A DNA stretch of 60,643 bases from a virus. Position numbers and translations under genes: made by a program. The notes below the pieces were generated by a model that was not told where the DNA came from, ran no database searches, and saw nothing but the letters and a program-made list of their open reading frames with translations. Positions 1 through 60,643 of the stretch are shown here, in pieces (positions within the stretch are counted from its first letter, which is position 1; the number at the start of each line of letters is the position of its first letter). The DNA lies in the IMG/VR virus record IMGVR_UViG_3300042261_000916, positions 1 through 60,643 of that record; one strand, 5' to 3'.

Positions 1-1098
1 AGGATGCTACAAGATGGTACTCTTAATTTATTAGATCAGAATTTTATAAAGCAGTACAATATTATATTTTATAATAAAAGTATTCCTTTTATTAAACCAG
101 AATACCATACAATATTTTCTGAAAACTTGAAAAATTTCAATATTAAATTAGTATATGATATTGACGATTATTGGGCATTAAACTCCGCCCATATGAATTA
201 TGATGCTTGGAAAAAATCTAAGGCTGATGAAGTTGTTCTAAAAGCTCTGAAAAAGTCTGATCATGTTACAACTACAACATCTTTATTTGCAAATAAAATA
301 AAAGAAATAAATCCAAATGTCACAGTATTAGAAAATGCAGTTAATTTGGAAGAACAACAATGGACTTTTAATAGGAAGCCATCAGATAAAATAAGATTTT
401 TATGGGGTGGTGGTATAAGTCATATGGTAGATCTTAGATTGTTAAGACCTTCTATAGAATCTTTTGATAAAGATTTCTTGAAGAAGTCTCAGCTGTTCAT
501 GTGTGGATATGATCTTAGGGTAAGAACACCAAAGGGATTAATACAAAAGAGCGATCCAAGATCAAACCAATGGAGTTTTTTTGAAGATATTTTCTCAAAT
601 AAGGGGAAATATATTACTAATCAAAATCATCGCAAATACTTAAACGAACATGATGATAAAAATTATGGAATAAATGAAGAATTTATTACAGAATTTTATC
701 AGAGAAGATGGACACGTCCAATATTAAACTACGGTCATATGTATAATGAGGCTGATGTTTGCTTAGCTCCTCTTAAGTCAAACAATATGTTCAATTTTTA
801 TAAATCAAACCTGAAAGTTATAGAAGCTGGAGCTCATCATTGTCCAATCTTAGCGAGTAACTTCGGTCCATATACAGTAAATGACATTGAAGGAAAAAAA
901 GATGGAAAACAAAAAGGATTCTTGATCGATGAATCTAATCCTAAAGGATGGTATGAAAAAATGAAGTTTTACGTTGATAATCCTGATGTCATGAGAGAAC
1001 ACGGAGAGAATCTATATAATTATGTAAAAGAAAATTTATGTATAAAAGTAGTTGGTGAAAAAAGAAAAGATTTATATAAAAAATTATGCCAGACTTAA
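1..1098 (+). CDS. Glycosyltransferase (GT4-like), 5' end probably outside the window
   Basis: The frame is open from the first base. The first ATG is at position 4, but the protein starts abruptly in what looks like the middle of an N-terminal Rossmann domain, so the true start is probably upstream. The C-terminal half has the look of a GT-B donor-binding domain: a glycine-rich FLWGGGISHM strand near residue 135, ADVCLAPL near 250 and a KVIEAG stretch near 275. It probably transfers a sugar from a nucleotide sugar to a phage or host glycan. The 3' end overlaps the next gene by 13 nt, so they are likely co-transcribed. It has no DPYGEEDW tag. The exact family is inferred. Confidence 0.7.
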   Translation, partial: RMLQDGTLNLLDQNFIKQYNIIFYNKSIPFIKPEYHTIFSENLKNFNIKLVYDIDDYWALNSAHMNYDAWKKSKADEVVLKALKKSDHVTTTTSLFANKIKEINPNVTVLENAVNLEEQQWTFNRKPSDKIRFLWGGGISHMVDLRLLRPSIESFDKDFLKKSQLFMCGYDLRVRTPKGLIQKSDPRSNQWSFFEDIFSNKGKYITNQNHRKYLNEHDDKNYGINEEFITEFYQRRWTRPILNYGHMYNEADVCLAPLKSNNMFNFYKSNLKVIEAGAHHCPILASNFGPYTVNDIEGKKDGKQKGFLIDESNPKGWYEKMKFYVDNPDVMREHGENLYNYVKENLCIKVVGEKRKDLYKKLCQT

Positions 1099-1505
1099 TT
1101 GAAATAAAAGAGTTTGTATTTGATGTAGATTCATATGAGAATAATTTTTCTTATTCTTCGTTTGATGTAGTTAGAGATGCTATTGCCAAAGTGGAAGAAA
1201 TATTAAAGACTACTGATACCTCTAAAATTATATCTAACACTAATTTGAGTTGTATTATTACAAATAATTATAGACTTAGACCATCATACATCAAACCACA
1301 AATTGTTGGTAAATTTTCAAACATAGATGTTTTTATAGATCCTAAAATAAAAGACAATAAAATTCTATTTTATAACATAAAAGAACCAGAAATTATTCAA
1401 TCAGAAATAGATCCTTATGGTGAAGAGGACTGGGGCAATGAAGATGTTAAAGAAACTTTAATTTATACTTTAAATATAAAAGATACAAAAGGAAGATTGA
1501 CATAA
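1086..1505 (+). CDS. Tagged protein resembling the C-terminal part of a T4-like capsid fold
   Basis: A 139-residue protein. Residues about 45-100 read as alternating short strands (KIISNTN, then VGKFSNIDVFIDP, then NKILFYNI). This resembles the P-domain end of gp23-type major capsid proteins, where a G-x-[LF]-x-x-x-x-V-[FY]-[IV]-D strand is typical. The gene at 2093-2806 has the same order of motifs, so the two are paralogues. The DPYGEEDW tag sits at about residues 109-116, in a loop before a final strand pair ending IKDTKGRLT. The capsid-fold relation is a visual inference. It is not a complete capsid protein (T4 gp23 is over 500 residues). It overlaps the upstream glycosyltransferase gene. 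Confidence 0.65.
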   Translation: MPDLIEIKEFVFDVDSYENNFSYSSFDVVRDAIAKVEEILKTTDTSKIISNTNLSCIITNNYRLRPSYIKPQIVGKFSNIDVFIDPKIKDNKILFYNIKEPEIIQSEIDPYGEEDWGNEDVKETLIYTLNIKDTKGRLT

Positions 1506-1506
1506 T

Positions 1507-1992
1507 ATGAAAACATTAACAGGAACATTATTCCAATTAGATGTTAAAAATCTAAATGGAAGAATATATCAAGATAATGATAATCTTAGGAAAAGTATTG
1601 AAGATTATAATAATAAACCAAGTAAATACGGACAAATAGGATTTCCGGAAAATGATGATTATTATGATCAGAGCATAAGAGAAATATCTCACACTGTAGA
1701 AAATGTTAGAATTGACGGAGATAGAGTCGTTGGCGATATAAGAATATTAAATACTCATAGCGGAAAGATTCTAAAAGAATTATTAGACGACGGAATACCA
1801 CACGTTTTTAGATCTAGGGCAATAGGACATACAAACGAAGACGGAACGGTTAATATTAAAAAAATATTCGCTTTCGACGCTATTCCAAAAAATATAGATT
1901 CCTTCGATATGTCAAATAAACCAAAAGAAAAAGAAATAAAAAGAATCTATTCAGACCAAGACCCATACGGTGAAGAAGACTGGGAAGATTGA
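1507..1992 (+). CDS. gp21-like prohead protease relative, probably inactive, C-terminally tagged
   Basis: A 161-residue protein that follows the T4 gp21 (peptidase S80) layout: NGRIYQ...LRKSIEDY, a GQIGFP segment, ISHTVENVRIDGDRVVGDIRIL, LLDDGIP, then FRSRAIG and FAFDAIP. T4 gp21 uses His85 (GELNHP) and Ser140 (VSSRGLG). Aligned by eye, the His position is Phe here (GQIGFP) and the Ser position is Arg (FRSRAIG), with a second Ser next to it. The family assignment is fairly firm; loss of activity is an inference, because another His (ISH) is present. The protein ends with the tag DPYGEEDWED. It starts 1 nt after the preceding gene. It may act in the prohead core rather than as the protease. 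Confidence 0.75.
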   Translation: MKTLTGTLFQLDVKNLNGRIYQDNDNLRKSIEDYNNKPSKYGQIGFPENDDYYDQSIREISHTVENVRIDGDRVVGDIRILNTHSGKILKELLDDGIPHVFRSRAIGHTNEDGTVNIKKIFAFDAIPKNIDSFDMSNKPKEKEIKRIYSDQDPYGEEDWED

Positions 1993-2066
1993 TAAAAATG
2001 AGGGTATTCGTTTTTAAAAATATTATAACAATGCGGACAGATGGTGAGTACTTTCCATTTTTATCA

Positions 2067-2080
2067 ATCAATATATAAAA
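2067..2080 (+). promoter_or_regulatory. AATATATA late-promoter-like element
   Basis: CAATCAATATATAAAA precedes the gene at 2093. It matches the T-rich plus AATATATA element repeated upstream of many genes in this window. No -35 element is evident. Confidence 0.4.
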
Positions 2081-2092
2081 TAAAAATTGTAT

Positions 2093-2806
2093 ATGAAAAA
2101 TGAAGAAAAATTAAGAGAATTAGATGCCACGATTGATAATTATGAATCGATTTTAGTTGAAAGAGTGAGAGAGAATGGAAGTATAGCTTGTAAAGATCAA
2201 GGATTTGAAGATGTGTGTAATATGGTAAAAAGTCTTAATTGTGCCAAAAAACATTTAAATGACATTGATGATGATTTTAGCCCATATACTAATTCAAAGT
2301 TAGATCCATATGGAGAAGAAAATTGGGATGATGATGAACCAAAATCTTCATTGACTGAAAGAACTGTTAATAGTGATCTTTTTGGACCGAGAGTAAGACC
2401 CCAACAGATAGAAATAGGTGAAGAAACTGATACTGATAGTTATTTTGATGTTGATGGTATAGTTAATAACGCGAACGGTAGAATGACAACTATTCAAAGA
2501 TTGTTATTTAATAAAGTTCAGATAATACAAGCAAAATTTCAATGTACAAAAATTATAAGTAATGGTAATTTAATATCTGTTTTGCAGGATATAGCTGGTT
2601 ATACTCTAAACCCAGTGAGACAATTAAATAAAATTGATACATCTGTTCCATTTCCAATGGGCAATATTGGAAATATGACTATATATGTTGATGCTTACAT
2701 GAGATGGGATGATAATAGAATTCTTTTCTATGTAGATATTAATGCGGCTAAAGAAAATTTCATTCATACTCTACATGTTAGAGATACAAATGGAGTATTA
2801 ATATAA
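2093..2806 (+). CDS. Tagged protein with capsid-fold-like C-terminal half
   Basis: About 237 residues from the ATG at 2093. A TTG two codons upstream is possible but less likely. The N-terminal 60 residues are helical. The DPYGEENWDDDE tag lies at about residues 72-80. The C-terminal half (KIISNGN, GNIGNMTIYVDAY, NRILFYVDI, FIHTLHVRDTNGVLI) is clearly paralogous to the protein at 1086-1505 and looks like the last strands of a gp23-like capsid domain. It therefore contains a head-protein fold plus a tag placed between domains. No catalytic motif was seen. The promoter-like AATATATA element lies about 15 nt upstream. Function inferred: minor head or internal-core protein. Confidence 0.65.
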   Translation: MKNEEKLRELDATIDNYESILVERVRENGSIACKDQGFEDVCNMVKSLNCAKKHLNDIDDDFSPYTNSKLDPYGEENWDDDEPKSSLTERTVNSDLFGPRVRPQQIEIGEETDTDSYFDVDGIVNNANGRMTTIQRLLFNKVQIIQAKFQCTKIISNGNLISVLQDIAGYTLNPVRQLNKIDTSVPFPMGNIGNMTIYVDAYMRWDDNRILFYVDINAAKENFIHTLHVRDTNGVLI

Positions 2807-2820
2807 TTAATATATAAAAT
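2807..2820 (+). promoter_or_regulatory. AATATATA late-promoter-like element upstream of bS21
   Basis: TTAATATATAAAAT lies 22 nt before the bS21 start. The resulting leader would be short and would contain the Shine-Dalgarno sequence. Confidence 0.45.
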
Positions 2821-2830
2821 AAAAAATACA

Positions 2831-2837
2831 AGGAGGT
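2831..2837 (+). promoter_or_regulatory. Unusually strong Shine-Dalgarno sequence of the bS21 gene
   Basis: The stretch CAAGGAGGTTTAAATG contains a full AAGGAGG about 5 nt from the ATG. Most genes in this window have no such site upstream. In Flavobacteriia, where ribosomes sequester the anti-Shine-Dalgarno with the help of bS21, the chromosomal rpsU gene is known to keep a strong site for autoregulation. The phage copy shows the same arrangement. Confidence 0.75.
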
Positions 2838-2841
2838 TTAA

Positions 2842-3042
2842 ATGTTAATAGTTACAGTGAATGAAAAAACAACTATAGATAGAGCTCTAAAAATCATGAA
2901 AAGTAAAGTGGCTAAAACTAAAATAATGAAGGAGTTAAGAGAAAGACAAGAATACGTGAAGCCATCAATAAGAAGAAGAGACGAAATTAAAAAAGCTATA
3001 CATATTCAAAAATTAAAAGAGAAAGAAGAAAATGCCAATTAA
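2842..3042 (+). CDS. rpsU: Phage-encoded ribosomal protein bS21
   Basis: A 66-residue, lysine/arginine-rich protein. The pattern MLIVTVNEKTTIDRALK...KPSIRRRDEIKKAIHIQKLK matches bS21, and specifically the Bacteroidetes form (IDRALKRYKRK, KPSxxRR, IQKAxYIQ). bS21 sits on the small subunit platform near the mRNA exit and the anti-Shine-Dalgarno. In Bacteroidetes it helps occlude that sequence. A phage copy could exchange into host ribosomes and bias translation towards phage mRNAs; this role is proposed for phage bS21 in general and is not shown here. The start is set by a perfect AAGGAGG. The 3' end overlaps thyA by 11 nt, so the two are co-expressed. Confidence 0.9.
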   Translation: MLIVTVNEKTTIDRALKIMKSKVAKTKIMKELRERQEYVKPSIRRRDEIKKAIHIQKLKEKEENAN

Positions 3043-4108
3043 TAAAGTAGATCAACAGCACAAAGATTTAATTAAAAAGATTCTTAGATACGGAGCAACA
3101 AAAAATGACAGAACTGGAGTAGGTACAAAATCAATCTTCGGACATCAACTAGTATATGACCTCGAAGAAGGATTTCCATTACTCACTCTTAGAAAAATAC
3201 ATACCAAATCAGTTATACATGAAATGTTATGGTTTTTAGGAGCTTATGATCAAGAAAAATACGGAGGATTTGGAAATACCAATATTAGATATTTATTAGA
3301 TAATGGTGTTACTTTTTGGAGTGACTGGCCATATTATTCATATCTTAGAGCCAGAGAATATCGCCCAGAATTACCAGATATGACAATGAAAGAATTTGAA
3401 GGCAAAATAGTTATAGATGATGCTTTCGCTAAAGAATTCGGATCAATTGGACCTGGTTACGGTAAACAATGGTTAAATTACGGTGGTAAACTGGAAGTAG
3501 AAAAGAATGGAGATGAAAATAAATTTATTCTCACACAGGGAATAAATCAAATAGATTACTTAATTCAAGAATTAAAAAGAGATCCAGATTCAAGAAGACT
3601 CATATTAGATGCTTGGAAAGTAGATGAAATAGAAGAAATGTTGCTTCCACCATGTCATTATACTTTCCAATTATGGTCAAAAAAGATAAAACCAGAACAT
3701 AGATTTCAATCGTATTCTAAATGGATAACTAAAAACAAGTTACCTTATGGAAAACCTATGGAAGAATTTAATTTTCCTGAGAGAAAATTATCTATGATGT
3801 TAACAATAAGATCAAATGATATTGGACTAGGAAACCCATTCAATGTAGCAGAATATGCTTTATTACTACATATGATAGCACAAGTTGTTAATATGATACC
3901 TAATAAATTGTTTATAAACATAGGAGATGCTCATATTTATTGCAATCATATAGATCAAATGAAAAAACTTTTAGAAAGAGAAAGTTATGATTTACCAGAA
4001 ATCATTCTAAATAAAGATATTAAAAATATACAAGATTTTAGATATGATGATATTAAGATAGAAAATTATAAAGCACATTCAAATATAAAAATGGATGTCG
4101 CTGTTTAA
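3032..4108 (+). CDS. thyA: Thymidylate synthase
   Basis: Converts dUMP to dTMP with methylenetetrahydrofolate as donor; supplies dTTP for phage DNA synthesis. Visible motifs are NDRTGVGT near residue 25, the arginine loop DPDSRRLILDAW, the active site LLPPCHYTFQLW with the nucleophile Cys at about residue 208, and RSNDIGLGNPFNVAEY followed by HIYCNH for dUMP binding. At 358 residues it is longer than the usual 264, with extra sequence between the N-terminal segment and the active site (residues 70-165) and after the catalytic Cys. Such lengths are also seen in other ThyA forms. It overlaps bS21 and is followed by a strong terminator. No tag. Confidence 0.95.
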   Translation: MPINKVDQQHKDLIKKILRYGATKNDRTGVGTKSIFGHQLVYDLEEGFPLLTLRKIHTKSVIHEMLWFLGAYDQEKYGGFGNTNIRYLLDNGVTFWSDWPYYSYLRAREYRPELPDMTMKEFEGKIVIDDAFAKEFGSIGPGYGKQWLNYGGKLEVEKNGDENKFILTQGINQIDYLIQELKRDPDSRRLILDAWKVDEIEEMLLPPCHYTFQLWSKKIKPEHRFQSYSKWITKNKLPYGKPMEEFNFPERKLSMMLTIRSNDIGLGNPFNVAEYALLLHMIAQVVNMIPNKLFINIGDAHIYCNHIDQMKKLLERESYDLPEIILNKDIKNIQDFRYDDIKIENYKAHSNIKMDVAV

Positions 4109-4130
4109 TTAAAAATTTTCTGGATTATTA

Positions 4131-4165
4131 AAACCACTCAATTATGTTGAGTGGTTTTTTTTATT
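4131..4165 (+). terminator. Rho-independent terminator after thyA
   Basis: An 11-bp stem (AAACCACTCAA pairing with TTGAGTGGTTT) with a 5-nt loop is followed by a T run. It ends the bS21-thyA unit. Confidence 0.85.
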
Positions 4166-4170
4166 TTTCT

Positions 4171-4184
4171 TTTTTTATATATAG
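4171..4184 (+). promoter_or_regulatory. TATATATAG promoter-like element, 4 nt from a start codon
   Basis: TTTTTTATATATAG is followed by CACC and then the ATG at 4189. If this is a -10 type element the transcript would be leaderless or nearly so. Confidence 0.45.
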
Positions 4185-4188
4185 CACC

Positions 4189-4545
4189 ATGAAAAACTAT
4201 GCTAATTTTTTAAATGAAGGAGAGATAAGAAGAGAAGGATTTTTCTCTATAAGGCAACTATCTCAAAAGTATGGAAATTTGGATCAATCACTATTGGCTG
4301 TTTATAAAAAGATAAAAGGCAAAGTGGTACAATTTACTCCTTTAGAACGCAATAAACCAGTATGGACTGAAATAAAAGAAGTATATTATAAAAGATATGT
4401 CAGAGAAGATGGGAAATTGGGGAATTTGTGGTTTTTTATAAACAAAAGTGGAAAAGAATTTCAATTGAATATAAATGATGTTATGCAAACATATGCTAAA
4501 GTAAATGAATTTGATCCTTATGGTGAAGAAGATTGGGAAAATTGA
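4189..4545 (+). CDS. Head-cargo candidate: N-terminal targeting-like signal plus C-terminal DPYGEEDW tag
   Basis: 118 residues from the ATG at 4189. An in-frame ATG at 4144 lies in the terminator region and is rejected. The N-terminus MKNYANFLNEGEIR resembles the T4 capsid-targeting sequence with a predicted cleavage after Glu (FLNE/G). The middle looks like a small beta barrel (KGKVVQFTPL...WTEIKEVYYKRYV...LWFFINKSGKEFQLNINDVMQ). The protein ends with DPYGEEDWEN. No enzyme motif was seen. The coding sequence for the tag overlaps the next gene in another frame, and the junction may be a frameshift (see findings). Confidence 0.7.
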   Translation: MKNYANFLNEGEIRREGFFSIRQLSQKYGNLDQSLLAVYKKIKGKVVQFTPLERNKPVWTEIKEVYYKRYVREDGKLGNLWFFINKSGKEFQLNINDVMQTYAKVNEFDPYGEEDWEN

Positions 4546-4996
4546 TGAATCTTGGACAAAGATAACAAAAAATAATCTCGAAGAACTTGAGATTGGTAGA
4601 AGAATCAGGCAACCTATACTGGGAGAAGGTGAAATTATTTTTGTTCGAGAAGACCGTAATATAGTTAAAATTAAGTTTGATGAAAAAGGAGAAAAAGATA
4701 TAAGAGTGGATGTTGTCGAATTAGAAGTAAAAGATAAAATAGAACCAATTGATAATAAGAAAATTAAATGGTTCAAAAAAGGAAAATTCGAAAAAATGAA
4801 TAATTTGATGAGTTTTAATACATATATTAAAGAAGAATATATGTATAGACATGATCCTTCTACAAAGGAAGATAGAAGTAAAAAACAAAGAGAACATTTT
4901 ATAAGTAAACTTTCTAAAATGGGAGAACCTATAGATGAACTTGAAAAAATGGATATTGCTTCTCTTGGTAGGTTATTAGCAAAAAAGAAAAAATAA
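4505..4996 (+). CDS. Small barrel protein, start uncertain, possibly the frameshifted continuation of 4189-4545
   Basis: The first codons (ATG at 4505 or 4520) lie inside the tag-coding region of the upstream gene in a different frame, so the first 15 residues are only an out-of-frame reading of the tag. Real similarity to other proteins starts around DESWTKITKNN. Residues about 30-70 look like an SH3/KOW-type barrel (IRQPILGEGEIIFVREDRNIVKIKF). KIKWFKKGK near residue 90 matches a WF-x-KGK motif in three other proteins here. An internal ATG at 4809 gives MSFNTYIKEE, almost the same as the N-terminal signal of the gene at 7530, so a separate small gene may begin there. Composite or decayed gene. 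Confidence 0.5.
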   Translation: MNLILMVKKIGKIDESWTKITKNNLEELEIGRRIRQPILGEGEIIFVREDRNIVKIKFDEKGEKDIRVDVVELEVKDKIEPIDNKKIKWFKKGKFEKMNNLMSFNTYIKEEYMYRHDPSTKEDRSKKQREHFISKLSKMGEPIDELEKMDIASLGRLLAKKKK

Positions 4997-4999
4997 AGC

Positions 5000-5578
5000 A
5001 TGGATAAACTATCTTTGTTATTAGAACAAAAAGAAGAACCTATTGTCCTTTTAGATTTTCCTAATCAAAGACAAGGTACTAGATATTATTGTGGAGTTGA
5101 TTGCGTAGAAACAGTTTTGGCATATTATGATATAGATGTCAGAGAACAAGATTTAGCTACAATATTAGATGCTGATCCTAAAAATGGAACCAGCATAGAA
5201 AGAATGGTAAAATTCATATCTATGCAAAGAGGACTTCAAGTAGAATATAGACAAAACATGACAATAAATGATTTGAAAAAATATCTAAACAAGAAAATTC
5301 CAGTTATAGTTATGATTCAAGCATGGCCATCTAAAGATGTTAAAGATTGGGAAGATGAATGGAATAGCGGACATTATGTTGTAGCTATTGGATATACGGA
5401 TACAAAAATTCTTTTTGGAGATCCAGCAACTTATTATGAGGTTTCATATATTGAAAATGGTGAGTTTATGAAACGTTGGCATGATGAAGATCGAGACAAA
5501 AAATATGAGCAATTTGGATGTGCTGTTTTTGGAAGAAAACCAAAATATGATAAAAACAAATGGAAAAAAATTGATTAA
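5000..5578 (+). CDS. C39-like papain-fold cysteine peptidase
   Basis: 192 residues with the C39-type order of motifs. TRYYCGVDCVETVLAYY near residues 28-44 gives the Cys (after a Gln-rich stretch), NSGHYVVAIGY near 128 gives the His, and LFGDPA near 145 gives the Asp. C39 enzymes cut leader peptides after double Gly, and related stand-alone phage forms also exist. There is no transporter domain. It sits inside a run of putative head-cargo genes, which suggests either an injected peptidase or a processing enzyme. The start is the ATG right after the upstream stop. The 3' end overlaps the next gene by 8 nt. Substrate unknown. Confidence 0.7.
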   Translation: MDKLSLLLEQKEEPIVLLDFPNQRQGTRYYCGVDCVETVLAYYDIDVREQDLATILDADPKNGTSIERMVKFISMQRGLQVEYRQNMTINDLKKYLNKKIPVIVMIQAWPSKDVKDWEDEWNSGHYVVAIGYTDTKILFGDPATYYEVSYIENGEFMKRWHDEDRDKKYEQFGCAVFGRKPKYDKNKWKKID

Positions 5579-6176
5579 GAGGTATTTTACATATATTAAA
5601 GAGAGTGTGATTAGTGATAATAAATTTGAAGAAAAAGAAATAGTTTATTATAAAGGATCCGGAGAGGATCCTTGTGAAGTCGCTGGAGACGATGCTCTTT
5701 CTGTAGAAAATAAAAACATTTCTGATTTTTGTCAAATTCTGGTAAAAGGATACAACACTGCTAAAAAAAGATGGGAATATAGAATTCATATTTATGCTCT
5801 TAAATTTTGGGTACCGGAAGAAGATTTAAGAAAAGCAGTAAAAGTAAATGGCGTGTGGAAAGTTGCGGAGTTAGAACCTGAACAAAAACAAAAAAAAGGA
5901 ATTAAATGGTTCAGTAAAGGAAAATTAGGAGATTTAGAAGAAATAGAAGAAACTGGTCATAATGATTTCATAACAGACGATGAATTTAGAAATTTTCTTA
6001 TAGATAATTCATGTTATGACGAATATATTTCAAATGTAATGAAACAAAAACCAGATTTCGCTGAAAATTTTGAGAAGAACGCTGTATCTGATAGAAAAGA
6101 ACTTTTGAATTATTGTTTTTATTGGGAAGAAACACCAGAAGGAAATAGTTACTGGGAAAAGTTATGTGATAAATGA
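5571..6176 (+). CDS. Head-cargo candidate with TTG start; WFSKGK-domain protein
   Basis: The frame can be extended upstream, but a TTG at 5571 yields (M)IKRYFTYIKES, matching the N-terminal signal of the gene at 7530 (MIKKFNTYIKES). I therefore choose it. The first 100 residues look like a barrel (EKEIVYYKGSG...YRIHIYALKFWVPEEDL). The C-terminal part (GIKWFSKGKLGD, then DFIT, FRNFLIDN, YDEYI, YWEKL) is clearly paralogous to the C-terminus of the protein at 32840-33772. It has no DPYGEEDW tag. Function unknown; probably a capsid-internal protein. Confidence 0.6.
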   Translation: MIKRYFTYIKESVISDNKFEEKEIVYYKGSGEDPCEVAGDDALSVENKNISDFCQILVKGYNTAKKRWEYRIHIYALKFWVPEEDLRKAVKVNGVWKVAELEPEQKQKKGIKWFSKGKLGDLEEIEETGHNDFITDDEFRNFLIDNSCYDEYISNVMKQKPDFAENFEKNAVSDRKELLNYCFYWEETPEGNSYWEKLCDK

Positions 6177-6217
6177 ATAAAATTTTCAGAAGGTTCAAAT
6201 GATATTGAATGGTGATG

Positions 6218-7537
6218 ATGATAATTAAAAAATATAACAACTTCTTAAATGAAGGACTAATGTTGGATTTATTCGATTTTTTACATAAATTCAATAATCC
6301 TGTTATTGCCGAAGATGAACTCCGTAAAAAAGTGATTGGTAAAACAGTAGTGTGGTATCCTGTCGGTGGAGGTTCCACGTTGAAAAGACAAACTGTTGGT
6401 GATATAAGAATTGAAGATCATAAAGTATATTTCAACGGGTATCCCGTGGATCAAGATTTTTCAATAGAAATAGAAACGACAAAACAAAGTACATCGTCAG
6501 CACTACCAACAAAGAAGACACAAGGAAGTTGGAAACAACCTAAAACTTGGGAAATTATTGGTATTCCGTCGGGGGAAGTTATTTATGTTGATACTAAAGA
6601 ATTAAATATTTTGATAACAAAAGATCTTGTTAAATATCAAAGTTATGCTAAATATAGAGACGTAGAGTACAGAGAAATTTATATTTATAGAGATGAAAAG
6701 TATCACGATATAAAAAAATTCTTAAATCCAAATTATAAGAAACCAGAAAAATCAAATTATAAAGAAAAAACTAAATATCATATAGGAGATGTCATTTTAT
6801 GTCAAGGACAATCAGCTCATTCACAAGGATATGTGTTAAATCTAGATATGAGAGTTGGTAAAATTATTGATATGTACAAAGGGCCAAAAGAAACGGAATA
6901 TAGATATTTAATTTCTTTTATGAATAATTTTGATCCACATTTAGTTAATATAGGTGGAAACATAAATAAATTTTGTTGGTGGGTCAAGAAAGAAAATATC
7001 AAAGGTATTTATACAGGAGATCTTAAATTTCTTAAAACCATATCTGATGTAATGAATTTACTACAAAAAGAAGATTATATAGAAGAACACGAAATAGATG
7101 ACGCTTATCATATAAAACAATTATTTAAAGGCACTGATGGTGCAGTAACTTATGAAAGCGTATCTATTGAAAATACAAAAACAATTAAAGTAAAAGATAT
7201 AATAGAAGGTAAATATGGAGAATTTAAGGCGTTCGATGATGGAACAACAGGAATAGAATTTAAATGTAATTATGCTGATCTATATAAAAACAATCAAATT
7301 TGGATAGGAAAATATGATTGTAATATTTTGAGATTTGAAAGTAAAAATTCACAATGGTATAATGAAAGAAATTATGTAGGCACTATAATTTTAATTAATA
7401 AATATGACACTGGGAGATCTTATATGCCATTTGCAGTCAGAATAGATGATTATGCTATAATTGGTGTTCCAAAAGAAAAGAAACAAATATTTTCTTTACA
7501 CGATCCATACGGAGAGGAGGAATGGGATAATGATTAA
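6218..7537 (+). CDS. Tagged head-cargo candidate with repeated SH3/KOW-like modules
   Basis: About 439 residues. The ATG at 6218 (MIIKKYNNFLNEG) places the targeting-like signal at the N-terminus; ATGs at 6209 and 6215 are alternatives. Predicted cleavage is after FLNE. Several strand-rich modules follow, such as GDVILCQGQ...MRVGKIIDMYKG...YRYLISF near residues 190-235, typical of small SH3-like barrels. The last residues are DPYGEEEWDND. The tag-coding DNA GGAGAGGAGGAATGGGATAATG also acts as a plausible ribosome-binding site for the next gene, whose ATG lies inside it. No catalytic motif was recognised. Confidence 0.65.
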   Translation: MIIKKYNNFLNEGLMLDLFDFLHKFNNPVIAEDELRKKVIGKTVVWYPVGGGSTLKRQTVGDIRIEDHKVYFNGYPVDQDFSIEIETTKQSTSSALPTKKTQGSWKQPKTWEIIGIPSGEVIYVDTKELNILITKDLVKYQSYAKYRDVEYREIYIYRDEKYHDIKKFLNPNYKKPEKSNYKEKTKYHIGDVILCQGQSAHSQGYVLNLDMRVGKIIDMYKGPKETEYRYLISFMNNFDPHLVNIGGNINKFCWWVKKENIKGIYTGDLKFLKTISDVMNLLQKEDYIEEHEIDDAYHIKQLFKGTDGAVTYESVSIENTKTIKVKDIIEGKYGEFKAFDDGTTGIEFKCNYADLYKNNQIWIGKYDCNILRFESKNSQWYNERNYVGTIILINKYDTGRSYMPFAVRIDDYAIIGVPKEKKQIFSLHDPYGEEEWDND

Positions 7538-8876
7538 GAAATTCAACACATATATAAAAGAAAGTGATCAATGCTTTTATCCATCTGGCGATAGAATAGA
7601 AGTTGATGATATTGTAATATATAATATTACATCGAATACTCATCCAAATCTTAGATGGTATGATAGAAAATTGGCGATAATAACTGATATTGACAATAGT
7701 TATTTTAGTGGTGAATTTCCAATATCTATAAAGTTTATAGATGGAAATTTAAATTTGAGAGTAAATAAAAATTCTGTTAAAAGATATTCTAAATCCAAAA
7801 TAGATCCTTATAATGAAGAAGATTGGCAATTTAACGAAAAAAAAATAATATGTGAAGCAGATCCATATGGTGAAGAAGATTGGGATGTTCCAACAGTCGA
7901 CGGTCCAATTAATATTGGAGATAAAGTTAGAATAATTGATAAAAACAACGCTGCATATCAAATTCAATATCGTGATAGAGAAGTATTTACTAATAGTATG
8001 TTGAGTTATGATATTGAAGTTTTAGATATGTGGGAAACAGATGGCGGTAAGATTATTATAAAAGGAGATAATTTAAATTACTATGATGCTAGTAAATTTA
8101 AGAAATTACAAGAAAGTATTATAGAAGAAATTGAAATGGAAACTCCTCCAAGTATTTGCGGAGAAGATTATATAGAAGAATACGAATGCACCTTAAAAGA
8201 TAGATATAGAAATATTAAAACCGGTGAATTAAAGAGACTTGAAGAAATATTCGAAATACCAGCAAATTATTATCATGAAAAATATGTTGGAGTTTGGGAT
8301 GTTAATGGTAAATTTAAGATAATGAATTATATTAGACCTAATTGGTATCACGAATTTACAATAGATAATAAATTGAGATTTATAGAAAAGAATTTTAAGA
8401 GTAAATCGAGTCAAGTAGAAATATGTGTTGGGCCAGAGATAGAAAAAATAATGATAAATCATAAAAAGGGATATGAAGGTAAGGGTAAATATTATAACAT
8501 GAAAAACACCAATAGAGTAACAATAGATAAACAAAATATCAAAATTTGCAAAGTGTATAAATATTGTGAAGATTTTCGACTGATATTTGGTGGTAGAATT
8601 GTAGATGTTATAAATAATATATATCCGGAAGGTAAAGAAAAAGATCATTTCAAAGTTCCAGATAGATTTGATAGGTATAAAAGTTTGAATATAACAATAG
8701 GGGATTATTATTTATTGAATTTTGAAATAAAAGATTATGTAAAAGGAATATATAGAAATTATAGAGTGAATATGTTTGATACTATAAAATGCAGACCAAA
8801 AATTAAAAGAATCAATCCAGTCAACGATCCTTACGGTGAAGAAGATTGGGGTGATGAAATGATGTATGAGGATTAG
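7530..8876 (+). CDS. Tagged head-cargo candidate with three DPY[GN]EEDW copies
   Basis: 448 residues from the ATG at 7530 (MIKKFNTYIKES), chosen because it gives the N-terminal signal and follows a purine-rich GGAGAGGAGG. Residues 18-85 form an SH3-like barrel (VDDIVIYNI...KLAIITDID...PISIKFIDG). This is followed by two tags close together (DPYNEEDW, then DPYGEEDW after 14 residues). A second barrel starts at INIGDKVRIID. The long middle is unrecognised. The protein ends DPYGEEDWGDEMMYED. The first tag differs at Gly to Asn. Overlaps the next gene by 11 nt. Confidence 0.65.
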   Translation: MIKKFNTYIKESDQCFYPSGDRIEVDDIVIYNITSNTHPNLRWYDRKLAIITDIDNSYFSGEFPISIKFIDGNLNLRVNKNSVKRYSKSKIDPYNEEDWQFNEKKIICEADPYGEEDWDVPTVDGPINIGDKVRIIDKNNAAYQIQYRDREVFTNSMLSYDIEVLDMWETDGGKIIIKGDNLNYYDASKFKKLQESIIEEIEMETPPSICGEDYIEEYECTLKDRYRNIKTGELKRLEEIFEIPANYYHEKYVGVWDVNGKFKIMNYIRPNWYHEFTIDNKLRFIEKNFKSKSSQVEICVGPEIEKIMINHKKGYEGKGKYYNMKNTNRVTIDKQNIKICKVYKYCEDFRLIFGGRIVDVINNIYPEGKEKDHFKVPDRFDRYKSLNITIGDYYLLNFEIKDYVKGIYRNYRVNMFDTIKCRPKIKRINPVNDPYGEEDWGDEMMYED

Positions 8877-10827
8877 AAGATTAAATGAAGCTAAAGATCC
8901 TTTTAAGGATTTGAGAGATTATAGTATAAATTATATCTATGAAAGTAATTCACATGTCCTTGATAAAATTAAAATTACTTATATCGGATCTTATAAACGT
9001 TATAAAAAAAGAGAAACTAGATGGTCTGGGAATTTATATGAACCAGGAGAACCAATTGTTCCTACTTTCTCGCAGTATAAAAAATATTTAAATAATTTAT
9101 TTGTTAATAAACAATTAATATTTGTTCATTTTGATAACGATAAAGGCACATCATTTTTAGTGAAAACTAAAATAAAAGGAATTTCTATAGATAAAGATGG
9201 ATTTATAAAAAAATTAAAAGATGATGCTAGAGAATATATTTTCGATGATAGATTGGAAACAATTGATGTAGAAAAATATATTAATTTATTGAAAAATTTA
9301 ATAGGACAAAATATAAGTTTTAATAAATATTTATATCGTAAAAATCATAAAGATGTATTTGTAGATGATTTTCAATTGAAAAGAATTTATCAAAATAAGG
9401 ACGGTGAAATTATTTTTGAAAATGAAGAGGGAGAATCTTGTCATGTAAATATATTTGATCCTATATGTAAACGTGTAATTTTTACACCGGAAGATCCATA
9501 TGGTGAGGAGGATTGGGATATTAATGAGGATTACGAAGTAGATAAGAATAGATTAAGACAAATAAAATTTATAGGAGGCGAAGAATTAATAGATGTTATA
9601 ACAACGGGCGATGTTGATTTCTTAAATAATAATTTTACTGGATGGGCAAAAATGTATCCTGAATTAAGAACTTACATTTTCCATGTTATAAATTGGGAGA
9701 TAGACCCTAACGATAAAGTAAGATTTACTTATGATGGTTATATTCATGGCGAGTCTGTTAAAATTAATATAGGACCATCTAATTACGTATTAAAGAAAAC
9801 ACCAGAATTAACTATAACAATGTTTGAAGAAAAAGAACCAACAATTATGATAAATGAAAAAGATCCTTATGGAGAAGAAGACTGGAGCGAATATATGGAA
9901 AATGCGTCTTATCCAGATCCAGATCCTCTTAAAATGAGACACACAAACAAATCGTTAAGACATTCAGAAATAAGTGATATAAAGAAACAAAAAAATGTTA
10001 AAATACTCAACGACGAATTTATTGGATGGATAAGAATATTGCCTGAACTATTTGATTATTTTCTACATGTGGTGGAATGGGGAATAAGTGACGGTGTATT
10101 ATATACCAAATATGACGGATATGTTAACGGTCTGAAATTTGTTAGAAATTCAAGTGTTTATACTTATACATTAAAAGACTCAGAACAAATGATGATAACT
10201 GTTGTGGATGATGGAGATCCATTAATTAGAATAGATGATATGGATCCATATGGTGAAGAGGATTGGGATTATGAAGTATTTGAACAATTCTATGATAACG
10301 ATGACGATGTTTATGTGCCTATAAAATCTAAAGAGGAAAAGATGGCAGATATTAAAAGATCTTTGAAAAAGAATACAAGTGAATATCAAAGATTTGATCA
10401 ATATTTATTATTTGATAGACTTGGATTAGAAAGACTCGAAATTCTAAGAAATTTTTTAATAGGAAAAGTCATTGTAGTAGAACAAAACAATAAGAAAAAA
10501 ACTAGAACTAAAGGAAGAGTTTACGAAATTCGCTCAAGAAAAGTTGAAGACGAACAATTTTATCTAATAAGAATGGTAACTAAAGAAGGAGAAATTGAAT
10601 TATTTATACAAGGAAAAGATAGATTCAAAGTTAAAAGTCTAAATATTCCTAAAGTTACTATAGATCCTTACGGTGAAGAAGATTGGGAATTGATTGGTGA
10701 TATACCAGATGAACCTAAGAAAGAAGAAAAGAAAAAAACTACAAGTAAAAAAAGATATTTTAGTAAAGGCAAAGCTTGGATAGCTGATGATGCACCAATG
10801 GCAATTGCTAAACCAAAAAGAGTATGA
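8866..10827 (+). CDS. Tagged head-cargo candidate with four tags and a duplicated domain-plus-tag unit
   Basis: 653 residues. It starts MRIRRLNEAKD, a short version of the N-terminal signal with a predicted LNE/A cut. Tags lie at about residues 207, 333, 464 and 603. Between tags 1 and 3 there are two related segments of about 90 residues: NNNFTGWAKMYPELRTYIFHVINW... and NDEFIGWIRILPELFDYFLHVVEW.... Each continues with YDGY[IV]xG, a YxLK strand and MIT[MV], and ends in the tag, so the tag behaves as part of a repeating module. The C-terminus has KKRYFSKGKAW, a variant of the WFxKGK motif. No enzyme signature was seen. Confidence 0.65.
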   Translation: MRIRRLNEAKDPFKDLRDYSINYIYESNSHVLDKIKITYIGSYKRYKKRETRWSGNLYEPGEPIVPTFSQYKKYLNNLFVNKQLIFVHFDNDKGTSFLVKTKIKGISIDKDGFIKKLKDDAREYIFDDRLETIDVEKYINLLKNLIGQNISFNKYLYRKNHKDVFVDDFQLKRIYQNKDGEIIFENEEGESCHVNIFDPICKRVIFTPEDPYGEEDWDINEDYEVDKNRLRQIKFIGGEELIDVITTGDVDFLNNNFTGWAKMYPELRTYIFHVINWEIDPNDKVRFTYDGYIHGESVKINIGPSNYVLKKTPELTITMFEEKEPTIMINEKDPYGEEDWSEYMENASYPDPDPLKMRHTNKSLRHSEISDIKKQKNVKILNDEFIGWIRILPELFDYFLHVVEWGISDGVLYTKYDGYVNGLKFVRNSSVYTYTLKDSEQMMITVVDDGDPLIRIDDMDPYGEEDWDYEVFEQFYDNDDDVYVPIKSKEEKMADIKRSLKKNTSEYQRFDQYLLFDRLGLERLEILRNFLIGKVIVVEQNNKKKTRTKGRVYEIRSRKVEDEQFYLIRMVTKEGEIELFIQGKDRFKVKSLNIPKVTIDPYGEEDWELIGDIPDEPKKEEKKKTTSKKRYFSKGKAWIADDAPMAIAKPKRV

Positions 10828-11648
10828 AAGATTCTGTAATAAAAATAGAAGGAAGAGAACTCAAACCTTACGTTTGGAATTTATACAATGGACATAAGAC
10901 CAATGATATAGATTATTATTATACTCGTATGATGGAATCTGGTCTGAAGACAGAAGAAATAGGAAACATAGATGGATTATCAATGTTCCTTGTACAAAAT
11001 GATCACGAAAAAGGAAGACCAAACATTTTTATTATGGGAGGAGTTCACGGTGAAGAAACCGCCGGCCCTTGGGGAATATTGAATGTCATGATGAAATTAA
11101 AATTGATGAAGGTCAACGTAAATCTTTCTTTTATTCCTATATTCAATCCATATGGATTTAGTAAAGGTTTAAGATTTAATGGACAATTAAAATCTGTCAA
11201 TTCTGGGTATTTTAGAACTAAATCTGGAAAACAAGAATTAACTACAGAGGGTGTTATTTTCCAAAGAAACTTTATTAGAATTTGTGAACTCGCAAAAAAT
11301 GGATTTCTTTCTTGTCACGAAGATACAGACCAGGAGAATTTCTTTATTTATGAAGTTCACCATGATGCTAAACCAAGTTTTATTTGTAGAGAGTTACAAA
11401 CTATAGGATCTTATTATTTTGGTAAACAGAAAGATGGTGCAGTATATACTGGTGTTGTGAAAGATGGTGTTGTATTAAATGAAAAAGATGGAACAATAGA
11501 TGATTATCTTGTTAATGTTGGTAATATTCATAGAGCAATAACAACAGAAACTCCAGGTAAAGCTGATATTAATAAGAGAGTTTATGTTTATGAGCAAATC
11601 ATAACAAAATTCATAGAAATGTATAGTGCAGGAAATTTTTGGGAATGA
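10824..11648 (+). CDS. M14-type zinc carboxypeptidase/deacylase-like enzyme
   Basis: 274 residues. IFIMGGVHGEETAGPWG near residue 72 contains the HxxE zinc-binding pair of the M14 / succinylglutamate desuccinylase superfamily. A later FLSCHEDTD near residue 158 supplies the third ligand His, and ITTETPG near 238 fits the region of the catalytic Glu. The IFNPYGFSKGLRFN stretch fits the Asn-Pro substrate loop of the family. It probably removes a terminal residue from a peptide or acyl-amide, perhaps in cell-wall peptide. Start ATGA overlaps the previous stop. No tag or targeting signal. Confidence 0.75.
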   Translation: MKDSVIKIEGRELKPYVWNLYNGHKTNDIDYYYTRMMESGLKTEEIGNIDGLSMFLVQNDHEKGRPNIFIMGGVHGEETAGPWGILNVMMKLKLMKVNVNLSFIPIFNPYGFSKGLRFNGQLKSVNSGYFRTKSGKQELTTEGVIFQRNFIRICELAKNGFLSCHEDTDQENFFIYEVHHDAKPSFICRELQTIGSYYFGKQKDGAVYTGVVKDGVVLNEKDGTIDDYLVNVGNIHRAITTETPGKADINKRVYVYEQIITKFIEMYSAGNFWE

Positions 11649-12352
11649 TAACGAAATTTATTAAATATAACGAAAATAAAAAACTTAGTGAAGATGATAT
11701 AGTAATCTTCCATTACGGTATTGTTCCTGAACATAGAACTCCAAATCCGACATTAAAACCTTATGATAAAAAGCCCGCTACGATTTTAGTCGCCGATTAT
11801 AGTGAATATCCAACAGTAATAGGAAGTCCTTTCTTAATAAGATTTATAGAAGATGGTAAAAAGGCTTGGGTTAATAGAGAATCTATAACTCCACATAATC
11901 CAAAAATAATAGTATCTCCTATAGATCCTTATGGAGAGGAAGATTGGTCTGTTGATGATGAAGATATAATTAAAGAAAAACTTAATTTTTTTAAGAAAAA
12001 GAAAAAAGCAGAACATGATTTTTCAGTTCATACAGAAGTCAATTTCATACCAAGAAACGATGGTGTTTATTATTTTCAGGCAGGATTGAACAGGATAAAT
12101 GATCATATGGGAATAGGTGAAGATCAATTCGGTAAAAAATGTAAAATTGTTAGAATATACGATGGATATTATGAAATTAAATTCGATAATCTCAAATATT
12201 CTTATACTTGTCGTATTGACAACTTATTGCCTTTGGATTTTTCTAAACATATTGAAAGAAGGAAGGAAATGTTGAATCTTCACAAGGATGAAGATCCTTA
12301 TGGTGAAGAAGTGTGGGAGAGTAATTCTGAAAATATTATCTATATAGATTAG
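11645..12352 (+). CDS. Tagged head-cargo candidate with two tags and two barrels
   Basis: 235 residues from the ATG at 11645 (MITKFIKYNENKKL, N-terminal signal-like), overlapping the previous gene by 4 nt. A first SH3-like barrel (EDDIVIFHYG...PATILVADY...FLIRFIEDGKKAWVNRESI) closely parallels the first barrel of the protein at 7530 and leads into DPYGEEDW at about residue 97. A second barrel (CKIVRIYDGYYEIKF) leads into DPYGEEVWES near the C-terminus. The barrel-then-tag order appears twice in one protein. Function unknown. Confidence 0.65.
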   Translation: MITKFIKYNENKKLSEDDIVIFHYGIVPEHRTPNPTLKPYDKKPATILVADYSEYPTVIGSPFLIRFIEDGKKAWVNRESITPHNPKIIVSPIDPYGEEDWSVDDEDIIKEKLNFFKKKKKAEHDFSVHTEVNFIPRNDGVYYFQAGLNRINDHMGIGEDQFGKKCKIVRIYDGYYEIKFDNLKYSYTCRIDNLLPLDFSKHIERRKEMLNLHKDEDPYGEEVWESNSENIIYID

Positions 12353-12585
12353 GAAATGAAAATGACCTAAAAGGTATTAAAAAAATAACAAGCAAGTTAA
12401 GAAATGAACTTGGATTCGTTATGAACGTGGCTCTTATAGATGCAATAAAACACGATGAATTATTAGTGGCTGAAAGTGATAATATTATTGTTGGTTTTGT
12501 TCATTTTCATAAAAGAAGGGATGGATGGAATACAATACATGAAATAGGAGTACTGCCTACATGTCGGCTCGTAATCCACAACTAA
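12346..12585 (+). pseudogene. Truncated GNAT N-acetyltransferase
   Basis: The frame RLGNENDLKGIKK, then VAESDNIIVGFVHFH, then IHEIGVLPTCR fits the first two thirds of a GNAT acetyltransferase up to the strand before the acetyl-CoA loop (normally VLPxxRGKGIG). After Cys-Arg the sequence changes character and stops within six codons. There is no start codon in front of the conserved N-terminus; the only in-frame ATG is internal (12421). Homology therefore starts in overlap with the upstream gene and is cut off at about 12573, where the less AT-rich segment begins. A tail fragment KQGRTAKVSEYLD at 13030-13070 could be its displaced 3' end, but this is weak. Confidence 0.6.
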
Positions 12586-12598
12586 CCATACCACCAAC

Positions 12599-13015
12599 GT
12601 TATAGGGCATTTAACCGATCCAACACATCGGCAGACGTATGACCGTCAAACTCAAACAATGCTCTATCCTTTGCAGGTATTTTGAATAAATCCCAATCTT
12701 TCAATTCATAGTGATTTGATATTTGACCAGTTGGCAATACTGCAACAACGATAAACCAACCGCCGCCAAAACAATATTCTCCATCGTGATGCCTAATTGA
12801 TTTGTGAACATTGTATTGTGGTATATCAAATTTTGCCCACTCATTGAATAGTGCAGCATTGTAAGTTTTCCTAAACTCATACAATTCATTAAATGTATGA
12901 TAACCGTCAGAGTAATTTCCCCTAACATCAGAAGGTGTAATGTCAATTAACCTTTGAGCTTCTAATAAAATTCCGTTTTGACTTTCCATTTTGTGTAAAA
13001 TAAACGCCCTATAAC
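12599..13015. repeat. 10-bp inverted repeat bounding the inserted WDGH segment
   Basis: GTTATAGGGC (12599-12608) and its reverse complement GCCCTATAAC (13006-13015) sit at the two ends of a segment that is less AT-rich than its surroundings and carries one minus-strand gene. The arms overlap that gene's stop region and its leader. The arrangement resembles a captured gene cassette, but neither arm matches the integron attC core RYYYAAC/GTTRRRY exactly. Confidence 0.5.
12600..12989 (-). CDS. WDGH-type phage protein
   Basis: 129 residues from the ATG at 12989 (MESQNGILLEAQRL); a TTG at 13028 is in frame but unlikely. The conserved blocks SIRHHDGEYCFGGGWFIV, LPTGQISNHY and DGHTSADVLDRL identify a family seen in many phages and often annotated as WDGH-domain protein. 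Its biochemical role is not known to me. Codon use and base composition differ from the flanking genes. Together with the bounding inverted repeat and the broken acetyltransferase next to it, this suggests recent acquisition. Confidence 0.75.
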   Translation of the reverse strand: MESQNGILLEAQRLIDITPSDVRGNYSDGYHTFNELYEFRKTYNAALFNEWAKFDIPQYNVHKSIRHHDGEYCFGGGWFIVVAVLPTGQISNHYELKDWDLFKIPAKDRALFEFDGHTSADVLDRLNAL

Positions 13016-13070
13016 ATACGCTATACAAAAGCAGGGGCGTACTGCTAAAGTGAGCGAATATCTGGACTGA

Positions 13071-13406
13071 TTAATTATACATAGATCTTCTTCTCTTCTT
13101 CTCTTTTTCAATACCAGCAGATACCAAATCAACTAAAGTTTCAGATCTTTTTCTTTGAGCAGATAATTCTTTTTTATATGAATCTCCGTCTTGTTTTCTA
13201 AGATCCGCAAAATAATCAAATACAGAAGATTGAACTATATCATTTGATCTGCAGTGACTACACATTTGAGCAGTATCATTAAATACATAAGTATATTTTC
13301 CACACTTATTACATTTATAGTAATTTGTTAAATCCTCTTCGAATGTGGATAGTATTGTACCTAATTGTTCTGCCTCAAAAGTTTTAAAATCTTTAATATT
13401 TCTCAT
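13071..13406 (-). CDS. Zinc-ribbon protein with targeting-like N-terminus
   Basis: 111 residues from the ATG at 13406 (MRNIKDFKTFEAEQ); an in-frame TTG one codon upstream is ignored. Residues about 31-54 hold two Cys pairs (YKCNKCGKY and MCSHCRSND), a rubredoxin-like zinc ribbon. The C-terminal third is charged and helical with a basic tail (KEKKRRRSMYN). The N-terminus resembles the targeting signal with a possible FEAE/Q cut. Its promoter is the palindromic TATATA element immediately upstream. Possibly a nucleic-acid-binding head protein. Confidence 0.6.
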   Translation of the reverse strand: MRNIKDFKTFEAEQLGTILSTFEEDLTNYYKCNKCGKYTYVFNDTAQMCSHCRSNDIVQSSVFDYFADLRKQDGDSYKKELSAQRKRSETLVDLVSAGIEKEKKRRRSMYN

Positions 13407-13407
13407 C

Positions 13408-13435
13408 AATATATAGTTCTTTTGAACTATATATT
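13408..13435. promoter_or_regulatory. Perfect 12-bp inverted repeat containing TATATA between two minus genes
   Basis: AATATATAGTTC, a TTTT loop and GAACTATATATT form a perfect hairpin between the stop of the UVR gene and the start of the zinc-ribbon gene. It contains the AATATATA element on both strands, so it may act as promoter, as a terminator-like hairpin, or both. Confidence 0.5.
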
Positions 13436-13600
13436 ATTTTCGGATTTTAATTTTTCTAATAATTTTTTGTAATTTTCTTCTAATTTTCTTTCTCTATCTC
13501 TTAGGTCGGCAGCCTCGCAGAAATCTTGTTTATTGATGGCTTTCATTTTTAATGATCTAATACCATCAATTTCATTTTTAATTTTCTCTAATTCTTCCAT
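13427..13600 (-). CDS. Small UVR-motif protein
   Basis: A 57-residue protein starting MEELEKIKNEIDG. Residues 17-43 (SLKMKAINKQDFCEAADLRD, then RERKLE) match the UVR motif found in UvrB, UvrC and ClpC linkers: a helical hairpin with A-x-x-x-x-D-F-x-x-A-A-x-L-R-D. In UvrB it binds UvrC; in ClpC-type proteins it binds adaptors. It could act as an adaptor or decoy for host UvrC or Clp, which is a guess. Its start overlaps the preceding gene by 23 nt. Confidence 0.65.
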   Translation of the reverse strand: MEELEKIKNEIDGIRSLKMKAINKQDFCEAADLRDRERKLEENYKKLLEKLKSENNI

Positions 13601-14105
13601 GCATGATTTTATTATTATATATTATATTTGACTCGATTCTGTCAATAATATTTGAAGTACTATATCCATTTATGAGTTCTATGGTTTTTATATCCCCACC
13701 ATATTCTTTTACAATATCATATCCAATTATTTCTTCATCTTTATAATCTTTCCCTTTTACTAAAATATCAGGATGAATAGATTTTATAATATTATAGGGA
13801 TTATCTTCGTCGAAGATAATAACATTATCTATAAAAAAAATAGATGCTAATACTATAGATCTGGAAGTTTGATCATTTATAGGACGATTTGGACCTTTTA
13901 ATTTTTTAACGGACGAATCTGAATTTAACCCAACTATTAAATAATCACCCAAAGATGATGCTTTTGATAGAAATTCAATATGTCCTTTATGTAGAATATC
14001 GAAACAACCGTTGGTGAATACGATTTTTTTATTATTATTCTTTAATTCTGATATTAATAATAGAGCTTTTTGAATATCAATTATTTTAGAATCAATCTCC
14101 ATCAT
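13578..14105 (-). CDS. Cytidylyltransferase-family enzyme, HldE C-terminal/RfaE2-like
   Basis: 175 residues. KIVFTNGCFDILHKGHIEFL near residue 26 carries the HxGH nucleotide-binding motif of the nucleotidyltransferase superfamily. GDYLIVGLNSDSSVKKLKG and PNRPIND follow, which is the pattern of D-glycero-beta-D-manno-heptose 1-phosphate adenylyltransferase (HldE C-terminal domain). It would make ADP-heptose or a similar nucleotide sugar. That fits the TibC-like heptosyltransferase domain encoded at 40691-42865. The kinase domain of HldE is absent. The start overlaps the upstream gene by 14 nt. Confidence 0.8.
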   Translation of the reverse strand: MMEIDSKIIDIQKALLLISELKNNNKKIVFTNGCFDILHKGHIEFLSKASSLGDYLIVGLNSDSSVKKLKGPNRPINDQTSRSIVLASIFFIDNVIIFDEDNPYNIIKSIHPDILVKGKDYKDEEIIGYDIVKEYGGDIKTIELINGYSTSNIIDRIESNIIYNNKIMHGRIREN

Positions 14106-14406
14106 CCCATTTAATATTTTTCATTAATTCTCTTGCTCTATTATCAACTTCTTGAATTTCTTCTTGTGTCCATTCATGATGCTTCATCCATTCTATTTCA
14201 AATTTTCCATCAATAGAATAGAGATAAAAGACTTTTCCCAATTTTAGGTTATCTTTACCTATAATATCTATAGGTAAATTTATATAATACCTCAACAGGC
14301 TTTTTTCCGGATACACTTCCAGCAATTCAGCCGTGATGAATTTACTTTTGATTTCGCTTACATAAGCGACCCATTTCTTTTCTACTGATTTTCCGTTGCG
14401 TTCCAT
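14092..14406 (-). CDS. Unknown small protein
   Basis: 104 residues, strand-rich in the first 70 (WVAYVSEIKSKFITAELLEVYPEKSLLRYYI) and helical at the C-terminus (EWTQEEIQEVDNRARELMKNI). It ends KWDDGD, which is acidic like the tag but lacks DPYGEE. No family recognised. It overlaps the phosphoesterase gene upstream and the nucleotidyltransferase gene downstream, so it belongs to that operon. Confidence 0.55.
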   Translation of the reverse strand: MERNGKSVEKKWVAYVSEIKSKFITAELLEVYPEKSLLRYYINLPIDIIGKDNLKLGKVFYLYSIDGKFEIEWMKHHEWTQEEIQEVDNRARELMKNIKWDDGD

Positions 14407-14945
14407 GACTTTTGCCTTTCTATATAATCAATTATATTTACTATTGAGATTGGTTCATACCCTACATTATCTACCCCTACATCCAATACGTTTGGAGCGT
14501 GAAGATAATGTCCATGATGTTCAAATATTCCATGAACGTGTCCATGTAGACAAACCATATTAGAATCTTTTGATGGATAATGTGGATAATGACTTAATTG
14601 GAATGTATAATTTTTTCCTTCATGTTCATATTCTAAAACATGATTATAATCCCACCATTCAATAAGCCCGGCATTCTTCAAATTGTTGAGAACTTGTGAC
14701 CTATCATGGTTTCCTTTGATTACATATTTTTTCCCATTGAGGAGTCTTGTAACGTGTCTAATATTTCTATTAGTAAATTTAAAAAAGAAGTCACCCAAAT
14801 GGTAAATTTCATCTTCGGGTTTAACAACCTTATTCCATGAATCTACCATGAATCTGTTCATTTCATCCACATTATTGAATGGACGATTGCAGAATCTAAT
14901 TATATTAGCATGGCCAAAATGATGGTCTGAAGACAGATATATCAT
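14382..14945 (-). CDS. Calcineurin-like metallophosphoesterase
   Basis: 187 residues with the full metal-binding pattern: SSDHHFGHANII (D-x-H), YHLGDFFF (GD), VIKGNHDRS (GNHD), LSHYPHYP and CLHGHVHG (GHxH). Such enzymes hydrolyse phosphomono- or diesters with a two-metal centre. The YfcE/ligase-associated type is common in phages with roles in nucleotide or RNA end repair. It is first in a minus-strand operon with the HldE-like and UVR genes. The substrate cannot be told from sequence. Confidence 0.85.
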   Translation of the reverse strand: MIYLSSDHHFGHANIIRFCNRPFNNVDEMNRFMVDSWNKVVKPEDEIYHLGDFFFKFTNRNIRHVTRLLNGKKYVIKGNHDRSQVLNNLKNAGLIEWWDYNHVLEYEHEGKNYTFQLSHYPHYPSKDSNMVCLHGHVHGIFEHHGHYLHAPNVLDVGVDNVGYEPISIVNIIDYIERQKSWNATENQ

Positions 14946-15037
14946 ATTATGTGTATCAGTTGTAAAAAAATCATATTTTTATCTTAATATATACAAATAT
15001 ACAAAAAATTTGTTTATAAAAAAAAAACAAAATAAAA

Positions 15038-15979
15038 ATGGCCGGAATTAAGTGGACGAAAGAAGAAGATAATTTTTTATTAGAAAATTATGAAAATATG
15101 AATAAAGATAGTCTATTAGACAAATTAAATAATAGAACATGGAATGCTATAAAATTAAGAGCTGAAAAGTTTAGGATAAAAAGATATAACAATAGTAATA
15201 GATTGACAAACTTAAAAAATTTGTTAATAGATAACAATGAAACTTATTACTGGATAGGTTTTATAATGGCCGACGGACATATACATAATAATAATAGATT
15301 AAAAATAACATTGTCAATAAAAGACACTGATCATTTGAATAAATTTAAAAATTTTATAAAATATGAACATGATTTATCATTTGGGAATAACGATGGGCAT
15401 GATAATGTTACAATTAATATAATGGATATGAAATACGTAAAATTGTTATGTGAAAAGTTTAATATTAAACAAAACAAAACATATAATGAGTGTGATATTA
15501 AGTCGGTTAAAGAAAAAAATTTATTACTGAGCCTTATTGTCGGATTTATAGATGGTGATGGTTCTATAAAAAATCAGAATAAAAGAAAAGATTTCCAATT
15601 AAGAGTAAAATGTCATAAGAATTGGTTCAATAATTTGGAATATATTTTGTATTCAATACAAAGAATAACAAATGAAAAATGTGATACAGAAGTAAAATAT
15701 ACAAAGGATAAAAGATATGCCTTGTTTAGTATAACAAGTACTTCTGTTCTTAAAAAATTAAAAAAAGAAGTATTGGAATTAAATATTCCTTTTATGAAAA
15801 GGAAATGGGATGTTATAAATGAAAATTACGAGACTTTTTATGAAAGAAAAAGAAAAAGAATAAATCAATACATATCTATAATAAAAAGTGAACCATACTT
15901 AAAAATAAAAGACATTGCTAAAATAATGAATTTATCAGAAGAGGCTATTTACAAATACAAAAGAGAATTAAAAAAGTAA
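15038..15979 (+). CDS. LAGLIDADG homing endonuclease with N-terminal SANT/Myb-like helix bundle
   Basis: 313 residues. The N-terminal 45 residues (KWTKEEDNFLLENYENMN...RTWNAIKLRAEKFRI) are a Myb/SANT-like DNA-binding module common in homing enzymes. Two LAGLIDADG helices follow: YYWIGFIMADGHI near residue 70 and LIVGFIDGDGSI near 170, each with its acidic catalytic residue. A C-terminal helix-turn-helix (LKIKDIAKIMNLSEEAIYKYKRE) resembles the NUMOD type. This is a single-chain enzyme and looks intact. It is a free-standing selfish element between two operons. Confidence 0.9.
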   Translation: MAGIKWTKEEDNFLLENYENMNKDSLLDKLNNRTWNAIKLRAEKFRIKRYNNSNRLTNLKNLLIDNNETYYWIGFIMADGHIHNNNRLKITLSIKDTDHLNKFKNFIKYEHDLSFGNNDGHDNVTINIMDMKYVKLLCEKFNIKQNKTYNECDIKSVKEKNLLLSLIVGFIDGDGSIKNQNKRKDFQLRVKCHKNWFNNLEYILYSIQRITNEKCDTEVKYTKDKRYALFSITSTSVLKKLKKEVLELNIPFMKRKWDVINENYETFYERKRKRINQYISIIKSEPYLKIKDIAKIMNLSEEAIYKYKRELKK

Positions 15980-15983
15980 TTTA

Positions 15984-16000
15984 TTTATTTTAATATATAG
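15984..16000 (+). promoter_or_regulatory. AATATATAG promoter-like element
   Basis: TTATTTTAATATATAG lies 20 nt before the gene at 16021. Confidence 0.45.
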
Positions 16001-16020
16001 TAAAAAACAACATTTTGTTT

Positions 16021-16659
16021 ATGCCACACATTAAGAGATTTGAAAAGTTCAATAATAACTCATCTGCTAGTTGGGTTGATAATGATTCTGTGAGAAAAAT
16101 TGTAGAATCCATGAAACCAGAAAATAGTGAATCTGGTAGTTTTAAAATTGCTTTAAAAGGATTTAATTCACAATATAAAACTAAAAATAAAGAACAAAAA
16201 ATAAACGAATCTTTTAATGCGGTTAACTGGGCAGACATGAACTTAATTCAAGAAGTTTTATATAGAATGGATCCAAGAATGTGTAATAGGTCAGAAAGTT
16301 ATAAAAAAGATCTCAAAATATTTTTAGAAAAAATAAATTCTTTCAATAAATTAAATGAACAATTTTCACACGCTGAATGGGTTGATGTGTATCTTTTACA
16401 AGAAGTAATTGATAATATGAAAAGCAGTAAAACACATAACGGGGAAGAATTTAAAAAAGATTTAAGAGCGTTTAACGTCGATTATAAGTATCAATCCAGT
16501 AGGTTTCCATCAACACTTGGTAAAAGAGTAGCAGATTGGGTAGATTCTGATTTGGTACAAGATGTTATAGATAGAATGAATCCTCACAATAATCCAAGAT
16601 GTGAAGAATATAAAGCAAAATTAAAGGAATTTGTAGAACAATATGATAAAGTCTTTTGA
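16021..16659 (+). CDS. Four-repeat helical protein, head-cargo candidate
   Basis: About 212 residues. The ATG at 16021 gives MPHIKRFEKFNNN, signal-like; an ATG at 16015 is also in frame. The protein is built from four related units of about 45 residues. Each unit begins [SNA]xW[VA]D and continues LxQEV[IL]DxM, a Pro-containing turn, E[ES][YF]K-x-[DK]L and F[NLV]xxY. Units start near residues 15, 65, 112 and 170. No known domain was recognised. Likely a small scaffold or internal head protein. The end overlaps the next gene by 17 nt. Confidence 0.65.
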   Translation: MPHIKRFEKFNNNSSASWVDNDSVRKIVESMKPENSESGSFKIALKGFNSQYKTKNKEQKINESFNAVNWADMNLIQEVLYRMDPRMCNRSESYKKDLKIFLEKINSFNKLNEQFSHAEWVDVYLLQEVIDNMKSSKTHNGEEFKKDLRAFNVDYKYQSSRFPSTLGKRVADWVDSDLVQDVIDRMNPHNNPRCEEYKAKLKEFVEQYDKVF

Positions 16660-17053
16660 TCAATTTTTATTAGAAACAGCTGCAGTACCAAAATTTATTA
16701 AGCCTGAAAAACTTCCAAAAGTTGCTGAAATGGAAGGTAGAGGATATAGAGTAGCTACATTATCAGATGGAGAAAAATATGCTTTTAGCAAAGATTATGT
16801 AGAACAAGATGATATTTATTGGTTAGGACAAAATACACCAGAATATCAATACGGTATAAAATATATTGCTACTCCTTATATAATATCAAATAAAAAGAAT
16901 TTGCCATTCTATTCCATTTATAGTAAATGTGATCCTTCACCAACAGATCATCAGAAGAAAGTTTTAGCTCAAAGAGAGAAGGAAAACGCGGCTAAACAGA
17001 AAGAACTTCAAAAAACTATAAAAGGTGAAAAAAGACCTAGAAAGAGAAAATAA
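16643..17053 (+). CDS. Head-cargo candidate with targeting-like N-terminus and basic tail
   Basis: 136 residues. MIKSFDQFLLETAAVPK fits the N-terminal signal with a predicted FLLE/T cut. The middle (GYRVATLSDGEKYAFSKDYVEQDDIYWLG) is strand-rich and the C-terminus is very basic (KGEKRPRKRK), suited to DNA contact inside the capsid. There is no DPYGEEDW tag. It is the last plus-strand gene before the convergent minus operon. Only one base separates the two stop regions, and no terminator hairpin was seen. Confidence 0.6.
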   Translation: MIKSFDQFLLETAAVPKFIKPEKLPKVAEMEGRGYRVATLSDGEKYAFSKDYVEQDDIYWLGQNTPEYQYGIKYIATPYIISNKKNLPFYSIYSKCDPSPTDHQKKVLAQREKENAAKQKELQKTIKGEKRPRKRK

Positions 17054-17686
17054 TTAAATATTGAATATATTTGCGTTAGGATCAAATAATTCCCTAGTTT
17101 TCGTAAACATTCTTTCTAAATCCATATTCTGTTTTTCTATATCTCTTTCAGATAATTCTCCATTCGACTCATCTTCCCATTCTTCTTCGCCGTATGGATC
17201 ATTCTCAGAATAAACTCTTTTAATTTCTTTAATCTTAAATGGTGGTTTAATACTACCATAAAATGATGGAACATGATCTTCGAGATCAAGCAGGTAGCGA
17301 ACATGGTGTATTACAAGATTTTTGTCTTCTATGGTATTTACTCCATGTCCATCTCTTTTTAATGTATTAAATCTATGTTCTCTTAATATATTTGTTAACC
17401 AATCATAATCTAGTTTATCTATTTCTAATCTAAACATTGGATCTCCATCTATTCTAGAGAATCCAATAAATTCAATCCAGTTTATTCTTTCTTTTCCACC
17501 GTTATGTTTATTTTCAAATAATTTAGGTTCAGCTTCTCCGTCTCTATCAAGAAGAATGAAACTTCTTCTTGATATTCCACCTAATTGTTCTTTAATGTCG
17601 AAATATTCTAATTGTTCACGAATATTTTTCCTAAATTGAGCAGCTTTACCTTTCCAATCTAATGATATTTTTATTATTGTTGCCAT
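17054..17686 (-). CDS. Tagged protein of the minus-strand operon
   Basis: 210 residues from the ATG at 17686 (MATIIKISLDWKG). A longer frame reaching 17746 overlaps the upstream tag gene and is unlikely. The extended tag EIKRVYSENDPYGEEEWEDE lies at about residues 155-174, leaving a 35-residue helical tail (FTKTRELFDPNANIFNI). The upstream part contains strands (RSFILLDRDGEAEPKLF, NWIEFIGFSRI) but no recognised domain. The KR-hydrophobic-[YF]-S-E run before the tag recurs in the genes at 1507, 20657 and 34705. Confidence 0.6.
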   Translation of the reverse strand: MATIIKISLDWKGKAAQFRKNIREQLEYFDIKEQLGGISRRSFILLDRDGEAEPKLFENKHNGGKERINWIEFIGFSRIDGDPMFRLEIDKLDYDWLTNILREHRFNTLKRDGHGVNTIEDKNLVIHHVRYLLDLEDHVPSFYGSIKPPFKIKEIKRVYSENDPYGEEEWEDESNGELSERDIEKQNMDLERMFTKTRELFDPNANIFNI

Positions 17687-17687
17687 A

Positions 17688-18170
17688 TTAATTATCCCAA
17701 TTTTCTTCCCCGTATGGATCAAGTACAGGTATGAACTTTTGACCAACTGGTTTTATATCTTTTGTGAAATTTTCTAAATAACAAACTAATCTATTTAATC
17801 TTTCTTTTTTTGCTTCTAATCTTCTAGATATTTTTTTATGCCTTTCTATTCTTCGGCTTGTCATAAATAAATATCCTGTAAATTTACGATTAGAATCTTG
17901 TAGTTCTATAAATATATCTCTTAATTCCATTGCTATAACATTATAGGAATCGTAAATCTGACGGCTATTCGCTCCATATTCACCACGTATTGCTTTGGTG
18001 CTTATAGGTTGTAATTTATCAGCAATCACACGAATTGAATCAGATATAGAATCATATCTATCTTCAGTTTGCCTGTTTCTATAATGTCCTTGAACAGTTA
18101 AAATATAAAAGGGGAACTTGAAATAATTTTTGAAACTATTCCATTTCCTTTTTATGTCATTCCATTTCAT
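17688..18170 (-). CDS. Tagged helical protein
   Basis: 160 residues. Two long amphipathic helical stretches (SISDSIRVIADKLQPI, then RRIERHKKISRRLEAKKERL) suggest a helical bundle or coiled coil. The C-terminus is PVLDPYGEENWDN. No enzyme motif. It is followed after 1 nt by the next tagged gene. Could be a scaffold or core-type component. Confidence 0.6.
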   Translation of the reverse strand: MKWNDIKRKWNSFKNYFKFPFYILTVQGHYRNRQTEDRYDSISDSIRVIADKLQPISTKAIRGEYGANSRQIYDSYNVIAMELRDIFIELQDSNRKFTGYLFMTSRRIERHKKISRRLEAKKERLNRLVCYLENFTKDIKPVGQKFIPVLDPYGEENWDN

Positions 18171-18194
18171 TTTTATTTAGATTAAAAGTCTATA

Positions 18195-18527
18195 TTATTC
18201 CCAATTCTCCTCTCCATATGGATCTAATTCGTTATAAACTCTTGGTTTTGGATTATACACATCTTCTAAAACATTACTCATAAGATTTTTAAATCCTCTT
18301 GGTTTGCCTCCCATGATAATGGGAGTTTTATTTAACATGTGTTTTTCATAACTATCTGTTTTAATTATTCCAACGCAAAAATCACTCAAGCTAGCTCTAG
18401 TTATGGAATCTTGAATATCTTGATTCGATATTAAATCGGTATAATCTACAATATAAGGATTATAGAAAATATCTTCTTTCCCTGATGGAACTCCTTGATT
18501 TGATGTTATTATAGGCAAATTATTCAT
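18195..18527 (-). CDS. Small tagged protein
   Basis: 110 residues from the ATG at 18527 (MNNLPIITSNQG), which overlaps the end of the previous tagged gene by 8 nt; an upstream in-frame ATG at 18554 is less likely. The protein ends NELDPYGEENWE, so the tag is exactly C-terminal. The rest (NPYIVDYTDLISNQDIQDSI, MGGKPRGFKNLMSN) shows no recognised family. Confidence 0.6.
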   Translation of the reverse strand: MNNLPIITSNQGVPSGKEDIFYNPYIVDYTDLISNQDIQDSITRASLSDFCVGIIKTDSYEKHMLNKTPIIMGGKPRGFKNLMSNVLEDVYNPKPRVYNELDPYGEENWE

Positions 18528-18870
18528 CCCATACCTCTTCTTCAAATGGGTCAATACTTTTTAAATTTTTCCTTATGGCTCTTACTTTATCAGGATCATC
18601 TATAAAATCATTTAGTTTCTTTTCTAATAATTTTATTAATTTCTTGCTTTCTTCCAATTCTTTTTCTAATTGATCTATCTTATCGCTACTGGTATAAGCC
18701 TTGTATGTTGTTGAATATTGATAATCATTCCAACTAGTATCTGTTCCAGTGGTTGTTGTTGACCAATATGATATTCCAGCAGTGATTGAGCTTCCTGATG
18801 TTGATGAGGTGCCACTTTTAGTGGTATAACCTATATACACATTATCTTTATATGTACCTAATTTTTTCAT
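18520..18870 (-). CDS. Ser/Thr-rich coiled-coil protein with divergent tag DPFEEEVW
   Basis: 116 residues: a low-complexity Ser/Thr/Gly/Tyr-rich N-terminal half (TTKSGTSSTSGSSITAG), then a coiled coil at about residues 62-92 (IDQLEKELEESKKLIKLLEK), then DDPDKVRAIRKNLKSIDPFEEEVWDE. The order of coiled coil, then [DN]DPD, then a basic stretch, then tag is shared with the protein at 20875-21798. This is the most divergent tag in the window (Tyr to Phe, Gly to Glu). It suggests which positions tolerate change. Confidence 0.6.
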   Translation of the reverse strand: MKKLGTYKDNVYIGYTTKSGTSSTSGSSITAGISYWSTTTTGTDTSWNDYQYSTTYKAYTSSDKIDQLEKELEESKKLIKLLEKKLNDFIDDPDKVRAIRKNLKSIDPFEEEVWDE

Positions 18871-18872
18871 AA

Positions 18873-19016
18873 TTAATTCTCCTCTTCGAACTCTGATATT
18901 TCAGGTTCTATATAATTTTTTTCATCTGGGAGTTTATTCTTATCGTTTTTCATTTTGATAAGAATGATAGCCATCAAAAATAAAATTAATGCTAGAAAAA
19001 TAATAAAACTTGTCAT
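18873..19016 (-). CDS. Small single-pass membrane protein
   Basis: 47 residues: MTSFIIFLALILFLMAIILI is one transmembrane segment, followed by a short basic then acidic tail ending SEFEEEN. The tail looks like a decayed version of the tag's SExDPYGEEN. A rare good ribosome-binding site (AAAGGAGGAATC) precedes the ATG by about 6 nt. Function unknown; it could be a holin-accessory or membrane anchor, but nothing shows this. Confidence 0.6.
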   Translation of the reverse strand: MTSFIIFLALILFLMAIILIKMKNDKNKLPDEKNYIEPEISEFEEEN

Positions 19017-19029
19017 AATGATTCCTCCT

Positions 19030-19524
19030 TTATTTACACATTTTTTTGATTTCTGTTATTATATTATAATAAAATTCTCTAAGTCCATAAGATATTTTAA
19101 TCTCAGGTCTTGCTAATCTTGTTTGTATTTCTACATCTTCTTTTCTTTCATATTCTTCGTCTATTCCTACTACAATAATTTTGTCTGTAGAATTTCCCCA
19201 TTTTCCTAATTCATATAATACTATAGGGTTTAATGATCCTTTAGAAAACCAAAAAACAATTATATCCGATTCTTTCATTCTATTGTATTCCCACACAATT
19301 TGTCTTTCTGATTCCTCTTTTATATGTATAGGAAAATATGCTCTTCTTGGATTATAAACTATAACATCACATAAATAATCGTGATTTTTACTTTCACTAT
19401 CTTTTAATAATCTTTCAATAATATCAGATTGCCAATCTGGACAGTTGGTAATATCACCAGCCAAAAACAATTTTATAGGTTCATTTATCTTTATTTCTTC
19501 GGGTGCTGTGACAAATCTTATCAT
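19030..19524 (-). CDS. Nucleoside 2-deoxyribosyltransferase-like protein
   Basis: 164 residues. LFLAGDITNCPDWQ near residue 19, then VIVYNPRRAYFP, QIVWEYNRMKESDIIVFWF and PIVLYELGKWG match the nucleoside 2-deoxyribosyltransferase-like family common in phages. The Glu of LYELG would be the nucleophile, and DIIVFWF forms the central strand. These enzymes exchange or hydrolyse N-glycosidic bonds of deoxynucleosides in salvage. The start overlaps the upstream gene by 4 nt. Confidence 0.8.
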   Translation of the reverse strand: MIRFVTAPEEIKINEPIKLFLAGDITNCPDWQSDIIERLLKDSESKNHDYLCDVIVYNPRRAYFPIHIKEESERQIVWEYNRMKESDIIVFWFSKGSLNPIVLYELGKWGNSTDKIIVVGIDEEYERKEDVEIQTRLARPEIKISYGLREFYYNIITEIKKMCK

Positions 19525-19820
19525 TCTTCTTTCAATGCGCTTTTTATTGATTCAGTAACGTCCGGTATAGTTTGAGCTCTTTCGAGAAATTTAACGTTAA
19601 TGTAATCAATTCTGTTTCCCGGAATAAATTTTTTATGATCTTCATGTTCAATTAAAACACCAAAAGAAGTAATTTTTCCAAGATATGTTTCTAGAGCATA
19701 TTCTTCGCATTCTAAGTGGTGGTATATTGGATCTGAAGGACCATTGATTTTATTCCCATTCGTTAGTTCTATTTCTAGACCTTTTGTTTTCAAATGTATT
19801 TCTAATTCGTATGTGTTCAT
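19521..19820 (-). CDS. Unknown small protein
   Basis: 99 residues, acidic, strand-rich (YELEIHLKTKGLEIELTNG, YLGKITSFGVLIEHEDHKKFIPGNRIDYINV), consistent with a small barrel such as an Sm-like or SH3-like fold. It has 4-nt overlaps with both neighbours, so it is tightly coupled within the operon. No family recognised. Confidence 0.55.
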   Translation of the reverse strand: MNTYELEIHLKTKGLEIELTNGNKINGPSDPIYHHLECEEYALETYLGKITSFGVLIEHEDHKKFIPGNRIDYINVKFLERAQTIPDVTESIKSALKEE

Positions 19821-20026
19821 GGTTGTGATTTATTTTCTTCTTCAAGATCTCCTAAAAGAACGACCTTGAAATGATTTATAGAGAAGTGACGGGCGTTGAC
19901 TAGAAAACTTTTATCATCGTCTAGTAAAATAGTGTCACCAGCTGCCGGTATTATATAAGATTCATACTCTTGAATAATATCGCCATCGTAATTCATCAAC
20001 ATAATTTTATAATCTTCTCTGTGCAT
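19817..20026 (-). CDS. Unknown small barrel-like protein
   Basis: 69 residues (MHREDYKIMLMNYDGDIIQ...AAGDTILLDDDKSFLVNARHFSINHFKVVLLGDLEEE), with the strand pattern of a short SH3-like domain. It overlaps the downstream gene by 4 nt. Function unknown. Confidence 0.5.
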   Translation of the reverse strand: MHREDYKIMLMNYDGDIIQEYESYIIPAAGDTILLDDDKSFLVNARHFSINHFKVVLLGDLEEENKSQP

Positions 20027-20053
20027 TCCTATTTTTTTATTTTTTATATCTTT

Positions 20054-20266
20054 TTAAGATACGTTTGTTTCTATTTTTTTATCCTCTTTCTTTTTTCTCG
20101 GTTTTCTTGGTTTTGTCAAACAAACATAATCTGTTATAGCTTTTTCCATAATACAATCCATACAATATATTACTCTATACGAGTCGTGTCTATTTACCCA
20201 GTATGATTCTTTATCTGGAAATTCTTTTAAACAGCTAAAACATATATTATCACTTCTTTTTGCCAT
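20054..20266 (-). CDS. Small zinc-finger protein
   Basis: 70 residues with CxxC near residue 10 (NICFSCLKEF) and a second CxxC near 33 (VIYCMDCIMEK), followed by a basic tail (PRKPRKKKEDKK). This fits a four-Cys treble-clef or zinc-ribbon finger binding nucleic acid or protein. No known family was assigned. Confidence 0.6.
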   Translation of the reverse strand: MAKRSDNICFSCLKEFPDKESYWVNRHDSYRVIYCMDCIMEKAITDYVCLTKPRKPRKKKEDKKIETNVS

Positions 20267-20274
20267 GATTTATT

Positions 20275-20430
20275 TTAATTTAATGGTCCATAATAACATT
20301 CTTCACTCTTTTTCCCCTGTAATTTTTCAGATACCCAAGTCCAACTCACAACCATGATATATACTATGAAAATAACAATAGATATTAATCCAAGAGCTGC
20401 GATGTTCAAAATATTAAATATCGTTCTCAT
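20275..20430 (-). CDS. Small membrane protein
   Basis: 51 residues (MRTIFNILNIAALGLISIVI...). One transmembrane segment at about residues 4-29 is followed by a short polar tail ending CYYGPLN. It overlaps the next membrane-protein gene by 4 nt. The pair of adjacent small membrane proteins could serve in lysis or membrane remodelling; no motif confirms this. Confidence 0.55.
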   Translation of the reverse strand: MRTIFNILNIAALGLISIVIFIVYIMVVSWTWVSEKLQGKKSEECYYGPLN

Positions 20431-20654
20431 AATAATTTACTTAAATAATGTATAAAACTAGCAAAATATGGATATACCATATACATGAAATAACATAATC
20501 CTGTTATAACCATATATAACATGAAAATAAATAACCAATTTATGGTCATCCATCTTGGAAATTTATTTTCTATGTTTTTATAATAAATAATTGAAACTAT
20601 TATAGATAATAATAACAGTATTGTACCTATTCCTCCAACTATTAAATGTATCAT
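20427..20654 (-). CDS. Small two-helix membrane protein
   Basis: 75 residues from the ATG at 20654 (MIHLIVGGIGTILLLLSIIV), chosen because it falls just after the upstream stop; the frame stays open further. Two transmembrane segments (about residues 3-24 and 37-66) are separated by a basic loop (YKNIENKFPRW). A holin-like topology is possible. Function unproven. Confidence 0.55.
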   Translation of the reverse strand: MIHLIVGGIGTILLLLSIIVSIIYYKNIENKFPRWMTINWLFIFMLYMVITGLCYFMYMVYPYFASFIHYLSKLL

Positions 20655-20656
20655 AA

Positions 20657-20887
20657 TTAATTCTCCCAACATTCTTCGCCATAGGGATCTAATTCGCTAA
20701 AGACTCTTTTGATCTCTTTGGTGTTTTTATTGTTTATATAATTTTCTAGATTTTCTAGAATGTTTCTATTAATCTCCTCAGTTAGAATTTTTTCAAGCCT
20801 TTCGCTAATATCTATGCCAAAAGATTTTAGATCTTCTACTTGTTCTCTTGTAAATTTACAATTTAATTGTCTTTCTATCGTTCCCAA
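20657..20887 (-). CDS. Small tagged protein
   Basis: 76 residues: a helical N-terminal part (REQVEDLKSFGIDISERLEKIL) and the extended C-terminal signature EIKRVFSELDPYGEECWEN. It is among the smallest tagged proteins, so the tag makes up about an eighth of it. The [EL]IKRV[YF]SE lead-in matches those at 17054 and 34705. It overlaps the upstream tagged gene by 13 nt. Confidence 0.6.
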   Translation of the reverse strand: MGTIERQLNCKFTREQVEDLKSFGIDISERLEKILTEEINRNILENLENYINNKNTKEIKRVFSELDPYGEECWEN

Positions 20888-21798
20888 TTTTCTTCGTCGT
20901 AAGGGTCTAGTTCCTTACGACGTTTATATTCATCAGGATCATTTTCGATTAAATTAATTTTAGCTTTTAATTTTTTATTATCGTTTTCTAGATTGTTTAT
21001 TATAAACTGAAATCTCTTTTTCTCTCCATCGTGATTCTTAACAAAGGCAGTATTCCTTTTTTCTAATTCGGATATTTTCTCCCAAAGTTTGCCTATTTGT
21101 TTATCTTTTTCGTCTATATCTGATTTACTAAGAGTGAATGTTTTTGTTGTAAAATTGGTTTTTGGTTCTGTTGTTTTAGATTTTCCAGAATCCCAACCGG
21201 GGTATTCCCACCAACGATCATCATTCCATTGTGTACCAGTTTCACTCGGAGTTGATGTTTTTCCAACACCTTTTGGTTGATCAAATATATTTGGATGTTT
21301 TTCATTCCATTCCTTTTCAGTGTACCTACGATAAATATCAGTCCACTCTGTACTCGAATATGTTTTTTTATCGCTTTCTTCCCAATCTTTTTCTGCTTTT
21401 TCTAATTTTTGTTTAATTTCCGACCAATAACCTTCTTTTTTCTCACTATCTTTCCAATCCTTCTCTGCTTCTTCTAATCTTTTCCTTTCTTCTCCAGATA
21501 ATTCTATTTTCTTTTTATTACTGTTGGTCGCGACCTGATTTTGCCACCAATATTCAGATTCGGGCATATATATTCCAGCAGTCTTTAATGGGACTTTCAA
21601 TTCGGGAGAATCTGTATTTTTAATAAAATCATAACCTACTTTTTTTTCGGGCAATTTCTCACCATTTAGTTCTTTGAACCAAGATGGTAATTTATCAATA
21701 AAAGCCGGTTTACTTTCAGGTTCTTTTTGTTCTTCTTCTTTTTTTGGATGAAGATATGGTTCTTTTTCATCCAAAGTGGTTTCAATTTCTTCATTCAT
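20875..21798 (-). CDS. Tagged charged coiled-coil protein (scaffold-like)
   Basis: 307 residues from the ATG at 21798; an in-frame TTG at 21807 is ignored. It is highly charged, with a repeat of about 30 residues rich in EKDWKDSEKK / AEKDWEESDKK near positions 110-150, a Trp/Gly/Thr-rich middle, and a coiled coil near 235-290 (QIGKLWEKISELEKR, FIINNLENDNKKLKAK). It ends KELDPYDEENWER (Gly to Asp in the tag). This composition is typical of phage core/scaffold proteins such as T4 gp22, but there is no sequence match I can name. Confidence 0.6.
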   Translation of the reverse strand: MNEEIETTLDEKEPYLHPKKEEEQKEPESKPAFIDKLPSWFKELNGEKLPEKKVGYDFIKNTDSPELKVPLKTAGIYMPESEYWWQNQVATNSNKKKIELSGEERKRLEEAEKDWKDSEKKEGYWSEIKQKLEKAEKDWEESDKKTYSSTEWTDIYRRYTEKEWNEKHPNIFDQPKGVGKTSTPSETGTQWNDDRWWEYPGWDSGKSKTTEPKTNFTTKTFTLSKSDIDEKDKQIGKLWEKISELEKRNTAFVKNHDGEKKRFQFIINNLENDNKKLKAKINLIENDPDEYKRRKELDPYDEENWER

Positions 21799-21799
21799 T

Positions 21800-22408
21800 T
21801 TATACAAAATTTTTAGTTAACTCTGGATCAATATCTTTACCTTCTTCAAATAATTCATTAATTTTTCTGTGTTTCTCTATTACCTTTTCAATTGGTAATT
21901 TAATTAATTCCTCATTATCAATAATTTCTTCTCCTTTAGATAGAAGATCTCTTGATGCCTGCACAGCAATACAATGATCACTCTGATGAACAGAGTAATA
22001 TAATGAAAGTAAATAATTTGGATCTACCACGTTCCAACCCTTTACTGTAATATTTGGAACTTCTTTTTTGAACATGTCAATAACAATCTTTTTATCGTCT
22101 TGAATTTTCTCATAACGAATAAAAGTATTGTTGTCATATTTGGTTTTCATTCTATAAAAACCTAAACTTGTCAACTTTAGTTGAACAACGGTGAAATTTT
22201 CAGGTGGAACAAAAATATCAATATCCTTATGATCATGGATATGCTTATATTCAGTATGAGCAGGGGATATAAAATGCCATGCCCATCCACCGGATAATAC
22301 CACGAGTTCCCTAATATTTTCAAGGATCTCTATTTGAGCATTTATCCAGTTGACGTCATATGTTTCACCATATCTCGTCGGATTATGTTTTTTAATTTTC
22401 TTTTTCAT
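21800..22408 (-). CDS. Nucleotidyltransferase-fold protein
   Basis: 202 residues. VVLSGGWAWHF near residue 36 and KDIDIFVPPENF near 62 form the GG...DxD signature of the polymerase-beta-type nucleotidyltransferase superfamily. A later IVIDMFKKE near 110 could supply the third acidic residue. Relatives include MNT/AbiEii-type and aminoglycoside-type enzymes that add nucleotides to proteins, RNA or small molecules. The target is unknown. Stop and next start are 2 nt apart. Confidence 0.65.
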   Translation of the reverse strand: MKKKIKKHNPTRYGETYDVNWINAQIEILENIRELVVLSGGWAWHFISPAHTEYKHIHDHKDIDIFVPPENFTVVQLKLTSLGFYRMKTKYDNNTFIRYEKIQDDKKIVIDMFKKEVPNITVKGWNVVDPNYLLSLYYSVHQSDHCIAVQASRDLLSKGEEIIDNEELIKLPIEKVIEKHRKINELFEEGKDIDPELTKNFV

Positions 22409-22664
22409 TTAATTCTATTTTTTTAAGTGATAATTTTCTCAACGAACTTGCTCCTCCAAAAATATCACTTAATATAAAATACATTGATGGTAATTTCTTT
22501 TCTATTTTTTTAACAGCATGATTATAAGCCCTTAAATTTTTGTGATCAGGACTTATTAATTCTTTACGTGGAATTTTTTGTGACCACTTACACACACTAT
22601 TACAATAGAATTCTTGTTCTACTCTTAGCTTACGATGTAGTTTTATTAATTTTATTATTTTCAT
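22392..22664 (-). CDS. Unknown basic protein
   Basis: 90 residues, basic (MKIIKLIKLHRKLRVEQEF, KWSQKIPRKEL). Helical by appearance, with two Cys (FYCNSVCKW). No family recognised. It overlaps the nucleotidyltransferase gene by 17 nt. Confidence 0.5.
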   Translation of the reverse strand: MKIIKLIKLHRKLRVEQEFYCNSVCKWSQKIPRKELISPDHKNLRAYNHAVKKIEKKLPSMYFILSDIFGGASSLRKLSLKKIELNEKEN

Positions 22665-22972
22665 AATCTTCCGTGTCTCATTCTTTCTCTCTGATTATTA
22701 ATTATTTCCTGAATTCTATAAGCATCTTGTATATTAAATTTCTTCACAACGATTGGGTTGTCATTAAATCCGTTTATCACTATGGTTGTTCCTAGTAAAG
22801 AAGTATTGACTTCAACAGAAGTAACAGTATCAATAGCCATAGTAATTTTATCTTTATTTAAAAGATTCTTATTACGTTTTGAGTATCTGATATAGTTATC
22901 ATCTATTTCCAAAACGTAAGGAGTTAAGATTGGTCCAAGTCTTGTTACGTCTGATGTGAATCTATAATACAT
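22661..22972 (-). CDS. Bacterial PH-like domain protein
   Basis: 103 residues with the strand pattern YVLEIDDNYIRYSKRN, then DTVTSVEVNTSLLGTTIVINGF, then a C-terminal helix DAYRIQEIINNQ. This is the order of short bacterial PH-like domains, seven strands capped by a helix. Role unknown, possibly protein or lipid binding. Overlaps the downstream gene by 4 nt. Confidence 0.55.
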   Translation of the reverse strand: MYYRFTSDVTRLGPILTPYVLEIDDNYIRYSKRNKNLLNKDKITMAIDTVTSVEVNTSLLGTTIVINGFNDNPIVVKKFNIQDAYRIQEIINNQRERMRHGRL

Positions 22973-23280
22973 TATGTAAATATTAAAAGGTTGTTTTCTC
23001 TTGAAAATTTCCCTAAAGTTGTAAATAATTCTGATGCTTCGGCATAAGGATTTCCCATATCGCTGTCATACCAGAAATATGTTCTATCGAATATAACTAC
23101 ACAATTTTTAAGATTTTCAAGAATCTTATAAAGATTTTCTTTATTGTTACTATTAAAATTGATAATATCGACTTTTTCGTTTGGTTTGGTTTTATACTCA
23201 ACCGACATAGTATTTATCACTACTTTATTCCAGTAAGTGATATAATTATCTAATAATGCTTGAACTTTTTCGCTATACAT
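22972..23280 (-). CDS. Unknown protein, tandem paralogue of 23286-23573
   Basis: 102 residues. The C-terminal two thirds (LKNCVVIFDRTYFWYDSDMGNPYAEASELF...ENNLLIF) matches the upstream neighbour (AKECVVIFDNIYKWYNDTNIGKFHDELMKL...ENKIGVF). The shared CVVIFD strand recalls a Walker B-like or Toprim-like strand, but no Walker A is present. Tandem duplication. Confidence 0.55.
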   Translation of the reverse strand: MYSEKVQALLDNYITYWNKVVINTMSVEYKTKPNEKVDIINFNSNNKENLYKILENLKNCVVIFDRTYFWYDSDMGNPYAEASELFTTLGKFSRENNLLIFT

Positions 23281-23285
23281 ATTCT

Positions 23286-23573
23286 TTACATAAAAACCCC
23301 TATTTTATTTTCTTTTGTTAATTTCATTAATTCATCATGGAATTTTCCAATATTAGTGTCGTTATACCATTTGTAGATATTATCAAATATAACTACACAT
23401 TCTTTAGCGTAGTCTCTAAGAATTGATATTAAATGATCTTGATTTATATCTGTAAATCTAAGAATTGTTGAATCATCTTCTAAATCGTAAACTGCTCCTA
23501 TGGTATCTATAATACATAATTTTATGTGAGCGAACTTATACCAATCTATTATTTTTTGAACATTTTCTCTCAT
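23286..23573 (-). CDS. Unknown protein, tandem paralogue of 22972-23280
   Basis: 95 residues, first gene of the minus-strand operon. It shares VQ[KA]-[IL][IL]D near the start, [IL]xxIL[RE]-[DN][YL], CVVIFD-x-x-Y-x-WY and a closing EN[KN] with the downstream gene. Function unknown. An AATATA element upstream (about 23590) is its likely promoter. Confidence 0.55.
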   Translation of the reverse strand: MRENVQKIIDWYKFAHIKLCIIDTIGAVYDLEDDSTILRFTDINQDHLISILRDYAKECVVIFDNIYKWYNDTNIGKFHDELMKLTKENKIGVFM

Positions 23574-23668
23574 GACAGTTCATTTTTTAATATACAAATA
23601 TAACGATTGTTTTCAACAAAAAAAAACTTATTTTATATTTTGTTGTATATAAAAGAAAAGTCTAATCT

Positions 23669-24298
23669 ATGAAGATTTCCGTAATAATGGCTAGTTTTCT
23701 TGGAATGCCAGGTAGAGATAAACTAGATCAAAAATTCAAAAGAGCAGTGAACTCTTTTCAAAAACAAAATCACGAAGACAAAGAACTTATTATAGTCGCT
23801 GACGGTTGTGAAAAAACAATGCAAATTTACAACGAAAGTTTCTCAAAAGAAAGTAATATAAAATTTATTCCAATACCTAAACAACCACTATATTCAGGAA
23901 TAATGAGAAATATAGCCTACGAAGCTGCTGTTGGTGAGATAATTACTTATTTAGACGCAGACGACGTTATAGGAAAAAACCATTTAACTTCTATACACGA
24001 TCAATTTGATATTAATTCCCATGATTGGGTATATTATGATGATTATATGACTCTTGATAAAGATTTTCAAAAACTACATATTAGACCAGTCGAACCAAGA
24101 TATGGATCTATAGGCACTAGCAGTATCTCTCATAAACATCCAGCTATTATGAAAAATGGGCAATGGTTAAGATGGAGAGATGGTTATGGTCATGATTTTT
24201 GTTTTGTAATGAAATTAGCTTCTTTAGGAACAAAATTTAAAAAATTAGAAAAAATGCCAGAATATATTGTCTGTCATTATTATCAAGCAGATTTTTAA
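23669..24298 (+). CDS. GT2-family glycosyltransferase
   Basis: 209 residues: MKISVIMASFLGMPGRDK, then FQKQNHEDKELIIVADGC near 32-50, then MRNIAYEAAVGEIITYLDADDVIG near 93-115, containing the DxD metal-binding motif (DADD). This is the GT-A fold of inverting family 2 enzymes. It is about the length of a catalytic domain alone. It may act with the large glycosyltransferases encoded at 40691-47370. Transcribed divergently from the operon to its left, with a TATATAAAAG element about 20 nt upstream. Confidence 0.85.
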   Translation: MKISVIMASFLGMPGRDKLDQKFKRAVNSFQKQNHEDKELIIVADGCEKTMQIYNESFSKESNIKFIPIPKQPLYSGIMRNIAYEAAVGEIITYLDADDVIGKNHLTSIHDQFDINSHDWVYYDDYMTLDKDFQKLHIRPVEPRYGSIGTSSISHKHPAIMKNGQWLRWRDGYGHDFCFVMKLASLGTKFKKLEKMPEYIVCHYYQADF

Positions 24299-24313
24299 AA
24301 TAAAAGTAAAATT

Positions 24314-24685
24314 ATGAGAAAAGATAGAGATAATAGAATTTATTGTAGTGTAATGAACTATGATCAATTCGTTGGATTTAGTATTCCTAAAAACTTGGAA
24401 TATATTATAGATTTTATAAAAGAAAAAACAGACGATGAATTTATCGATCAAGTATTTGACGATTACGATGAATATAGAGATTATGAAGTTGAATGTGCGT
24501 CACAAGCTAGACACGGTAGCTCAGGAACAACAGATATAGATACAATTGAAGAATTTGTTAAAGAATACTCGTGGCACATAAATGATAATGACGATATTAA
24601 AAAATTCTTCGAAAACATTAATATAAAAGAAGAAACAATAAATATAAAAAATACATCAAATAGTTTAACAGGTTTTACTTACTAA
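24314..24685 (+). CDS. Unknown acidic protein
   Basis: 123 residues, strongly acidic in the middle (QVFDDYDEYRDYEVE). A predicted helix-rich N-terminal half (NLEYIIDFIKEKTDDEFIDQ). No family recognised. It follows the GT2 gene by 15 nt and probably shares its transcript. Confidence 0.5.
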   Translation: MRKDRDNRIYCSVMNYDQFVGFSIPKNLEYIIDFIKEKTDDEFIDQVFDDYDEYRDYEVECASQARHGSSGTTDIDTIEEFVKEYSWHINDNDDIKKFFENINIKEETINIKNTSNSLTGFTY

Positions 24686-24704
24686 ATGATAAAAATGTCA
24701 TTTT

Positions 24705-24721
24705 TAACAATTAATATATAG
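24705..24721 (+). promoter_or_regulatory. AATATATAG element directly abutting an ATG
   Basis: ACAATTAATATATAG is immediately followed by the ATG at 24722. A start site 6-7 nt downstream of TATATA would fall inside the coding region, so translation could instead begin at the ATG at 24752, which follows GAGGAG. Confidence 0.4.
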
Positions 24722-25018
24722 ATGAAAACGGTTATTGAAATAAATGAGGAGATGGATAGGCTTAAAAATTTCTTAGATAATAGTCAAGATATTTATTATG
24801 CTTTTAGTCCAAGTAGTTATGAAGATATAACAAATAAAATAAATCAGAGTAGAGGTAAATTTCAAATTCTCGAATCTTTGATTGATAAAACGGATAATGA
24901 ATTGATAAGTATGTTAAAAGAAAAAAATGATTTATATGATATTATAAACGGGACAGGTTCTGGCAATATATATGAACTGCAGGGTGAAATACTTGCAATT
25001 AGATGGGCATTAAAATGA
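24722..25018 (+). CDS. Unknown helical protein
   Basis: 98 residues from the first ATG, or 88 (MDRLKNFLDNSQD) from the ATG at 24752, which has GAGGAG just upstream and suits the promoter position better. Helical coiled-coil character (QILESLIDKTDNELISMLKEKNDL). No family recognised. The stop overlaps the next start (ATGA). Confidence 0.5.
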   Translation: MKTVIEINEEMDRLKNFLDNSQDIYYAFSPSSYEDITNKINQSRGKFQILESLIDKTDNELISMLKEKNDLYDIINGTGSGNIYELQGEILAIRWALK

Positions 25019-25344
25019 CAAAAGAAGAATCAATAAATAGACTTAATAATGTCGTAAAAGACATAACCAATGAAGCATTAGTAACAGATTTACTTTATTG
25101 GAAAGATGATTTTATTGATTTTTGTGATGATGCGATATCTAATAGTGAAAAAGAATCATTATTCAATGATAAATATTTGATAGGAGTTTCTATAAGGGTT
25201 CGTGGTCTTATGAATTTATTATTTTATAAAAATGACGACATGCATCCTGCATATACAAAGACTATTCAATATAAAGAATATGAAAAAAGAGCTAAAAGTA
25301 TTAGAAGAACAGAACTAATAGATAAAATGTTAAAAAATAATTAA
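25015..25344 (+). CDS. Unknown helical protein
   Basis: 109 residues from the ATG at 25015, which overlaps the upstream stop by 4 nt. Helical throughout (ESINRLNNVVKDITNEALVTDLLYW) with a basic C-terminus (KRAKSIRRTELIDKMLKNN). No recognised domain or tag. Confidence 0.5.
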   Translation: MTKEESINRLNNVVKDITNEALVTDLLYWKDDFIDFCDDAISNSEKESLFNDKYLIGVSIRVRGLMNLLFYKNDDMHPAYTKTIQYKEYEKRAKSIRRTELIDKMLKNN

Positions 25345-25349
25345 AAGAT

Positions 25350-26078
25350 ATGGCAAGGTTAACAAGTTTTAGTGATTTTGTTGATGGAGAAGATTTCTCT
25401 TACAACAATCAGCCCAAACCTTATATTTATGTTTTGAAATATATTATTGGGAAAGAAAATTATGTAGACGAGTTAAAAGAATACATAAAAAATTACAAAG
25501 ATGAAGAGTCTGATTATGAAGATGACGATTCGTACGATCCTTATATGGAAAAACTAAAAGAACTTGTCGATGATGATAATTTGGATGATGTAGAGGAAAT
25601 GATTGTTAATTATGAGGATTATATAACAGAAATCGGCGACTTCGATGAGAGTGACGATGACTATGAAGAGAAGATGTATGGATATGATGAAGATGATGAT
25701 GAAGAAATTGAAGATACAGATACATTCGATGATAAGAAAGACGTCATTCTGGATTATATAGAGACCTACAACGAAGAAGACATTAAAAATATAGATTTTA
25801 AGGAATTGGATATAGAAGTACAGAAATCTAATTTGAGTGAGGATCTTAAAGACTTCCTAAAAGTAGATATAGAATTTGAAGATCTAGAAGATGAAATAAA
25901 TGAAGATTTCTTATCTGACGAAGAAGATATAGAAGATATAGATTACGAAGAAATCACAGATGAATCTAATAAAGAAGAATTATTAAAAGAAACTCCTGAT
26001 CTTGATGTTTATGAACAAGATTCATTTGAAAAAGATTTAGGAATAAAAGACGAACCAGAAGATGAAGAGAAATCTTGA
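25350..26078 (+). CDS. Very acidic protein with targeting-like N-terminus
   Basis: 242 residues. MARLTSFSDFVDGEDF resembles the N-terminal signal family (SFSDF-[VI]). The rest is extremely rich in Asp and Glu (DESDDDYEEKMYGYDEDDDEEIEDTD spans are typical). Such acidic proteins occur in phage prohead cores (T4 gp67 and gp22 fragments) and as DNA mimics. It contains DPYMEK, which resembles only the first three residues of the tag and is not counted. Role inferred: head core or DNA mimic. Confidence 0.55.
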   Translation: MARLTSFSDFVDGEDFSYNNQPKPYIYVLKYIIGKENYVDELKEYIKNYKDEESDYEDDDSYDPYMEKLKELVDDDNLDDVEEMIVNYEDYITEIGDFDESDDDYEEKMYGYDEDDDEEIEDTDTFDDKKDVILDYIETYNEEDIKNIDFKELDIEVQKSNLSEDLKDFLKVDIEFEDLEDEINEDFLSDEEDIEDIDYEEITDESNKEELLKETPDLDVYEQDSFEKDLGIKDEPEDEEKS

Positions 26079-26292
26079 TGGAATGAGAAAAGCTTATTAT
26101 AGGAGAATTCCTGTATATTTCAATCCAGATACAACTGAATTAGAAGGTAGAAATTGGTTTTATAGTATATTAGCGAATATAATGATTTATATTGATGCTT
26201 ATATTATAAGAAATGAAGAAGGATTCCCTATATGGATTGAAATGAATGATTCTGAAAAACAGTGGAAAGATATAATAGAAAAAGGTTATTAA
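26062..26292 (+). CDS. Unknown small protein
   Basis: 76 residues from 26062, or 69 from the ATG at 26083 (MRKAYYRRIPVYFNPDT). Strand-helix mix (NWFYSILANIMIYIDAYIIRNE). No recognised family. It overlaps the acidic protein gene. Its end overlaps the convergent gene at 26289 by 4 nt. Confidence 0.5.
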   Translation: MKRNLDGMRKAYYRRIPVYFNPDTTELEGRNWFYSILANIMIYIDAYIIRNEEGFPIWIEMNDSEKQWKDIIEKGY

Positions 26293-26483
26293 GTTACCAT
26301 TTTTCTTTCATATTTTAATATTTCATCTATAGCTTTTCTTTTCTGAACATGGAAAAACCAGTACCCCTTAAATGAATCATAATTAAGCATGTTATAACTT
26401 ATTAACATGCTTTTTTCACTATAAGTTAGCCACAATATTTCACCTGATGGTACTTCTACGATATATTGAACTCTATCTCCCAT
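26289..26483 (-). CDS. Unknown small protein
   Basis: 64 residues (MGDRVQYIVEVPSGEILWLTYSEKSMLI). It looks like a small beta-sheet protein with a C-terminal helix (KAIDEILKYERKMV). It is a lone minus-strand gene between plus-strand blocks, with a TATATA element upstream (about 26490-26500). No family recognised. Confidence 0.5.
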   Translation of the reverse strand: MGDRVQYIVEVPSGEILWLTYSEKSMLISYNMLNYDSFKGYWFFHVQKRKAIDEILKYERKMVT

Positions 26484-26537
26484 TATACAAATATATATAA
26501 AAATAACGTTATTAAAAAATAAATTTGTAACACGCCA

Positions 26538-26554
26538 TTTTTAATATATAAAAG
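26538..26554 (+). promoter_or_regulatory. AATATATAAAAG late-promoter-like element
   Basis: ATTTTTAATATATAAAAG lies 15 nt before the ATG of the large structural gene at 26569. One of the best matches to the consensus. Confidence 0.55.
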
Positions 26555-26568
26555 AAAAAAGATATAGA

Positions 26569-29265
26569 ATGGCAAGTTGTCCTCTTTACAAAAGACTAAA
26601 AACTCGTGGCACTACGTTTTTAGCCTTTCCATCAGCCGCAAACGATATGAATGTTTATCCATTTCAGGAAGCATTCGATGTTCAGGTAACAAAATTCGTT
26701 TTATTAAATATTCCTAAAAGCACAGGAAAAGTATTAAATTTTACAAAAACAGATGTACTAGATACAACTAATGGTATAAATACATACAATTTCGATCCAA
26801 ATAGTTCATACCCTGTACTTTATTCGGATCAATTGGTAGAATCGATTAGAAATTACATAGCAAATCAGGACGCTTGTTTTAGAAATACAAGAATAACAGC
26901 TAATAAAGATTTTTATAATCCAATAGAAAGAAAAACACCAACTGAAGAAATATTCTGGAAATGGTGTAGATTACACAATATTATTGATTTTGAACCAGCT
27001 GAACATAAAATAGATTGGGATAAGAATTTGTCAGATTTTGACAATCAGAATGCATCTACGGTTACAAACCAAGATTATTTTAGAAAATATTTATGGAAAG
27101 AAAGAGAAGTTAGAGATTATTCTTGTGTAGTCAATGGAACATTAAATTATCCTGTTGTTACCATAAGTGAGTATGCCAAATTTAAAATTGGAGATTTTAT
27201 TACTTTCACTGGATCAACAGTGCCAGTAGAACTTACTGGAATTACTTGTGAGATCACAGATATAACTTTTCCAACTAATCAAACTATAATAACACTTCAA
27301 AATACACCGACTCCTTCTGCATTTGGAGATACAACTACAACATGTTTATTGAATTATCATCAATTAGTTCAATATATTGGCGAAATTCAGGCAACTAGTA
27401 AAGTACAATCTTCACAAAAAACATTTACTGAATTTACAGCAATGATTCCGGCTCACGCTGGAATGTCTCCTACAATATTATTTGAGACTCAAACTAATAC
27501 TAATTATTATCCAGGTCTTACTATTCCTATATTGGACGATCAAATTCAGGATGAAATTATAGGGGCAGAAAATTTAAGTTCTCCAATAAGATCTAATCCT
27601 AATGATTATCCAGGATCTTATTTTGGATATTTTGATACATATGATAAAACGTATAAAATGAGTAGCGGGGATCAACTTCGTTACTCCGGAGATTATTTTG
27701 GAGTACTTAGAGTTAATAATGTTGGATTGGCAGCTGATGATGCTTTTGAATTTTTAACAGATTTTAATTCTAATGATATTGATGGTGTAGCTTTAGATTT
27801 CAACCTTAAACATTATTATAAAGCACAAACCGCTCCTTCTAATATTACAAATTTTGATGATTTTGATTCACTATCTATTGATGGAAATCCGCCTGAAGAT
27901 TTTGATTTTAATGCTATTCTTTGGTACTACACAGTCAGAGATAATAACACCAATAAGACATACACAGATCTTTATGGAATAGAAATACTTGATAATCCAG
28001 ACAACGACTTTGGAACATCAAACGATAGAACCATTACATTAACAAAGAAATTAGTTACCAATAATTCACAAGATGGATATTCTTATATTTATAATTTGAA
28101 TCTCAATTTTGCTGTTGATAATGATATGGTTGCTTTGAAATATGATCCAACTTCTATTTATGATATTTTTGGATTTGATCTTTACAATAAAGTTATGAGT
28201 AATTATGTTTTATTGACAGATCAATTTCAAACTATAATAGGACAATTCTTATCTATAAATGAAGACATATTAAAATTAAAAAGTCTCCTATATTCACAAA
28301 CAGATATTAGTGATATTAAGAATAGATTGGCTAATATGGAGGATTTATTAAAATTATATCAAACCAATCAATTTGTGAATTCTGATACAGTGAAAATAAG
28401 TGTGGATTATACTAAAAATTATCCGGCTTTGAGTATGAATGCGGTAGCCGTTGATTATAGTGAAATATATACATTATACACAACAGATATAGCGAATTAT
28501 AATATAGCACATTCTGGAACAACAGGTTCTACAACATCAGCATCACAGCTAATTACAGTCCCGAACACTGGAAAGTTCTTGGTAAATATTTACAATAATC
28601 TTGTTGTAGAAAATAAAAATTTAACATTACAATTAGCGTTGAGTAGTGATCTTGCATTTAAGCAATCTGTTGATTTTATGATAAGACCTGATATAGGACA
28701 ATATTCTAACGAATTGAATATAAACGTAGAATTCAACGATGGTACATCAAATCCAAAAACAGAAAAATTATTAGTTGGCCCTGTTGATTTACCAGTTGAT
28801 GTTTCTATTTATAACGCCAATAATCCTACAGGATCTACATTTAATAACGCTTATTATATGAAATTAAGCACATTTATAGATAGATTAACAACAGGTTCAA
28901 CATGGGGAACTGGAACAACCATAGACTTCAAAGACGATTTATTCTATGTTGGTGACTGGATTTATATAGAAGATATGTATTTATTAAGTGGTAATACTTA
29001 TACAGATTGGTCTGGATTATATAAAATAGTAGGACTTGTTGGTATTCAAGCAATATTAGATTGGGATACTTCTAATTGGCAAATAAAATTAAGAGGCACT
29101 CCAAAAGCACATTACTATAAAGGAATGAAAATAAATATTCTTAGAGTCGAAGAATCTGATAATTCTGATATAAGTCATAGATATTTAATAACAAAAGACT
29201 TTATCCAGGAAGAAGAAGTTCAAGGAGTACAATATTCTCCTAATACATATGTAGGACCAGCTTAA
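26569..29265 (+). CDS. Large virion structural protein, probably tail/baseplate
   Basis: 898 residues, Asn/Asp/Thr/Tyr-rich and strand-dominated, like other tail proteins in this window (sheath 53966, wedge 35618). Near residues 185-260 a barrel-like insertion occurs (YPVVTISEYAKFKIGDFITFTG). A coiled-coil region near 540-590 (FQTIIGQFLSINEDILKLK, DIKNRLANMEDLLKLYQ) suggests a trimeric or hexameric assembly. It has its own strong promoter-like element and a terminator downstream. I cannot name a specific T4 counterpart. No tag, so the tag is not a general virion mark. Confidence 0.6.
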   Translation: MASCPLYKRLKTRGTTFLAFPSAANDMNVYPFQEAFDVQVTKFVLLNIPKSTGKVLNFTKTDVLDTTNGINTYNFDPNSSYPVLYSDQLVESIRNYIANQDACFRNTRITANKDFYNPIERKTPTEEIFWKWCRLHNIIDFEPAEHKIDWDKNLSDFDNQNASTVTNQDYFRKYLWKEREVRDYSCVVNGTLNYPVVTISEYAKFKIGDFITFTGSTVPVELTGITCEITDITFPTNQTIITLQNTPTPSAFGDTTTTCLLNYHQLVQYIGEIQATSKVQSSQKTFTEFTAMIPAHAGMSPTILFETQTNTNYYPGLTIPILDDQIQDEIIGAENLSSPIRSNPNDYPGSYFGYFDTYDKTYKMSSGDQLRYSGDYFGVLRVNNVGLAADDAFEFLTDFNSNDIDGVALDFNLKHYYKAQTAPSNITNFDDFDSLSIDGNPPEDFDFNAILWYYTVRDNNTNKTYTDLYGIEILDNPDNDFGTSNDRTITLTKKLVTNNSQDGYSYIYNLNLNFAVDNDMVALKYDPTSIYDIFGFDLYNKVMSNYVLLTDQFQTIIGQFLSINEDILKLKSLLYSQTDISDIKNRLANMEDLLKLYQTNQFVNSDTVKISVDYTKNYPALSMNAVAVDYSEIYTLYTTDIANYNIAHSGTTGSTTSASQLITVPNTGKFLVNIYNNLVVENKNLTLQLALSSDLAFKQSVDFMIRPDIGQYSNELNINVEFNDGTSNPKTEKLLVGPVDLPVDVSIYNANNPTGSTFNNAYYMKLSTFIDRLTTGSTWGTGTTIDFKDDLFYVGDWIYIEDMYLLSGNTYTDWSGLYKIVGLVGIQAILDWDTSNWQIKLRGTPKAHYYKGMKINILRVEESDNSDISHRYLITKDFIQEEEVQGVQYSPNTYVGPA

Positions 29266-29658
29266 AATTTGGTGGATAAATCCAAAAATTTGTGCCAGGA
29301 TATAATAAATCACTTCCTTTCCTGAAATATTTAAGTTTTTTTAACTTTTTGGTTCCGCCTTTCTTAGATCCCCTTTTTGGGGATCTTTTTTTTTAAAGTG
29401 TCAAAACTTCAACAAATTATATTGATATATAGAAGTGTAAAATTTTACATTTTTAAAATAATTTTACCTTGCGTACACACCTAACTCGTCCTGGGAACTT
29501 ATTAGTACAATGCATTCTGCGTAACCCTGAAACAGTGGGATAATTTAAACAAATAATGTTGATGTCATATAGAAAATTATGTATTTTACACCCCGTTGAG
29601 ATGCATAAAATGTTTACGGGGAATTTCAATCCTGAAATAAAAATTAATTTAAAAAATT
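29266..29658 (+). other. 393-nt gene-free stretch with terminator and possible structured RNA
   Basis: No credible reading frame. It holds a terminator at 29365-29394, a TATATAG element near 29423, the palindrome TGTAAAATTTTACA at 29436-29449, a stretch of unusually mixed composition at 29465-29560, and a hairpin CCCCGT...ACGGGG at about 29591-29621, about 40 nt before the next gene. It could be a long 5' leader or an independent small RNA for the FN3-like gene at 29659. No known RNA family was recognised. Confidence 0.45.
29365..29394 (+). terminator. Rho-independent terminator after the structural gene
   Basis: AGATCCCC pairs with GGGGATCT across a TTTTT loop, followed by a run of nine T. 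Confidence 0.85.
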
Positions 29659-30354
29659 ATGGAAACAAACCCTAATGTTAGTCCACTTTTTGTTGGATAT
29701 GTAACTAAAGCTACATTTGGAAATGCAGATGGCGTAATGTATCTTCATATAGCTGGGCACGATGAAACAATTCAAGAGCTGACTGTTGTTGCTGGCAATG
29801 CTCCATTTTCTGTACAATTAAAAATTGATGGTAATATAGTTAGAACAGTTAGTGATATACCAGCTTGTCAAAATCCAGCTTATATGAATATTGACCCAGC
29901 CGCCGGTCCTCTTTGTGAATTTAATTGTGTAATTGAGAATTTACCACCATCAGCTTATACAATCGTAATTACTGATGTTATAGGTAATGATTGTAGAGGG
30001 ATACAAAATGTGTTTGAAGTTCAACCACCTTACGCAACTCTTAATGGTACTGTTGATCCTAATGGTGTAAATACAACTGTTTGGTTCGATTTCGGAACAA
30101 CAACGACCTATGATAGAACAGCTCAATTTGGCATAGTTAACGGACATGATGTTGTTAATTGTTCCTTGAGATTGAGTTCTAAATCTAATTCCGGAGATCC
30201 AACAGAATATTTGGAACCTGGAACAACATATCATTATAGGATTAGAGCATCTAATCAATTTGGAGATTCTGCCGGCGAAGATATGACGTTTGTAACGCCA
30301 GTTTACGGTGGTCCTCCTACAGCAGTAACTTTACCAGCCACTAATATATCATAA
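29659..30354 (+). CDS. Ig/fibronectin III-like virion surface protein ending in TLPATNIS
   Basis: 231 residues, beta-rich. The second half (PYATLNGTVDPNGVNTTVWFDFGTTTTYDR...LEPGTTYHYRIRASNQFGDSAGEDMTF) is a clear fibronectin III / Ig-like domain. Such domains decorate tails and capsids and bind carbohydrate or stabilise fibres. The C-terminus VTLPATNIS is repeated exactly at the end of the next small protein with different codons. No signal peptide. Overlaps the next start by 1 nt. Confidence 0.7.
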   Translation: METNPNVSPLFVGYVTKATFGNADGVMYLHIAGHDETIQELTVVAGNAPFSVQLKIDGNIVRTVSDIPACQNPAYMNIDPAAGPLCEFNCVIENLPPSAYTIVITDVIGNDCRGIQNVFEVQPPYATLNGTVDPNGVNTTVWFDFGTTTTYDRTAQFGIVNGHDVVNCSLRLSSKSNSGDPTEYLEPGTTYHYRIRASNQFGDSAGEDMTFVTPVYGGPPTAVTLPATNIS

Positions 30355-30464
30355 TGAAAAAAATATTTTCATTCATATTATTAATTTTTAAGGCTATAAA
30401 AAAGTTATTATGTAGAAGAAAAAAACCGATTGTAAAGACACTACCGGCAACTAACATCTCTTAA
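30354..30464 (+). CDS. 36-residue membrane peptide ending in TLPATNIS
   Basis: MKKIFSFILLIFKAIKKLLC then a basic stretch RRKKPIVKTLPATNIS. The N-terminus is one amphipathic or transmembrane helix, and the C-terminus carries the same eight residues as the upstream FN3-like protein. Codons differ (CTA CCG GCA ACT AAC ATC TCT versus TTA CCA GCC ACT AAT ATA TCA), so this is not a recent DNA copy. Start by 1-nt overlap (TAATG). It is followed at once by a terminator. Function unknown. Confidence 0.6.
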   Translation: MKKIFSFILLIFKAIKKLLCRRKKPIVKTLPATNIS

Positions 30465-30498
30465 AAAAAGACTCTCGTAAAAGAGAGTCTTTTTTTTC
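30463..30498 (+). terminator. Rho-independent terminator
   Basis: AAAAAAAGACTCTC pairs with GAGAGTCTTTTTTTT across a 6-nt loop. Confidence 0.85.
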
Positions 30499-30508
30499 TA
30501 TATATAAG
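30496..30508 (+). promoter_or_regulatory. TATATATAAG promoter-like element
   Basis: TTCTATATATAAG begins in the T run of the terminator and lies 15 nt before the ATG at 30524. Confidence 0.45.
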
Positions 30509-30523
30509 TTAAAAAGAAAGATT

Positions 30524-31036
30524 ATGATTCTAGAGTTCAATAAATTCGTATCTAAACAGAAGATATACCTTGATATGGATGGTGTTTTGTGTAATTTTTT
30601 AAAAAAATTCGAAGATCTAACTGGTGAAGATTTTGAAGAATATGCTGATGAAAACGGGTGGAGTAAAACATGGAAATTAGTAGAAACTTTTGGTGTTGAA
30701 TTCTGGAGTGAACTAGAATGGATGAATGGTGGTAAAAAATTATGGAATTACTTAAAAAATTTAGATAATGTAGAAATTCTAACTGGATCACCAAGAGATA
30801 AAGTTGGTGAATATGCACAATTAGGTAAAGAAATATGGATAAAGAAAAACATTGGAAATATAAAAGTTAATCATATAGAAGGAAAATTAAAATACACCTA
30901 TGTCAAAAATAATGATATTCTAATAGACGATAGTAAAAGAAATTGTGCTTTATGGGACGCCGCTGGAGGAATATATATTCTACATAAAAATACAGATCTC
31001 ACAATAAAACAATTAAAAGAATTATTAGAAAACTAA
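30524..31036 (+). CDS. 5'-nucleotidase, HAD-type deoxyribonucleotidase
   Basis: 170 residues. KIYLDMDGVLCNF near residue 12 is HAD motif I (DxDGV), VEILTGSPRDK near 85 is motif II (Thr/Ser), and DILIDDSKRNCALW near 130 is motif IV (DD). This pattern fits the 5'(3')-deoxyribonucleotidase family, which dephosphorylates dNMPs and balances dNTP pools. The N-terminus MILEFNKFVSKQK resembles the targeting-like signals but lacks a clear cleavage Glu. It has its own promoter and terminator, so it is a single-gene unit. Confidence 0.8.
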   Translation: MILEFNKFVSKQKIYLDMDGVLCNFLKKFEDLTGEDFEEYADENGWSKTWKLVETFGVEFWSELEWMNGGKKLWNYLKNLDNVEILTGSPRDKVGEYAQLGKEIWIKKNIGNIKVNHIEGKLKYTYVKNNDILIDDSKRNCALWDAAGGIYILHKNTDLTIKQLKELLEN

Positions 31037-31063
31037 AAAGATCCAATATGGATCTTTTTTTTT
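31035..31063 (+). terminator. Rho-independent terminator
   Basis: AAAAAGATCC pairs with GGATCTTTTT across AATAT, followed by more T. Confidence 0.85.
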
Positions 31064-31071
31064 GTTTTTAG

Positions 31072-31085
31072 TTTTTTATATATAG
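31072..31085 (+). promoter_or_regulatory. TATATATAG promoter-like element
   Basis: TTTTTTATATATAG lies 24 nt before the ATG at 31110, directly after the previous terminator. Confidence 0.45.
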
Positions 31086-31109
31086 GTTCATAAAAAACAT
31101 TGGATAACT

Positions 31110-32267
31110 ATGAACAATATACAAACATACGAAGATTTTTTAAATGAAGGAATAATATCTGATAAATTCAAAGAGAAATTTAGCAAATTGTGGAATAATT
31201 TTCAATATAAAGAAGAAGTAACAAGAAAATTATATAATTTTCTTAGAGTTGGAAATATTCCTTTCACGCTCTTATATCTGGCTTTGTTATGTAATCATTA
31301 CTGGCCTAAATTTTTAGGAGCAGATATAAAACATTTTTTTGATCCAGCTTTTAACGGTATGATAATGGTAACATTGTATTTAATTTTTCAAAGTAATTAT
31401 GTTTTTAATATTTTAAGAGATAAAGTTATTAAAAAAGAATTGAATAGATTAAGAGAAAAATTCCACGATGGAAATATATTCTTAGTATTAGGAGATAAAT
31501 CCAATATAGATAAAGCTATAGCCAAACTTAAAGAAGATGGAATTATAAGTGATGAACACATTATTAATGAATTTGGTAGATGCATAATTGATTTTTCTGG
31601 TAGAGCCAATATAGATAAAGAGGAACATTATAATGTAGATCCTTATGGTGAAGAAGATTGGAATGATAATGGGGCTGAAGATGAAATGACCTTAACTGGA
31701 AGAAGAAATTTAGCACATATATTAGAACCTATATACGGAGTAAGATTCAGAAAAATAACAGACGAATTCGATTTATTTTCTAGAACATTATTAAGTTCTA
31801 GTGGAAGAGATAAAGAACAAGATCTCAGATATTATAATCAAGGAGTAGATGAATTTAGAAGAAGAAATGATCCAGCTCCAGCCCCAGATCCAAATTTAAA
31901 TTTAAATCATAATATTATTCCAGCTGGAGAACATTTTGAGGGCGAGGTAGTAAACATGAATGGAGCTAATTGGGAAGTCATGGGTGTTGATGAATTAAAT
32001 GGTGAAATGGTAGCTTTGATTAGAAGAATGCAACCGGGTGAAGAAATACCAGAGCAAGATCAGGGTATAGAAATACCAGAACCAGAAATTGATCAAAATG
32101 CACAACCGCCAGCACGTAATGCTGAATACTGGAAAAATATGGGATTTGACGACGTGGAAGATTTAGAAGATGGGAGAGTTGCTGTTAAAGTTAAAAAGCC
32201 AAAAAGAAAGATATTAAATTATAATAATTTTGTAGTGCCTGGATTTGATAAAAACTACCTGAAGTAA
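31110..32267 (+). CDS. Tagged head-cargo candidate with membrane segments
   Basis: 385 residues. The N-terminus MNNIQTYEDFLNEGIIS is among the best matches to the targeting signal (FLNE/G). Two hydrophobic segments lie at about residues 50-66 (IPFTLLYLALLCNHYW) and 83-101 (NGMIMVTLYLIFQ), so the mature protein could insert into a membrane after injection. The DPYGEEDW tag is at about residue 175. A Pro/Asp/Glu-rich linker follows (DPAPAPDPNLN), then two similar segments (GEVVNMNGANWEVMGVDELNGEMVALI and AEYWKNMGFDDVEDLEDGRVAVKV). A membrane-active injected protein is a reasonable guess. Confidence 0.65.
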   Translation: MNNIQTYEDFLNEGIISDKFKEKFSKLWNNFQYKEEVTRKLYNFLRVGNIPFTLLYLALLCNHYWPKFLGADIKHFFDPAFNGMIMVTLYLIFQSNYVFNILRDKVIKKELNRLREKFHDGNIFLVLGDKSNIDKAIAKLKEDGIISDEHIINEFGRCIIDFSGRANIDKEEHYNVDPYGEEDWNDNGAEDEMTLTGRRNLAHILEPIYGVRFRKITDEFDLFSRTLLSSSGRDKEQDLRYYNQGVDEFRRRNDPAPAPDPNLNLNHNIIPAGEHFEGEVVNMNGANWEVMGVDELNGEMVALIRRMQPGEEIPEQDQGIEIPEPEIDQNAQPPARNAEYWKNMGFDDVEDLEDGRVAVKVKKPKRKILNYNNFVVPGFDKNYLK

Positions 32268-32274
32268 AAGAAAG

Positions 32275-32856
32275 ATGATAGTAACATATAACGAATCTTT
32301 ATTTTTTAAATCTTTTGAAGAAAAACTTAAAAAGATAGATGATCTTCTAGTTAAATTAGAAATGGTTAGACAGATGGTTGGTGGTTATTATAAAACATGG
32401 GCTGAAGATAAAAATAGAAAAAATTTAAGAAAATTAAATAATAATTATGAAGGATATTTTGCTATAAGACAAACAATTATAAAAAAATTTATTAAAATAA
32501 TAAAAAATGATGATTTGAATCAAAATGATATTGATGAAGTTATTTTTAGATGGAAAGAATTTGAGAAAAATTTATCATATGGGTCTTATAATATTCAAAT
32601 GTTAGCAGGTTATCATTATGCTGAAATGATTATAGGATCTTTGAACAATTTTCTTAAAAGTTTATCAGATTTAAAAAAAGAATTTAATGTGGATTGTGAT
32701 ACAGAAGATAAATTTGTTTTATCTCCAATTGTGGATGATAAATATGTTCCATTAAGAAGATTAGTTCATAAAGTAAGAATGGAAAAAATGAAAAATTCAC
32801 ATATAAATGAAGATCCTTATGGAGAAGAAATTTGGGAAGATGAAGAGAATAAATAA
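32275..32856 (+). CDS. Tagged helical protein
   Basis: 193 residues, almost all helical (FEEKLKKIDDLLVKLEMVRQ, then RKLNNNYEGYFAIRQTIIKK). It ends INEDPYGEEIWEDEENK. The N-terminus MIVTYNESLFFKSFEEK is only loosely similar to the targeting signals. The helical pattern parallels the first part of the next protein (SFERYLDDIDDLFLLYEE...), so the two may be distant paralogues. Overlaps the next gene by 17 nt through its tag-coding sequence. Confidence 0.6.
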   Translation: MIVTYNESLFFKSFEEKLKKIDDLLVKLEMVRQMVGGYYKTWAEDKNRKNLRKLNNNYEGYFAIRQTIIKKFIKIIKNDDLNQNDIDEVIFRWKEFEKNLSYGSYNIQMLAGYHYAEMIIGSLNNFLKSLSDLKKEFNVDCDTEDKFVLSPIVDDKYVPLRRLVHKVRMEKMKNSHINEDPYGEEIWEDEENK

Positions 32857-33772
32857 ATATGATAAATTCAACGAGGGTTTGTTTACAAAAAATCCTAAAA
32901 AATCATTTGAGAGATATCTAGATGATATAGATGATTTATTTCTTTTATATGAAGAATCTAGTGGAAAATCCATTCGTAATAAATACGCCAATAAAGTTTA
33001 CGATAGTTCGGAAAGAGGCGACTATTTGGCAAAATCTGTAAATTATATGGCAAGAATAACCGACAAATTGGACGCTATCTTAATGGAACACGGTAGAAGA
33101 ATGGATCAAGAAATGATGGATAGGTTTGTTAAGAGATTCAATGCAGTTGGTCAGGCAATAGTTGGCACTGGATATATTCTAAAAAATTATAATGATTTAA
33201 ATAAAGTCAGAGATAATATGAACGCCATATTAAATTTACTTGATCATATTAGAAAATTTTATGACTTAAAAGTTGATGTTGACGAGAAAAAATATAACAA
33301 TCCTCTTGTATTCTGGAAACACGAAGGATTCTTTTATACTGTGCATAAATCATTCGCTGATAAAAAAGATAAAGAAGCAAAAGAGTTACACGCTAATGTA
33401 GATCCTTATGGTGAAGAAGATTGGGGGGATGAAGAACCAGCGAAAAACGAAGGAGTTAAATGGTATAGAGGAGGAGATTTAGGTGATGAGGAAAATATAG
33501 AAGTAGAAGAGCCTGATTTTATTACTAATTATTATTTCAGACAATTTTTAATAGAAAATGGGATATATGAAATTTATATAAAGTATTGTAGTCGTAAAGA
33601 TGATTTCAAATCGTATTTTACAAATGAAGCTGGAGATATAATAAATACAACTCTTTCGTGGGGGTCAACTCCTGTACCTGGTGGAGGAAGAGACATTGAG
33701 TTCTGGGAAAGAATGAGAAATAAATGGAGAGCTTTTTATAAAAAAAATAAAGATATAGTAGATGGCAAATAA
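32840..33772 (+). CDS. Tagged head-cargo candidate with WYRGGD/WFSKGK-type C-terminal domain
   Basis: 310 residues from the ATG at 32840 (MKRINKYDKFNEGLF), which gives a signal with an FNE/G cut; a frame opening at 32807 only covers the upstream gene's tag. A helical half of about 180 residues comes first, then the tag DPYGEEDWGDEEP near 195. Then comes GVKWYRGGDLGDEENIE and a domain matching the C-terminus of the protein at 5571 (DFIT, [FY]-FRxFLI-[DE]N, YxxYI, DF, FWERM). Here the tag separates two domains. Function unknown. Confidence 0.65.
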   Translation: MKRINKYDKFNEGLFTKNPKKSFERYLDDIDDLFLLYEESSGKSIRNKYANKVYDSSERGDYLAKSVNYMARITDKLDAILMEHGRRMDQEMMDRFVKRFNAVGQAIVGTGYILKNYNDLNKVRDNMNAILNLLDHIRKFYDLKVDVDEKKYNNPLVFWKHEGFFYTVHKSFADKKDKEAKELHANVDPYGEEDWGDEEPAKNEGVKWYRGGDLGDEENIEVEEPDFITNYYFRQFLIENGIYEIYIKYCSRKDDFKSYFTNEAGDIINTTLSWGSTPVPGGGRDIEFWERMRNKWRAFYKKNKDIVDGK

Positions 33773-34433
33773 AATATCAATTAGAGATATAGAAAATGCC
33801 ATTAAACAATCAATGGCTGGAAGTGAAATTCAATTCTCTGACTCAGTTTATGAAGAGAAAGATGGGAAATTACGTCTTATAATATTCTTTAATAAACTTT
33901 TTACAAAGACCAATGTTATTCTTTACACAAAACTTTTATTTGAGGTTGATCAAAATAAAGAATATCTTGTTGAAAATAGTAGTAATCAAAACTTTTTTAA
34001 ATATCTTTATGATATTAATTGTCAGTATAATATGAAAATTATTGATGATATTAATGATTTTAAGACTCAGTGGACTAAAATTATTAATGAGAATAATTTT
34101 GGACCTAACATAAAGATATTATCTGAATTTATGAAAAAACCTTCTTTTATGATAAATGAATGGTTTAGTCAAAACGGAATCAAGGATATATCTTTAACTG
34201 GGTTTAAGTATGAACCTAAAATGAAAGTAATGCCTTGTAAATTATTATCATTTCATTTCGTATTAAATGTTAATAATTCTGAAGAAATTGAATTGTTCAT
34301 AAAGAAAGAAGGAAAAAATGATTTCATTTATACATTTACTATTGATGGGGAAAATATAGATATAGAGAAAAATGATTTAAGTACTTTAGTACAAACTGTT
34401 GGAGAAACACTAAAAGATAACATTGGAAGATGA
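33762..34433 (+). CDS. Unknown protein
   Basis: 223 residues starting MANKISIRDIENAIKQS, overlapping the previous gene by 11 nt. Strand-rich (KLRLIIFFNKLFTKTNVILYTKLLFEVD, then MPCKLLSFHFVLNVNN, then FIYTFTIDGENIDI). No targeting signal and no tag, unlike its neighbours. No family recognised. The stop overlaps the next start (ATGA). Confidence 0.55.
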   Translation: MANKISIRDIENAIKQSMAGSEIQFSDSVYEEKDGKLRLIIFFNKLFTKTNVILYTKLLFEVDQNKEYLVENSSNQNFFKYLYDINCQYNMKIIDDINDFKTQWTKIINENNFGPNIKILSEFMKKPSFMINEWFSQNGIKDISLTGFKYEPKMKVMPCKLLSFHFVLNVNNSEEIELFIKKEGKNDFIYTFTIDGENIDIEKNDLSTLVQTVGETLKDNIGR

Positions 34434-34714
34434 TAAAGAATTTTCATAAATATAACGAAGAATTTAATCTTTTTGGGAAAAAGAAGCCAGAAGAGAAGAA
34501 AGATGAGAAACCAGATTGGAGAGATATGACAAAGGGCACTTGTCATGTTAAAAGTGTTAGTGATTTTTTCAATAATAATTGTGGCGGAAATGAAAACACT
34601 TTTCTACGTTATTTTAATGAAATAGTTGCAGATAAAGATATTACCATAGCAGAAACAAGAGAAAGATTTAGAGGTAGACCCCTATGGAGAAGAGAATTGG
34701 GACGATGCAGATAG
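34430..34714 (+). CDS. Head-cargo candidate whose DPYGEENW tag is encoded one frame off
   Basis: 94 residues as read. The start MIKNFHKYNEEFN is a targeting-like signal. The in-frame C-terminus is an uncharacteristic basic RGRPLWRRELGRCR. In the +1 frame the same DNA reads EVDPYGEENWDDADRI followed by a stop at 34719-34721. The +1 frame is closed by a stop at 34647-34649, so a shift between about 34650 and 34670 would restore a tagged protein of about 96 residues. It is either a one-base indel, a sequencing error or a programmed +1 shift. Confidence 0.6.
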   Translation: MIKNFHKYNEEFNLFGKKKPEEKKDEKPDWRDMTKGTCHVKSVSDFFNNNCGGNENTFLRYFNEIVADKDITIAETRERFRGRPLWRRELGRCR

Positions 34715-35574
34715 GATATAAACATAACGAACTTTGGAATGGCGGTCGTCTATCTGATGCTCTGATGAAGGATCTTAAAAGATTAACATACGGAGAAAAA
34801 GATTCTTTTTTTATAGATGAATTAAAAGGTCTAAGAAAAAAAAAGATAGCATTTCTAAAAGAAAAATTAGTTGGAAGAAGAGTAAAATTTCATACCAATA
34901 ATTTTCAATTCATAAAAGATGTTTTAAATGTTTATGGTTTTCAAGATAAATTTCCGCCTTTCAAATTTGATTATGTTTTTACGTGCAAAAGAGATTGGGT
35001 AGAAGACGATGAAATAGGTACAGATTATAAAGTTAATAAAGATTTTCCAATAACTGTCATGCCACTTATCAAAAGAGTCTTCTCTGAAGATGATCCTTAC
35101 GGCGAAGAAGAATGGGAAGATACTAGCGAGGGAATTGACTTGAAGAAATTAAATCCTTTGAGGAAATTAAAAGACATGAGAAATATCAAAATGTTTGAAC
35201 CTTTCAAGAAAGTGATAAACTCAAATGATCCTTATGGCGAAGAAATAGATGAAGAAAAATTTAAAAAAATATTTCCTATTGAAAAAATCTATATTAAAAT
35301 AGATGATATTAACAAAGTGGTTTATCTATATCTTAAATTAGAAAAAAACGATTATGTTCTTTTTGGAGAAATGAGAGAAGGGGAATTTCAATTACCTAGA
35401 AAAGATAAAGTACACAGTGATGGTAGTGATTTATTAGGACAACTTTATTCTGAAGAAAAAAAGGAAGATTGTGAGGATTGGTACAATTATTTTATAGCTG
35501 CCTTGGTAAGAAAAGATAGTACTTTTGGATTAACTTTAGATTATTTCAAATGGGTTCTTAAAATAAAATGTTAA
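34705..35574 (+). CDS. Tagged protein with one full and one Trp-less tag
   Basis: 289 residues from the ATG at 34705 (MQIGYKHNELWNGG). An ATG at 34684 is in frame, but its first codons are just the shifted tag of the upstream gene. The extended tag LIKRVFSEDDPYGEEEWEDT is at about residues 128-147. A second copy, NSNDPYGEEIDEE, 38 residues later lacks the Trp. The C-terminal 110 residues are strand-then-helix (YIKIDDINKVVYLYLKLEK). No family recognised. Confidence 0.6.
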   Translation: MQIGYKHNELWNGGRLSDALMKDLKRLTYGEKDSFFIDELKGLRKKKIAFLKEKLVGRRVKFHTNNFQFIKDVLNVYGFQDKFPPFKFDYVFTCKRDWVEDDEIGTDYKVNKDFPITVMPLIKRVFSEDDPYGEEEWEDTSEGIDLKKLNPLRKLKDMRNIKMFEPFKKVINSNDPYGEEIDEEKFKKIFPIEKIYIKIDDINKVVYLYLKLEKNDYVLFGEMREGEFQLPRKDKVHSDGSDLLGQLYSEEKKEDCEDWYNYFIAALVRKDSTFGLTLDYFKWVLKIKC

Positions 35575-35585
35575 GCAATCATAAA

Positions 35586-35600
35586 TTTAATATATAAAAG
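35586..35600 (+). promoter_or_regulatory. AATATATAAAAG late-promoter-like element
   Basis: TTTAATATATAAAAG lies 17 nt before the ATG of the baseplate gene at 35618. It is nearly identical to the element before 26569. Confidence 0.55.
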
Positions 35601-35617
35601 AAAAACAAATATCGAAA

Positions 35618-37453
35618 ATGCAAATCCTTGATTTTATAGAACTCCAATATGATAAACTCAGCGAACAAATAAAAAACTGGTTGCAGGCAAAATATTCTAA
35701 ATCAGATATAAATTTCAGCGAGGCTTCCCCATTTGGACAAATTCTAAAAGTAGATAAAGAATTATTTACTCATAATATAATTTATAATAAAAACTCTGTT
35801 AATCAAATTTCAATAGATTACGCCACAGATGAAAGAATGATTGATAATATTGCTCGTATTAGCGGACATAATCCAACACGTCCTATTTCAGCGACAGGAA
35901 CTCTTAATCTTAAATTAAAAACCGGAGTAGATATATCAAATCAGATAGGAAATTCTACTATTAAAATAAATAATAGAACGTTATTAAAAAATAAAACAAA
36001 TAATCTTTATTATAATATTGTATTTGGTACAGATTACGTTATTTATAATGTCACTCCAAATATGTCTATATCTGTTAATATTATACAAGGAAAATACGAA
36101 TCACAAACATATACGGGTACAGGATATAAAGATCAATCTTTTAGCGTTAATGTAGATGGAATTCAGAATATAGAAAATTTCAACTACGCTGTATTTTATA
36201 ATGGTCTTCTACTTGATGGTAAAGATAATTTAGTTGATATGTTACCTGATGAATTTGCATTTTATTCCAAGACTGGGTTTTTAGGTGGAGTTGATATTTA
36301 TTTTGGAACTGGGGACTTTGGATTTGTTCCAGCTATTGGTTCTACAATAGAAGTAAGATATTTGTTATCAGATGGTAAAGATGGAAATATATTAAATAAT
36401 AAAATTAACGATTTTCAATTCATTGATTCGGTTTATGATGGGAATGGTGATATATTAGCAATGGAAACTCTCTTCGATGTTTTTGTTGAGAATGATATAA
36501 ATTTTGGAGCAAATAAAGAAAATAAAGTTTTTACAAAAAATCTCATTCCCTTAGTATCAAGAAACTTTGTTTTGGCAACGCCAGATCAATTTATCTATCA
36601 GTTATCCAAACTTAACATGTTCTCTCTTATTAATGCTTATAATACTTTAGATGTTAATAACATAAATAATGATTCTTATATTAATCAATTTGTGACAGAT
36701 GTGTTTGGTCAAAATGTAACAAATAGGGATTTTATAATTTCTGAATTAAAAACTTATTTTCCTAATATTTATGACAATGTTATTTATCTTTATTTAATAC
36801 CCGATGTAAAGAATTATTTTCTATCGGATTATAATTATTTCACTATACCTTTTGATGCTTTTTATTTAGATCAAAATGAAAAAACTAAGGTATTAGATTA
36901 TCTTAAAATGTTGGGGACAATATCTATAACAACTAATGTTAAAATAGTTGATCCTGTAATATCAAGGTATGTAGTAAACATTTATGTGAGAAGATATAGT
37001 ACATATTTTGAAGATAATATTAGAAATCAAATAATAAATCTAGTATCTGATTATTTTATTAATAATAATAGATTCGATAGAGTTGTTAATTCAGAATTAA
37101 TAAAATTAATAAAGGAGCAAGTTCCAGGTGTAGATTCAGTTAATTTAGATTTTGTTTCTAAAAAGAATGAGGATTATCATAGGGATCATAATATATTATC
37201 ACAAAATTCAAATGTTACAAATACAAATGATACTACATTATTACCACCGACTGTTAATAACCCAAATAGATATGATCCTAATTTGATTCTAGGAATAGAT
37301 CCAGTTCAAGGAGATATTATAACTGAAAAAAATGAATATGCTGTTTTGAGAGGTGGTTGGTATGATAGAAATGGAATTTATTATAATGATGTTCCTATTT
37401 TGAATGGATTATCTACAATAAATATTGTATGGACAGGAGTGAGTGTAAAATAA
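35618..37453 (+). CDS. Baseplate wedge protein, T4 gp6 / baseplate J-like
   Basis: 611 residues, close to T4 gp6 (660). The N-terminus has a helical wedge region (DFIELQYDKLSEQIKNWL...SPFGQILKVDKELF). The key J-like pattern GGVDIYFGTGDFGFVPAIGSTIEVRYLLSDGKDGN lies at about residues 222-258. A C-terminal helix pair (DNIRNQIINLVSDYFINNN, FDRVVNSELIKLIKEQVPGVDSV) is typical of the family. In T4 gp6 forms the dimeric wedge ring joining the baseplate hub and periphery. Preceded by a late-promoter-like element. No tag. Confidence 0.85.
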   Translation: MQILDFIELQYDKLSEQIKNWLQAKYSKSDINFSEASPFGQILKVDKELFTHNIIYNKNSVNQISIDYATDERMIDNIARISGHNPTRPISATGTLNLKLKTGVDISNQIGNSTIKINNRTLLKNKTNNLYYNIVFGTDYVIYNVTPNMSISVNIIQGKYESQTYTGTGYKDQSFSVNVDGIQNIENFNYAVFYNGLLLDGKDNLVDMLPDEFAFYSKTGFLGGVDIYFGTGDFGFVPAIGSTIEVRYLLSDGKDGNILNNKINDFQFIDSVYDGNGDILAMETLFDVFVENDINFGANKENKVFTKNLIPLVSRNFVLATPDQFIYQLSKLNMFSLINAYNTLDVNNINNDSYINQFVTDVFGQNVTNRDFIISELKTYFPNIYDNVIYLYLIPDVKNYFLSDYNYFTIPFDAFYLDQNEKTKVLDYLKMLGTISITTNVKIVDPVISRYVVNIYVRRYSTYFEDNIRNQIINLVSDYFINNNRFDRVVNSELIKLIKEQVPGVDSVNLDFVSKKNEDYHRDHNILSQNSNVTNTNDTTLLPPTVNNPNRYDPNLILGIDPVQGDIITEKNEYAVLRGGWYDRNGIYYNDVPILNGLSTINIVWTGVSVK

Positions 37454-37464
37454 ATTAAAAAATA

Positions 37465-37479
37465 TTTTTAATATATAAC
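37465..37479 (+). promoter_or_regulatory. AATATATAAC late-promoter-like element
   Basis: TTTTTAATATATAAC lies 18 nt before the ATG of the small gene at 37498. Confidence 0.5.
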
Positions 37480-37497
37480 AAAAAAAAAGAAGTTATC

Positions 37498-37638
37498 ATG
37501 AAAATTACGAAATTTAGTGATTTTATAAAAGAAGAAATAAATTGGGGGAAACAGCCATGGAGATCATTAAAAAATTTGATGAACTTAGAGGAACCTGAAG
37601 AAGAAACAGATGAACCAGAACCAGATGAAGAAAATTGA
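37498..37638 (+). CDS. 46-residue protein with targeting-like N-terminus
   Basis: MKITKFSDFIKEEINWGKQ is a strong match to the N-terminal signal (SDFIKE/E). The tail is acidic (EEPEEETDEPEPDEEN). Its final EEN and acidity recall the tag, but DPYG and Trp are missing. After cleavage only about 35 acidic residues would remain. It could be a small core peptide. It overlaps the next gene by 14 nt. Confidence 0.6.
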   Translation: MKITKFSDFIKEEINWGKQPWRSLKNLMNLEEPEEETDEPEPDEEN

Positions 37639-37855
37639 TCCAAATTCTAATGTATCATTGAAATTCAATTTTCAATTAGGAATTTTTCATATGGAAAATA
37701 TACCATCCCTTAATGATGCTTTCAAAAAATTGGCGGAAAAATATAATTTACATGGAAACATAAGATGTGTCGGAAGATATTTTTATTTTGATTTAAAAGG
37801 AAAAAATAAAGACGCCGATGCCTTTTATTATAAAATTAAAGAATTAATAAGGTAA
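37625..37855 (+). CDS. Unknown small protein
   Basis: 76 residues from the ATG at 37625 (MKKIDPNSNVSLKFNF); the frame opens at 37610 inside the previous gene. Strand-helix-strand pattern (SLKFNFQLGIFHM, SLNDAFKKLAEKYNL, NIRCVGRYFYFDLKG) suggests a small alpha/beta fold. No family recognised. The next gene starts immediately after its stop. Confidence 0.5.
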   Translation: MKKIDPNSNVSLKFNFQLGIFHMENIPSLNDAFKKLAEKYNLHGNIRCVGRYFYFDLKGKNKDADAFYYKIKELIR

Positions 37856-38359
37856 ATGTTAATCTATCAAGAATTTTTAGCAGAGAATACTGTAAACGAG
37901 TTAGCAGCCTTCAGTCCTAATGAAAGACTTAGGTTTGCTGTACACGAAATAGTAGGACGTCTTAAAAATAATGGAGAAATTAAGTTTCCAGAACTATGCA
38001 AAATTCTGAAAAATGAATTTAAAATAGATATATCTGTAGATTTAATAAAAGAAATATTCGATAGATGGGATAAATTTAACGATCCAGATTATAGTATATT
38101 TCAAAAAGACGATAAAAACTGGATGGATGTTTTTCCTTTTGGCGGATATGTTAAAAAGAAAATGAGAGATAAACAAAGTTTCGGAAAACATAGAAATAAA
38201 GCAACTACACCAGTTACATATTCAAGAGGAGGTTATTATGATAATGAATATTCAATGTATCCTCCACAAAATGGCAGTTGGATTGGCGGTAGATGGGTGC
38301 CAAAAGGATCTAGAACTGATGTAAATCCTCTTTATGGCGGTGAATATTATGGAGACTAA
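37856..38359 (+). CDS. Head-cargo candidate with the closest match to the T4 capsid-targeting sequence
   Basis: 167 residues. MLIYQEFLAENTVNE compares with MKTYQEFIAEA of T4 IPIII: YQEF-[IL]-AE is kept, so cleavage is predicted after Glu10. The middle is helical (ERLRFAVHEIVGRLKNNGE, FPELCKILKNEFKI). The C-terminus is Tyr/Gly/Pro-rich (GGYYDNEYSMYPPQNGSWIGGRWVP). There is no DPYGEEDW tag. Function unknown. Confidence 0.6.
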   Translation: MLIYQEFLAENTVNELAAFSPNERLRFAVHEIVGRLKNNGEIKFPELCKILKNEFKIDISVDLIKEIFDRWDKFNDPDYSIFQKDDKNWMDVFPFGGYVKKKMRDKQSFGKHRNKATTPVTYSRGGYYDNEYSMYPPQNGSWIGGRWVPKGSRTDVNPLYGGEYYGD

Positions 38360-38362
38360 ATT

Positions 38363-38920
38363 ATGGCTACAAAAAAGTATATAGAATTTATTAGAGAATG
38401 GGGCACTGATGCCAATAAACCTCAGATCAAAGTCAGCGACAGAATGATAGACGAAATAGATCTTAAAGAAGAAAACGATAGATTTGATATTGAGGGACAA
38501 TTAGAAGTCATGTTCGATAGAGTTGATATTAGTGAATCTGTAGATAACAGGTCAGAAGCAGACCCCTACGGCGAAGAAGACTGGAACGCTAATCTGCCAG
38601 AGAAAGATTTTTCAAATTGGAAAGGTAATCTATGGGATTGGTTAATACAACTTGGAGATGACTATTATAAAGATTTGCTTCACAAACTAGATGGGGCCGA
38701 TGAAAGAGAAGGAACTTTCTATATAAGTGAAATCATAGATGGTTTAGAAAGCGACGAAAATATATCTTTAACTGGAGATGAAATTAGAAAAATAAGGAAA
38801 ATGGCTGAAGATGAACTAACAGAATATTTAGTTAAAGATGAAGATGAAGAAACAGTACCTGATCCTGATGAATATTATGATAGAAAAAGATTAGAAGAAT
38901 TAGAAGAATTAGAAAAATGA
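38363..38920 (+). CDS. Tagged acidic head-cargo candidate
   Basis: 185 residues. MATKKYIEFIREWG resembles the N-terminal signal with an altered cleavage region. The tag SEADPYGEEDWNA is at about residue 72. Helical segments follow (LWDWLIQLGDDYYKDLLHKL, FYISEIIDGLESDE, DEIRKIRKMAEDELTEYL) and an acidic C-terminus. No enzyme motif. Overlaps the next gene by 4 nt. Confidence 0.6.
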   Translation: MATKKYIEFIREWGTDANKPQIKVSDRMIDEIDLKEENDRFDIEGQLEVMFDRVDISESVDNRSEADPYGEEDWNANLPEKDFSNWKGNLWDWLIQLGDDYYKDLLHKLDGADEREGTFYISEIIDGLESDENISLTGDEIRKIRKMAEDELTEYLVKDEDEETVPDPDEYYDRKRLEELEELEK

Positions 38921-39174
38921 TAGAAAGAGAATCACAAATAAAGGAATTATACGATCTCAAACACAGAAAAGATAATGAGATACATACACACTTCGATTAT
39001 GAAGCTGAGCTTCTTAATAGATTAATGCCAGAATATGCACGTAGAAATGATAACGTAAATGAATTTTGCGATAGATTACAGGGCATATTCGTATGGGGCA
39101 TTGAATCTAATCTTGTTTTAAGAAATTTTTACAATTATACTGTTGGTAAATATTACAATAAACACAGCAATTAA
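38917..39174 (+). CDS. Unknown helical protein
   Basis: 85 residues, mostly helical (IERESQIKELYDLKHRKDNE, YEAELLNRLMPEYARRND). 4-nt overlap with the tagged gene upstream and 1-nt overlap with the next. No family recognised. Confidence 0.5.
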   Translation: MIERESQIKELYDLKHRKDNEIHTHFDYEAELLNRLMPEYARRNDNVNEFCDRLQGIFVWGIESNLVLRNFYNYTVGKYYNKHSN

Positions 39175-39509
39175 TGGATCAAGAAATATATAATGATATA
39201 ATGGTCATGTATATGACCCCTTTTAAAATTTCATATTATGGAAAATTAAAAATTAGATTTATACAAGATACAACAATTGAATTTATACATTATTGTAAAG
39301 ATTGTTATTCAACTGGAATTATTTCCAAATCTTTATTTAATATAGACGTGAAAGTCGGTGATGAGTATTTCTTTGATGTATTATCAGATGTAGATGATTA
39401 TATAAAAGTAACAATGGACTGTTTTAATTTATCAGATTATGATTGTTTTTGCGATTGTTATCCCTTAGCGATGGCTAAGATATATAAGAATTCCTTTGAA
39501 TTCATTTGA
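39174..39509 (+). CDS. Cys-rich unknown protein
   Basis: 111 residues with clustered Cys (FIHYCKDCYSTG near 40; MDCFNLSDYDCFCDCYPLA near 82-100). This spacing could bind a metal, but the order does not match a standard finger. Strand-rich. Last gene of its transcript. Confidence 0.5.
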   Translation: MDQEIYNDIMVMYMTPFKISYYGKLKIRFIQDTTIEFIHYCKDCYSTGIISKSLFNIDVKVGDEYFFDVLSDVDDYIKVTMDCFNLSDYDCFCDCYPLAMAKIYKNSFEFI

Positions 39510-39532
39510 AAATGTCCAAAACTTATATTTCC

Positions 39533-39547
39533 TATTTTATATATAGA
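39533..39547 (+). promoter_or_regulatory. TATATATAG promoter-like element (first of two)
   Basis: TATTTTATATATAGA lies about 90 nt upstream of the gene at 39635; a second copy follows at 39604. Confidence 0.4.
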
Positions 39548-39603
39548 TAAGAACTCACTGATTATCAGGAGAAAAAAAATTCGAACTTTTAGACCTTTTA
39601 GCG

Positions 39604-39616
39604 TCTATATATAAGG
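39604..39616 (+). promoter_or_regulatory. TATATATAAGG promoter-like element (second of two)
   Basis: TCTATATATAAGG lies 18 nt before the ATG at 39635. Confidence 0.45.
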
Positions 39617-39634
39617 TAAAATTAAACACCAATT

Positions 39635-40021
39635 ATGGCAGAAGAAGAAAAAGATGATAATATTAAACTATATGGTAAAATAGCAAAAATGCCTAAAAAC
39701 TCAAAAGCTGCCCAATCTTTAACTTTTTTAGAAAAGATTAAAATATCTAAACAAAAGTTATGGTATATTTTGATCGAGAAACAAGACAACGAGCTTCAAA
39801 TGATCAAATATAACAATAGAAAAGGTGTTAATCTTAAATTGTTTATTGACAACTTAAAAGGATATTATGCTCATAATGAAATATTGAAAGAGCATATAGA
39901 TAATCTCGAGGTTGTTGGTGAAGATAAATTTTCAATAATAAAGAATATACCAGATGTTGAAATAAATGGTAAGAAGTTAATAACTATTCTTGCTGAAGAT
40001 CTTATTAAATTATTGAAATAA
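39635..40021 (+). CDS. Unknown protein
   Basis: 128 residues, lysine-rich (KIKISKQKLWYILIEKQDNE, NNRKGVNLKLFIDNLKGYY). Helical and alpha/beta in character. It stands alone behind two promoter-like elements and meets the convergent gene at 40022 with no spacer. No family, tag or targeting signal recognised. Confidence 0.5.
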   Translation: MAEEEKDDNIKLYGKIAKMPKNSKAAQSLTFLEKIKISKQKLWYILIEKQDNELQMIKYNNRKGVNLKLFIDNLKGYYAHNEILKEHIDNLEVVGEDKFSIIKNIPDVEINGKKLITILAEDLIKLLK

Positions 40022-40654
40022 TTATTTTATTATCTTAAATCCCTTTCTTTTACCACTCTTATATCTCCAGTAGAAATCTGGATTTGCTTCGTCTCTTTTT
40101 AATCTATCATTTCTTATTAATAGATTAAAATCGTGGACAGAGAATGGATTTTCTGGTTTATCTCCATAAAAACTTGGAGTAACGGTAGAAGAAGATGAAG
40201 GAGAAGAACTATGTCTACGATATTCCGCTCTTTTTAATTTTGGAAAATAAGATTTGAATGAATCTTTATCCCCTCTGGCGATCATATCTTGTTGTTCTTC
40301 TAATTGATGTTGAAAAAGTTTTTTAATTCTTAAAGCTTCTTCTCTTTCTATTTTTTTTATATTTTCTGAATCAATAATTGCCTGTTTTTTATTTTGAGAG
40401 GTTGTTGTGTCTTTGACTTGCAGAATGCTTGATTTAGGAGCTTTCTGAGAAAACTCGCCTTTGAAAGGTCTAGATTTCTTATCTCCTTCTTCCATAATTC
40501 TCTTTTGCTCGGCTCTAGCTTCAGCATCTAATTTTGCATACCTTTCTTTTTCTTCCTTTTGAACTTCAGCTAAATTCTTTTCAACTTTAGTTTTAGGCTT
40601 TTTAACAGGAGCTGATGCCTCATTTATAAATTCAGAGAATCTTAAAACTTTCAT
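40022..40654 (-). CDS. Head-cargo candidate, charged helical protein with canonical targeting-like N-terminus
   Basis: 210 residues. MKVLRFSEFINEASAPVKK matches the T4 internal-protein pattern, with predicted cleavage FINE/A. A long highly charged helix follows (AEVQKEEKERYAKLDAEARAEQ), then a Ser-rich linker (SSSPSSSSTVTPS) and a basic C-terminus (YKSGKRKGFKIIK). It has the composition of DNA-binding internal head proteins. No DPYGEEDW tag. An AATATATAATCG element lies 18 nt upstream. Confidence 0.65.
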   Translation of the reverse strand: MKVLRFSEFINEASAPVKKPKTKVEKNLAEVQKEEKERYAKLDAEARAEQKRIMEEGDKKSRPFKGEFSQKAPKSSILQVKDTTTSQNKKQAIIDSENIKKIEREEALRIKKLFQHQLEEQQDMIARGDKDSFKSYFPKLKRAEYRRHSSSPSSSSTVTPSFYGDKPENPFSVHDFNLLIRNDRLKRDEANPDFYWRYKSGKRKGFKIIK

Positions 40655-40671
40655 ATAATCGCTATTAATTT

Positions 40672-40690
40672 CGATTATATATTAATTTAA
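40672..40690 (-). promoter_or_regulatory. AATATATAATCG promoter-like element
   Basis: On the minus strand TTAATATATAATCG precedes the ATG at 40654 by 17 nt. Confidence 0.45.
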
Positions 40691-42865
40691 TTATTCTCTT
40701 TTTATTAAACCGTTTTTCTCAATAGATTCTATAACCATAGCTGGTGTTATTGATTTGGAACATATGAACATATCTTCAGATCCTTCTTTTTGAGCAGGAC
40801 ACCAATCCCATTTTCCTCTGTCAAATTCATATCTTAAATCATTGAAACATCCATTACAAACTTTATCATTATGGACTCTTATACAATTTGACTTAAATTC
40901 ACAGAAAGGTTTACTAAATCCTGAAATCATAACGACTTTTTTACCTAGAGCCCAAGCCACCCAAGCTAATCCACTACCGATTGTTATCATAAATTCTGAG
41001 TGTTTTATTTGATTTATTCTCTTTTCTATAGTTTGCTCTCCAGTCTCATTTAATACATTTCTTAGGGTTGTAGATTGTCTGCTTATTACGACTACTTTGA
41101 GTCCTTTACTATTTAGATAATCAACTATAGATTGCCATCCTCCAGCATGATGCCAATGTTTTGCATTTGCTGTAGAATGCTCAGCTATTACGACATATTT
41201 ACTAACATAAGGTCTTTCTTTATCTGGAATAGCTATTTTAGGTCTTATTTCAAAATATGGAAGTCCCAGAATATCAGAAGCAGTTTGTTGTAATGGAACT
41301 ATTCTATAATCATTTGGTTGACGACTTCTATCTCCTCCCCAAGGCGGTGAAAACCATCCTATAGGATAAAAAGCATACATATTTTCAGGATATGTATCTG
41401 GTTTTATAAAGATAATATCTTTATATACGCTTTCAAATAAATGATTTTGATGAGTAGAACAATACATTACACATTTATGTTTTATTCTAAATTCTTCTAC
41501 ATATGGAATCCATGCAATAGAATCTCCAAGAGAACTACTATGGAAAGCTATAAGCACATTCTTTCCTTCAGCGTTGTAATCAAAAACTTGTTCATCGTCT
41601 CCAGTAACTCTAATTCTCCAATTCCTATAATAAGTTATTGGTGGAACAGCCCATCTATTAGATGTCATTGGTAAACTCCAAACTAATCTATCTGGTCCAT
41701 CCGTTCTATCTATAAATTCAACATTTATTTTCTTTTCTGTTAAACATTTCATTTCGAAGAAACATCCAGGGTTTCCTTCCCTTCCATTAAAATTGACAGA
41801 ATAATTTATCTGCGGTTCAGCATTATCTTTATGTATAATTTCACTATTTGTATAAGCATCAATAACATGTTTACGCATATCATCTCTTGTAAAATTGTCT
41901 TTTACAGATACAACAAAATGATAAAAGTCGTTTAGTTCTTTAACAACTACACTCCAATCATATTTTTTTGCTGTACTATGAGCCAAATCTTTGTAATGAT
42001 CGTAATTGTTAATTACCTTTTTTATGTTATTTACAACATCAGAAGTGTTTCTAATACATTTAACAAGACCTTCTAAAGGTTTTCTACCATCATAAGTTCC
42101 AACTATCGGAAGACCGCACGCTAAAGCTTCTACTAAAGTTAAATTTGGTTGTCCTGCTTCTAATTCTGATGGATGTAGAAATATAGTATGATCATTATAA
42201 ATGTCAACTAATTTTTCTTCAGTAGGATCTTTTATAAACTTTAATTTTTCATATTGTAATAAATCTTCATTTTTAGAGAAAAAGTTCTTATTATTGTCAG
42301 GTCCAACTATTGTTATCTCTAAATCCAATTCTTTGGCTGCCTCAATAGCATATCTAAATCCTTTTCTATCATAATATGGATCATTAGCATAACCATTATT
42401 AGCTACACATAGAAGTTTGTGTTTAGGATGTTTAATTCCTTTATCTACATATATTGATGTATCTGCTCCATGTGGAATATAGAATAGTTTATCTGTAGTA
42501 TCGAAATAGTCTAGTAAATATTCAGCATATGTTATAGATGCTACAGATTTTTTCATAGCTAGAAAATTATTAGCATATAGAGTTGATAATTTACCATATC
42601 TAACTACATGATGATCATGCATTGAAAATACATATGGTATATTATGATTGTTCCATTCTTCTATAGCTTGATTAGCTGCGTGGAAGTGAACTATATCATA
42701 TTTGGTTTTTCCGCCTCCTTCATATATTTCCCAGGGGAAAACTACATCAACAGTATGGCCAAGTTTTTCGAGTTGTAATTTATAGTTCCATATAACTTTT
42801 TCTATTGCTCCCCAACTTTTAGGTGGTATTGAAATTAAACCAAGATTTATTTGTGCTATTCTCAT
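40691..42865 (-). CDS. Two-domain glycosyltransferase: GT4 fused to TibC-like heptosyltransferase
   Basis: 724 residues. Residues 1-320 are GT4-like (MRIAQINLGLISIPPKSWGAIEK, YVFSMHDHHVV, HPSELEAGQPNLTLVEALACGLP). Residues from about 440 are GT9-like (VLIAFHSSSLGDSIAWIPYVEEF, GWQSIVDYLNSKGLKVVVIS, MITIGSGLAWVAWALGKKVVMISG). They end with the four-Cys cluster NCIRVHNDKVCNGCFNDL...WDWCP...FICSKSIT. That cluster is characteristic of the TibC/BAHT autotransporter heptosyltransferases, where Cys residues bind iron. Those enzymes put heptose on surface proteins. In a phage it could glycosylate virion or host surface proteins. The HldE-like enzyme at 13578 may help supply the sugar donor. Confidence 0.8.
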   Translation of the reverse strand: MRIAQINLGLISIPPKSWGAIEKVIWNYKLQLEKLGHTVDVVFPWEIYEGGGKTKYDIVHFHAANQAIEEWNNHNIPYVFSMHDHHVVRYGKLSTLYANNFLAMKKSVASITYAEYLLDYFDTTDKLFYIPHGADTSIYVDKGIKHPKHKLLCVANNGYANDPYYDRKGFRYAIEAAKELDLEITIVGPDNNKNFFSKNEDLLQYEKLKFIKDPTEEKLVDIYNDHTIFLHPSELEAGQPNLTLVEALACGLPIVGTYDGRKPLEGLVKCIRNTSDVVNNIKKVINNYDHYKDLAHSTAKKYDWSVVVKELNDFYHFVVSVKDNFTRDDMRKHVIDAYTNSEIIHKDNAEPQINYSVNFNGREGNPGCFFEMKCLTEKKINVEFIDRTDGPDRLVWSLPMTSNRWAVPPITYYRNWRIRVTGDDEQVFDYNAEGKNVLIAFHSSSLGDSIAWIPYVEEFRIKHKCVMYCSTHQNHLFESVYKDIIFIKPDTYPENMYAFYPIGWFSPPWGGDRSRQPNDYRIVPLQQTASDILGLPYFEIRPKIAIPDKERPYVSKYVVIAEHSTANAKHWHHAGGWQSIVDYLNSKGLKVVVISRQSTTLRNVLNETGEQTIEKRINQIKHSEFMITIGSGLAWVAWALGKKVVMISGFSKPFCEFKSNCIRVHNDKVCNGCFNDLRYEFDRGKWDWCPAQKEGSEDMFICSKSITPAMVIESIEKNGLIKRE

Positions 42866-42888
42866 AATTCCTTTTTCATTTTTTTTAT

Positions 42889-45800
42889 TTATTTATAAAA
42901 TATGACATTACCCATGCCCAATCCTTCATTTATTTCTATAATTCTACGATTTAGAAATTTAGATCTCATTTTATAGATTTTATAATTAAATCCGTTTCTT
43001 TTCATTTTATCTATAACATAGTCTAATCTATTATCTAAGTTCATATGAAATTCGAGTAAGATTCTATTTATTTTAGATAAAGTGTGGTCGCTTATTTTAT
43101 CGAATATTTCATATTCTCCCCCTTCAATATCCATTTTTATAGCGTCTATGTTTTGTATATTATATAAGTTTATTATATCATCTATACTTATAGTTTTTAT
43201 CTTTTTAGTAATTATATTATCATGATGTTCTTTATTGATCCATTCATTTATAAGAGAACCAGCGTAGGTAGTATTATCACTTTTTAAGTAATGAAATTCT
43301 AATTCTTTATTTGATTCTGAATAAACTGCTTTATTTATAAATGATACATTTTTATTATTTCTAAATGTGTTTAATGTTGATTTATAACATTTGTCATCAG
43401 CCTCAATACCTATGATGTTTTTACAACCCTTTTCTAAAGCGTAAGCTGTGAAAGTACCAACACCAGATCCTATATCAATAACAACTTTATCTTTACTACT
43501 TAATTCTAATTCTTTCCACACATCATCGAAGAAAGCTTCATAATAATTCCTAAACTCTAAACAAGGAGTTTCAAATTTAAACTTCGTTTTTGTAACTGGA
43601 GGTTCATTTCTTAATCTAAAATCTTTCTCTAAGATAACATCCTGATTATTTGGATTTTTTATGAATATTTTATAACCGTTGAATTGTTCATACATATCAT
43701 ATAAAGGTTCACCTGTAAATATCCAATGATTTCTACTTTCATTAGAAAATTCTATTTTAGTATAGAATATTGGAAAATTAGAATCTATATCAGTTATCCA
43801 TATATCACAAGGAACTCTTTCTTCGCCGTTGTATGTAAGATATACTTTATTCTCTTCTTTATCATAAGATACGTCAACTTTTATTTTTTCTATTTTCTCT
43901 ACTTTAACTTCTCTTACTTCTTCTTCCTTTGTAGTAGAAGAATTTTCTGTAAATAAACCATTTTCTCTAATTGTATGAATATTATTCATATTTACATTAA
44001 ATACTTGTTTACTTATTTCTTTATCTGTAGAATCAGTGAAGGATACATTAATAAAATAATCATCGTCTTTTCCTATTGTGAATTTTTTGAGAAAACTTTT
44101 TTTGTCTTTTATTTCATGGAATATTGGTTGAGCTGTAACTATATCTTTATCTCCTCTATTCTCTATAATTAAATTTATTGTTCTGTCGTCTGTTGCATTA
44201 GAAGAATTAAACCAGAATATGAAACTATTTGGTTGATCTTTAACTGGTAAGACTGTCATATATTCTACTCCAGAAAACAAATTTATTTTATTATTGTTTT
44301 TAAATAATTTAGTTTCATCAGTTACTTCTATTATAAGATCTTTAGAATAAGGCATTATCTTTTTATAGAAGTAATATTCTAAGAAATTATGACAATCCAA
44401 TCTCTTACATTCAGCATTGAATTGCTCTGGTGTTCTAGTTTCTGTATTGAATATCTTTGTGTAGAATTCTGTGTTTATGATAAAAAATACACTTTTCAAT
44501 AATTTCATGTCATTCTCTGAATACATCATGAAATAACCATTCTTGTTTTCTTTATCAATTCTTTTACATAAATTCTTAATTGTGTCTATGTCATTATTAT
44601 TAAAAATAAAATCATAACTACAACAAATAATATTATCATATCCTGCCTCTTTTGCAAATTTGACAGAATTTTCTATATTATTAAGTACTGTCAAAGATTG
44701 ATTTAATTTCGATTTATTTTGTAATTTATCAAGATAAATGTCTACTCTTCCTTCTTGCATTGTTGACCAGAAATACTTATATAAGGTATGTTCTATTAAT
44801 GGATTATAAGAATCGTATAGATAATAATCTACTTTGTCTTGTAGTTTTTTATTTACAGGATAATGTGACGCTAGTAATGTTTTCATTCCCGAACTCTTTA
44901 TAGCTTCTATGCATTCTTCAGTAATATCTTCTTTTATTTTAGTATCTGGATATGTTAATATTACAAACATATTTTTAGATTCTTTAATTTCAGTGACTAC
45001 AATATCTTTAATTTTATTAATCTCTTTAAATCTGAGTTCTCTTGTAAATAATATTTCACTATCTCTTGAATATTCAACAGCAAATCCACAAAAATCTTCA
45101 TTTTGGACATGACTAGACCCTGGCGATATCCAATTTATAGAAGTACTATTATTAAATATTAAATTATCAGCAGTGAAAATATTTATTCTAGTTTCTATGT
45201 CTTTTACTTTCACATCTAAGATTATATCTTTTTCAGATCCAAAATAAGGCAGATATAATTTATTTTCACTGGTTTTATAATCTAATCCAAAATCTTCTGG
45301 TTTAATATTTGTTTTTTCGTCTTTCAATCTTTTGATTTTTTCATCAGTCTCTTCTTTATTATTCAACATCAAATCTTGTAATTCTTTTCTTACACTTTCA
45401 GAATCAGGAGTCATGTTTATTTTCAATCTTTTGGTAAAGAGATATTCTCCTTTGTATTTTATATCAAAATGAAATTCATTATATTTTTGATGCCCATAGA
45501 CTTGTATCCATACGGGATTATATGGTGATAAAATAGTTTCAGTAGTGTAAATTCCATTTACATCGTCTGCATTTACAGTAATGCTCAAATCACTAATATC
45601 ATTTTGATAAAAATCACTTAAACAAAAATGGAATTTTTGATCTTCTGGATTAAACTCTACTATAATATCATCTGGATTTTTATCTCTTACAAGATTGTTT
45701 ATATCTTTCCTGAGAAAATGAGTTACCGCCTCTCCTTGTATTGTTGATATGCCCTCTATCTGAGTTGTTAGTCTCGGTGCAATAGCTTTGGTTTTATTCC

Positions 45801-47370
45801 TAAACATATCATTAAATAATAAATCACTAACATCCCACAAGTTTGTATCGTAAGATCTTAATATAAAATCTCTCGCAGATCTAGGAAACATAATACATTG
45901 AATTCCAATTATCTTATTCGTAATATACATCCAATCGTTTATAGTTCCATGATTATCAGATACCATTTCTCCGGTTCTTAGATTTCTATTATCTCCGAAA
46001 GACATGTATGTTATATTACGATTAATTATTTCATCGCATGATTGATATACTTTGGCTACAAACTCTTCAATTGGGACGGTCAATTTACAATCTGATTCTA
46101 ATATCATTAAAAAATCTACACCGTCTTCAAACTCAGTAAAAAAAGCTTTCTTAAAGGATTGGTAATTACCATAATGTGGACCTCTTAAAGAATAAGCTCC
46201 TATTCTACCAACGTCGTTGGGTCTTGCGCAAAATTCTCTAGGGGGTGTTTCTGCATATCTTTTATTTATATGTTGAACATAATCTATACCGAAGTCTTTA
46301 ATTCTTTCTAATTCTTTAATGGAATCTTTTTTTCTATTATCTTCTTCTAAGAGGAGATGCACAGCTCTTATTTTATATTTTTTATCTGTTTTAATTTCTC
46401 TTGGAAACAAAAAATTGCGAACTAATCCAGCATCAATTTTAATATCACCATTAAGGTAATGTATTGTATCACTTTCTATATCATATTTTCTATTATAAAC
46501 ATCTAAAGGAAACAAGAACTGCGGGATTTGGTGTTCTAGTGCTTCTTTAATAACCAAAGGATTTAATTCTTTATTCCATCGAAATCCCCTTGAAGTAAAT
46601 AAAAACAAATCACAAGCATCTAACCAATCATCAATATCATCTCTTTCGCCCCATATTTCACAATTCTTTGGTTTATTCTTTAATATTGGTTTCCAATAAT
46701 CTTGAAAGTTTTCTGCTTGATTTCCAATAAAATGAAATTTTACATTTTCTTTTAAAAGTTCTTTTGCTATTTCCATAGCATATCCTTGATTTTTTCTAGG
46801 TGTGAAAAGACCAACATTTACAACATGTTTGAATTTTGGATCCAGTTTTAATCTTTTCATTGCGGATTCTTTTATTGTCAAATCCACTGGTCTTTTTTCT
46901 ACGGGATATTCTATTACTTCAGATGGTATTCCGAATTTATTAAATTTGAAACAGTTGTATTGTGAAACAAATAAAAATTTATCTGGGAAAAATAGTTTAT
47001 TATTTACGTCGAAATCTGATGAATGTGTTGTTTCGAATATTTTATATGTTCTATCTTTTTTATAAATTTCTTTTGTTATATTAAAATCAATATCAAATAA
47101 TTCTGGCATTTCTTCAAAATGAATGAAATCCGGTTGTATTTTATTGATTATATCTAATAATTCTCTTTTATTTTCTCCTAGAGTAAAGAAATGATCTGGT
47201 TTAAGAAGTTTCTTTAGTCTGTTCTTTTGAATTACATAAGCATCAGATATATTTGAAAATTCAACTACATAAATATCCAAATCTTCATTTACCAATTCTA
47301 CTCTTTTTACAAGCACTTGTGGTGCCCCTCCCGTACTTAAATGTGGAGTTATACTTAAAAGTTTTTTCAT
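42889..47370 (-). CDS. Giant multidomain protein: GT4, GT25-like region and FkbM methyltransferase
   Basis: 1493 residues from the ATG at 47370 (MKKLLSITPHLSTGGAPQVL); the frame continues to 47406. Domains: GT4-like at about 1-360 (HVVNVGLFTPRKNQGYAMEIAKEL, NPLVIKEALEHQ). A GT25/LPS-glycosyltransferase-like stretch lies near 360-590 (IRAVHLLLEEDNRKK, RIGAYSLRGPHYGNYQSFKKAF, FLMILESDCKL). Beta-rich linkers surround a further possible transferase near 800-1030. A C-terminal FkbM-type SAM methyltransferase starts at about 1290 (VVIDIGSGVGTFTAYALEKG, GIEADDKC, TISIDDI, IDAIKMDIEGGEYEIF). It likely builds and caps a glycan. It is followed by the GT4-TibC gene, 23 nt away, so they form one unit. 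Confidence 0.8.
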   Translation of the reverse strand: MKKLLSITPHLSTGGAPQVLVKRVELVNEDLDIYVVEFSNISDAYVIQKNRLKKLLKPDHFFTLGENKRELLDIINKIQPDFIHFEEMPELFDIDFNITKEIYKKDRTYKIFETTHSSDFDVNNKLFFPDKFLFVSQYNCFKFNKFGIPSEVIEYPVEKRPVDLTIKESAMKRLKLDPKFKHVVNVGLFTPRKNQGYAMEIAKELLKENVKFHFIGNQAENFQDYWKPILKNKPKNCEIWGERDDIDDWLDACDLFLFTSRGFRWNKELNPLVIKEALEHQIPQFLFPLDVYNRKYDIESDTIHYLNGDIKIDAGLVRNFLFPREIKTDKKYKIRAVHLLLEEDNRKKDSIKELERIKDFGIDYVQHINKRYAETPPREFCARPNDVGRIGAYSLRGPHYGNYQSFKKAFFTEFEDGVDFLMILESDCKLTVPIEEFVAKVYQSCDEIINRNITYMSFGDNRNLRTGEMVSDNHGTINDWMYITNKIIGIQCIMFPRSARDFILRSYDTNLWDVSDLLFNDMFRNKTKAIAPRLTTQIEGISTIQGEAVTHFLRKDINNLVRDKNPDDIIVEFNPEDQKFHFCLSDFYQNDISDLSITVNADDVNGIYTTETILSPYNPVWIQVYGHQKYNEFHFDIKYKGEYLFTKRLKINMTPDSESVRKELQDLMLNNKEETDEKIKRLKDEKTNIKPEDFGLDYKTSENKLYLPYFGSEKDIILDVKVKDIETRINIFTADNLIFNNSTSINWISPGSSHVQNEDFCGFAVEYSRDSEILFTRELRFKEINKIKDIVVTEIKESKNMFVILTYPDTKIKEDITEECIEAIKSSGMKTLLASHYPVNKKLQDKVDYYLYDSYNPLIEHTLYKYFWSTMQEGRVDIYLDKLQNKSKLNQSLTVLNNIENSVKFAKEAGYDNIICCSYDFIFNNNDIDTIKNLCKRIDKENKNGYFMMYSENDMKLLKSVFFIINTEFYTKIFNTETRTPEQFNAECKRLDCHNFLEYYFYKKIMPYSKDLIIEVTDETKLFKNNNKINLFSGVEYMTVLPVKDQPNSFIFWFNSSNATDDRTINLIIENRGDKDIVTAQPIFHEIKDKKSFLKKFTIGKDDDYFINVSFTDSTDKEISKQVFNVNMNNIHTIRENGLFTENSSTTKEEEVREVKVEKIEKIKVDVSYDKEENKVYLTYNGEERVPCDIWITDIDSNFPIFYTKIEFSNESRNHWIFTGEPLYDMYEQFNGYKIFIKNPNNQDVILEKDFRLRNEPPVTKTKFKFETPCLEFRNYYEAFFDDVWKELELSSKDKVVIDIGSGVGTFTAYALEKGCKNIIGIEADDKCYKSTLNTFRNNKNVSFINKAVYSESNKELEFHYLKSDNTTYAGSLINEWINKEHHDNIITKKIKTISIDDIINLYNIQNIDAIKMDIEGGEYEIFDKISDHTLSKINRILLEFHMNLDNRLDYVIDKMKRNGFNYKIYKMRSKFLNRRIIEINEGLGMGNVIFYK

Positions 47371-47383
47371 GCAATGATGGATT

Positions 47384-47403
47384 AGTTTTTTAATATATAT
47401 TGA
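47384..47403 (-). promoter_or_regulatory. AATATATATT promoter-like element
   Basis: On the minus strand GTGTCAATATATATTAAAA lies about 20 nt before the ATG at 47370 of the giant glycosyltransferase. Confidence 0.4.
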
Positions 47404-47436
47404 CACTTAATGGGCATGTTTGATTTTTTCCAATTG

Positions 47437-47451
47437 AATTTTAATATATAG
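47437..47451 (+). promoter_or_regulatory. AATATATAG promoter-like element, 4 nt from the start codon
   Basis: AATTTTAATATATAG is followed by AGTT and the ATG at 47456, giving a possible leaderless transcript. Confidence 0.45.
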
Positions 47452-47455
47452 AGTT

Positions 47456-48628
47456 ATGAGTTTCAAAAAATTTCAAATTATTAATCCTTCACAAATAAAC
47501 AGACCAGAAGACGGATACGTCTATCTTGGAAGAGATACCGTTGGTCTTTGGGAAAAATATTCAGATGGATCATTCGCATATGTTGTAACTGGAGGAACAA
47601 CAGGACATGGTACTAGCGGAACATCCGGTATAAATGGAACATCCGGTGTTAATGGAGAATTTTTTGGTTCTTCTGGCACGTCGGGTATAGCTGGAACAAG
47701 TGGCATAGCCGGAACAAGTGGAACATCAGGAAAAGACGGGGATTCTGGAACTAGTGGAACTTCAGGATCAGGAACAAGCGGAGTAAGTGGAACAAGTGGA
47801 GTAAGTGGTTCCAGTGGTAGTTCTGGTTCCAGTGGTTCTTCAGGCACTAGTGGTTTTACTGGTTCATCGGGAAGTTCTGGTGTAGATGGAATCTTTTATG
47901 GTTCGTCTGGATCTAGCGGATATAGTGGGGGATATGGAGCAGCCACAAGAAGATGGGTTGCTCAATCTTCTCCTGTGCCAAGCACATCGGGATTTTTTGG
48001 AACTTCTATTTGGGCCAGTGGGAATACATTTACTTTATTAGATAAGATTTCAATAAATAAAATAGATGCTGATGGGGGTATATTAACAAATTGGTTAGGA
48101 TTTTGGCTAACTGGAATATTGAAAATAGAAAAAAGATTAGATCCTTCTATATTTGGAATATATGAATTATCAGGTAATACTGTTTTAGCTGGCAATGTCT
48201 TTACTTTCTCTGGTTTTACTTGTAGAGCAGGTAACGGTAGTATTGAAATAGGAGAAGAATACATTATATCTTTTGTAAATACTGCCGTAGGAACAGTAAT
48301 TGTTCTAGGATCAGGTACTTCAGGGACATCTGGAACATCTTTCATATCAAGTGGAATTACATTAACTAGTGGATGCACTACAACTTCAGGAGATACTTAT
48401 CTAAGAATGGCGACTAGTGGAATGACCATAATTTTACACGAGGCTTTAGGAAATTTTAAGGATCTTACTATTAAAAATGTATCAAATGGAAATTTAACTG
48501 TAAAAAGGTTATCAACCAGTTTGATAGACGGATCTCCTGATATTGGATTAGGATCTACTTCTACAGTAGTTCTTAGAGATAGTGGAACTAATGTTTGGGA
48601 CATCATATCCTTCTTTTATGGTCTATAA
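47456..48628 (+). CDS. Collagen-like tail fibre protein with GTSG repeats
   Basis: 390 residues. The N-terminal 50 residues (FQIINPSQINRPEDGYVYLGRDTVGLWEKYSDGSF) form the attachment-type head seen in many phage fibre genes. About residues 50-155 are collagen-like Gly-x-x repeats, mainly G-T-S and G-S-S (GTSGTSGSGTSGVSGTSG). A C-terminal globular part contains another short GTSGTSG run near 285. These proteins form rigid trimeric fibres that display receptor-binding tips. The repetitive DNA is prone to length change. No tag. Confidence 0.8.
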   Translation: MSFKKFQIINPSQINRPEDGYVYLGRDTVGLWEKYSDGSFAYVVTGGTTGHGTSGTSGINGTSGVNGEFFGSSGTSGIAGTSGIAGTSGTSGKDGDSGTSGTSGSGTSGVSGTSGVSGSSGSSGSSGSSGTSGFTGSSGSSGVDGIFYGSSGSSGYSGGYGAATRRWVAQSSPVPSTSGFFGTSIWASGNTFTLLDKISINKIDADGGILTNWLGFWLTGILKIEKRLDPSIFGIYELSGNTVLAGNVFTFSGFTCRAGNGSIEIGEEYIISFVNTAVGTVIVLGSGTSGTSGTSFISSGITLTSGCTTTSGDTYLRMATSGMTIILHEALGNFKDLTIKNVSNGNLTVKRLSTSLIDGSPDIGLGSTSTVVLRDSGTNVWDIISFFYGL

Positions 48629-50854
48629 TTAAGCAGTTAAGTTATTATTCGATGCTATCTGTTGTTTCCCACTTACTACAATAGGATTTATATGTGTTCC
48701 TCCAAATTGACTTAAATTAATAGAAGCACTCGCTGTCTTATTCCACCCATAATCCAATGGTAATTGAAATACATTAACAATGTTTGGAACAATTTGAATA
48801 GATTGAACTTTAGCGATTTCAACTCTTTCTAATAATAATACCAAATTGCCTGTGTTTTGAGGAGTTTGATAAGCATAGTTAATTGTAACTCCTATAGCGT
48901 TTAAATTTGTTATAACAGTATTTATTTGAGCACTACTAAGTCCGGCTTTAATCCATACTACAAGATTTCTATAAGAATCTAATGTTCCCCTAGCTCCTGG
49001 TTGTAATACTGGTATTCCGTCAGCATCGAATTGAGGTGGAATAATATCATTTATGCCCCCACTTCTAGCCGAAGCTATTTGTGCTGATGATTTAGCGTCG
49101 TCTGTTGATACTCCACCTGTGTTTGATGGTGCTTCTTTTAATGCTAAATCTACACTTGTTAAACCAGTTTGAGTAGGTGTAGTAGATGTTGGGACATCCA
49201 AGAATTTAATATTTTCAAATATCTTAAATTTACCTGAATATAATAATGATGAAGTATTATTAGCGTTTAATATAATATAGAAATTATCAAATTTCTCTTT
49301 GTTTATTTGTTTAATAATAGGAATATCTTCTTGAGATACCTTAAATACTACTACTCCCAATTCAAATTTATTTTCGTCTGTTTGAAAATAAATTCCCTTT
49401 TCCACTTGTTTAGTATCAGATTTGAAAACCAAATTCAATGTTCCATTTAATAAAGGTTCACTTAGATTGTATGGTACTATAGGGGATGTAGCATTATCTT
49501 GTTTTGCTATTTGAAACTTAACTACATTATCAAATGGGGTGAGTATTATATTTAATAATCCCATTCCTTTATAATCTCCATTTGTTCCTGGATTGTAATT
49601 ACTTGCCAATATTTTATAATTATTTATAAGTATTGGAAATGGAACTTTAACCAAATTTATATTTGTTACATCATTACTTATTTGTAAATTAGAAACAACT
49701 TTATCATACTTATAATTGTAAATCTTTGGCTGTTGTAAATTATTTACTTGCAATACAGATAATGTTTTACCATATTTTAATAAATTACTTGTTAATCCTA
49801 TAGAAGCAAATCTACTGAAAGAACTACTATCTACTAAATTAACTATTTTCATTTCAACATCAATGGCTGCAGTAGTGTTAGAATATTTTATAATAGGACG
49901 ATATTCTATTTTTTGAGTGAAATTTTCTGTAACTAAATATGTTAATGGAAAACCACTTATGAAGTTTTCTTCATATAAAGTTACAACGTATTCTATGTTT
50001 ATTTGACTACCTTGATCTTCAAGAGTTTTTATAAAATTATCTATTTCTTCGTTGGAATTATTATAGACTGCATATATTTCAAAGAAATCTCCTTGTGTTG
50101 ATTCTTCAATCATAACTCCTAGGGTTTGATATTCTGGTTGAGTTGTAATTGTAGTTCTATATGTATCTCCCATATAAAAATATGGAATTCCAAAGATAGT
50201 TTGTTTAGATGTTATAAAAGAAAATTCAATGTATATTGGAGTATTCATATTCAATCCAATACCGTTTGTTAAATGATCGTTAACACTATCTGGTTCTACT
50301 ATATTTGTATTTGGATTTATTAATCTTTGATTTGATGTAGCATAAACACTAGGAATATTAAATGTTATATATTTGCCCCACTCTTTTTGATTGTAAATAA
50401 ATGGTGTTCCTAGATTCATTAATGTATCTTCAAATATAAGATTACCTCCTGAAGATTGTACTTGTGATTTATCGTAGTAGAAGTTACATAATGGATATAA
50501 TGATTTACCATTATAGTCGTATGCTGATATTTTAAGATAGAAACCATAGTAAGTAGCGAAATTATAATTAGTAGGAAAAAATAAAGTAATTTTATCATAA
50601 AGCATTGGTGCTGTATAATAATTCTGTAATTTAATAAAATTGAATTTAGTTGGATCTACTTTTGAGTATTTTTTAGATGTTGCATCTATTACAAATAAAT
50701 TATTATCAATATTATTAATATTTGTAGTTGATAAAAAATTTCTAGTATTCTTAGTAAGATCTGACCAAATAGTATAATTTTCTGTTATATTTTCGCTACT
50801 ATAATCCCATTCTAAAAGAACATTTGGGTCTAAATTTAGATATTTTGATGCCAT
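48629..50854 (-). CDS. Large beta-rich virion structural protein
   Basis: 741 residues, Asn/Thr/Ile/Tyr-rich (MASKYLNLDPNVLLEWDYSS...), strand-dominated with a Ser/Ala/Gly-rich linker near 590-620 (SSAQIASARSGGINDIIPPQ). Composition resembles the tail proteins at 26569 and 35618. It lies convergent to the collagen-like fibre gene, with the two stops adjacent. A specific name cannot be given; a fibre, adaptor or baseplate component is likely. It has a good AATATATA element upstream. Confidence 0.6.
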   Translation of the reverse strand: MASKYLNLDPNVLLEWDYSSENITENYTIWSDLTKNTRNFLSTTNINNIDNNLFVIDATSKKYSKVDPTKFNFIKLQNYYTAPMLYDKITLFFPTNYNFATYYGFYLKISAYDYNGKSLYPLCNFYYDKSQVQSSGGNLIFEDTLMNLGTPFIYNQKEWGKYITFNIPSVYATSNQRLINPNTNIVEPDSVNDHLTNGIGLNMNTPIYIEFSFITSKQTIFGIPYFYMGDTYRTTITTQPEYQTLGVMIEESTQGDFFEIYAVYNNSNEEIDNFIKTLEDQGSQINIEYVVTLYEENFISGFPLTYLVTENFTQKIEYRPIIKYSNTTAAIDVEMKIVNLVDSSSFSRFASIGLTSNLLKYGKTLSVLQVNNLQQPKIYNYKYDKVVSNLQISNDVTNINLVKVPFPILINNYKILASNYNPGTNGDYKGMGLLNIILTPFDNVVKFQIAKQDNATSPIVPYNLSEPLLNGTLNLVFKSDTKQVEKGIYFQTDENKFELGVVVFKVSQEDIPIIKQINKEKFDNFYIILNANNTSSLLYSGKFKIFENIKFLDVPTSTTPTQTGLTSVDLALKEAPSNTGGVSTDDAKSSAQIASARSGGINDIIPPQFDADGIPVLQPGARGTLDSYRNLVVWIKAGLSSAQINTVITNLNAIGVTINYAYQTPQNTGNLVLLLERVEIAKVQSIQIVPNIVNVFQLPLDYGWNKTASASINLSQFGGTHINPIVVSGKQQIASNNNLTA

Positions 50855-50872
50855 TTTATATGATTTCTTTTT

Positions 50873-50890
50873 CGTTATATATTAAAAACG
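50873..50890 (-). promoter_or_regulatory. AATATATAACG late-promoter-like element
   Basis: On the minus strand CGTTTTTAATATATAACG precedes the ATG at 50854 by 18 nt. Confidence 0.55.
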
Positions 50891-50904
50891 ACATCACACA
50901 AAAT

Positions 50905-50938
50905 AAAAAACCCCTCATAAAAAATGAAGGGTCTTTTA
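50905..50938 (-). terminator. Rho-independent terminator of the lipoprotein gene
   Basis: On the minus strand GACCCTTCAT pairs imperfectly with ATGAGGGGTT around a T loop, followed by TTTTTATTT. Confidence 0.65.
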
Positions 50939-50941
50939 TTT

Positions 50942-51940
50942 TTACCTACGACCACCGCCGCCACCGTGACTTCCTCCTCCGCCTCCGCCACTTCTCATTC
51001 CTCCGCCACCACCGAAACCACCGGCAGATCTACCAGGCGATGATGAAGGAACAGGACTTCTCATTGGAGTTGAAGAATTAACCCTATTGCCTCTACTTGT
51101 ATTTGTTCTTTGTGCTCCACCATTATAATTTCCATTATTACTTGGACTTCTATAATTCTGTGGAGATGGAGAACTACTTTGTCTAGTATTCTGTTGAGAT
51201 GGTGAATTATATCCCCTATTAGTAGGTGCAGTGCTTCTTGGTGGAGTATAATATCTATTATTATTTATATATTCTCTACTACTCTTTGCTTCACGATAAG
51301 CAGGATAAGAATAACTTTGAACACTTCTTTGATATTTAGGTTGAACTTGAGTTCTAGTATTTGCTACTCTTGAATTCACTCTCTGTTGAACTGATCTACT
51401 ATTTCTATATAAACTATTTGTATTTGAATTATACAAAGCGGGATTCCTTTTACCATAGTAGTATCCATTATGCCCGTTATGCCAACCGTCATGACCATTA
51501 TGCCATCCATGTCCATGATGCCAATAATCGTGATGGTAATGTCCGTAATACGGATACCCCCAACCATAACCATAGTATGAATATGGATTATACCATCCCC
51601 AACAATAGTAGTAATATGGTGTATAATAAAAATAAGGATTATACCATCCCCAATTGTAATATCCATAATAGTAAGGACTATAAATGGAAACATAATAAGG
51701 ACTTGGATCCAATATGTTTACATAAAATGTTGTTTTAGAATCGTATGATGTTCCATATCCTAAAGATTCATCATAATACATTGTTGTATCTTTAGGGGTT
51801 GTTGTGTCTTGAACGATTTCTTTATTTTGTGTATAAACATCGTCCGTGTAATAAGACTGACTTCTCACAATGCTCTTTGTTGAAGAACAACTTGAAAGAA
51901 TTAACATAGCCGAAGCTAAGAATAAAAAAATCTTTTTCAT
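50942..51940 (-). CDS. Bacteroidetes-type lipoprotein with Tyr/Trp/His-rich and Gly-rich low-complexity tail
   Basis: 332 residues. MKKIFLFLASAMLILSSCSS is a lipoprotein signal peptide with lipobox LSSC, so Cys18 would be lipidated. The mature part has a Tyr/Trp/Gly-rich stretch (YYYGYYNWGWYNPYFYY), a His-rich stretch (HYHHDYWHHGHGWHNGH), then a Ser/Asn/Arg-rich and Gly-rich end. Similar low-complexity lipoproteins are common in Bacteroidetes chromosomes. It is host-derived in look and could be expressed in the infected cell, for example to alter the surface. It has its own terminator. No tag. Confidence 0.75.
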   Translation of the reverse strand: MKKIFLFLASAMLILSSCSSTKSIVRSQSYYTDDVYTQNKEIVQDTTTPKDTTMYYDESLGYGTSYDSKTTFYVNILDPSPYYVSIYSPYYYGYYNWGWYNPYFYYTPYYYYCWGWYNPYSYYGYGWGYPYYGHYHHDYWHHGHGWHNGHDGWHNGHNGYYYGKRNPALYNSNTNSLYRNSRSVQQRVNSRVANTRTQVQPKYQRSVQSYSYPAYREAKSSREYINNNRYYTPPRSTAPTNRGYNSPSQQNTRQSSSPSPQNYRSPSNNGNYNGGAQRTNTSRGNRVNSSTPMRSPVPSSSPGRSAGGFGGGGGMRSGGGGGGSHGGGGGRR

Positions 51941-51971
51941 GGGTTTTCTTTTATTTATAATATAACAATTA

Positions 51972-52595
51972 TTATGCCGGTTTTAGTTCGTTTGTGACTA
52001 TTTTTTTATACATCCAATGATCATCCGAAGTAACATGCCCTTCCCTGACCCACTTAGCCACACATCTATCAAAATCTTCAAAAGGAAAAGCATCAGCGAC
52101 TCTAACAACAAATCCTTCTTGAATATCAGTATTTACCTTAAAATTTTCTATAAATTCTTTATTATAAATTCCTCTCCAAAGAACTGGGACAGTGTCTAAT
52201 CCTAAGAAATCGCAAAAAGTAACAGTATCGTCCCAAGACAAACAAATATCATTCTCGTCCCAAATAGAGAATACCATAAAATAAGAAGAAAGGTTTTTAT
52301 AATGTAAGGAGTGTTTAGCATACAAATTTTCTCCACAAATTTTCCAACCTGTAGGAATTTCGTATTTCATACTTCCCCATAAACCTTTAACCCAATGACG
52401 TGATGGATGATCTCCACTATCTAATGAACGTGCGTGGATGCAATCATTCATCATTGTGCACGACTCCCCGTCCATTTTCTCGCTAACGACAATCTCTTTC
52501 CCTTCGAAGAAAGATATGTCTGAATGTATTTTGTCGTCACTTGTGGCTCCTGGACTAAAAGGAACATGAAACGTTCTAGGATATTTTCTTTTCAT
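51972..52595 (-). CDS. RNA ligase (Rnl2-like nucleotidyltransferase)
   Basis: 207 residues. VVSEKMDGESCTM near residue 34 is the nucleotidyl-accepting Lys motif I (KxDGE). GWKICGENLYAKHSLHY near 82 is motif III, FMVFSIWDE the following strand, EGFVVRVAD near 160 motif IV and AKWVREGH near 178 motif V. It is the catalytic core of the ATP-dependent RNA ligase/capping superfamily, shorter than T4 Rnl2 (334), so it lacks the C-terminal domain. Likely seals or repairs RNA such as tRNA cleaved in defence. The start overlaps the nuclease remnant. Confidence 0.85.
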   Translation of the reverse strand: MKRKYPRTFHVPFSPGATSDDKIHSDISFFEGKEIVVSEKMDGESCTMMNDCIHARSLDSGDHPSRHWVKGLWGSMKYEIPTGWKICGENLYAKHSLHYKNLSSYFMVFSIWDENDICLSWDDTVTFCDFLGLDTVPVLWRGIYNKEFIENFKVNTDIQEGFVVRVADAFPFEDFDRCVAKWVREGHVTSDDHWMYKKIVTNELKPA

Positions 52596-52855
52596 TTTCT
52601 TTTATTTTATTTATGATAAAATCTAATATATTATTTTTATTCTCTTTTATTTCTTTCTCCCAAATATATATTATTTTGTAACCTTTGCTTTCTGCTAAAA
52701 TTTTTTTATTATAATCTTTTTCCCATAAATCTTTGGCTATTACACTTTTAAATGGGTGTGGAAGAATGTCATTAGCTTTATAAAATAAGTGGATTAGCGT
52801 GCCAAAAATCACCATTAACTTCTATTAATATATTAGTATTCGTTATTTTTATATC
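52576..52855 (-). pseudogene. Decayed copy of a Vsr-type homing endonuclease (C-terminal fragment, frameshifted)
   Basis: Two frames together match the C-terminal 80 residues of the intact gene next to it. The first frame reads DIKITNTNILIEVNGDFWHANPLI then stops. A shifted frame continues LFYKANDILPHPFKSVIAKDLWEKDYNKK and ILAESKGYKIIYIWEKEI. The intact copy has NILIDVNSDIWHANPSIYKENDK, IWERDLSKRKIAESYGYSVFYIWESDI. The fragment lacks its first 220 residues and has a one-base shift, so it is dead. Confidence 0.75.
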
Positions 52856-52892
52856 GCAAATTTACGTCATTTTAGACTAATAAAAAAATAAA

Positions 52893-53816
52893 CTATTTAA
52901 TTAAGATAGACTTGATTAATTCCATCATTCCTATATCATCTAAATCTTTTATATCAGATTCCCAAATGTAAAATACAGAATATCCATATGATTCGGCTAT
53001 TTTTCTTTTAGAAAGATCTCTTTCCCATATGGTTTTGGCTTTAACTTTTTTAAAAGGAAATTTCAATTTATCATTTTCTTTATAAATAGAAGGATTAGCG
53101 TGCCATATATCACTATTTACATCTATAAGAATATTGTTCATTTTTATATCAAATGGCTTTCTTCCAACTAGAAATCTTTTTGTATATGTCATATTTAGTT
53201 TATCAAGACATCCAGTTACTTTAGATTCCAATGAAGAATAAATCTTATCCATTAGATAATCTTTTTGTTCGTCAGATAATTCTAACCAATATTTGTAACA
53301 AATCTTATATAAGTTTCTTAGATCTTTTTTAACATTATCATCTATTTCATTACTAGATAGATTTATTGGGTCAGATAATATAAGATCTCTCAGACGTATA
53401 AAATTGTCTATGTTTTCTTTTATGTTGAATTTTCTGCGTGTTTTCTTGTCTTTTATTACTTGAAGTTTTGATATGTTATCAACACCATATTTATTAAGAC
53501 AAGTTCTTTTATACTTTGTTATTGAAATTTCTTTAGAACTAGACTTCATAGTTCTCTTCTTTATATTGAAGTGATCTAGTAAGAATATTATATTCTTATA
53601 ACTAATCTTATAATCTCTCTTAATATCAGGCAAACTCTTAAGTTTTACCACATATTCATCAAATAAGTTATTCTTGTTGCTTATTATTGGAAAGTTGTAA
53701 GATAAGTATTCGAATTTTATACCTTCTTTAGTCCATACTTTCATGTTTTTCTTACATCTATAAATATGGCGTCCATCATATCGATTAATCCTATTTTTAC
53801 AAAAAGGGCAATGCAT
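52893..53816 (-). CDS. Vsr-type (I-Bth0305I-like) homing endonuclease
   Basis: 307 residues. An N-terminal zinc finger (MHCPFCKNRINRYDGRHIYRCKK) is followed by helical DNA-binding regions, with YKRTCLNKYGVDNISKLQVIKDK near 105 typical of NUMOD-like phage nucleases. A C-terminal Vsr-like catalytic domain follows (FDIKMNNILIDVNSDIWHANP with the key Asp and WH, then AESYGYSVFYIWESDI). It looks intact. It sits between RNA ligase and tail sheath genes, next to a decayed paralogue, consistent with repeated invasion of this site. Confidence 0.8.
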   Translation of the reverse strand: MHCPFCKNRINRYDGRHIYRCKKNMKVWTKEGIKFEYLSYNFPIISNKNNLFDEYVVKLKSLPDIKRDYKISYKNIIFLLDHFNIKKRTMKSSSKEISITKYKRTCLNKYGVDNISKLQVIKDKKTRRKFNIKENIDNFIRLRDLILSDPINLSSNEIDDNVKKDLRNLYKICYKYWLELSDEQKDYLMDKIYSSLESKVTGCLDKLNMTYTKRFLVGRKPFDIKMNNILIDVNSDIWHANPSIYKENDKLKFPFKKVKAKTIWERDLSKRKIAESYGYSVFYIWESDIKDLDDIGMMELIKSILIK

Positions 53817-53894
53817 ATCGACTAGTATATATAAATAGTAAGAAGTTGGATTACTTCCTATTTTTCAGTAAGAAAAACATCGAAAAATGAGAAA

Positions 53895-53911
53895 TTTAAT
53901 AATATATATAG
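53895..53911 (+). promoter_or_regulatory. AATATATATAG promoter-like element before the sheath gene
   Basis: TTTAATAATATATATAG lies about 54 nt before the ATG at 53966. The rest of 53817-53965 is AT-rich spacer with no other feature seen; a TATATATAAATAG on the opposite orientation near 53823 may serve the nuclease gene. Confidence 0.4.
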
Positions 53912-53965
53912 TATTAAACGTATAAATAATATGTTTCTTACATATTAAAAAATAATTTAAAAAAC

Positions 53966-56900
53966 ATGCCAATAAGTAACAAAGATTTAGGAAAGTACAA
54001 ACGTCCAGGCATATTTATTGAAGAAATTGATTTATCAATTATATCACGTCCAGTTCAGGAAGTGTTAATAAATTTAGTGCCAGGGTTTTCTAAGAAAGGA
54101 CCTTTTAATAAGCCTGTATTAGTAAATGACCCACAAACGTTTGAAGACATTTTTGGCCCAGTAGATAAGAATCTAGAAAACAAAGGGTCATACTTCCATA
54201 GAACTGTTGAGGATATGTTAACGGTAGGTCCAATTTGGGCTCTTAACTTATTAGCTACTGATCCAAATAGAGATACTCTCCAATGGGAATCTATTTCAGT
54301 CGCTGCTCAATACGATAATGGCCCAGTTAATACAGCCGGTTATGAATATTTCTTTAATCGTCAGGATTTCTGGGAAAGAGATGTAGAATCTTTCATGGAT
54401 ATAGTAGATGAAGCTTATGCAACTAATCCAAACCAACCAAATCCAGCTCACGATTTGTTCAGTATCACCAACATGGGAGATAAAACAGTCACAGTATGGA
54501 CATTCAAATCATCTATCACTGGATTTGACGTCTCAGCTGAGAGTTGGTATGGTGGAGCAGATAAAGTTCCTTTGTTTATGAATCCAAAAGATTATATATC
54601 AGATTATATGATTAGCGTACTATCTGTTGTTGGAGACTACACAGATTACGCGACTTTAAGCAAAGACCCATATTGGGGACAATATTTCAATACAAACGGT
54701 CTTCTTAAAGCACAAGTTCAAAATTTTGTAAGCGATAGATTAACAACTGTCAACGCTTATTATGATGTTTGTTTAATTCCAAACTTTAGAGATACATCAG
54801 GATTAGATATGTATATTAAGAATGTTATTAATTCAAATACAGACAAGACAGGATTATTCTGTTATTATAATGAAGACGTTCTCCTTAACGCAGATTTCTA
54901 TAAAGGAAATATTGATACAATTGGTCAAACACTGGTTGTAACAGAAGACCCTTTGAATGATATTTACGAGAAGAAGAATATCAATTTCATGTCTTACAAA
55001 ACAAATATTGGTGAAAATATAACATATACCGAGCAACTATTAGACGACGTTGGAAATCCATTTGGTAACTATGGGGCAGATTTATCTGTTGCTTATTATG
55101 GCGATAGAACAGGTATTAATACAAATTGGTACACAAATATAGCACCAACAACAGGAAGCACATATTCGTATGTTATTTCTTCGGCTTCAGCCACAAACAT
55201 AGTTTTAACTGATGTTACAGGTATTGAAGCAAATGATGTTGTTTATTTTAGCAACTCATTTGGGCCTGTTGATAGTGCAACTCCATATTATGTATTAACA
55301 GCTACAGTAGCTACATCTGGTATTACAGTTTCTACAACGAAGGGTGGACCTACTCTTGGTGGATTTACATCACCAACTAGACCAACTTTTGTTTATAGTT
55401 TGAAACAAAAATACTATGATGGAATTGGCGACGGTCTTGGTAATTTCTTCACTTATAATATTGGAGAACAATATATTCTAACGAATAATGGTAGTTATTC
55501 TCCACTATTCTTTGAGCCTCTTGTTATTAGCAACAGTGCTCAAACAACGGGATATAGTAGATATGATGTTGTATATTTAAGTACAGATAATACTACAATT
55601 CACACAGTTAAGGGAAATCAGGTTATTGGAACAACTCCAAGCAAACCAAATTTCTTATTGAGTAATGCCAATACAATAATTCTTGGATATGTTAAACTAC
55701 AATACACTTTAGTAGCAAGCGTTACACCAACACTAACAATGACATGGTATCCAACTACAGTAAATTACTATAATGTTAGTGGTAGTTATAAAGTTTTAGC
55801 TCCAACTACTGAAGTAACAGCAGTTTCTGGAGTTACAACAGGTGGTGTTAAATATCTTGATTTATATTTTGTTGGAACATCAGGTTCAACTGATTATACA
55901 AATTATGATAAATTGAGGAGAAATAAAATATTTACAGAAATTTATACTGCGGCTTTAACTGGTAAATCAGTTATTATAAACAGAGTAGATGGTACTAAAT
56001 ATTCAATTAATGCTACTGTATATGAACCGACCGCTACAAAAGATGGTCATATGATTATATTCTTTGATACATTAGGTAGCACAAATCCATTCGAATATTA
56101 TAATGTATCAACTGGCGGATTCTTAATTTACTACATAGACTATGAACTTGTTCTAGTTCCATCAACAACAAATCTTGAATATTTAATAACAACAAAGAAA
56201 GAAGTATCTGATCTTCCAAATAATTATGGTATAGTTGCTAAATATTCTACATTATATTTGGATTACTACAATGGTAATTTAAATGATGGAGATTATATTT
56301 TCTTCAATAATGATAGTGGACAAACTACTAGAATATATTTGAAAATGTGGTTAGATATAGATAAGAATTTGACCATAGGATTCTCAAGTGGTCCAGAAAC
56401 ACAACCAGATACAATTTTATCACAAGTTGACATCAATTATAATTCTGAACTTATTGTTTATTCCGATACTGGTAGTTATAAACAGACATTAGAAATCGAT
56501 AATACAAGTTATATTACGGATTTCACCAATGTAACGTATGTCTATGTCGATAAGACAAGATATTCCGAAGTAACTAAGGGCTGGTACTTAGACGCATATT
56601 ATGATACTTCATATTATGATGCACCAGGCGAAGGTTATATTTTAGGAGCAGTTCCTAGAAAATTAGTTCGTATCACAAGCACAGTTATAGATACTGTAGA
56701 TCCAACTAAAAAAATCTTATACGCTGATGGCCCTATTAGAATATTATCTAATATAAGTGGTTCAACAACTGATTATTATACAACAGCTAGAATGTCAATT
56801 GATAATTATGTTACTGAATATAATGGTTTAGCTATGAAGCCTTTCGTAGTAAGTCCAGAATCTATTCCTAATGGAACAGATGCTAGATTAGATACAATCA

Positions 56901-57862
56901 TGTCTGTTATGGGTAAGAATACAAATCTTGCAAAGGGTTTAGCCAATAAGAATAGAATTACTTGGAGATATTTAATTGATTCTTTCGGTTTAGGTTTAAC
57001 TCACAACTCAAAACAAGAATTTGTTGATGTTTGCGGTATGAAACTTAACTGTCTTGGTTTCATTAATATGCCAAGTGCAAGACAATTCAAAACATCAATA
57101 AATCCAAGTTTCACTAACGATGATAGAACTCTTAATACAGAATATATCAAAGAAGGTGGAAATCCAGATAAGAATCCAATATTTACATATTCGTTCGGAG
57201 ATGGTAAGGGTATGAGTTGTGTTGGTTACTTCTTCCCATACATCAAAGATGTAAATGATTCAAGTAAATTTATTCCACCAGCAGCAAAAGTTGCTAAAGC
57301 TTATATGGCAAAATTTACCGGTGGATTAGGAAATGCTTATCCATGGCAAATCATAGCAGGTCCACAATTCTCATTAATGGGTGAAGTTGCTGCTACAGAA
57401 ATCAGATTTACAAATGAAGATCTCGAAAACATGTACGCGATGGGAGCAAATCCAATTGTTTACTCTCTCAATAGAGGATATAATATCAATTCAGAGAACT
57501 CAGCTCAGGTTTACCCACTAAGTTCATTGAGTTATATTCACTCAAGAGAAGTTTTAATCGAACTTGAAAATAGACTTTATGATATGTTACTTAACTATCA
57601 CTGGAGATTTAATACTCCTGAAATTAGAGCTGAAATCAAGTTTAGAGCAGATCAAATTTGTAAAGAAATGTTAGATTCTAACGCACTCTATGATTTCAAA
57701 AATGTTTGCGACAAGACAAATAACACCGATTACATCATAGATCTACAAATGGGAGTACTTGATACATATATCGAAATCATTAAGGGTATGGGTATCATCG
57801 TAAATAACATCACAATCCTTAAAAAAGGAACAATAGCATCTGGTGGTTTCTTACCAGCATAA
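53966..57862 (+). CDS. Tail sheath protein (T4 gp18-like)
   Basis: 1298 residues, about twice T4 gp18 (659). The N-terminus KDLGKYKRPGIFIEEIDLS and VPGFSKKGPFNKPVLVNDPQTFEDIFGPVDKNL is the sheath signature. The conserved C-terminal domain runs from about residue 1000 (RITWRYLIDSFGLGL, AAKVAKAYMAKFTGG, YSLNRGYNINSENSAQVYP, SYIHSREVLIELENRLYDML, DTYIEIIKGMGIIVNNITIL). Between them about 600 residues of Thr/Ser/Tyr-rich beta sequence form large insertions that would protrude from the sheath surface. The contracting sheath drives injection. A UUCG hairpin follows the gene. No tag. Confidence 0.93.
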   Translation: MPISNKDLGKYKRPGIFIEEIDLSIISRPVQEVLINLVPGFSKKGPFNKPVLVNDPQTFEDIFGPVDKNLENKGSYFHRTVEDMLTVGPIWALNLLATDPNRDTLQWESISVAAQYDNGPVNTAGYEYFFNRQDFWERDVESFMDIVDEAYATNPNQPNPAHDLFSITNMGDKTVTVWTFKSSITGFDVSAESWYGGADKVPLFMNPKDYISDYMISVLSVVGDYTDYATLSKDPYWGQYFNTNGLLKAQVQNFVSDRLTTVNAYYDVCLIPNFRDTSGLDMYIKNVINSNTDKTGLFCYYNEDVLLNADFYKGNIDTIGQTLVVTEDPLNDIYEKKNINFMSYKTNIGENITYTEQLLDDVGNPFGNYGADLSVAYYGDRTGINTNWYTNIAPTTGSTYSYVISSASATNIVLTDVTGIEANDVVYFSNSFGPVDSATPYYVLTATVATSGITVSTTKGGPTLGGFTSPTRPTFVYSLKQKYYDGIGDGLGNFFTYNIGEQYILTNNGSYSPLFFEPLVISNSAQTTGYSRYDVVYLSTDNTTIHTVKGNQVIGTTPSKPNFLLSNANTIILGYVKLQYTLVASVTPTLTMTWYPTTVNYYNVSGSYKVLAPTTEVTAVSGVTTGGVKYLDLYFVGTSGSTDYTNYDKLRRNKIFTEIYTAALTGKSVIINRVDGTKYSINATVYEPTATKDGHMIIFFDTLGSTNPFEYYNVSTGGFLIYYIDYELVLVPSTTNLEYLITTKKEVSDLPNNYGIVAKYSTLYLDYYNGNLNDGDYIFFNNDSGQTTRIYLKMWLDIDKNLTIGFSSGPETQPDTILSQVDINYNSELIVYSDTGSYKQTLEIDNTSYITDFTNVTYVYVDKTRYSEVTKGWYLDAYYDTSYYDAPGEGYILGAVPRKLVRITSTVIDTVDPTKKILYADGPIRILSNISGSTTDYYTTARMSIDNYVTEYNGLAMKPFVVSPESIPNGTDARLDTIMSVMGKNTNLAKGLANKNRITWRYLIDSFGLGLTHNSKQEFVDVCGMKLNCLGFINMPSARQFKTSINPSFTNDDRTLNTEYIKEGGNPDKNPIFTYSFGDGKGMSCVGYFFPYIKDVNDSSKFIPPAAKVAKAYMAKFTGGLGNAYPWQIIAGPQFSLMGEVAATEIRFTNEDLENMYAMGANPIVYSLNRGYNINSENSAQVYPLSSLSYIHSREVLIELENRLYDMLLNYHWRFNTPEIRAEIKFRADQICKEMLDSNALYDFKNVCDKTNNTDYIIDLQMGVLDTYIEIIKGMGIIVNNITILKKGTIASGGFLPA

Positions 57863-57872
57863 TGTTAAAAAC

Positions 57873-57905
57873 AATGGAGAGAACTTCGGTTCTCTCCATT
57901 TAATT
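57873..57905 (+). terminator. 12-bp UUCG hairpin after the sheath gene
   Basis: AATGGAGAGAAC, TTCG, GTTCTCTCCATT: a perfect stem closed by a C(UUCG)G tetraloop. Only a weak T tract follows, so it may act in mRNA 3'-end stabilisation or partial termination. Confidence 0.7.
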
Positions 57906-57920
57906 AAAAAAAATTGAAAT

Positions 57921-58289
57921 ATGAAAATCAAACATTTGAAAACATTTGAAAATTTTGAAAAGCTAAATGAGCAGATAAAATTGAATAAATCAAATGTTAC
58001 CTACGAATATTCAGAAGATGAGATAACTATAAATTGTCCAATGACAAAAATTCATAAAGAAATAATTCTAAAATTTGGCAGAGGAGAATCTATATTTCCA
58101 AGACTCACATTAAAATCTGCTTTTAAAAAAGATACATGGAATATGGAAAAATTACCATATATAAATGATTTATATAAATTAGGATTAATTATGAATGGTC
58201 CATTGGAAGATGGATATAGCAAACTAACTGAAAAAGGAAGAGAATATTTTGAGTTTTTAAATGAAAATAATTTAGAAGAAGAAGAATAA
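57921..58289 (+). CDS. Small protein with targeting-like N-terminus between sheath and tube genes
   Basis: 122 residues. MKIKHLKTFENFEKLNEQIK resembles the N-terminal signal with a late cut (LNE/Q). The rest is alpha/beta (VTYEYSEDEITINCPMTKIHKEIILKFG) and ends with a winged-helix-like stretch (YINDLYKLGLIMNGPLEDGYSKLTEKGREYFEFL). A small DNA-binding head protein is possible. There is no tag, though the last residues are acidic (NNLEEEE). Confidence 0.6.
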   Translation: MKIKHLKTFENFEKLNEQIKLNKSNVTYEYSEDEITINCPMTKIHKEIILKFGRGESIFPRLTLKSAFKKDTWNMEKLPYINDLYKLGLIMNGPLEDGYSKLTEKGREYFEFLNENNLEEEE

Positions 58290-58315
58290 AAAAAATATAT
58301 CGAGGAACAGTAGTA

Positions 58316-58329
58316 ACATTAATATATAC
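58316..58329 (+). promoter_or_regulatory. AATATATAC promoter-like element before the tail tube gene
   Basis: ACATTAATATATAC lies 33 nt before the ATG at 58363. Confidence 0.4.
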
Positions 58330-58362
58330 TAGTAAAGATATAAAAAAATAATAATAATAAAC

Positions 58363-58962
58363 ATGGGTTTAGGACATTTTACCAACGTAGCAACAGCCAC
58401 TAATATGTGGGAACCAGTTTTTAAGAGTTTATTTGAAATTCAAATAGATTTACCACCATTAGTAGCAGGCAATTTGGGTAGCGGTATTAGAGCTCTTTTA
58501 CTAGAGAACGCCACAAGCGTACCATTACCATCATATCCAAAAATTGAAGTAAAACCTCAAAGATTTAAATACTCTACACGTATCTATCCAACCCTACCAG
58601 GTCAGACACACTTAACAGATCAACAGATTAAGTTTAATCTCAACGAATCTGTTAATGTGCCTCAGAATGTTAGTGGTGTTGTAAACGGTAGAGTCCCTAT
58701 CTTTAGAGCAATAAAAGACTGGTACGATCTAATTTGGAACAACGAAACAGGTCAACTTAACTACAAAGGAAACTTAGTGGGTACAGTTACTATAGACCAA
58801 CACGATAAGGAAGGTCTAGTTGTGAGACGTGTTATTTGGCATAACGCTTTTATAACAAGTTTCTCCGGATGGGACGAAGGTCTTAACTGGGAATCAGTAA
58901 CAGAAATCCACGATCTAACCGCGAGCTTCGCGCTGGACTACTTTGAGGATTTTTATTACTGA
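58363..58962 (+). CDS. Tail tube protein (T4 gp19-like)
   Basis: 199 residues, close to T4 gp19 (163). Typical features are WEPVFKSLFEIQIDLPP near residue 17, where tube proteins have their first strand, VKPQRFKYSTRIYPTLPG and the conserved C-terminal pattern NAFITSFSGWDEGLNWESVTEIHDLTASFALDYFE. It polymerises into the inner tube inside the sheath. Its position after the sheath gene matches T4 gene order (18-19). Codon use in this gene is noticeably richer in C than its neighbours, as expected for a very highly expressed protein. Confidence 0.9.
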   Translation: MGLGHFTNVATATNMWEPVFKSLFEIQIDLPPLVAGNLGSGIRALLLENATSVPLPSYPKIEVKPQRFKYSTRIYPTLPGQTHLTDQQIKFNLNESVNVPQNVSGVVNGRVPIFRAIKDWYDLIWNNETGQLNYKGNLVGTVTIDQHDKEGLVVRRVIWHNAFITSFSGWDEGLNWESVTEIHDLTASFALDYFEDFYY

Positions 58963-58980
58963 AAATCAATAAGTTACAAA

Positions 58981-59009
58981 AATATAGAACAATTGTTCTA
59001 TATTTTTTG
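58981..59009 (+). terminator. Palindromic terminator after the tube gene
   Basis: AATATAGAACAA and TTGTTCTATATT form a perfect 24-nt palindrome, followed by TTTT. Confidence 0.75.
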
Positions 59010-59054
59010 CCTAAAAATGGCTCAGACTACTGAGAAGAAAAAAAAGAATATGTT

Positions 59055-59882
59055 ATGGAACAAAAATTATGTAGAATATGTGGCAAATTAAAAGATATAG
59101 ATAATTTTGCTAAAAATGATAAAATGAAGGACGGACACAGAAATGAATGTAATGATTGTAAGAATAAATTATATAATGATAAAAATAAAATAAGAAATCG
59201 TAATTTAGAAAAAGAGATTAAAACCGAAGGAAATAAAGTTTGCTGTATTTGTGGAGAATTTAAGTCTTTATTAGAATATCATGTAAAAAGAGGTACTCCT
59301 GATGGTCGTCGACGTGAATGTAAAGAATGTGTCAAAGAAATTCAAAAGAAATATAAGGAAGTTCCGGGGTTCAAAGAAAAACAAAAAGAATATGATAAGA
59401 ATAGATATGAGGAAATAAAAGATAAAATTCTTGAAAGAAAAAAAGAATATCATATTGAGAATCAAGAAAAAATTTCAATCAAGAAAAAAGAATATAGAAA
59501 TACTCCCGAATTTAAGATACAAGATAGAAAATGGAGATCTGAAAATAAAGAGCGTTTGGCGCAACTTCAAGCGAATTATAGAAAAAAATATCCCCACATT
59601 ATCGCCTGGCGTTCAGTATTATACTCCACTCTAAAACGTATCAATACTCCAAAAGAAGGACACACAATATCTCTTTTAGGTTATTCTGCATTAGATTTAA
59701 AAAATCACATTCAATCTCTTTTTGCGGATGGTATGTCTTGGGATAATCACGGGAAATGGCATATTGACCACATTACTGCAGTAGAAAATTTTCCAGATGA
59801 TGCGGATATAAAAGAAGTTTGTGCTTTAGAAAATTTACAACCTTTGTGGGCGTTTGAAAATTTATCTAAGAATAAATTTTAA
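59055..59882 (+). CDS. HNH homing endonuclease with two zinc ribbons
   Basis: 275 residues. Two N-terminal zinc ribbons (KLCRICGKLKD...RNECNDCKN and VCCICGEFKSL...RRECKECVK) lead into a charged helix, then an HNH domain: GKWHIDHITAVENFP near residue 230 and LENLQPLWAFENLSKNK at the C-terminus. The HxDH and N...N pattern is intact. It is a free-standing selfish endonuclease inserted between the tail tube gene and a tagged gene, a common place for such elements in T4-like phages. Confidence 0.88.
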   Translation: MEQKLCRICGKLKDIDNFAKNDKMKDGHRNECNDCKNKLYNDKNKIRNRNLEKEIKTEGNKVCCICGEFKSLLEYHVKRGTPDGRRRECKECVKEIQKKYKEVPGFKEKQKEYDKNRYEEIKDKILERKKEYHIENQEKISIKKKEYRNTPEFKIQDRKWRSENKERLAQLQANYRKKYPHIIAWRSVLYSTLKRINTPKEGHTISLLGYSALDLKNHIQSLFADGMSWDNHGKWHIDHITAVENFPDDADIKEVCALENLQPLWAFENLSKNKF

Positions 59883-59889
59883 TATATAG
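59877..59889 (+). promoter_or_regulatory. AATATATAG promoter-like element, 4 nt from the start codon
   Basis: TTTTAATATATAG overlaps the HNH stop and is followed by TTTT and the ATG at 59894. Confidence 0.45.
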
Positions 59890-59893
59890 TTTT

Positions 59894-60643
59894 ATGATTA
59901 AAATCTTTGAACAATTTAAGGAAAGTGATGAAATTTGGTCATGTGTAGATGGTCAAGGAAAAGTTGATACTTCAACTTTATATGACATGGCTGGTCGTGG
60001 GCGTGGAGGAAAAGAAAAACAGATAAAACTTGAGTATTATCTTAAAACCATATTAGTTGATCAATTGTGCGAATTTAATGGAGCAACAGTAGATGAATTG
60101 GAATCTCTATATAATAGGAATTTAATGGGTAAGCATGTTATAAAAATTAAAGATGTTCATGTTATTAAAGAAGGAGATAGAAGAAGTGCTATATATTTTA
60201 TAGATGATAAAAATAATATTTATTTTGCTGGTTGTTCTGATATAAAAATAGTTGATGAAAATTTCGCCGAAATTAAAAAGAAAAAAGATGAAGAATTAAA
60301 TAGAAAAAGGGAAGAAATTAGACTAAGACATATACATCATGATCCTTACGGTGAAGAGAATTGGATGGAGGAAAATTATATTTTTGAACAATTCATCGAT
60401 GTTGATCCATATGGTGAGGAAAATTGGGAAGTTGATATTGATGATATTGAAGTTGGTGACGGTTTAAAAGACTCAAGTTGGGAAGCAGGAGCATGTTTAA
60501 TTATAACAAGAATAAAAGGGGAATTAATTGAGTATGATAAAAATAAATATTTTAAAGGATGGAAGCATTTTATAACACGACGTCAATTAAAAAAATGGTT
60601 AGATGATGGTAGTGCTACCATTGAAAAAAGAGTTAATGAACAA
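59894..60643 (+). CDS. Tagged head-cargo candidate, truncated by the window end
   Basis: 250 residues visible with no stop before the window ends. MIKIFEQFKESDEIW is a targeting-like signal (FKE/S). Residues 60-125 look like a barrel (LMGKHVIKIKDVHVIKEGDRRSAIYFIDDKNNIYFAG). Two tags follow, HHDPYGEENWMEE near residue 155 and DVDPYGEENWEVD near 175. Then a second barrel begins (VGDGLKDSSWEAGACLIITRIKGELIEYD). It has the same barrel-tag-barrel plan as the proteins at 7530 and 11645. Confidence 0.65.
   Translation, partial: MIKIFEQFKESDEIWSCVDGQGKVDTSTLYDMAGRGRGGKEKQIKLEYYLKTILVDQLCEFNGATVDELESLYNRNLMGKHVIKIKDVHVIKEGDRRSAIYFIDDKNNIYFAGCSDIKIVDENFAEIKKKKDEELNRKREEIRLRHIHHDPYGEENWMEENYIFEQFIDVDPYGEENWEVDIDDIEVGDGLKDSSWEAGACLIITRIKGELIEYDKNKYFKGWKHFITRRQLKKWLDDGSATIEKRVNEQ

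Follow-up and report, generated by a model that had tools for sequence, protein, structure and literature searches.

Tagged genes of the Mahaphage window

The window analysed here, that is, the whole stretch of 60,643 nucleotides, is a 60-kb fragment of a Mahaphage, a family among the largest known bacterial viruses, and the 735-kb genome LR756501 was used as a complete relative. ORFs were called by a simple ORF picker rather than by a trained gene finder. The window proteome carries a short peptide tag, DPYGEExW; DPYGEE is its most frequent 6-mer, 24 of its 26 coding sites lying inside called ORFs, and exact DPYGEEDW occupies 13 sites, with varying codons and no copy on the wrong strand. A second signal is an N-terminal motif that agrees with the known capsid-targeting sequence (CTS) of phage T4, [FY]xx[FY][ILV]xE in the strict pattern and [FY]xx[FY]xE in a shortened form.

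The first-pass annotation had listed ten genes, one of them conditionally, as carriers of the tag and of a targeting-like N-terminus, and the latter is indeed a T4-type CTS, strict in five of the ten and shortened in four, all on the plus strand (the slash below follows the E of the motif). The strict form is found in 4189..4545 (MKNYANFLNE/G, C-terminal tag at 4513), in 6218..7537 (MIIKKYNNFLNE/G, C-terminal tag at 7502), whose LR756501 homolog (546583) has the CTS and no tag, in 7530..8876 (MIKKFNTYIKE/S, tags at 7803 as DPYNEEDW, at 7860 and, C-terminally, at 8826), in 31110..32267 (MNNIQTYEDFLNE/G, internal tag at 31638) and in 38363..38920 (MATKKYIEFIRE/W, tag at 38561), the LR756501 orthologs of the last two (572243 and 578127) having both signals. 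The shortened form opens 11645..12352 (MITKFIKYNE/N, tags at 11924 and 12293), 32840..33772 (MKRINKYDKFNE/G, tag at 33401), 59894..60643 (MIKIFEQFKE/S, tags at 60341 and 60404), an ORF that continues past the window end, and 34430..34714 (MIKNFHKYNE/E). In this last, conditional gene the CTS stands, but the tag (EVDPYGEENWDDADRI and a stop) occurs only in the +1 frame, within the last 40 bases of the ORF, and requires an assumed frameshift or assembly indel. The tenth gene, 8866..10827, bears four tags (9493, 9862, 10243 and 10663), three of which have a tag or near-tag (DPCGEEDW) as their counterpart when aligned to a relative (L015:7050-8861), and starts with MRIRRLNEAKD, with no aromatic pair and no recognisable CTS; its predicted model has a pLDDT of 28. 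The claim of at least nine genes with both signals is thus reduced to eight, five of them strictly. Also on the plus strand, 32275..32856 has a C-terminal DPYGEEIW at 32812 and no clear CTS, and 34684..35574 has DPYGEEEW at 35092, a partial tag at 35227 and no CTS.

The annotation had overlooked a second tagged class, made of pieces of the phage's own major capsid protein (MCP), of a probably dead prohead protease, of portal and of sheath. At the left end of the window, on the plus strand, a 139-aa ORF with an internal tag at 1410 (1086..1505) shows weak kinship (about 24-29% identity) to the MCP-derived ORFs 2093 and R542326, and is followed by a prohead-protease (Peptidase_S77) paralog with a C-terminal tag at 1960 (1507..1992; Pfam PF03420, E=1.8e-4, below the cut-off; 40% identity to residues 32-157 of the LR756501 protease) and by 2093..2806, with a tag at 2303 and a piece 60% identical to residues 459-515 of the LR756501 MCP. 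On the minus strand, the region 17054-21798 belongs to a C-terminally tagged operon in which many virion pieces lie. In particular, 17054..17686 aligns with MCPs as a stand-alone domain (about residues 139-300 of the LR756501 MCP, including NWIEFIGFSRIDGDPMFR), and its tag at 17200 probably sits in a flexible, disordered linker, as the AlphaFold2 model has pLDDT mostly 71-94 over residues 1-130 and about 50 over residues 141-180; a search by fold and sequence for solved relatives of this domain returned none. It is accompanied by 17688..18170 and 18195..18527 (C-terminal tags at 17720 and 18224), by 18520..18870, with the C-terminal variant DPFEEEVW at 18552 and a GTSGTSG-like stretch resembling giant repeat proteins of the relative, by 20657..20887, an MCP piece (residues 337-388 of the LR756501 MCP; Pfam Gp23, E=1.5e-4, also below the cut-off) with a C-terminal tag at 20689, and by 20875..21798, ending in the variant DPYDEENW (20907).

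A peptide tag under protein-level selection

The DPYGEExW tag is real, belongs to the protein level and is genome-wide. In LR756501 it is present in 87 of 1,064 ORFs, where shuffled proteomes have almost none, DPYGE is the most frequent 5-mer, and DPYGEE occurs in 107 copies as against 0.07 in shuffles, which rules out chance or low complexity as its origin. When two relatives were compared, the tag codons showed 33 synonymous and no non-synonymous changes, while the remainder of the same genes had a pN/pS of 0.19, and spread by mobile DNA alone is thereby ruled out. An identical short peptide in unrelated proteins and under protein-level selection is what characterises a short linear motif. 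The tag is limited to one narrow Mahaphage clade; no published report of it was found, and no source protein for it was found in tag-free Mahaphages. Tagged members occur in 194 families, 34 of which are mixed, the tag having been gained and lost among homologs, and the copies have over-represented codons in common (GATCCTTACGGTGAAGAA), indicating that part of the spread was by DNA copying.

With regard to position, 221 of all 345 tags counted are not C-terminal. When the tag is C-terminal, the protein ends exactly two residues past the W in 76 of 124 cases. Cleavage-like sites precede 45% of N-terminal tags and 22% of internal ones by at most 12 residues, compared with 6% in a control stretch. 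Of the 112 ORFs whose only tag is C-terminal, 48 contain neither a CTS nor a virion piece nor a membrane helix. An SsrA-like degron, which is strictly C-terminal with a hydrophobic end, was rejected, given the non-C-terminal majority and ends composed of W and mostly acidic residues. A ribosome-binding-site artefact was likewise rejected for the tag itself, with a side role left to it for some C-terminal tags; the same reading does hold for another C-terminal motif, KEE[DN]IEWx*, found in contig G7.

The tag pattern had 17 matches across 84,980 species, 14 of them in lactobacilli, where the ORFs examined encode enolase. The active-site loop of this enzyme (SIEDPYGEEDW) contains the identical eight residues with a similar flank; unlike the tag, however, it is part of a folded enzyme from another phylum. 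Mimicry of enolase was set aside, and the likeness is probably a coincidence.

Capsid-targeting N-termini and pieces of virion proteins

The T4 CTS, present in IPIII, IPII, IPI and Alt and processed by the prohead protease gp21, takes up the N-terminal 10-19 residues and has an I/L-x-E cleavage motif (PMC9026906). The phage N-termini are built alike, with the same cleavage motif and with their aromatic residues spaced as those at IPIII positions 4 and 7. As in T4, LR756501 encodes both a gp21-type (S77) protease and a gp23-type capsid protein: the protease-scaffold gene, which matches the PHROG head maturation protease with E=5e-27, lies at 73913-76336, and the MCP gene, matching the PHROG major head protein with E=9e-23, at 76415-78166. 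Both genes fall outside the 60-kb window. The scaffold part of the protease contains 13 tandem YxEYIAE-type units, that is, the CTS core, and such repeats are likewise present in two other Mahaphages. The CTS motif is rarer at internal Met codons than at N-termini. Unlike T4, the phage has a much larger CTS set (strict motif within the first 25 residues of 58 of the 1,064 LR756501 ORFs), a shortened CTS form and, not described in the T4 literature examined, the DPYGEExW tag. The proteins with CTS and tag gave nothing above the cut-off in Pfam and no convincing match in PHROG.

Whether the two signals are distributed independently had been set beforehand as the test of their connection. They are not independent over the whole of LR756501, where 31 proteins have both (OR 4.7, p=5e-9). 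Circular shifts predict 11 and go up to 24 at most, none of the 1,058 reaching 31; the association persists after collapsing families (OR 4.9, p about 1e-19) and among accessory genes only (OR 4.9). The window alone does not reach significance, either with the strict CTS (5 of 19 tagged and 8 of 60 untagged ORFs, p=0.28) or with a relaxed pattern (8 of 19 and 13 of 58, p=0.14). Of the 176 tags on proteins with a CTS, 174 come after it and would thus be left on the mature protein, as the annotation had proposed. A single two-address cargo system does not describe the data, as a CTS is missing from 51% of the tagged ORFs and a tag from about three quarters of those with a CTS.

Tagged ORFs contain pieces of virion proteins more often than other ORFs do (OR 10, or 7.5 once families are collapsed). 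In the G14 operon, nine consecutive ORFs are tagged, and most of them are patched together from conserved segments of MCP, protease or sheath, in some cases joined in a changed order. The tagged protease paralogs read FRSRA (window, 1507) and FRPRA (LR756501, 11314) where 81 aligned proteases have VSSRA, and so lack the conserved SSR serine motif of active Peptidase_S77; judging from this replacement of the first serine, the 1507..1992 paralog is probably inactive. As for the origin of the MCP pieces in a competitor phage, their nearest MCPs are mixed. An untagged MCP-domain paralog in a tag-free 636-kb phage implies that the MCP-domain piece is older than the tag.

Possible roles of the tag

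Our preferred reading, to which we give a probability of about 0.45, is that the tag serves one Mahaphage clade as a short linear docking motif, mainly on head-destined or head-derived proteins, and binds one common receptor. Selection keeps the tag letter for letter on dozens of unrelated proteins. In one subset, a T4-type CTS would carry the protein into the prohead core, where the prohead protease would cut after [LI]xE and leave the tag, in most cases directly after the cut or C-terminal, exposed on the mature protein; in the other, the tag comes after a piece of MCP, protease-scaffold, portal or sheath. For both subsets, the most likely partner of the tag is a single receptor, which would hold the proteins in place or recruit them. 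A search for this receptor through clade-specific genes gave 56 candidates, none of which stood out.

The tag could instead be a general docking signal in the infected cell, at a hub, an assembly site or a membrane-linked factory, with CTS and tag coinciding as easy additions to fast-changing accessory genes. About half of the tagged ORFs having no CTS runs counter to a head reading, small membrane proteins and tail-derived pieces among the tagged ORFs fit the head poorly, and tagged genes are mostly lineage-specific (13% matched in tag-free Mahaphages, as against 22% of untagged genes); however, the CTS association within accessory ORFs and the preferred distance of the tag behind cleavage-like sites speak against this alternative, which we consider rather unlikely. 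Less likely still, the tagged virion pieces would be decoys or dominant-negative inhibitors mimicking MCP, protease, portal and sheath, which occupy host sensors or spoil the assembly of competitors, and whose complexes the tag would direct to a shared handler. The G14 mosaics and the lost protease serines agree with such a role, and bacterial systems that sense the MCP (CapRel; PMC9712102) or the tail tube (DSR2; PMC11087589), and one that blocks tail assembly (PMC10884400), show that such targets matter. Yet it accounts for only about 11% of tagged ORFs, the fragments do not clearly resemble foreign MCPs more than those of their own clade, and the MCP-domain piece predates the tag. A selfish or nucleotide-level element, either a mobile coding insert or a translated ribosome-binding site that serves the following gene, is very improbable and already largely refuted by the silent tag-codon changes: the common founder codons, the gains and losses in mixed families and a Shine-Dalgarno-like GAGGAG in 23 of 108 C-terminal and 4 of 180 internal tags would suit it, but of the 288 DPYGEExW copies, 180 lie away from the C-terminus and have no next start to serve, and the fixed DPY half lies outside any ribosome-binding site.

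Among known systems, encapsulin cargo-loading peptides are short and often C-terminal, and recruit unrelated proteins to an HK97-fold shell. The docking motif would work alike, but it is also internal and repeated and differs in sequence. We know of no other phage that uses one peptide tag at such a scale. In phiKZ and SPN3US, many inner-body or ejection proteins are cleaved by a gp21-type protease and enter the head together with the DNA (PMC9026906; PMC7411985); these phages belong to a different lineage, and the text examined mentions no peptide tag common to the proteins.

A wider and doubtful extension is a phage-wide client-tag system in this clade, in which one receptor would read the tag on roughly a tenth of all proteins, among them packaged effectors and purpose-built mosaics of the phage's own virion proteins, so that head cargo and decoys or inhibitors would obey one docking rule. 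The largest phages consist for the most part of genes without known function, and a selected common tag gives a handle on them, making tagged proteins predictable from sequence. Should the proteins with CTS and tag prove to be packaged, they would amount to a list of those that the largest known phage lineage probably injects, while the tagged capsid and protease mosaics pose a question of their own, with a possible bearing on phage competition or the evasion of defence.

The tag peptide and its carriers

The tail sheath gene of the window (53966-57862) is 76.6% identical over its full length to that of LR756501, an uncultured phage of 735,411 bp, and about 43-44% identical to those of 634-642-kb relatives. 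These phages are Mahaphages, the clade to which Al-Shayeb et al. (2020; PMC7162821) assign the largest phages of their study, with Bacteroidetes as predicted hosts. The complete LR756501, the tag-free 636-kb LR756504 and 19 tag-bearing IMG/VR contigs were compared; contig G013 was dropped from later counts because of its single, chance-like tag copy, and all counts are approximate, since ORF calling relied on a simple script.

For LR756501, an unsupervised count ranks DPYGE, the first five residues of the tag DPYGEExW, as the most frequent 5-mer of the proteome (in 92 ORFs, vs 11 for the top unrelated 5-mer), and DPYGEE reaches 107 copies, where shuffled proteomes give 0.07; the window has 26 coding copies. 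Codon usage varies among copies, and between LR756501 and the related contig G001 the tag codons show 33 synonymous differences but not one that is non-synonymous (pN/pS 0.19 in the remainder of the tagged genes); therefore, selection acts on the peptide. One spelling, GATCCTTACGGTGAAGAA, is over-represented, which suggests that copies spread in part by DNA copying. Contig G007 has the further variants DPFGEE, DPLGEE and DPYNEE. At 34676-34720 of the window a whole tag, read EVDPYGEENWDDADRI*, lies in the +1 frame over ORF 34430, possibly through an assembly indel at GACCCC or a genuine frameshift.

The tag is restricted to a narrow clade surrounding LR756501: it is missing from LR756504, LR756502, LR756500, Flavobacterium phage MaF61, Lak-A1 and 17 of the 18 IMG/VR contigs having related capsid genes, even from a 345-kb contig whose major capsid protein (MCP) is 64% identical. 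Three near-identical 3.3-kb contigs in Bacteroidetes MAGs (L272, L281, L285), in which a 96-aa ORF ending in PKRIFSEIDPYGEEDWEN lies close to a ParB-like gene, are probably pieces of tag-clade phages, consistent with a Bacteroidetes host. Look-alikes also occur. In lactobacilli, the active-site loop of enolase reads exactly as the tag 8-mer with the flank ISIE (L271-L287), and about 15 small ORFs of G007 (80406-106064; L160-L166) finish with KEE[DN]IEW plus one residue. The codons of this ending are nearly invariant, often GAGGAGGAYATAGAATGG, and it therefore looks like the translation of a Shine-Dalgarno sequence and the start of the following gene, which can mislead motif searches.

Association with the capsid-targeting sequence

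The N-terminal consensus MIKKFxxYIxE, a capsid-targeting sequence (CTS), has the spacing of the residues of T4 IPIII found important by mutation, where targeting involves residues 4 and 7, processing involves residues 8 and 10, and cleavage is of the L/I-x-E type (PMC9026906); this half of the system is already known from T4. The prohead protease of LR756501 is fused to a scaffold part of 13 tandem 14-residue units of the YxEYIAE type, also present in LR756504 and LR756502, and from its sequence the CTS appears to mimic a single such unit. In the window, CTS-like N-termini are also found on the untagged ORFs 13071-13409, 16643-17053, 30524-31036, 37856-38359, 40022-40654 and 57921-58289. Several tagged ORFs of contigs G010 (L169-L170) and G002 (L139-L141) have an N-terminus resembling MKIRSGFVSNSSSSSF, a motif that occurs in many bacterial proteins of unknown function.

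The first-pass annotation had proposed that CTS and tag occur together. In the window by itself this association is not significant (p=0.28); across the LR756501 proteome, where 58 ORFs have a strict CTS in their first 25 residues, independence is rejected, with both signals in 31 ORFs (odds ratio, OR, 4.7, p=5e-9). When the tag labels were shifted around the gene order (1,058 rotations), 11.2 ORFs on average and at most 24 had both signals, so that gene clustering does not explain the link. Across all contigs of the clade, a relaxed CTS is present in 49% of tagged vs 17% of untagged ORFs (internal control, 7.6%), and the OR is 4.9 both with one random member per family (p=2e-19) and in accessory ORFs only.

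Among 345 tags, 124 lie within 8 residues of the C-terminus and 58 in the first 30 residues, which leaves 163 at other positions; in 76 C-terminal cases the protein ends exactly two residues past the W, and a longer motif resembling KEIKRVFSELDPYGEEDWEN often encloses C-terminal tags. The CTS share is highest with N-terminal tags (73%) and lowest with C-terminal ones (34%). A cleavage-like site ([LIVFMY]xE and then N, S, A, G or Q, scored up to 12 residues upstream) precedes 45% of the N-terminal tags and 22% of those inside the protein, vs 6% in a control stretch (internal tags, p=5e-5), and its distance to the tag peaks at exactly five residues. The earlier expectation that the tag would outlast CTS removal agrees with this placement.

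Tagged pieces of virion proteins

With the tag and its flanks masked beforehand, segments matching virion proteins were found in 31/282 tagged vs 26/2,139 untagged ORFs (OR 10; family-collapsed, 7.5). The tagged ones match MCP residues 1-43, 52-132, 81-124, 139-300, 322-389, 434-469, 459-515 and 517-565, protease residues 32-157 and scaffold repeats, portal residues 259-334, and the N-terminus and residues 1174-1262 of the sheath; in the tagged protease paralogs the conserved SSR lacks at least one of its two serines. In contig G014 (L180, 3648-6829) nine tagged ORFs form a run, most with virion pieces, one in the order protease 143-167, an MCP N-terminal stretch (by eye), tag, MCP 81-124, tag. 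Window positions 17054-21798 (reverse strand) hold an operon of this kind, whose ORF 17054-17686 aligns to the MCP domain near GFSRIDGxPMFR and is modelled with confidence over the domain and with low confidence over the tag linker behind it. The tagged ORF 497197-498567 of LR756501 (L065) joins sheath N-terminal and MCP pieces with family-B DNA polymerase-like stretches (by eye).

Only two MCP pieces of this kind occur in the tag-free LR756504, and its untagged 178-aa paralog of MCP 121-285 (472629-473165) indicates that the MCP-domain gene predates its tag. Portal segments also occur in untagged ORFs, at L180 108-1019 and, after a P-loop-like N-terminus (GKST-like, by eye), at G005 76530-77516 and G016 11485-12522.

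Possible roles of the tag

The full text of 5.39 million papers, few of them from subscription journals, gave a sole match to DPYGEE, on yeast peptides, and titles and abstracts within the same limits gave no comparable phage-wide motif; a search for the receptor among clade-specific genes singled out none. A strong rival reading is that the tag serves a general hub of the infected cell; a large fraction of tagged ORFs has neither CTS, cleavage-site spacing nor head-protein pieces. A head-related role is favoured, because these three signs all point to the head. The tag is a peptide under selection that is over-represented both on CTS proteins and on virion pieces and placed to survive CTS removal; in a head-related role, the proteins with both signals and the tagged virion pieces would be packaged, and the tag would dock them onto one common receptor.
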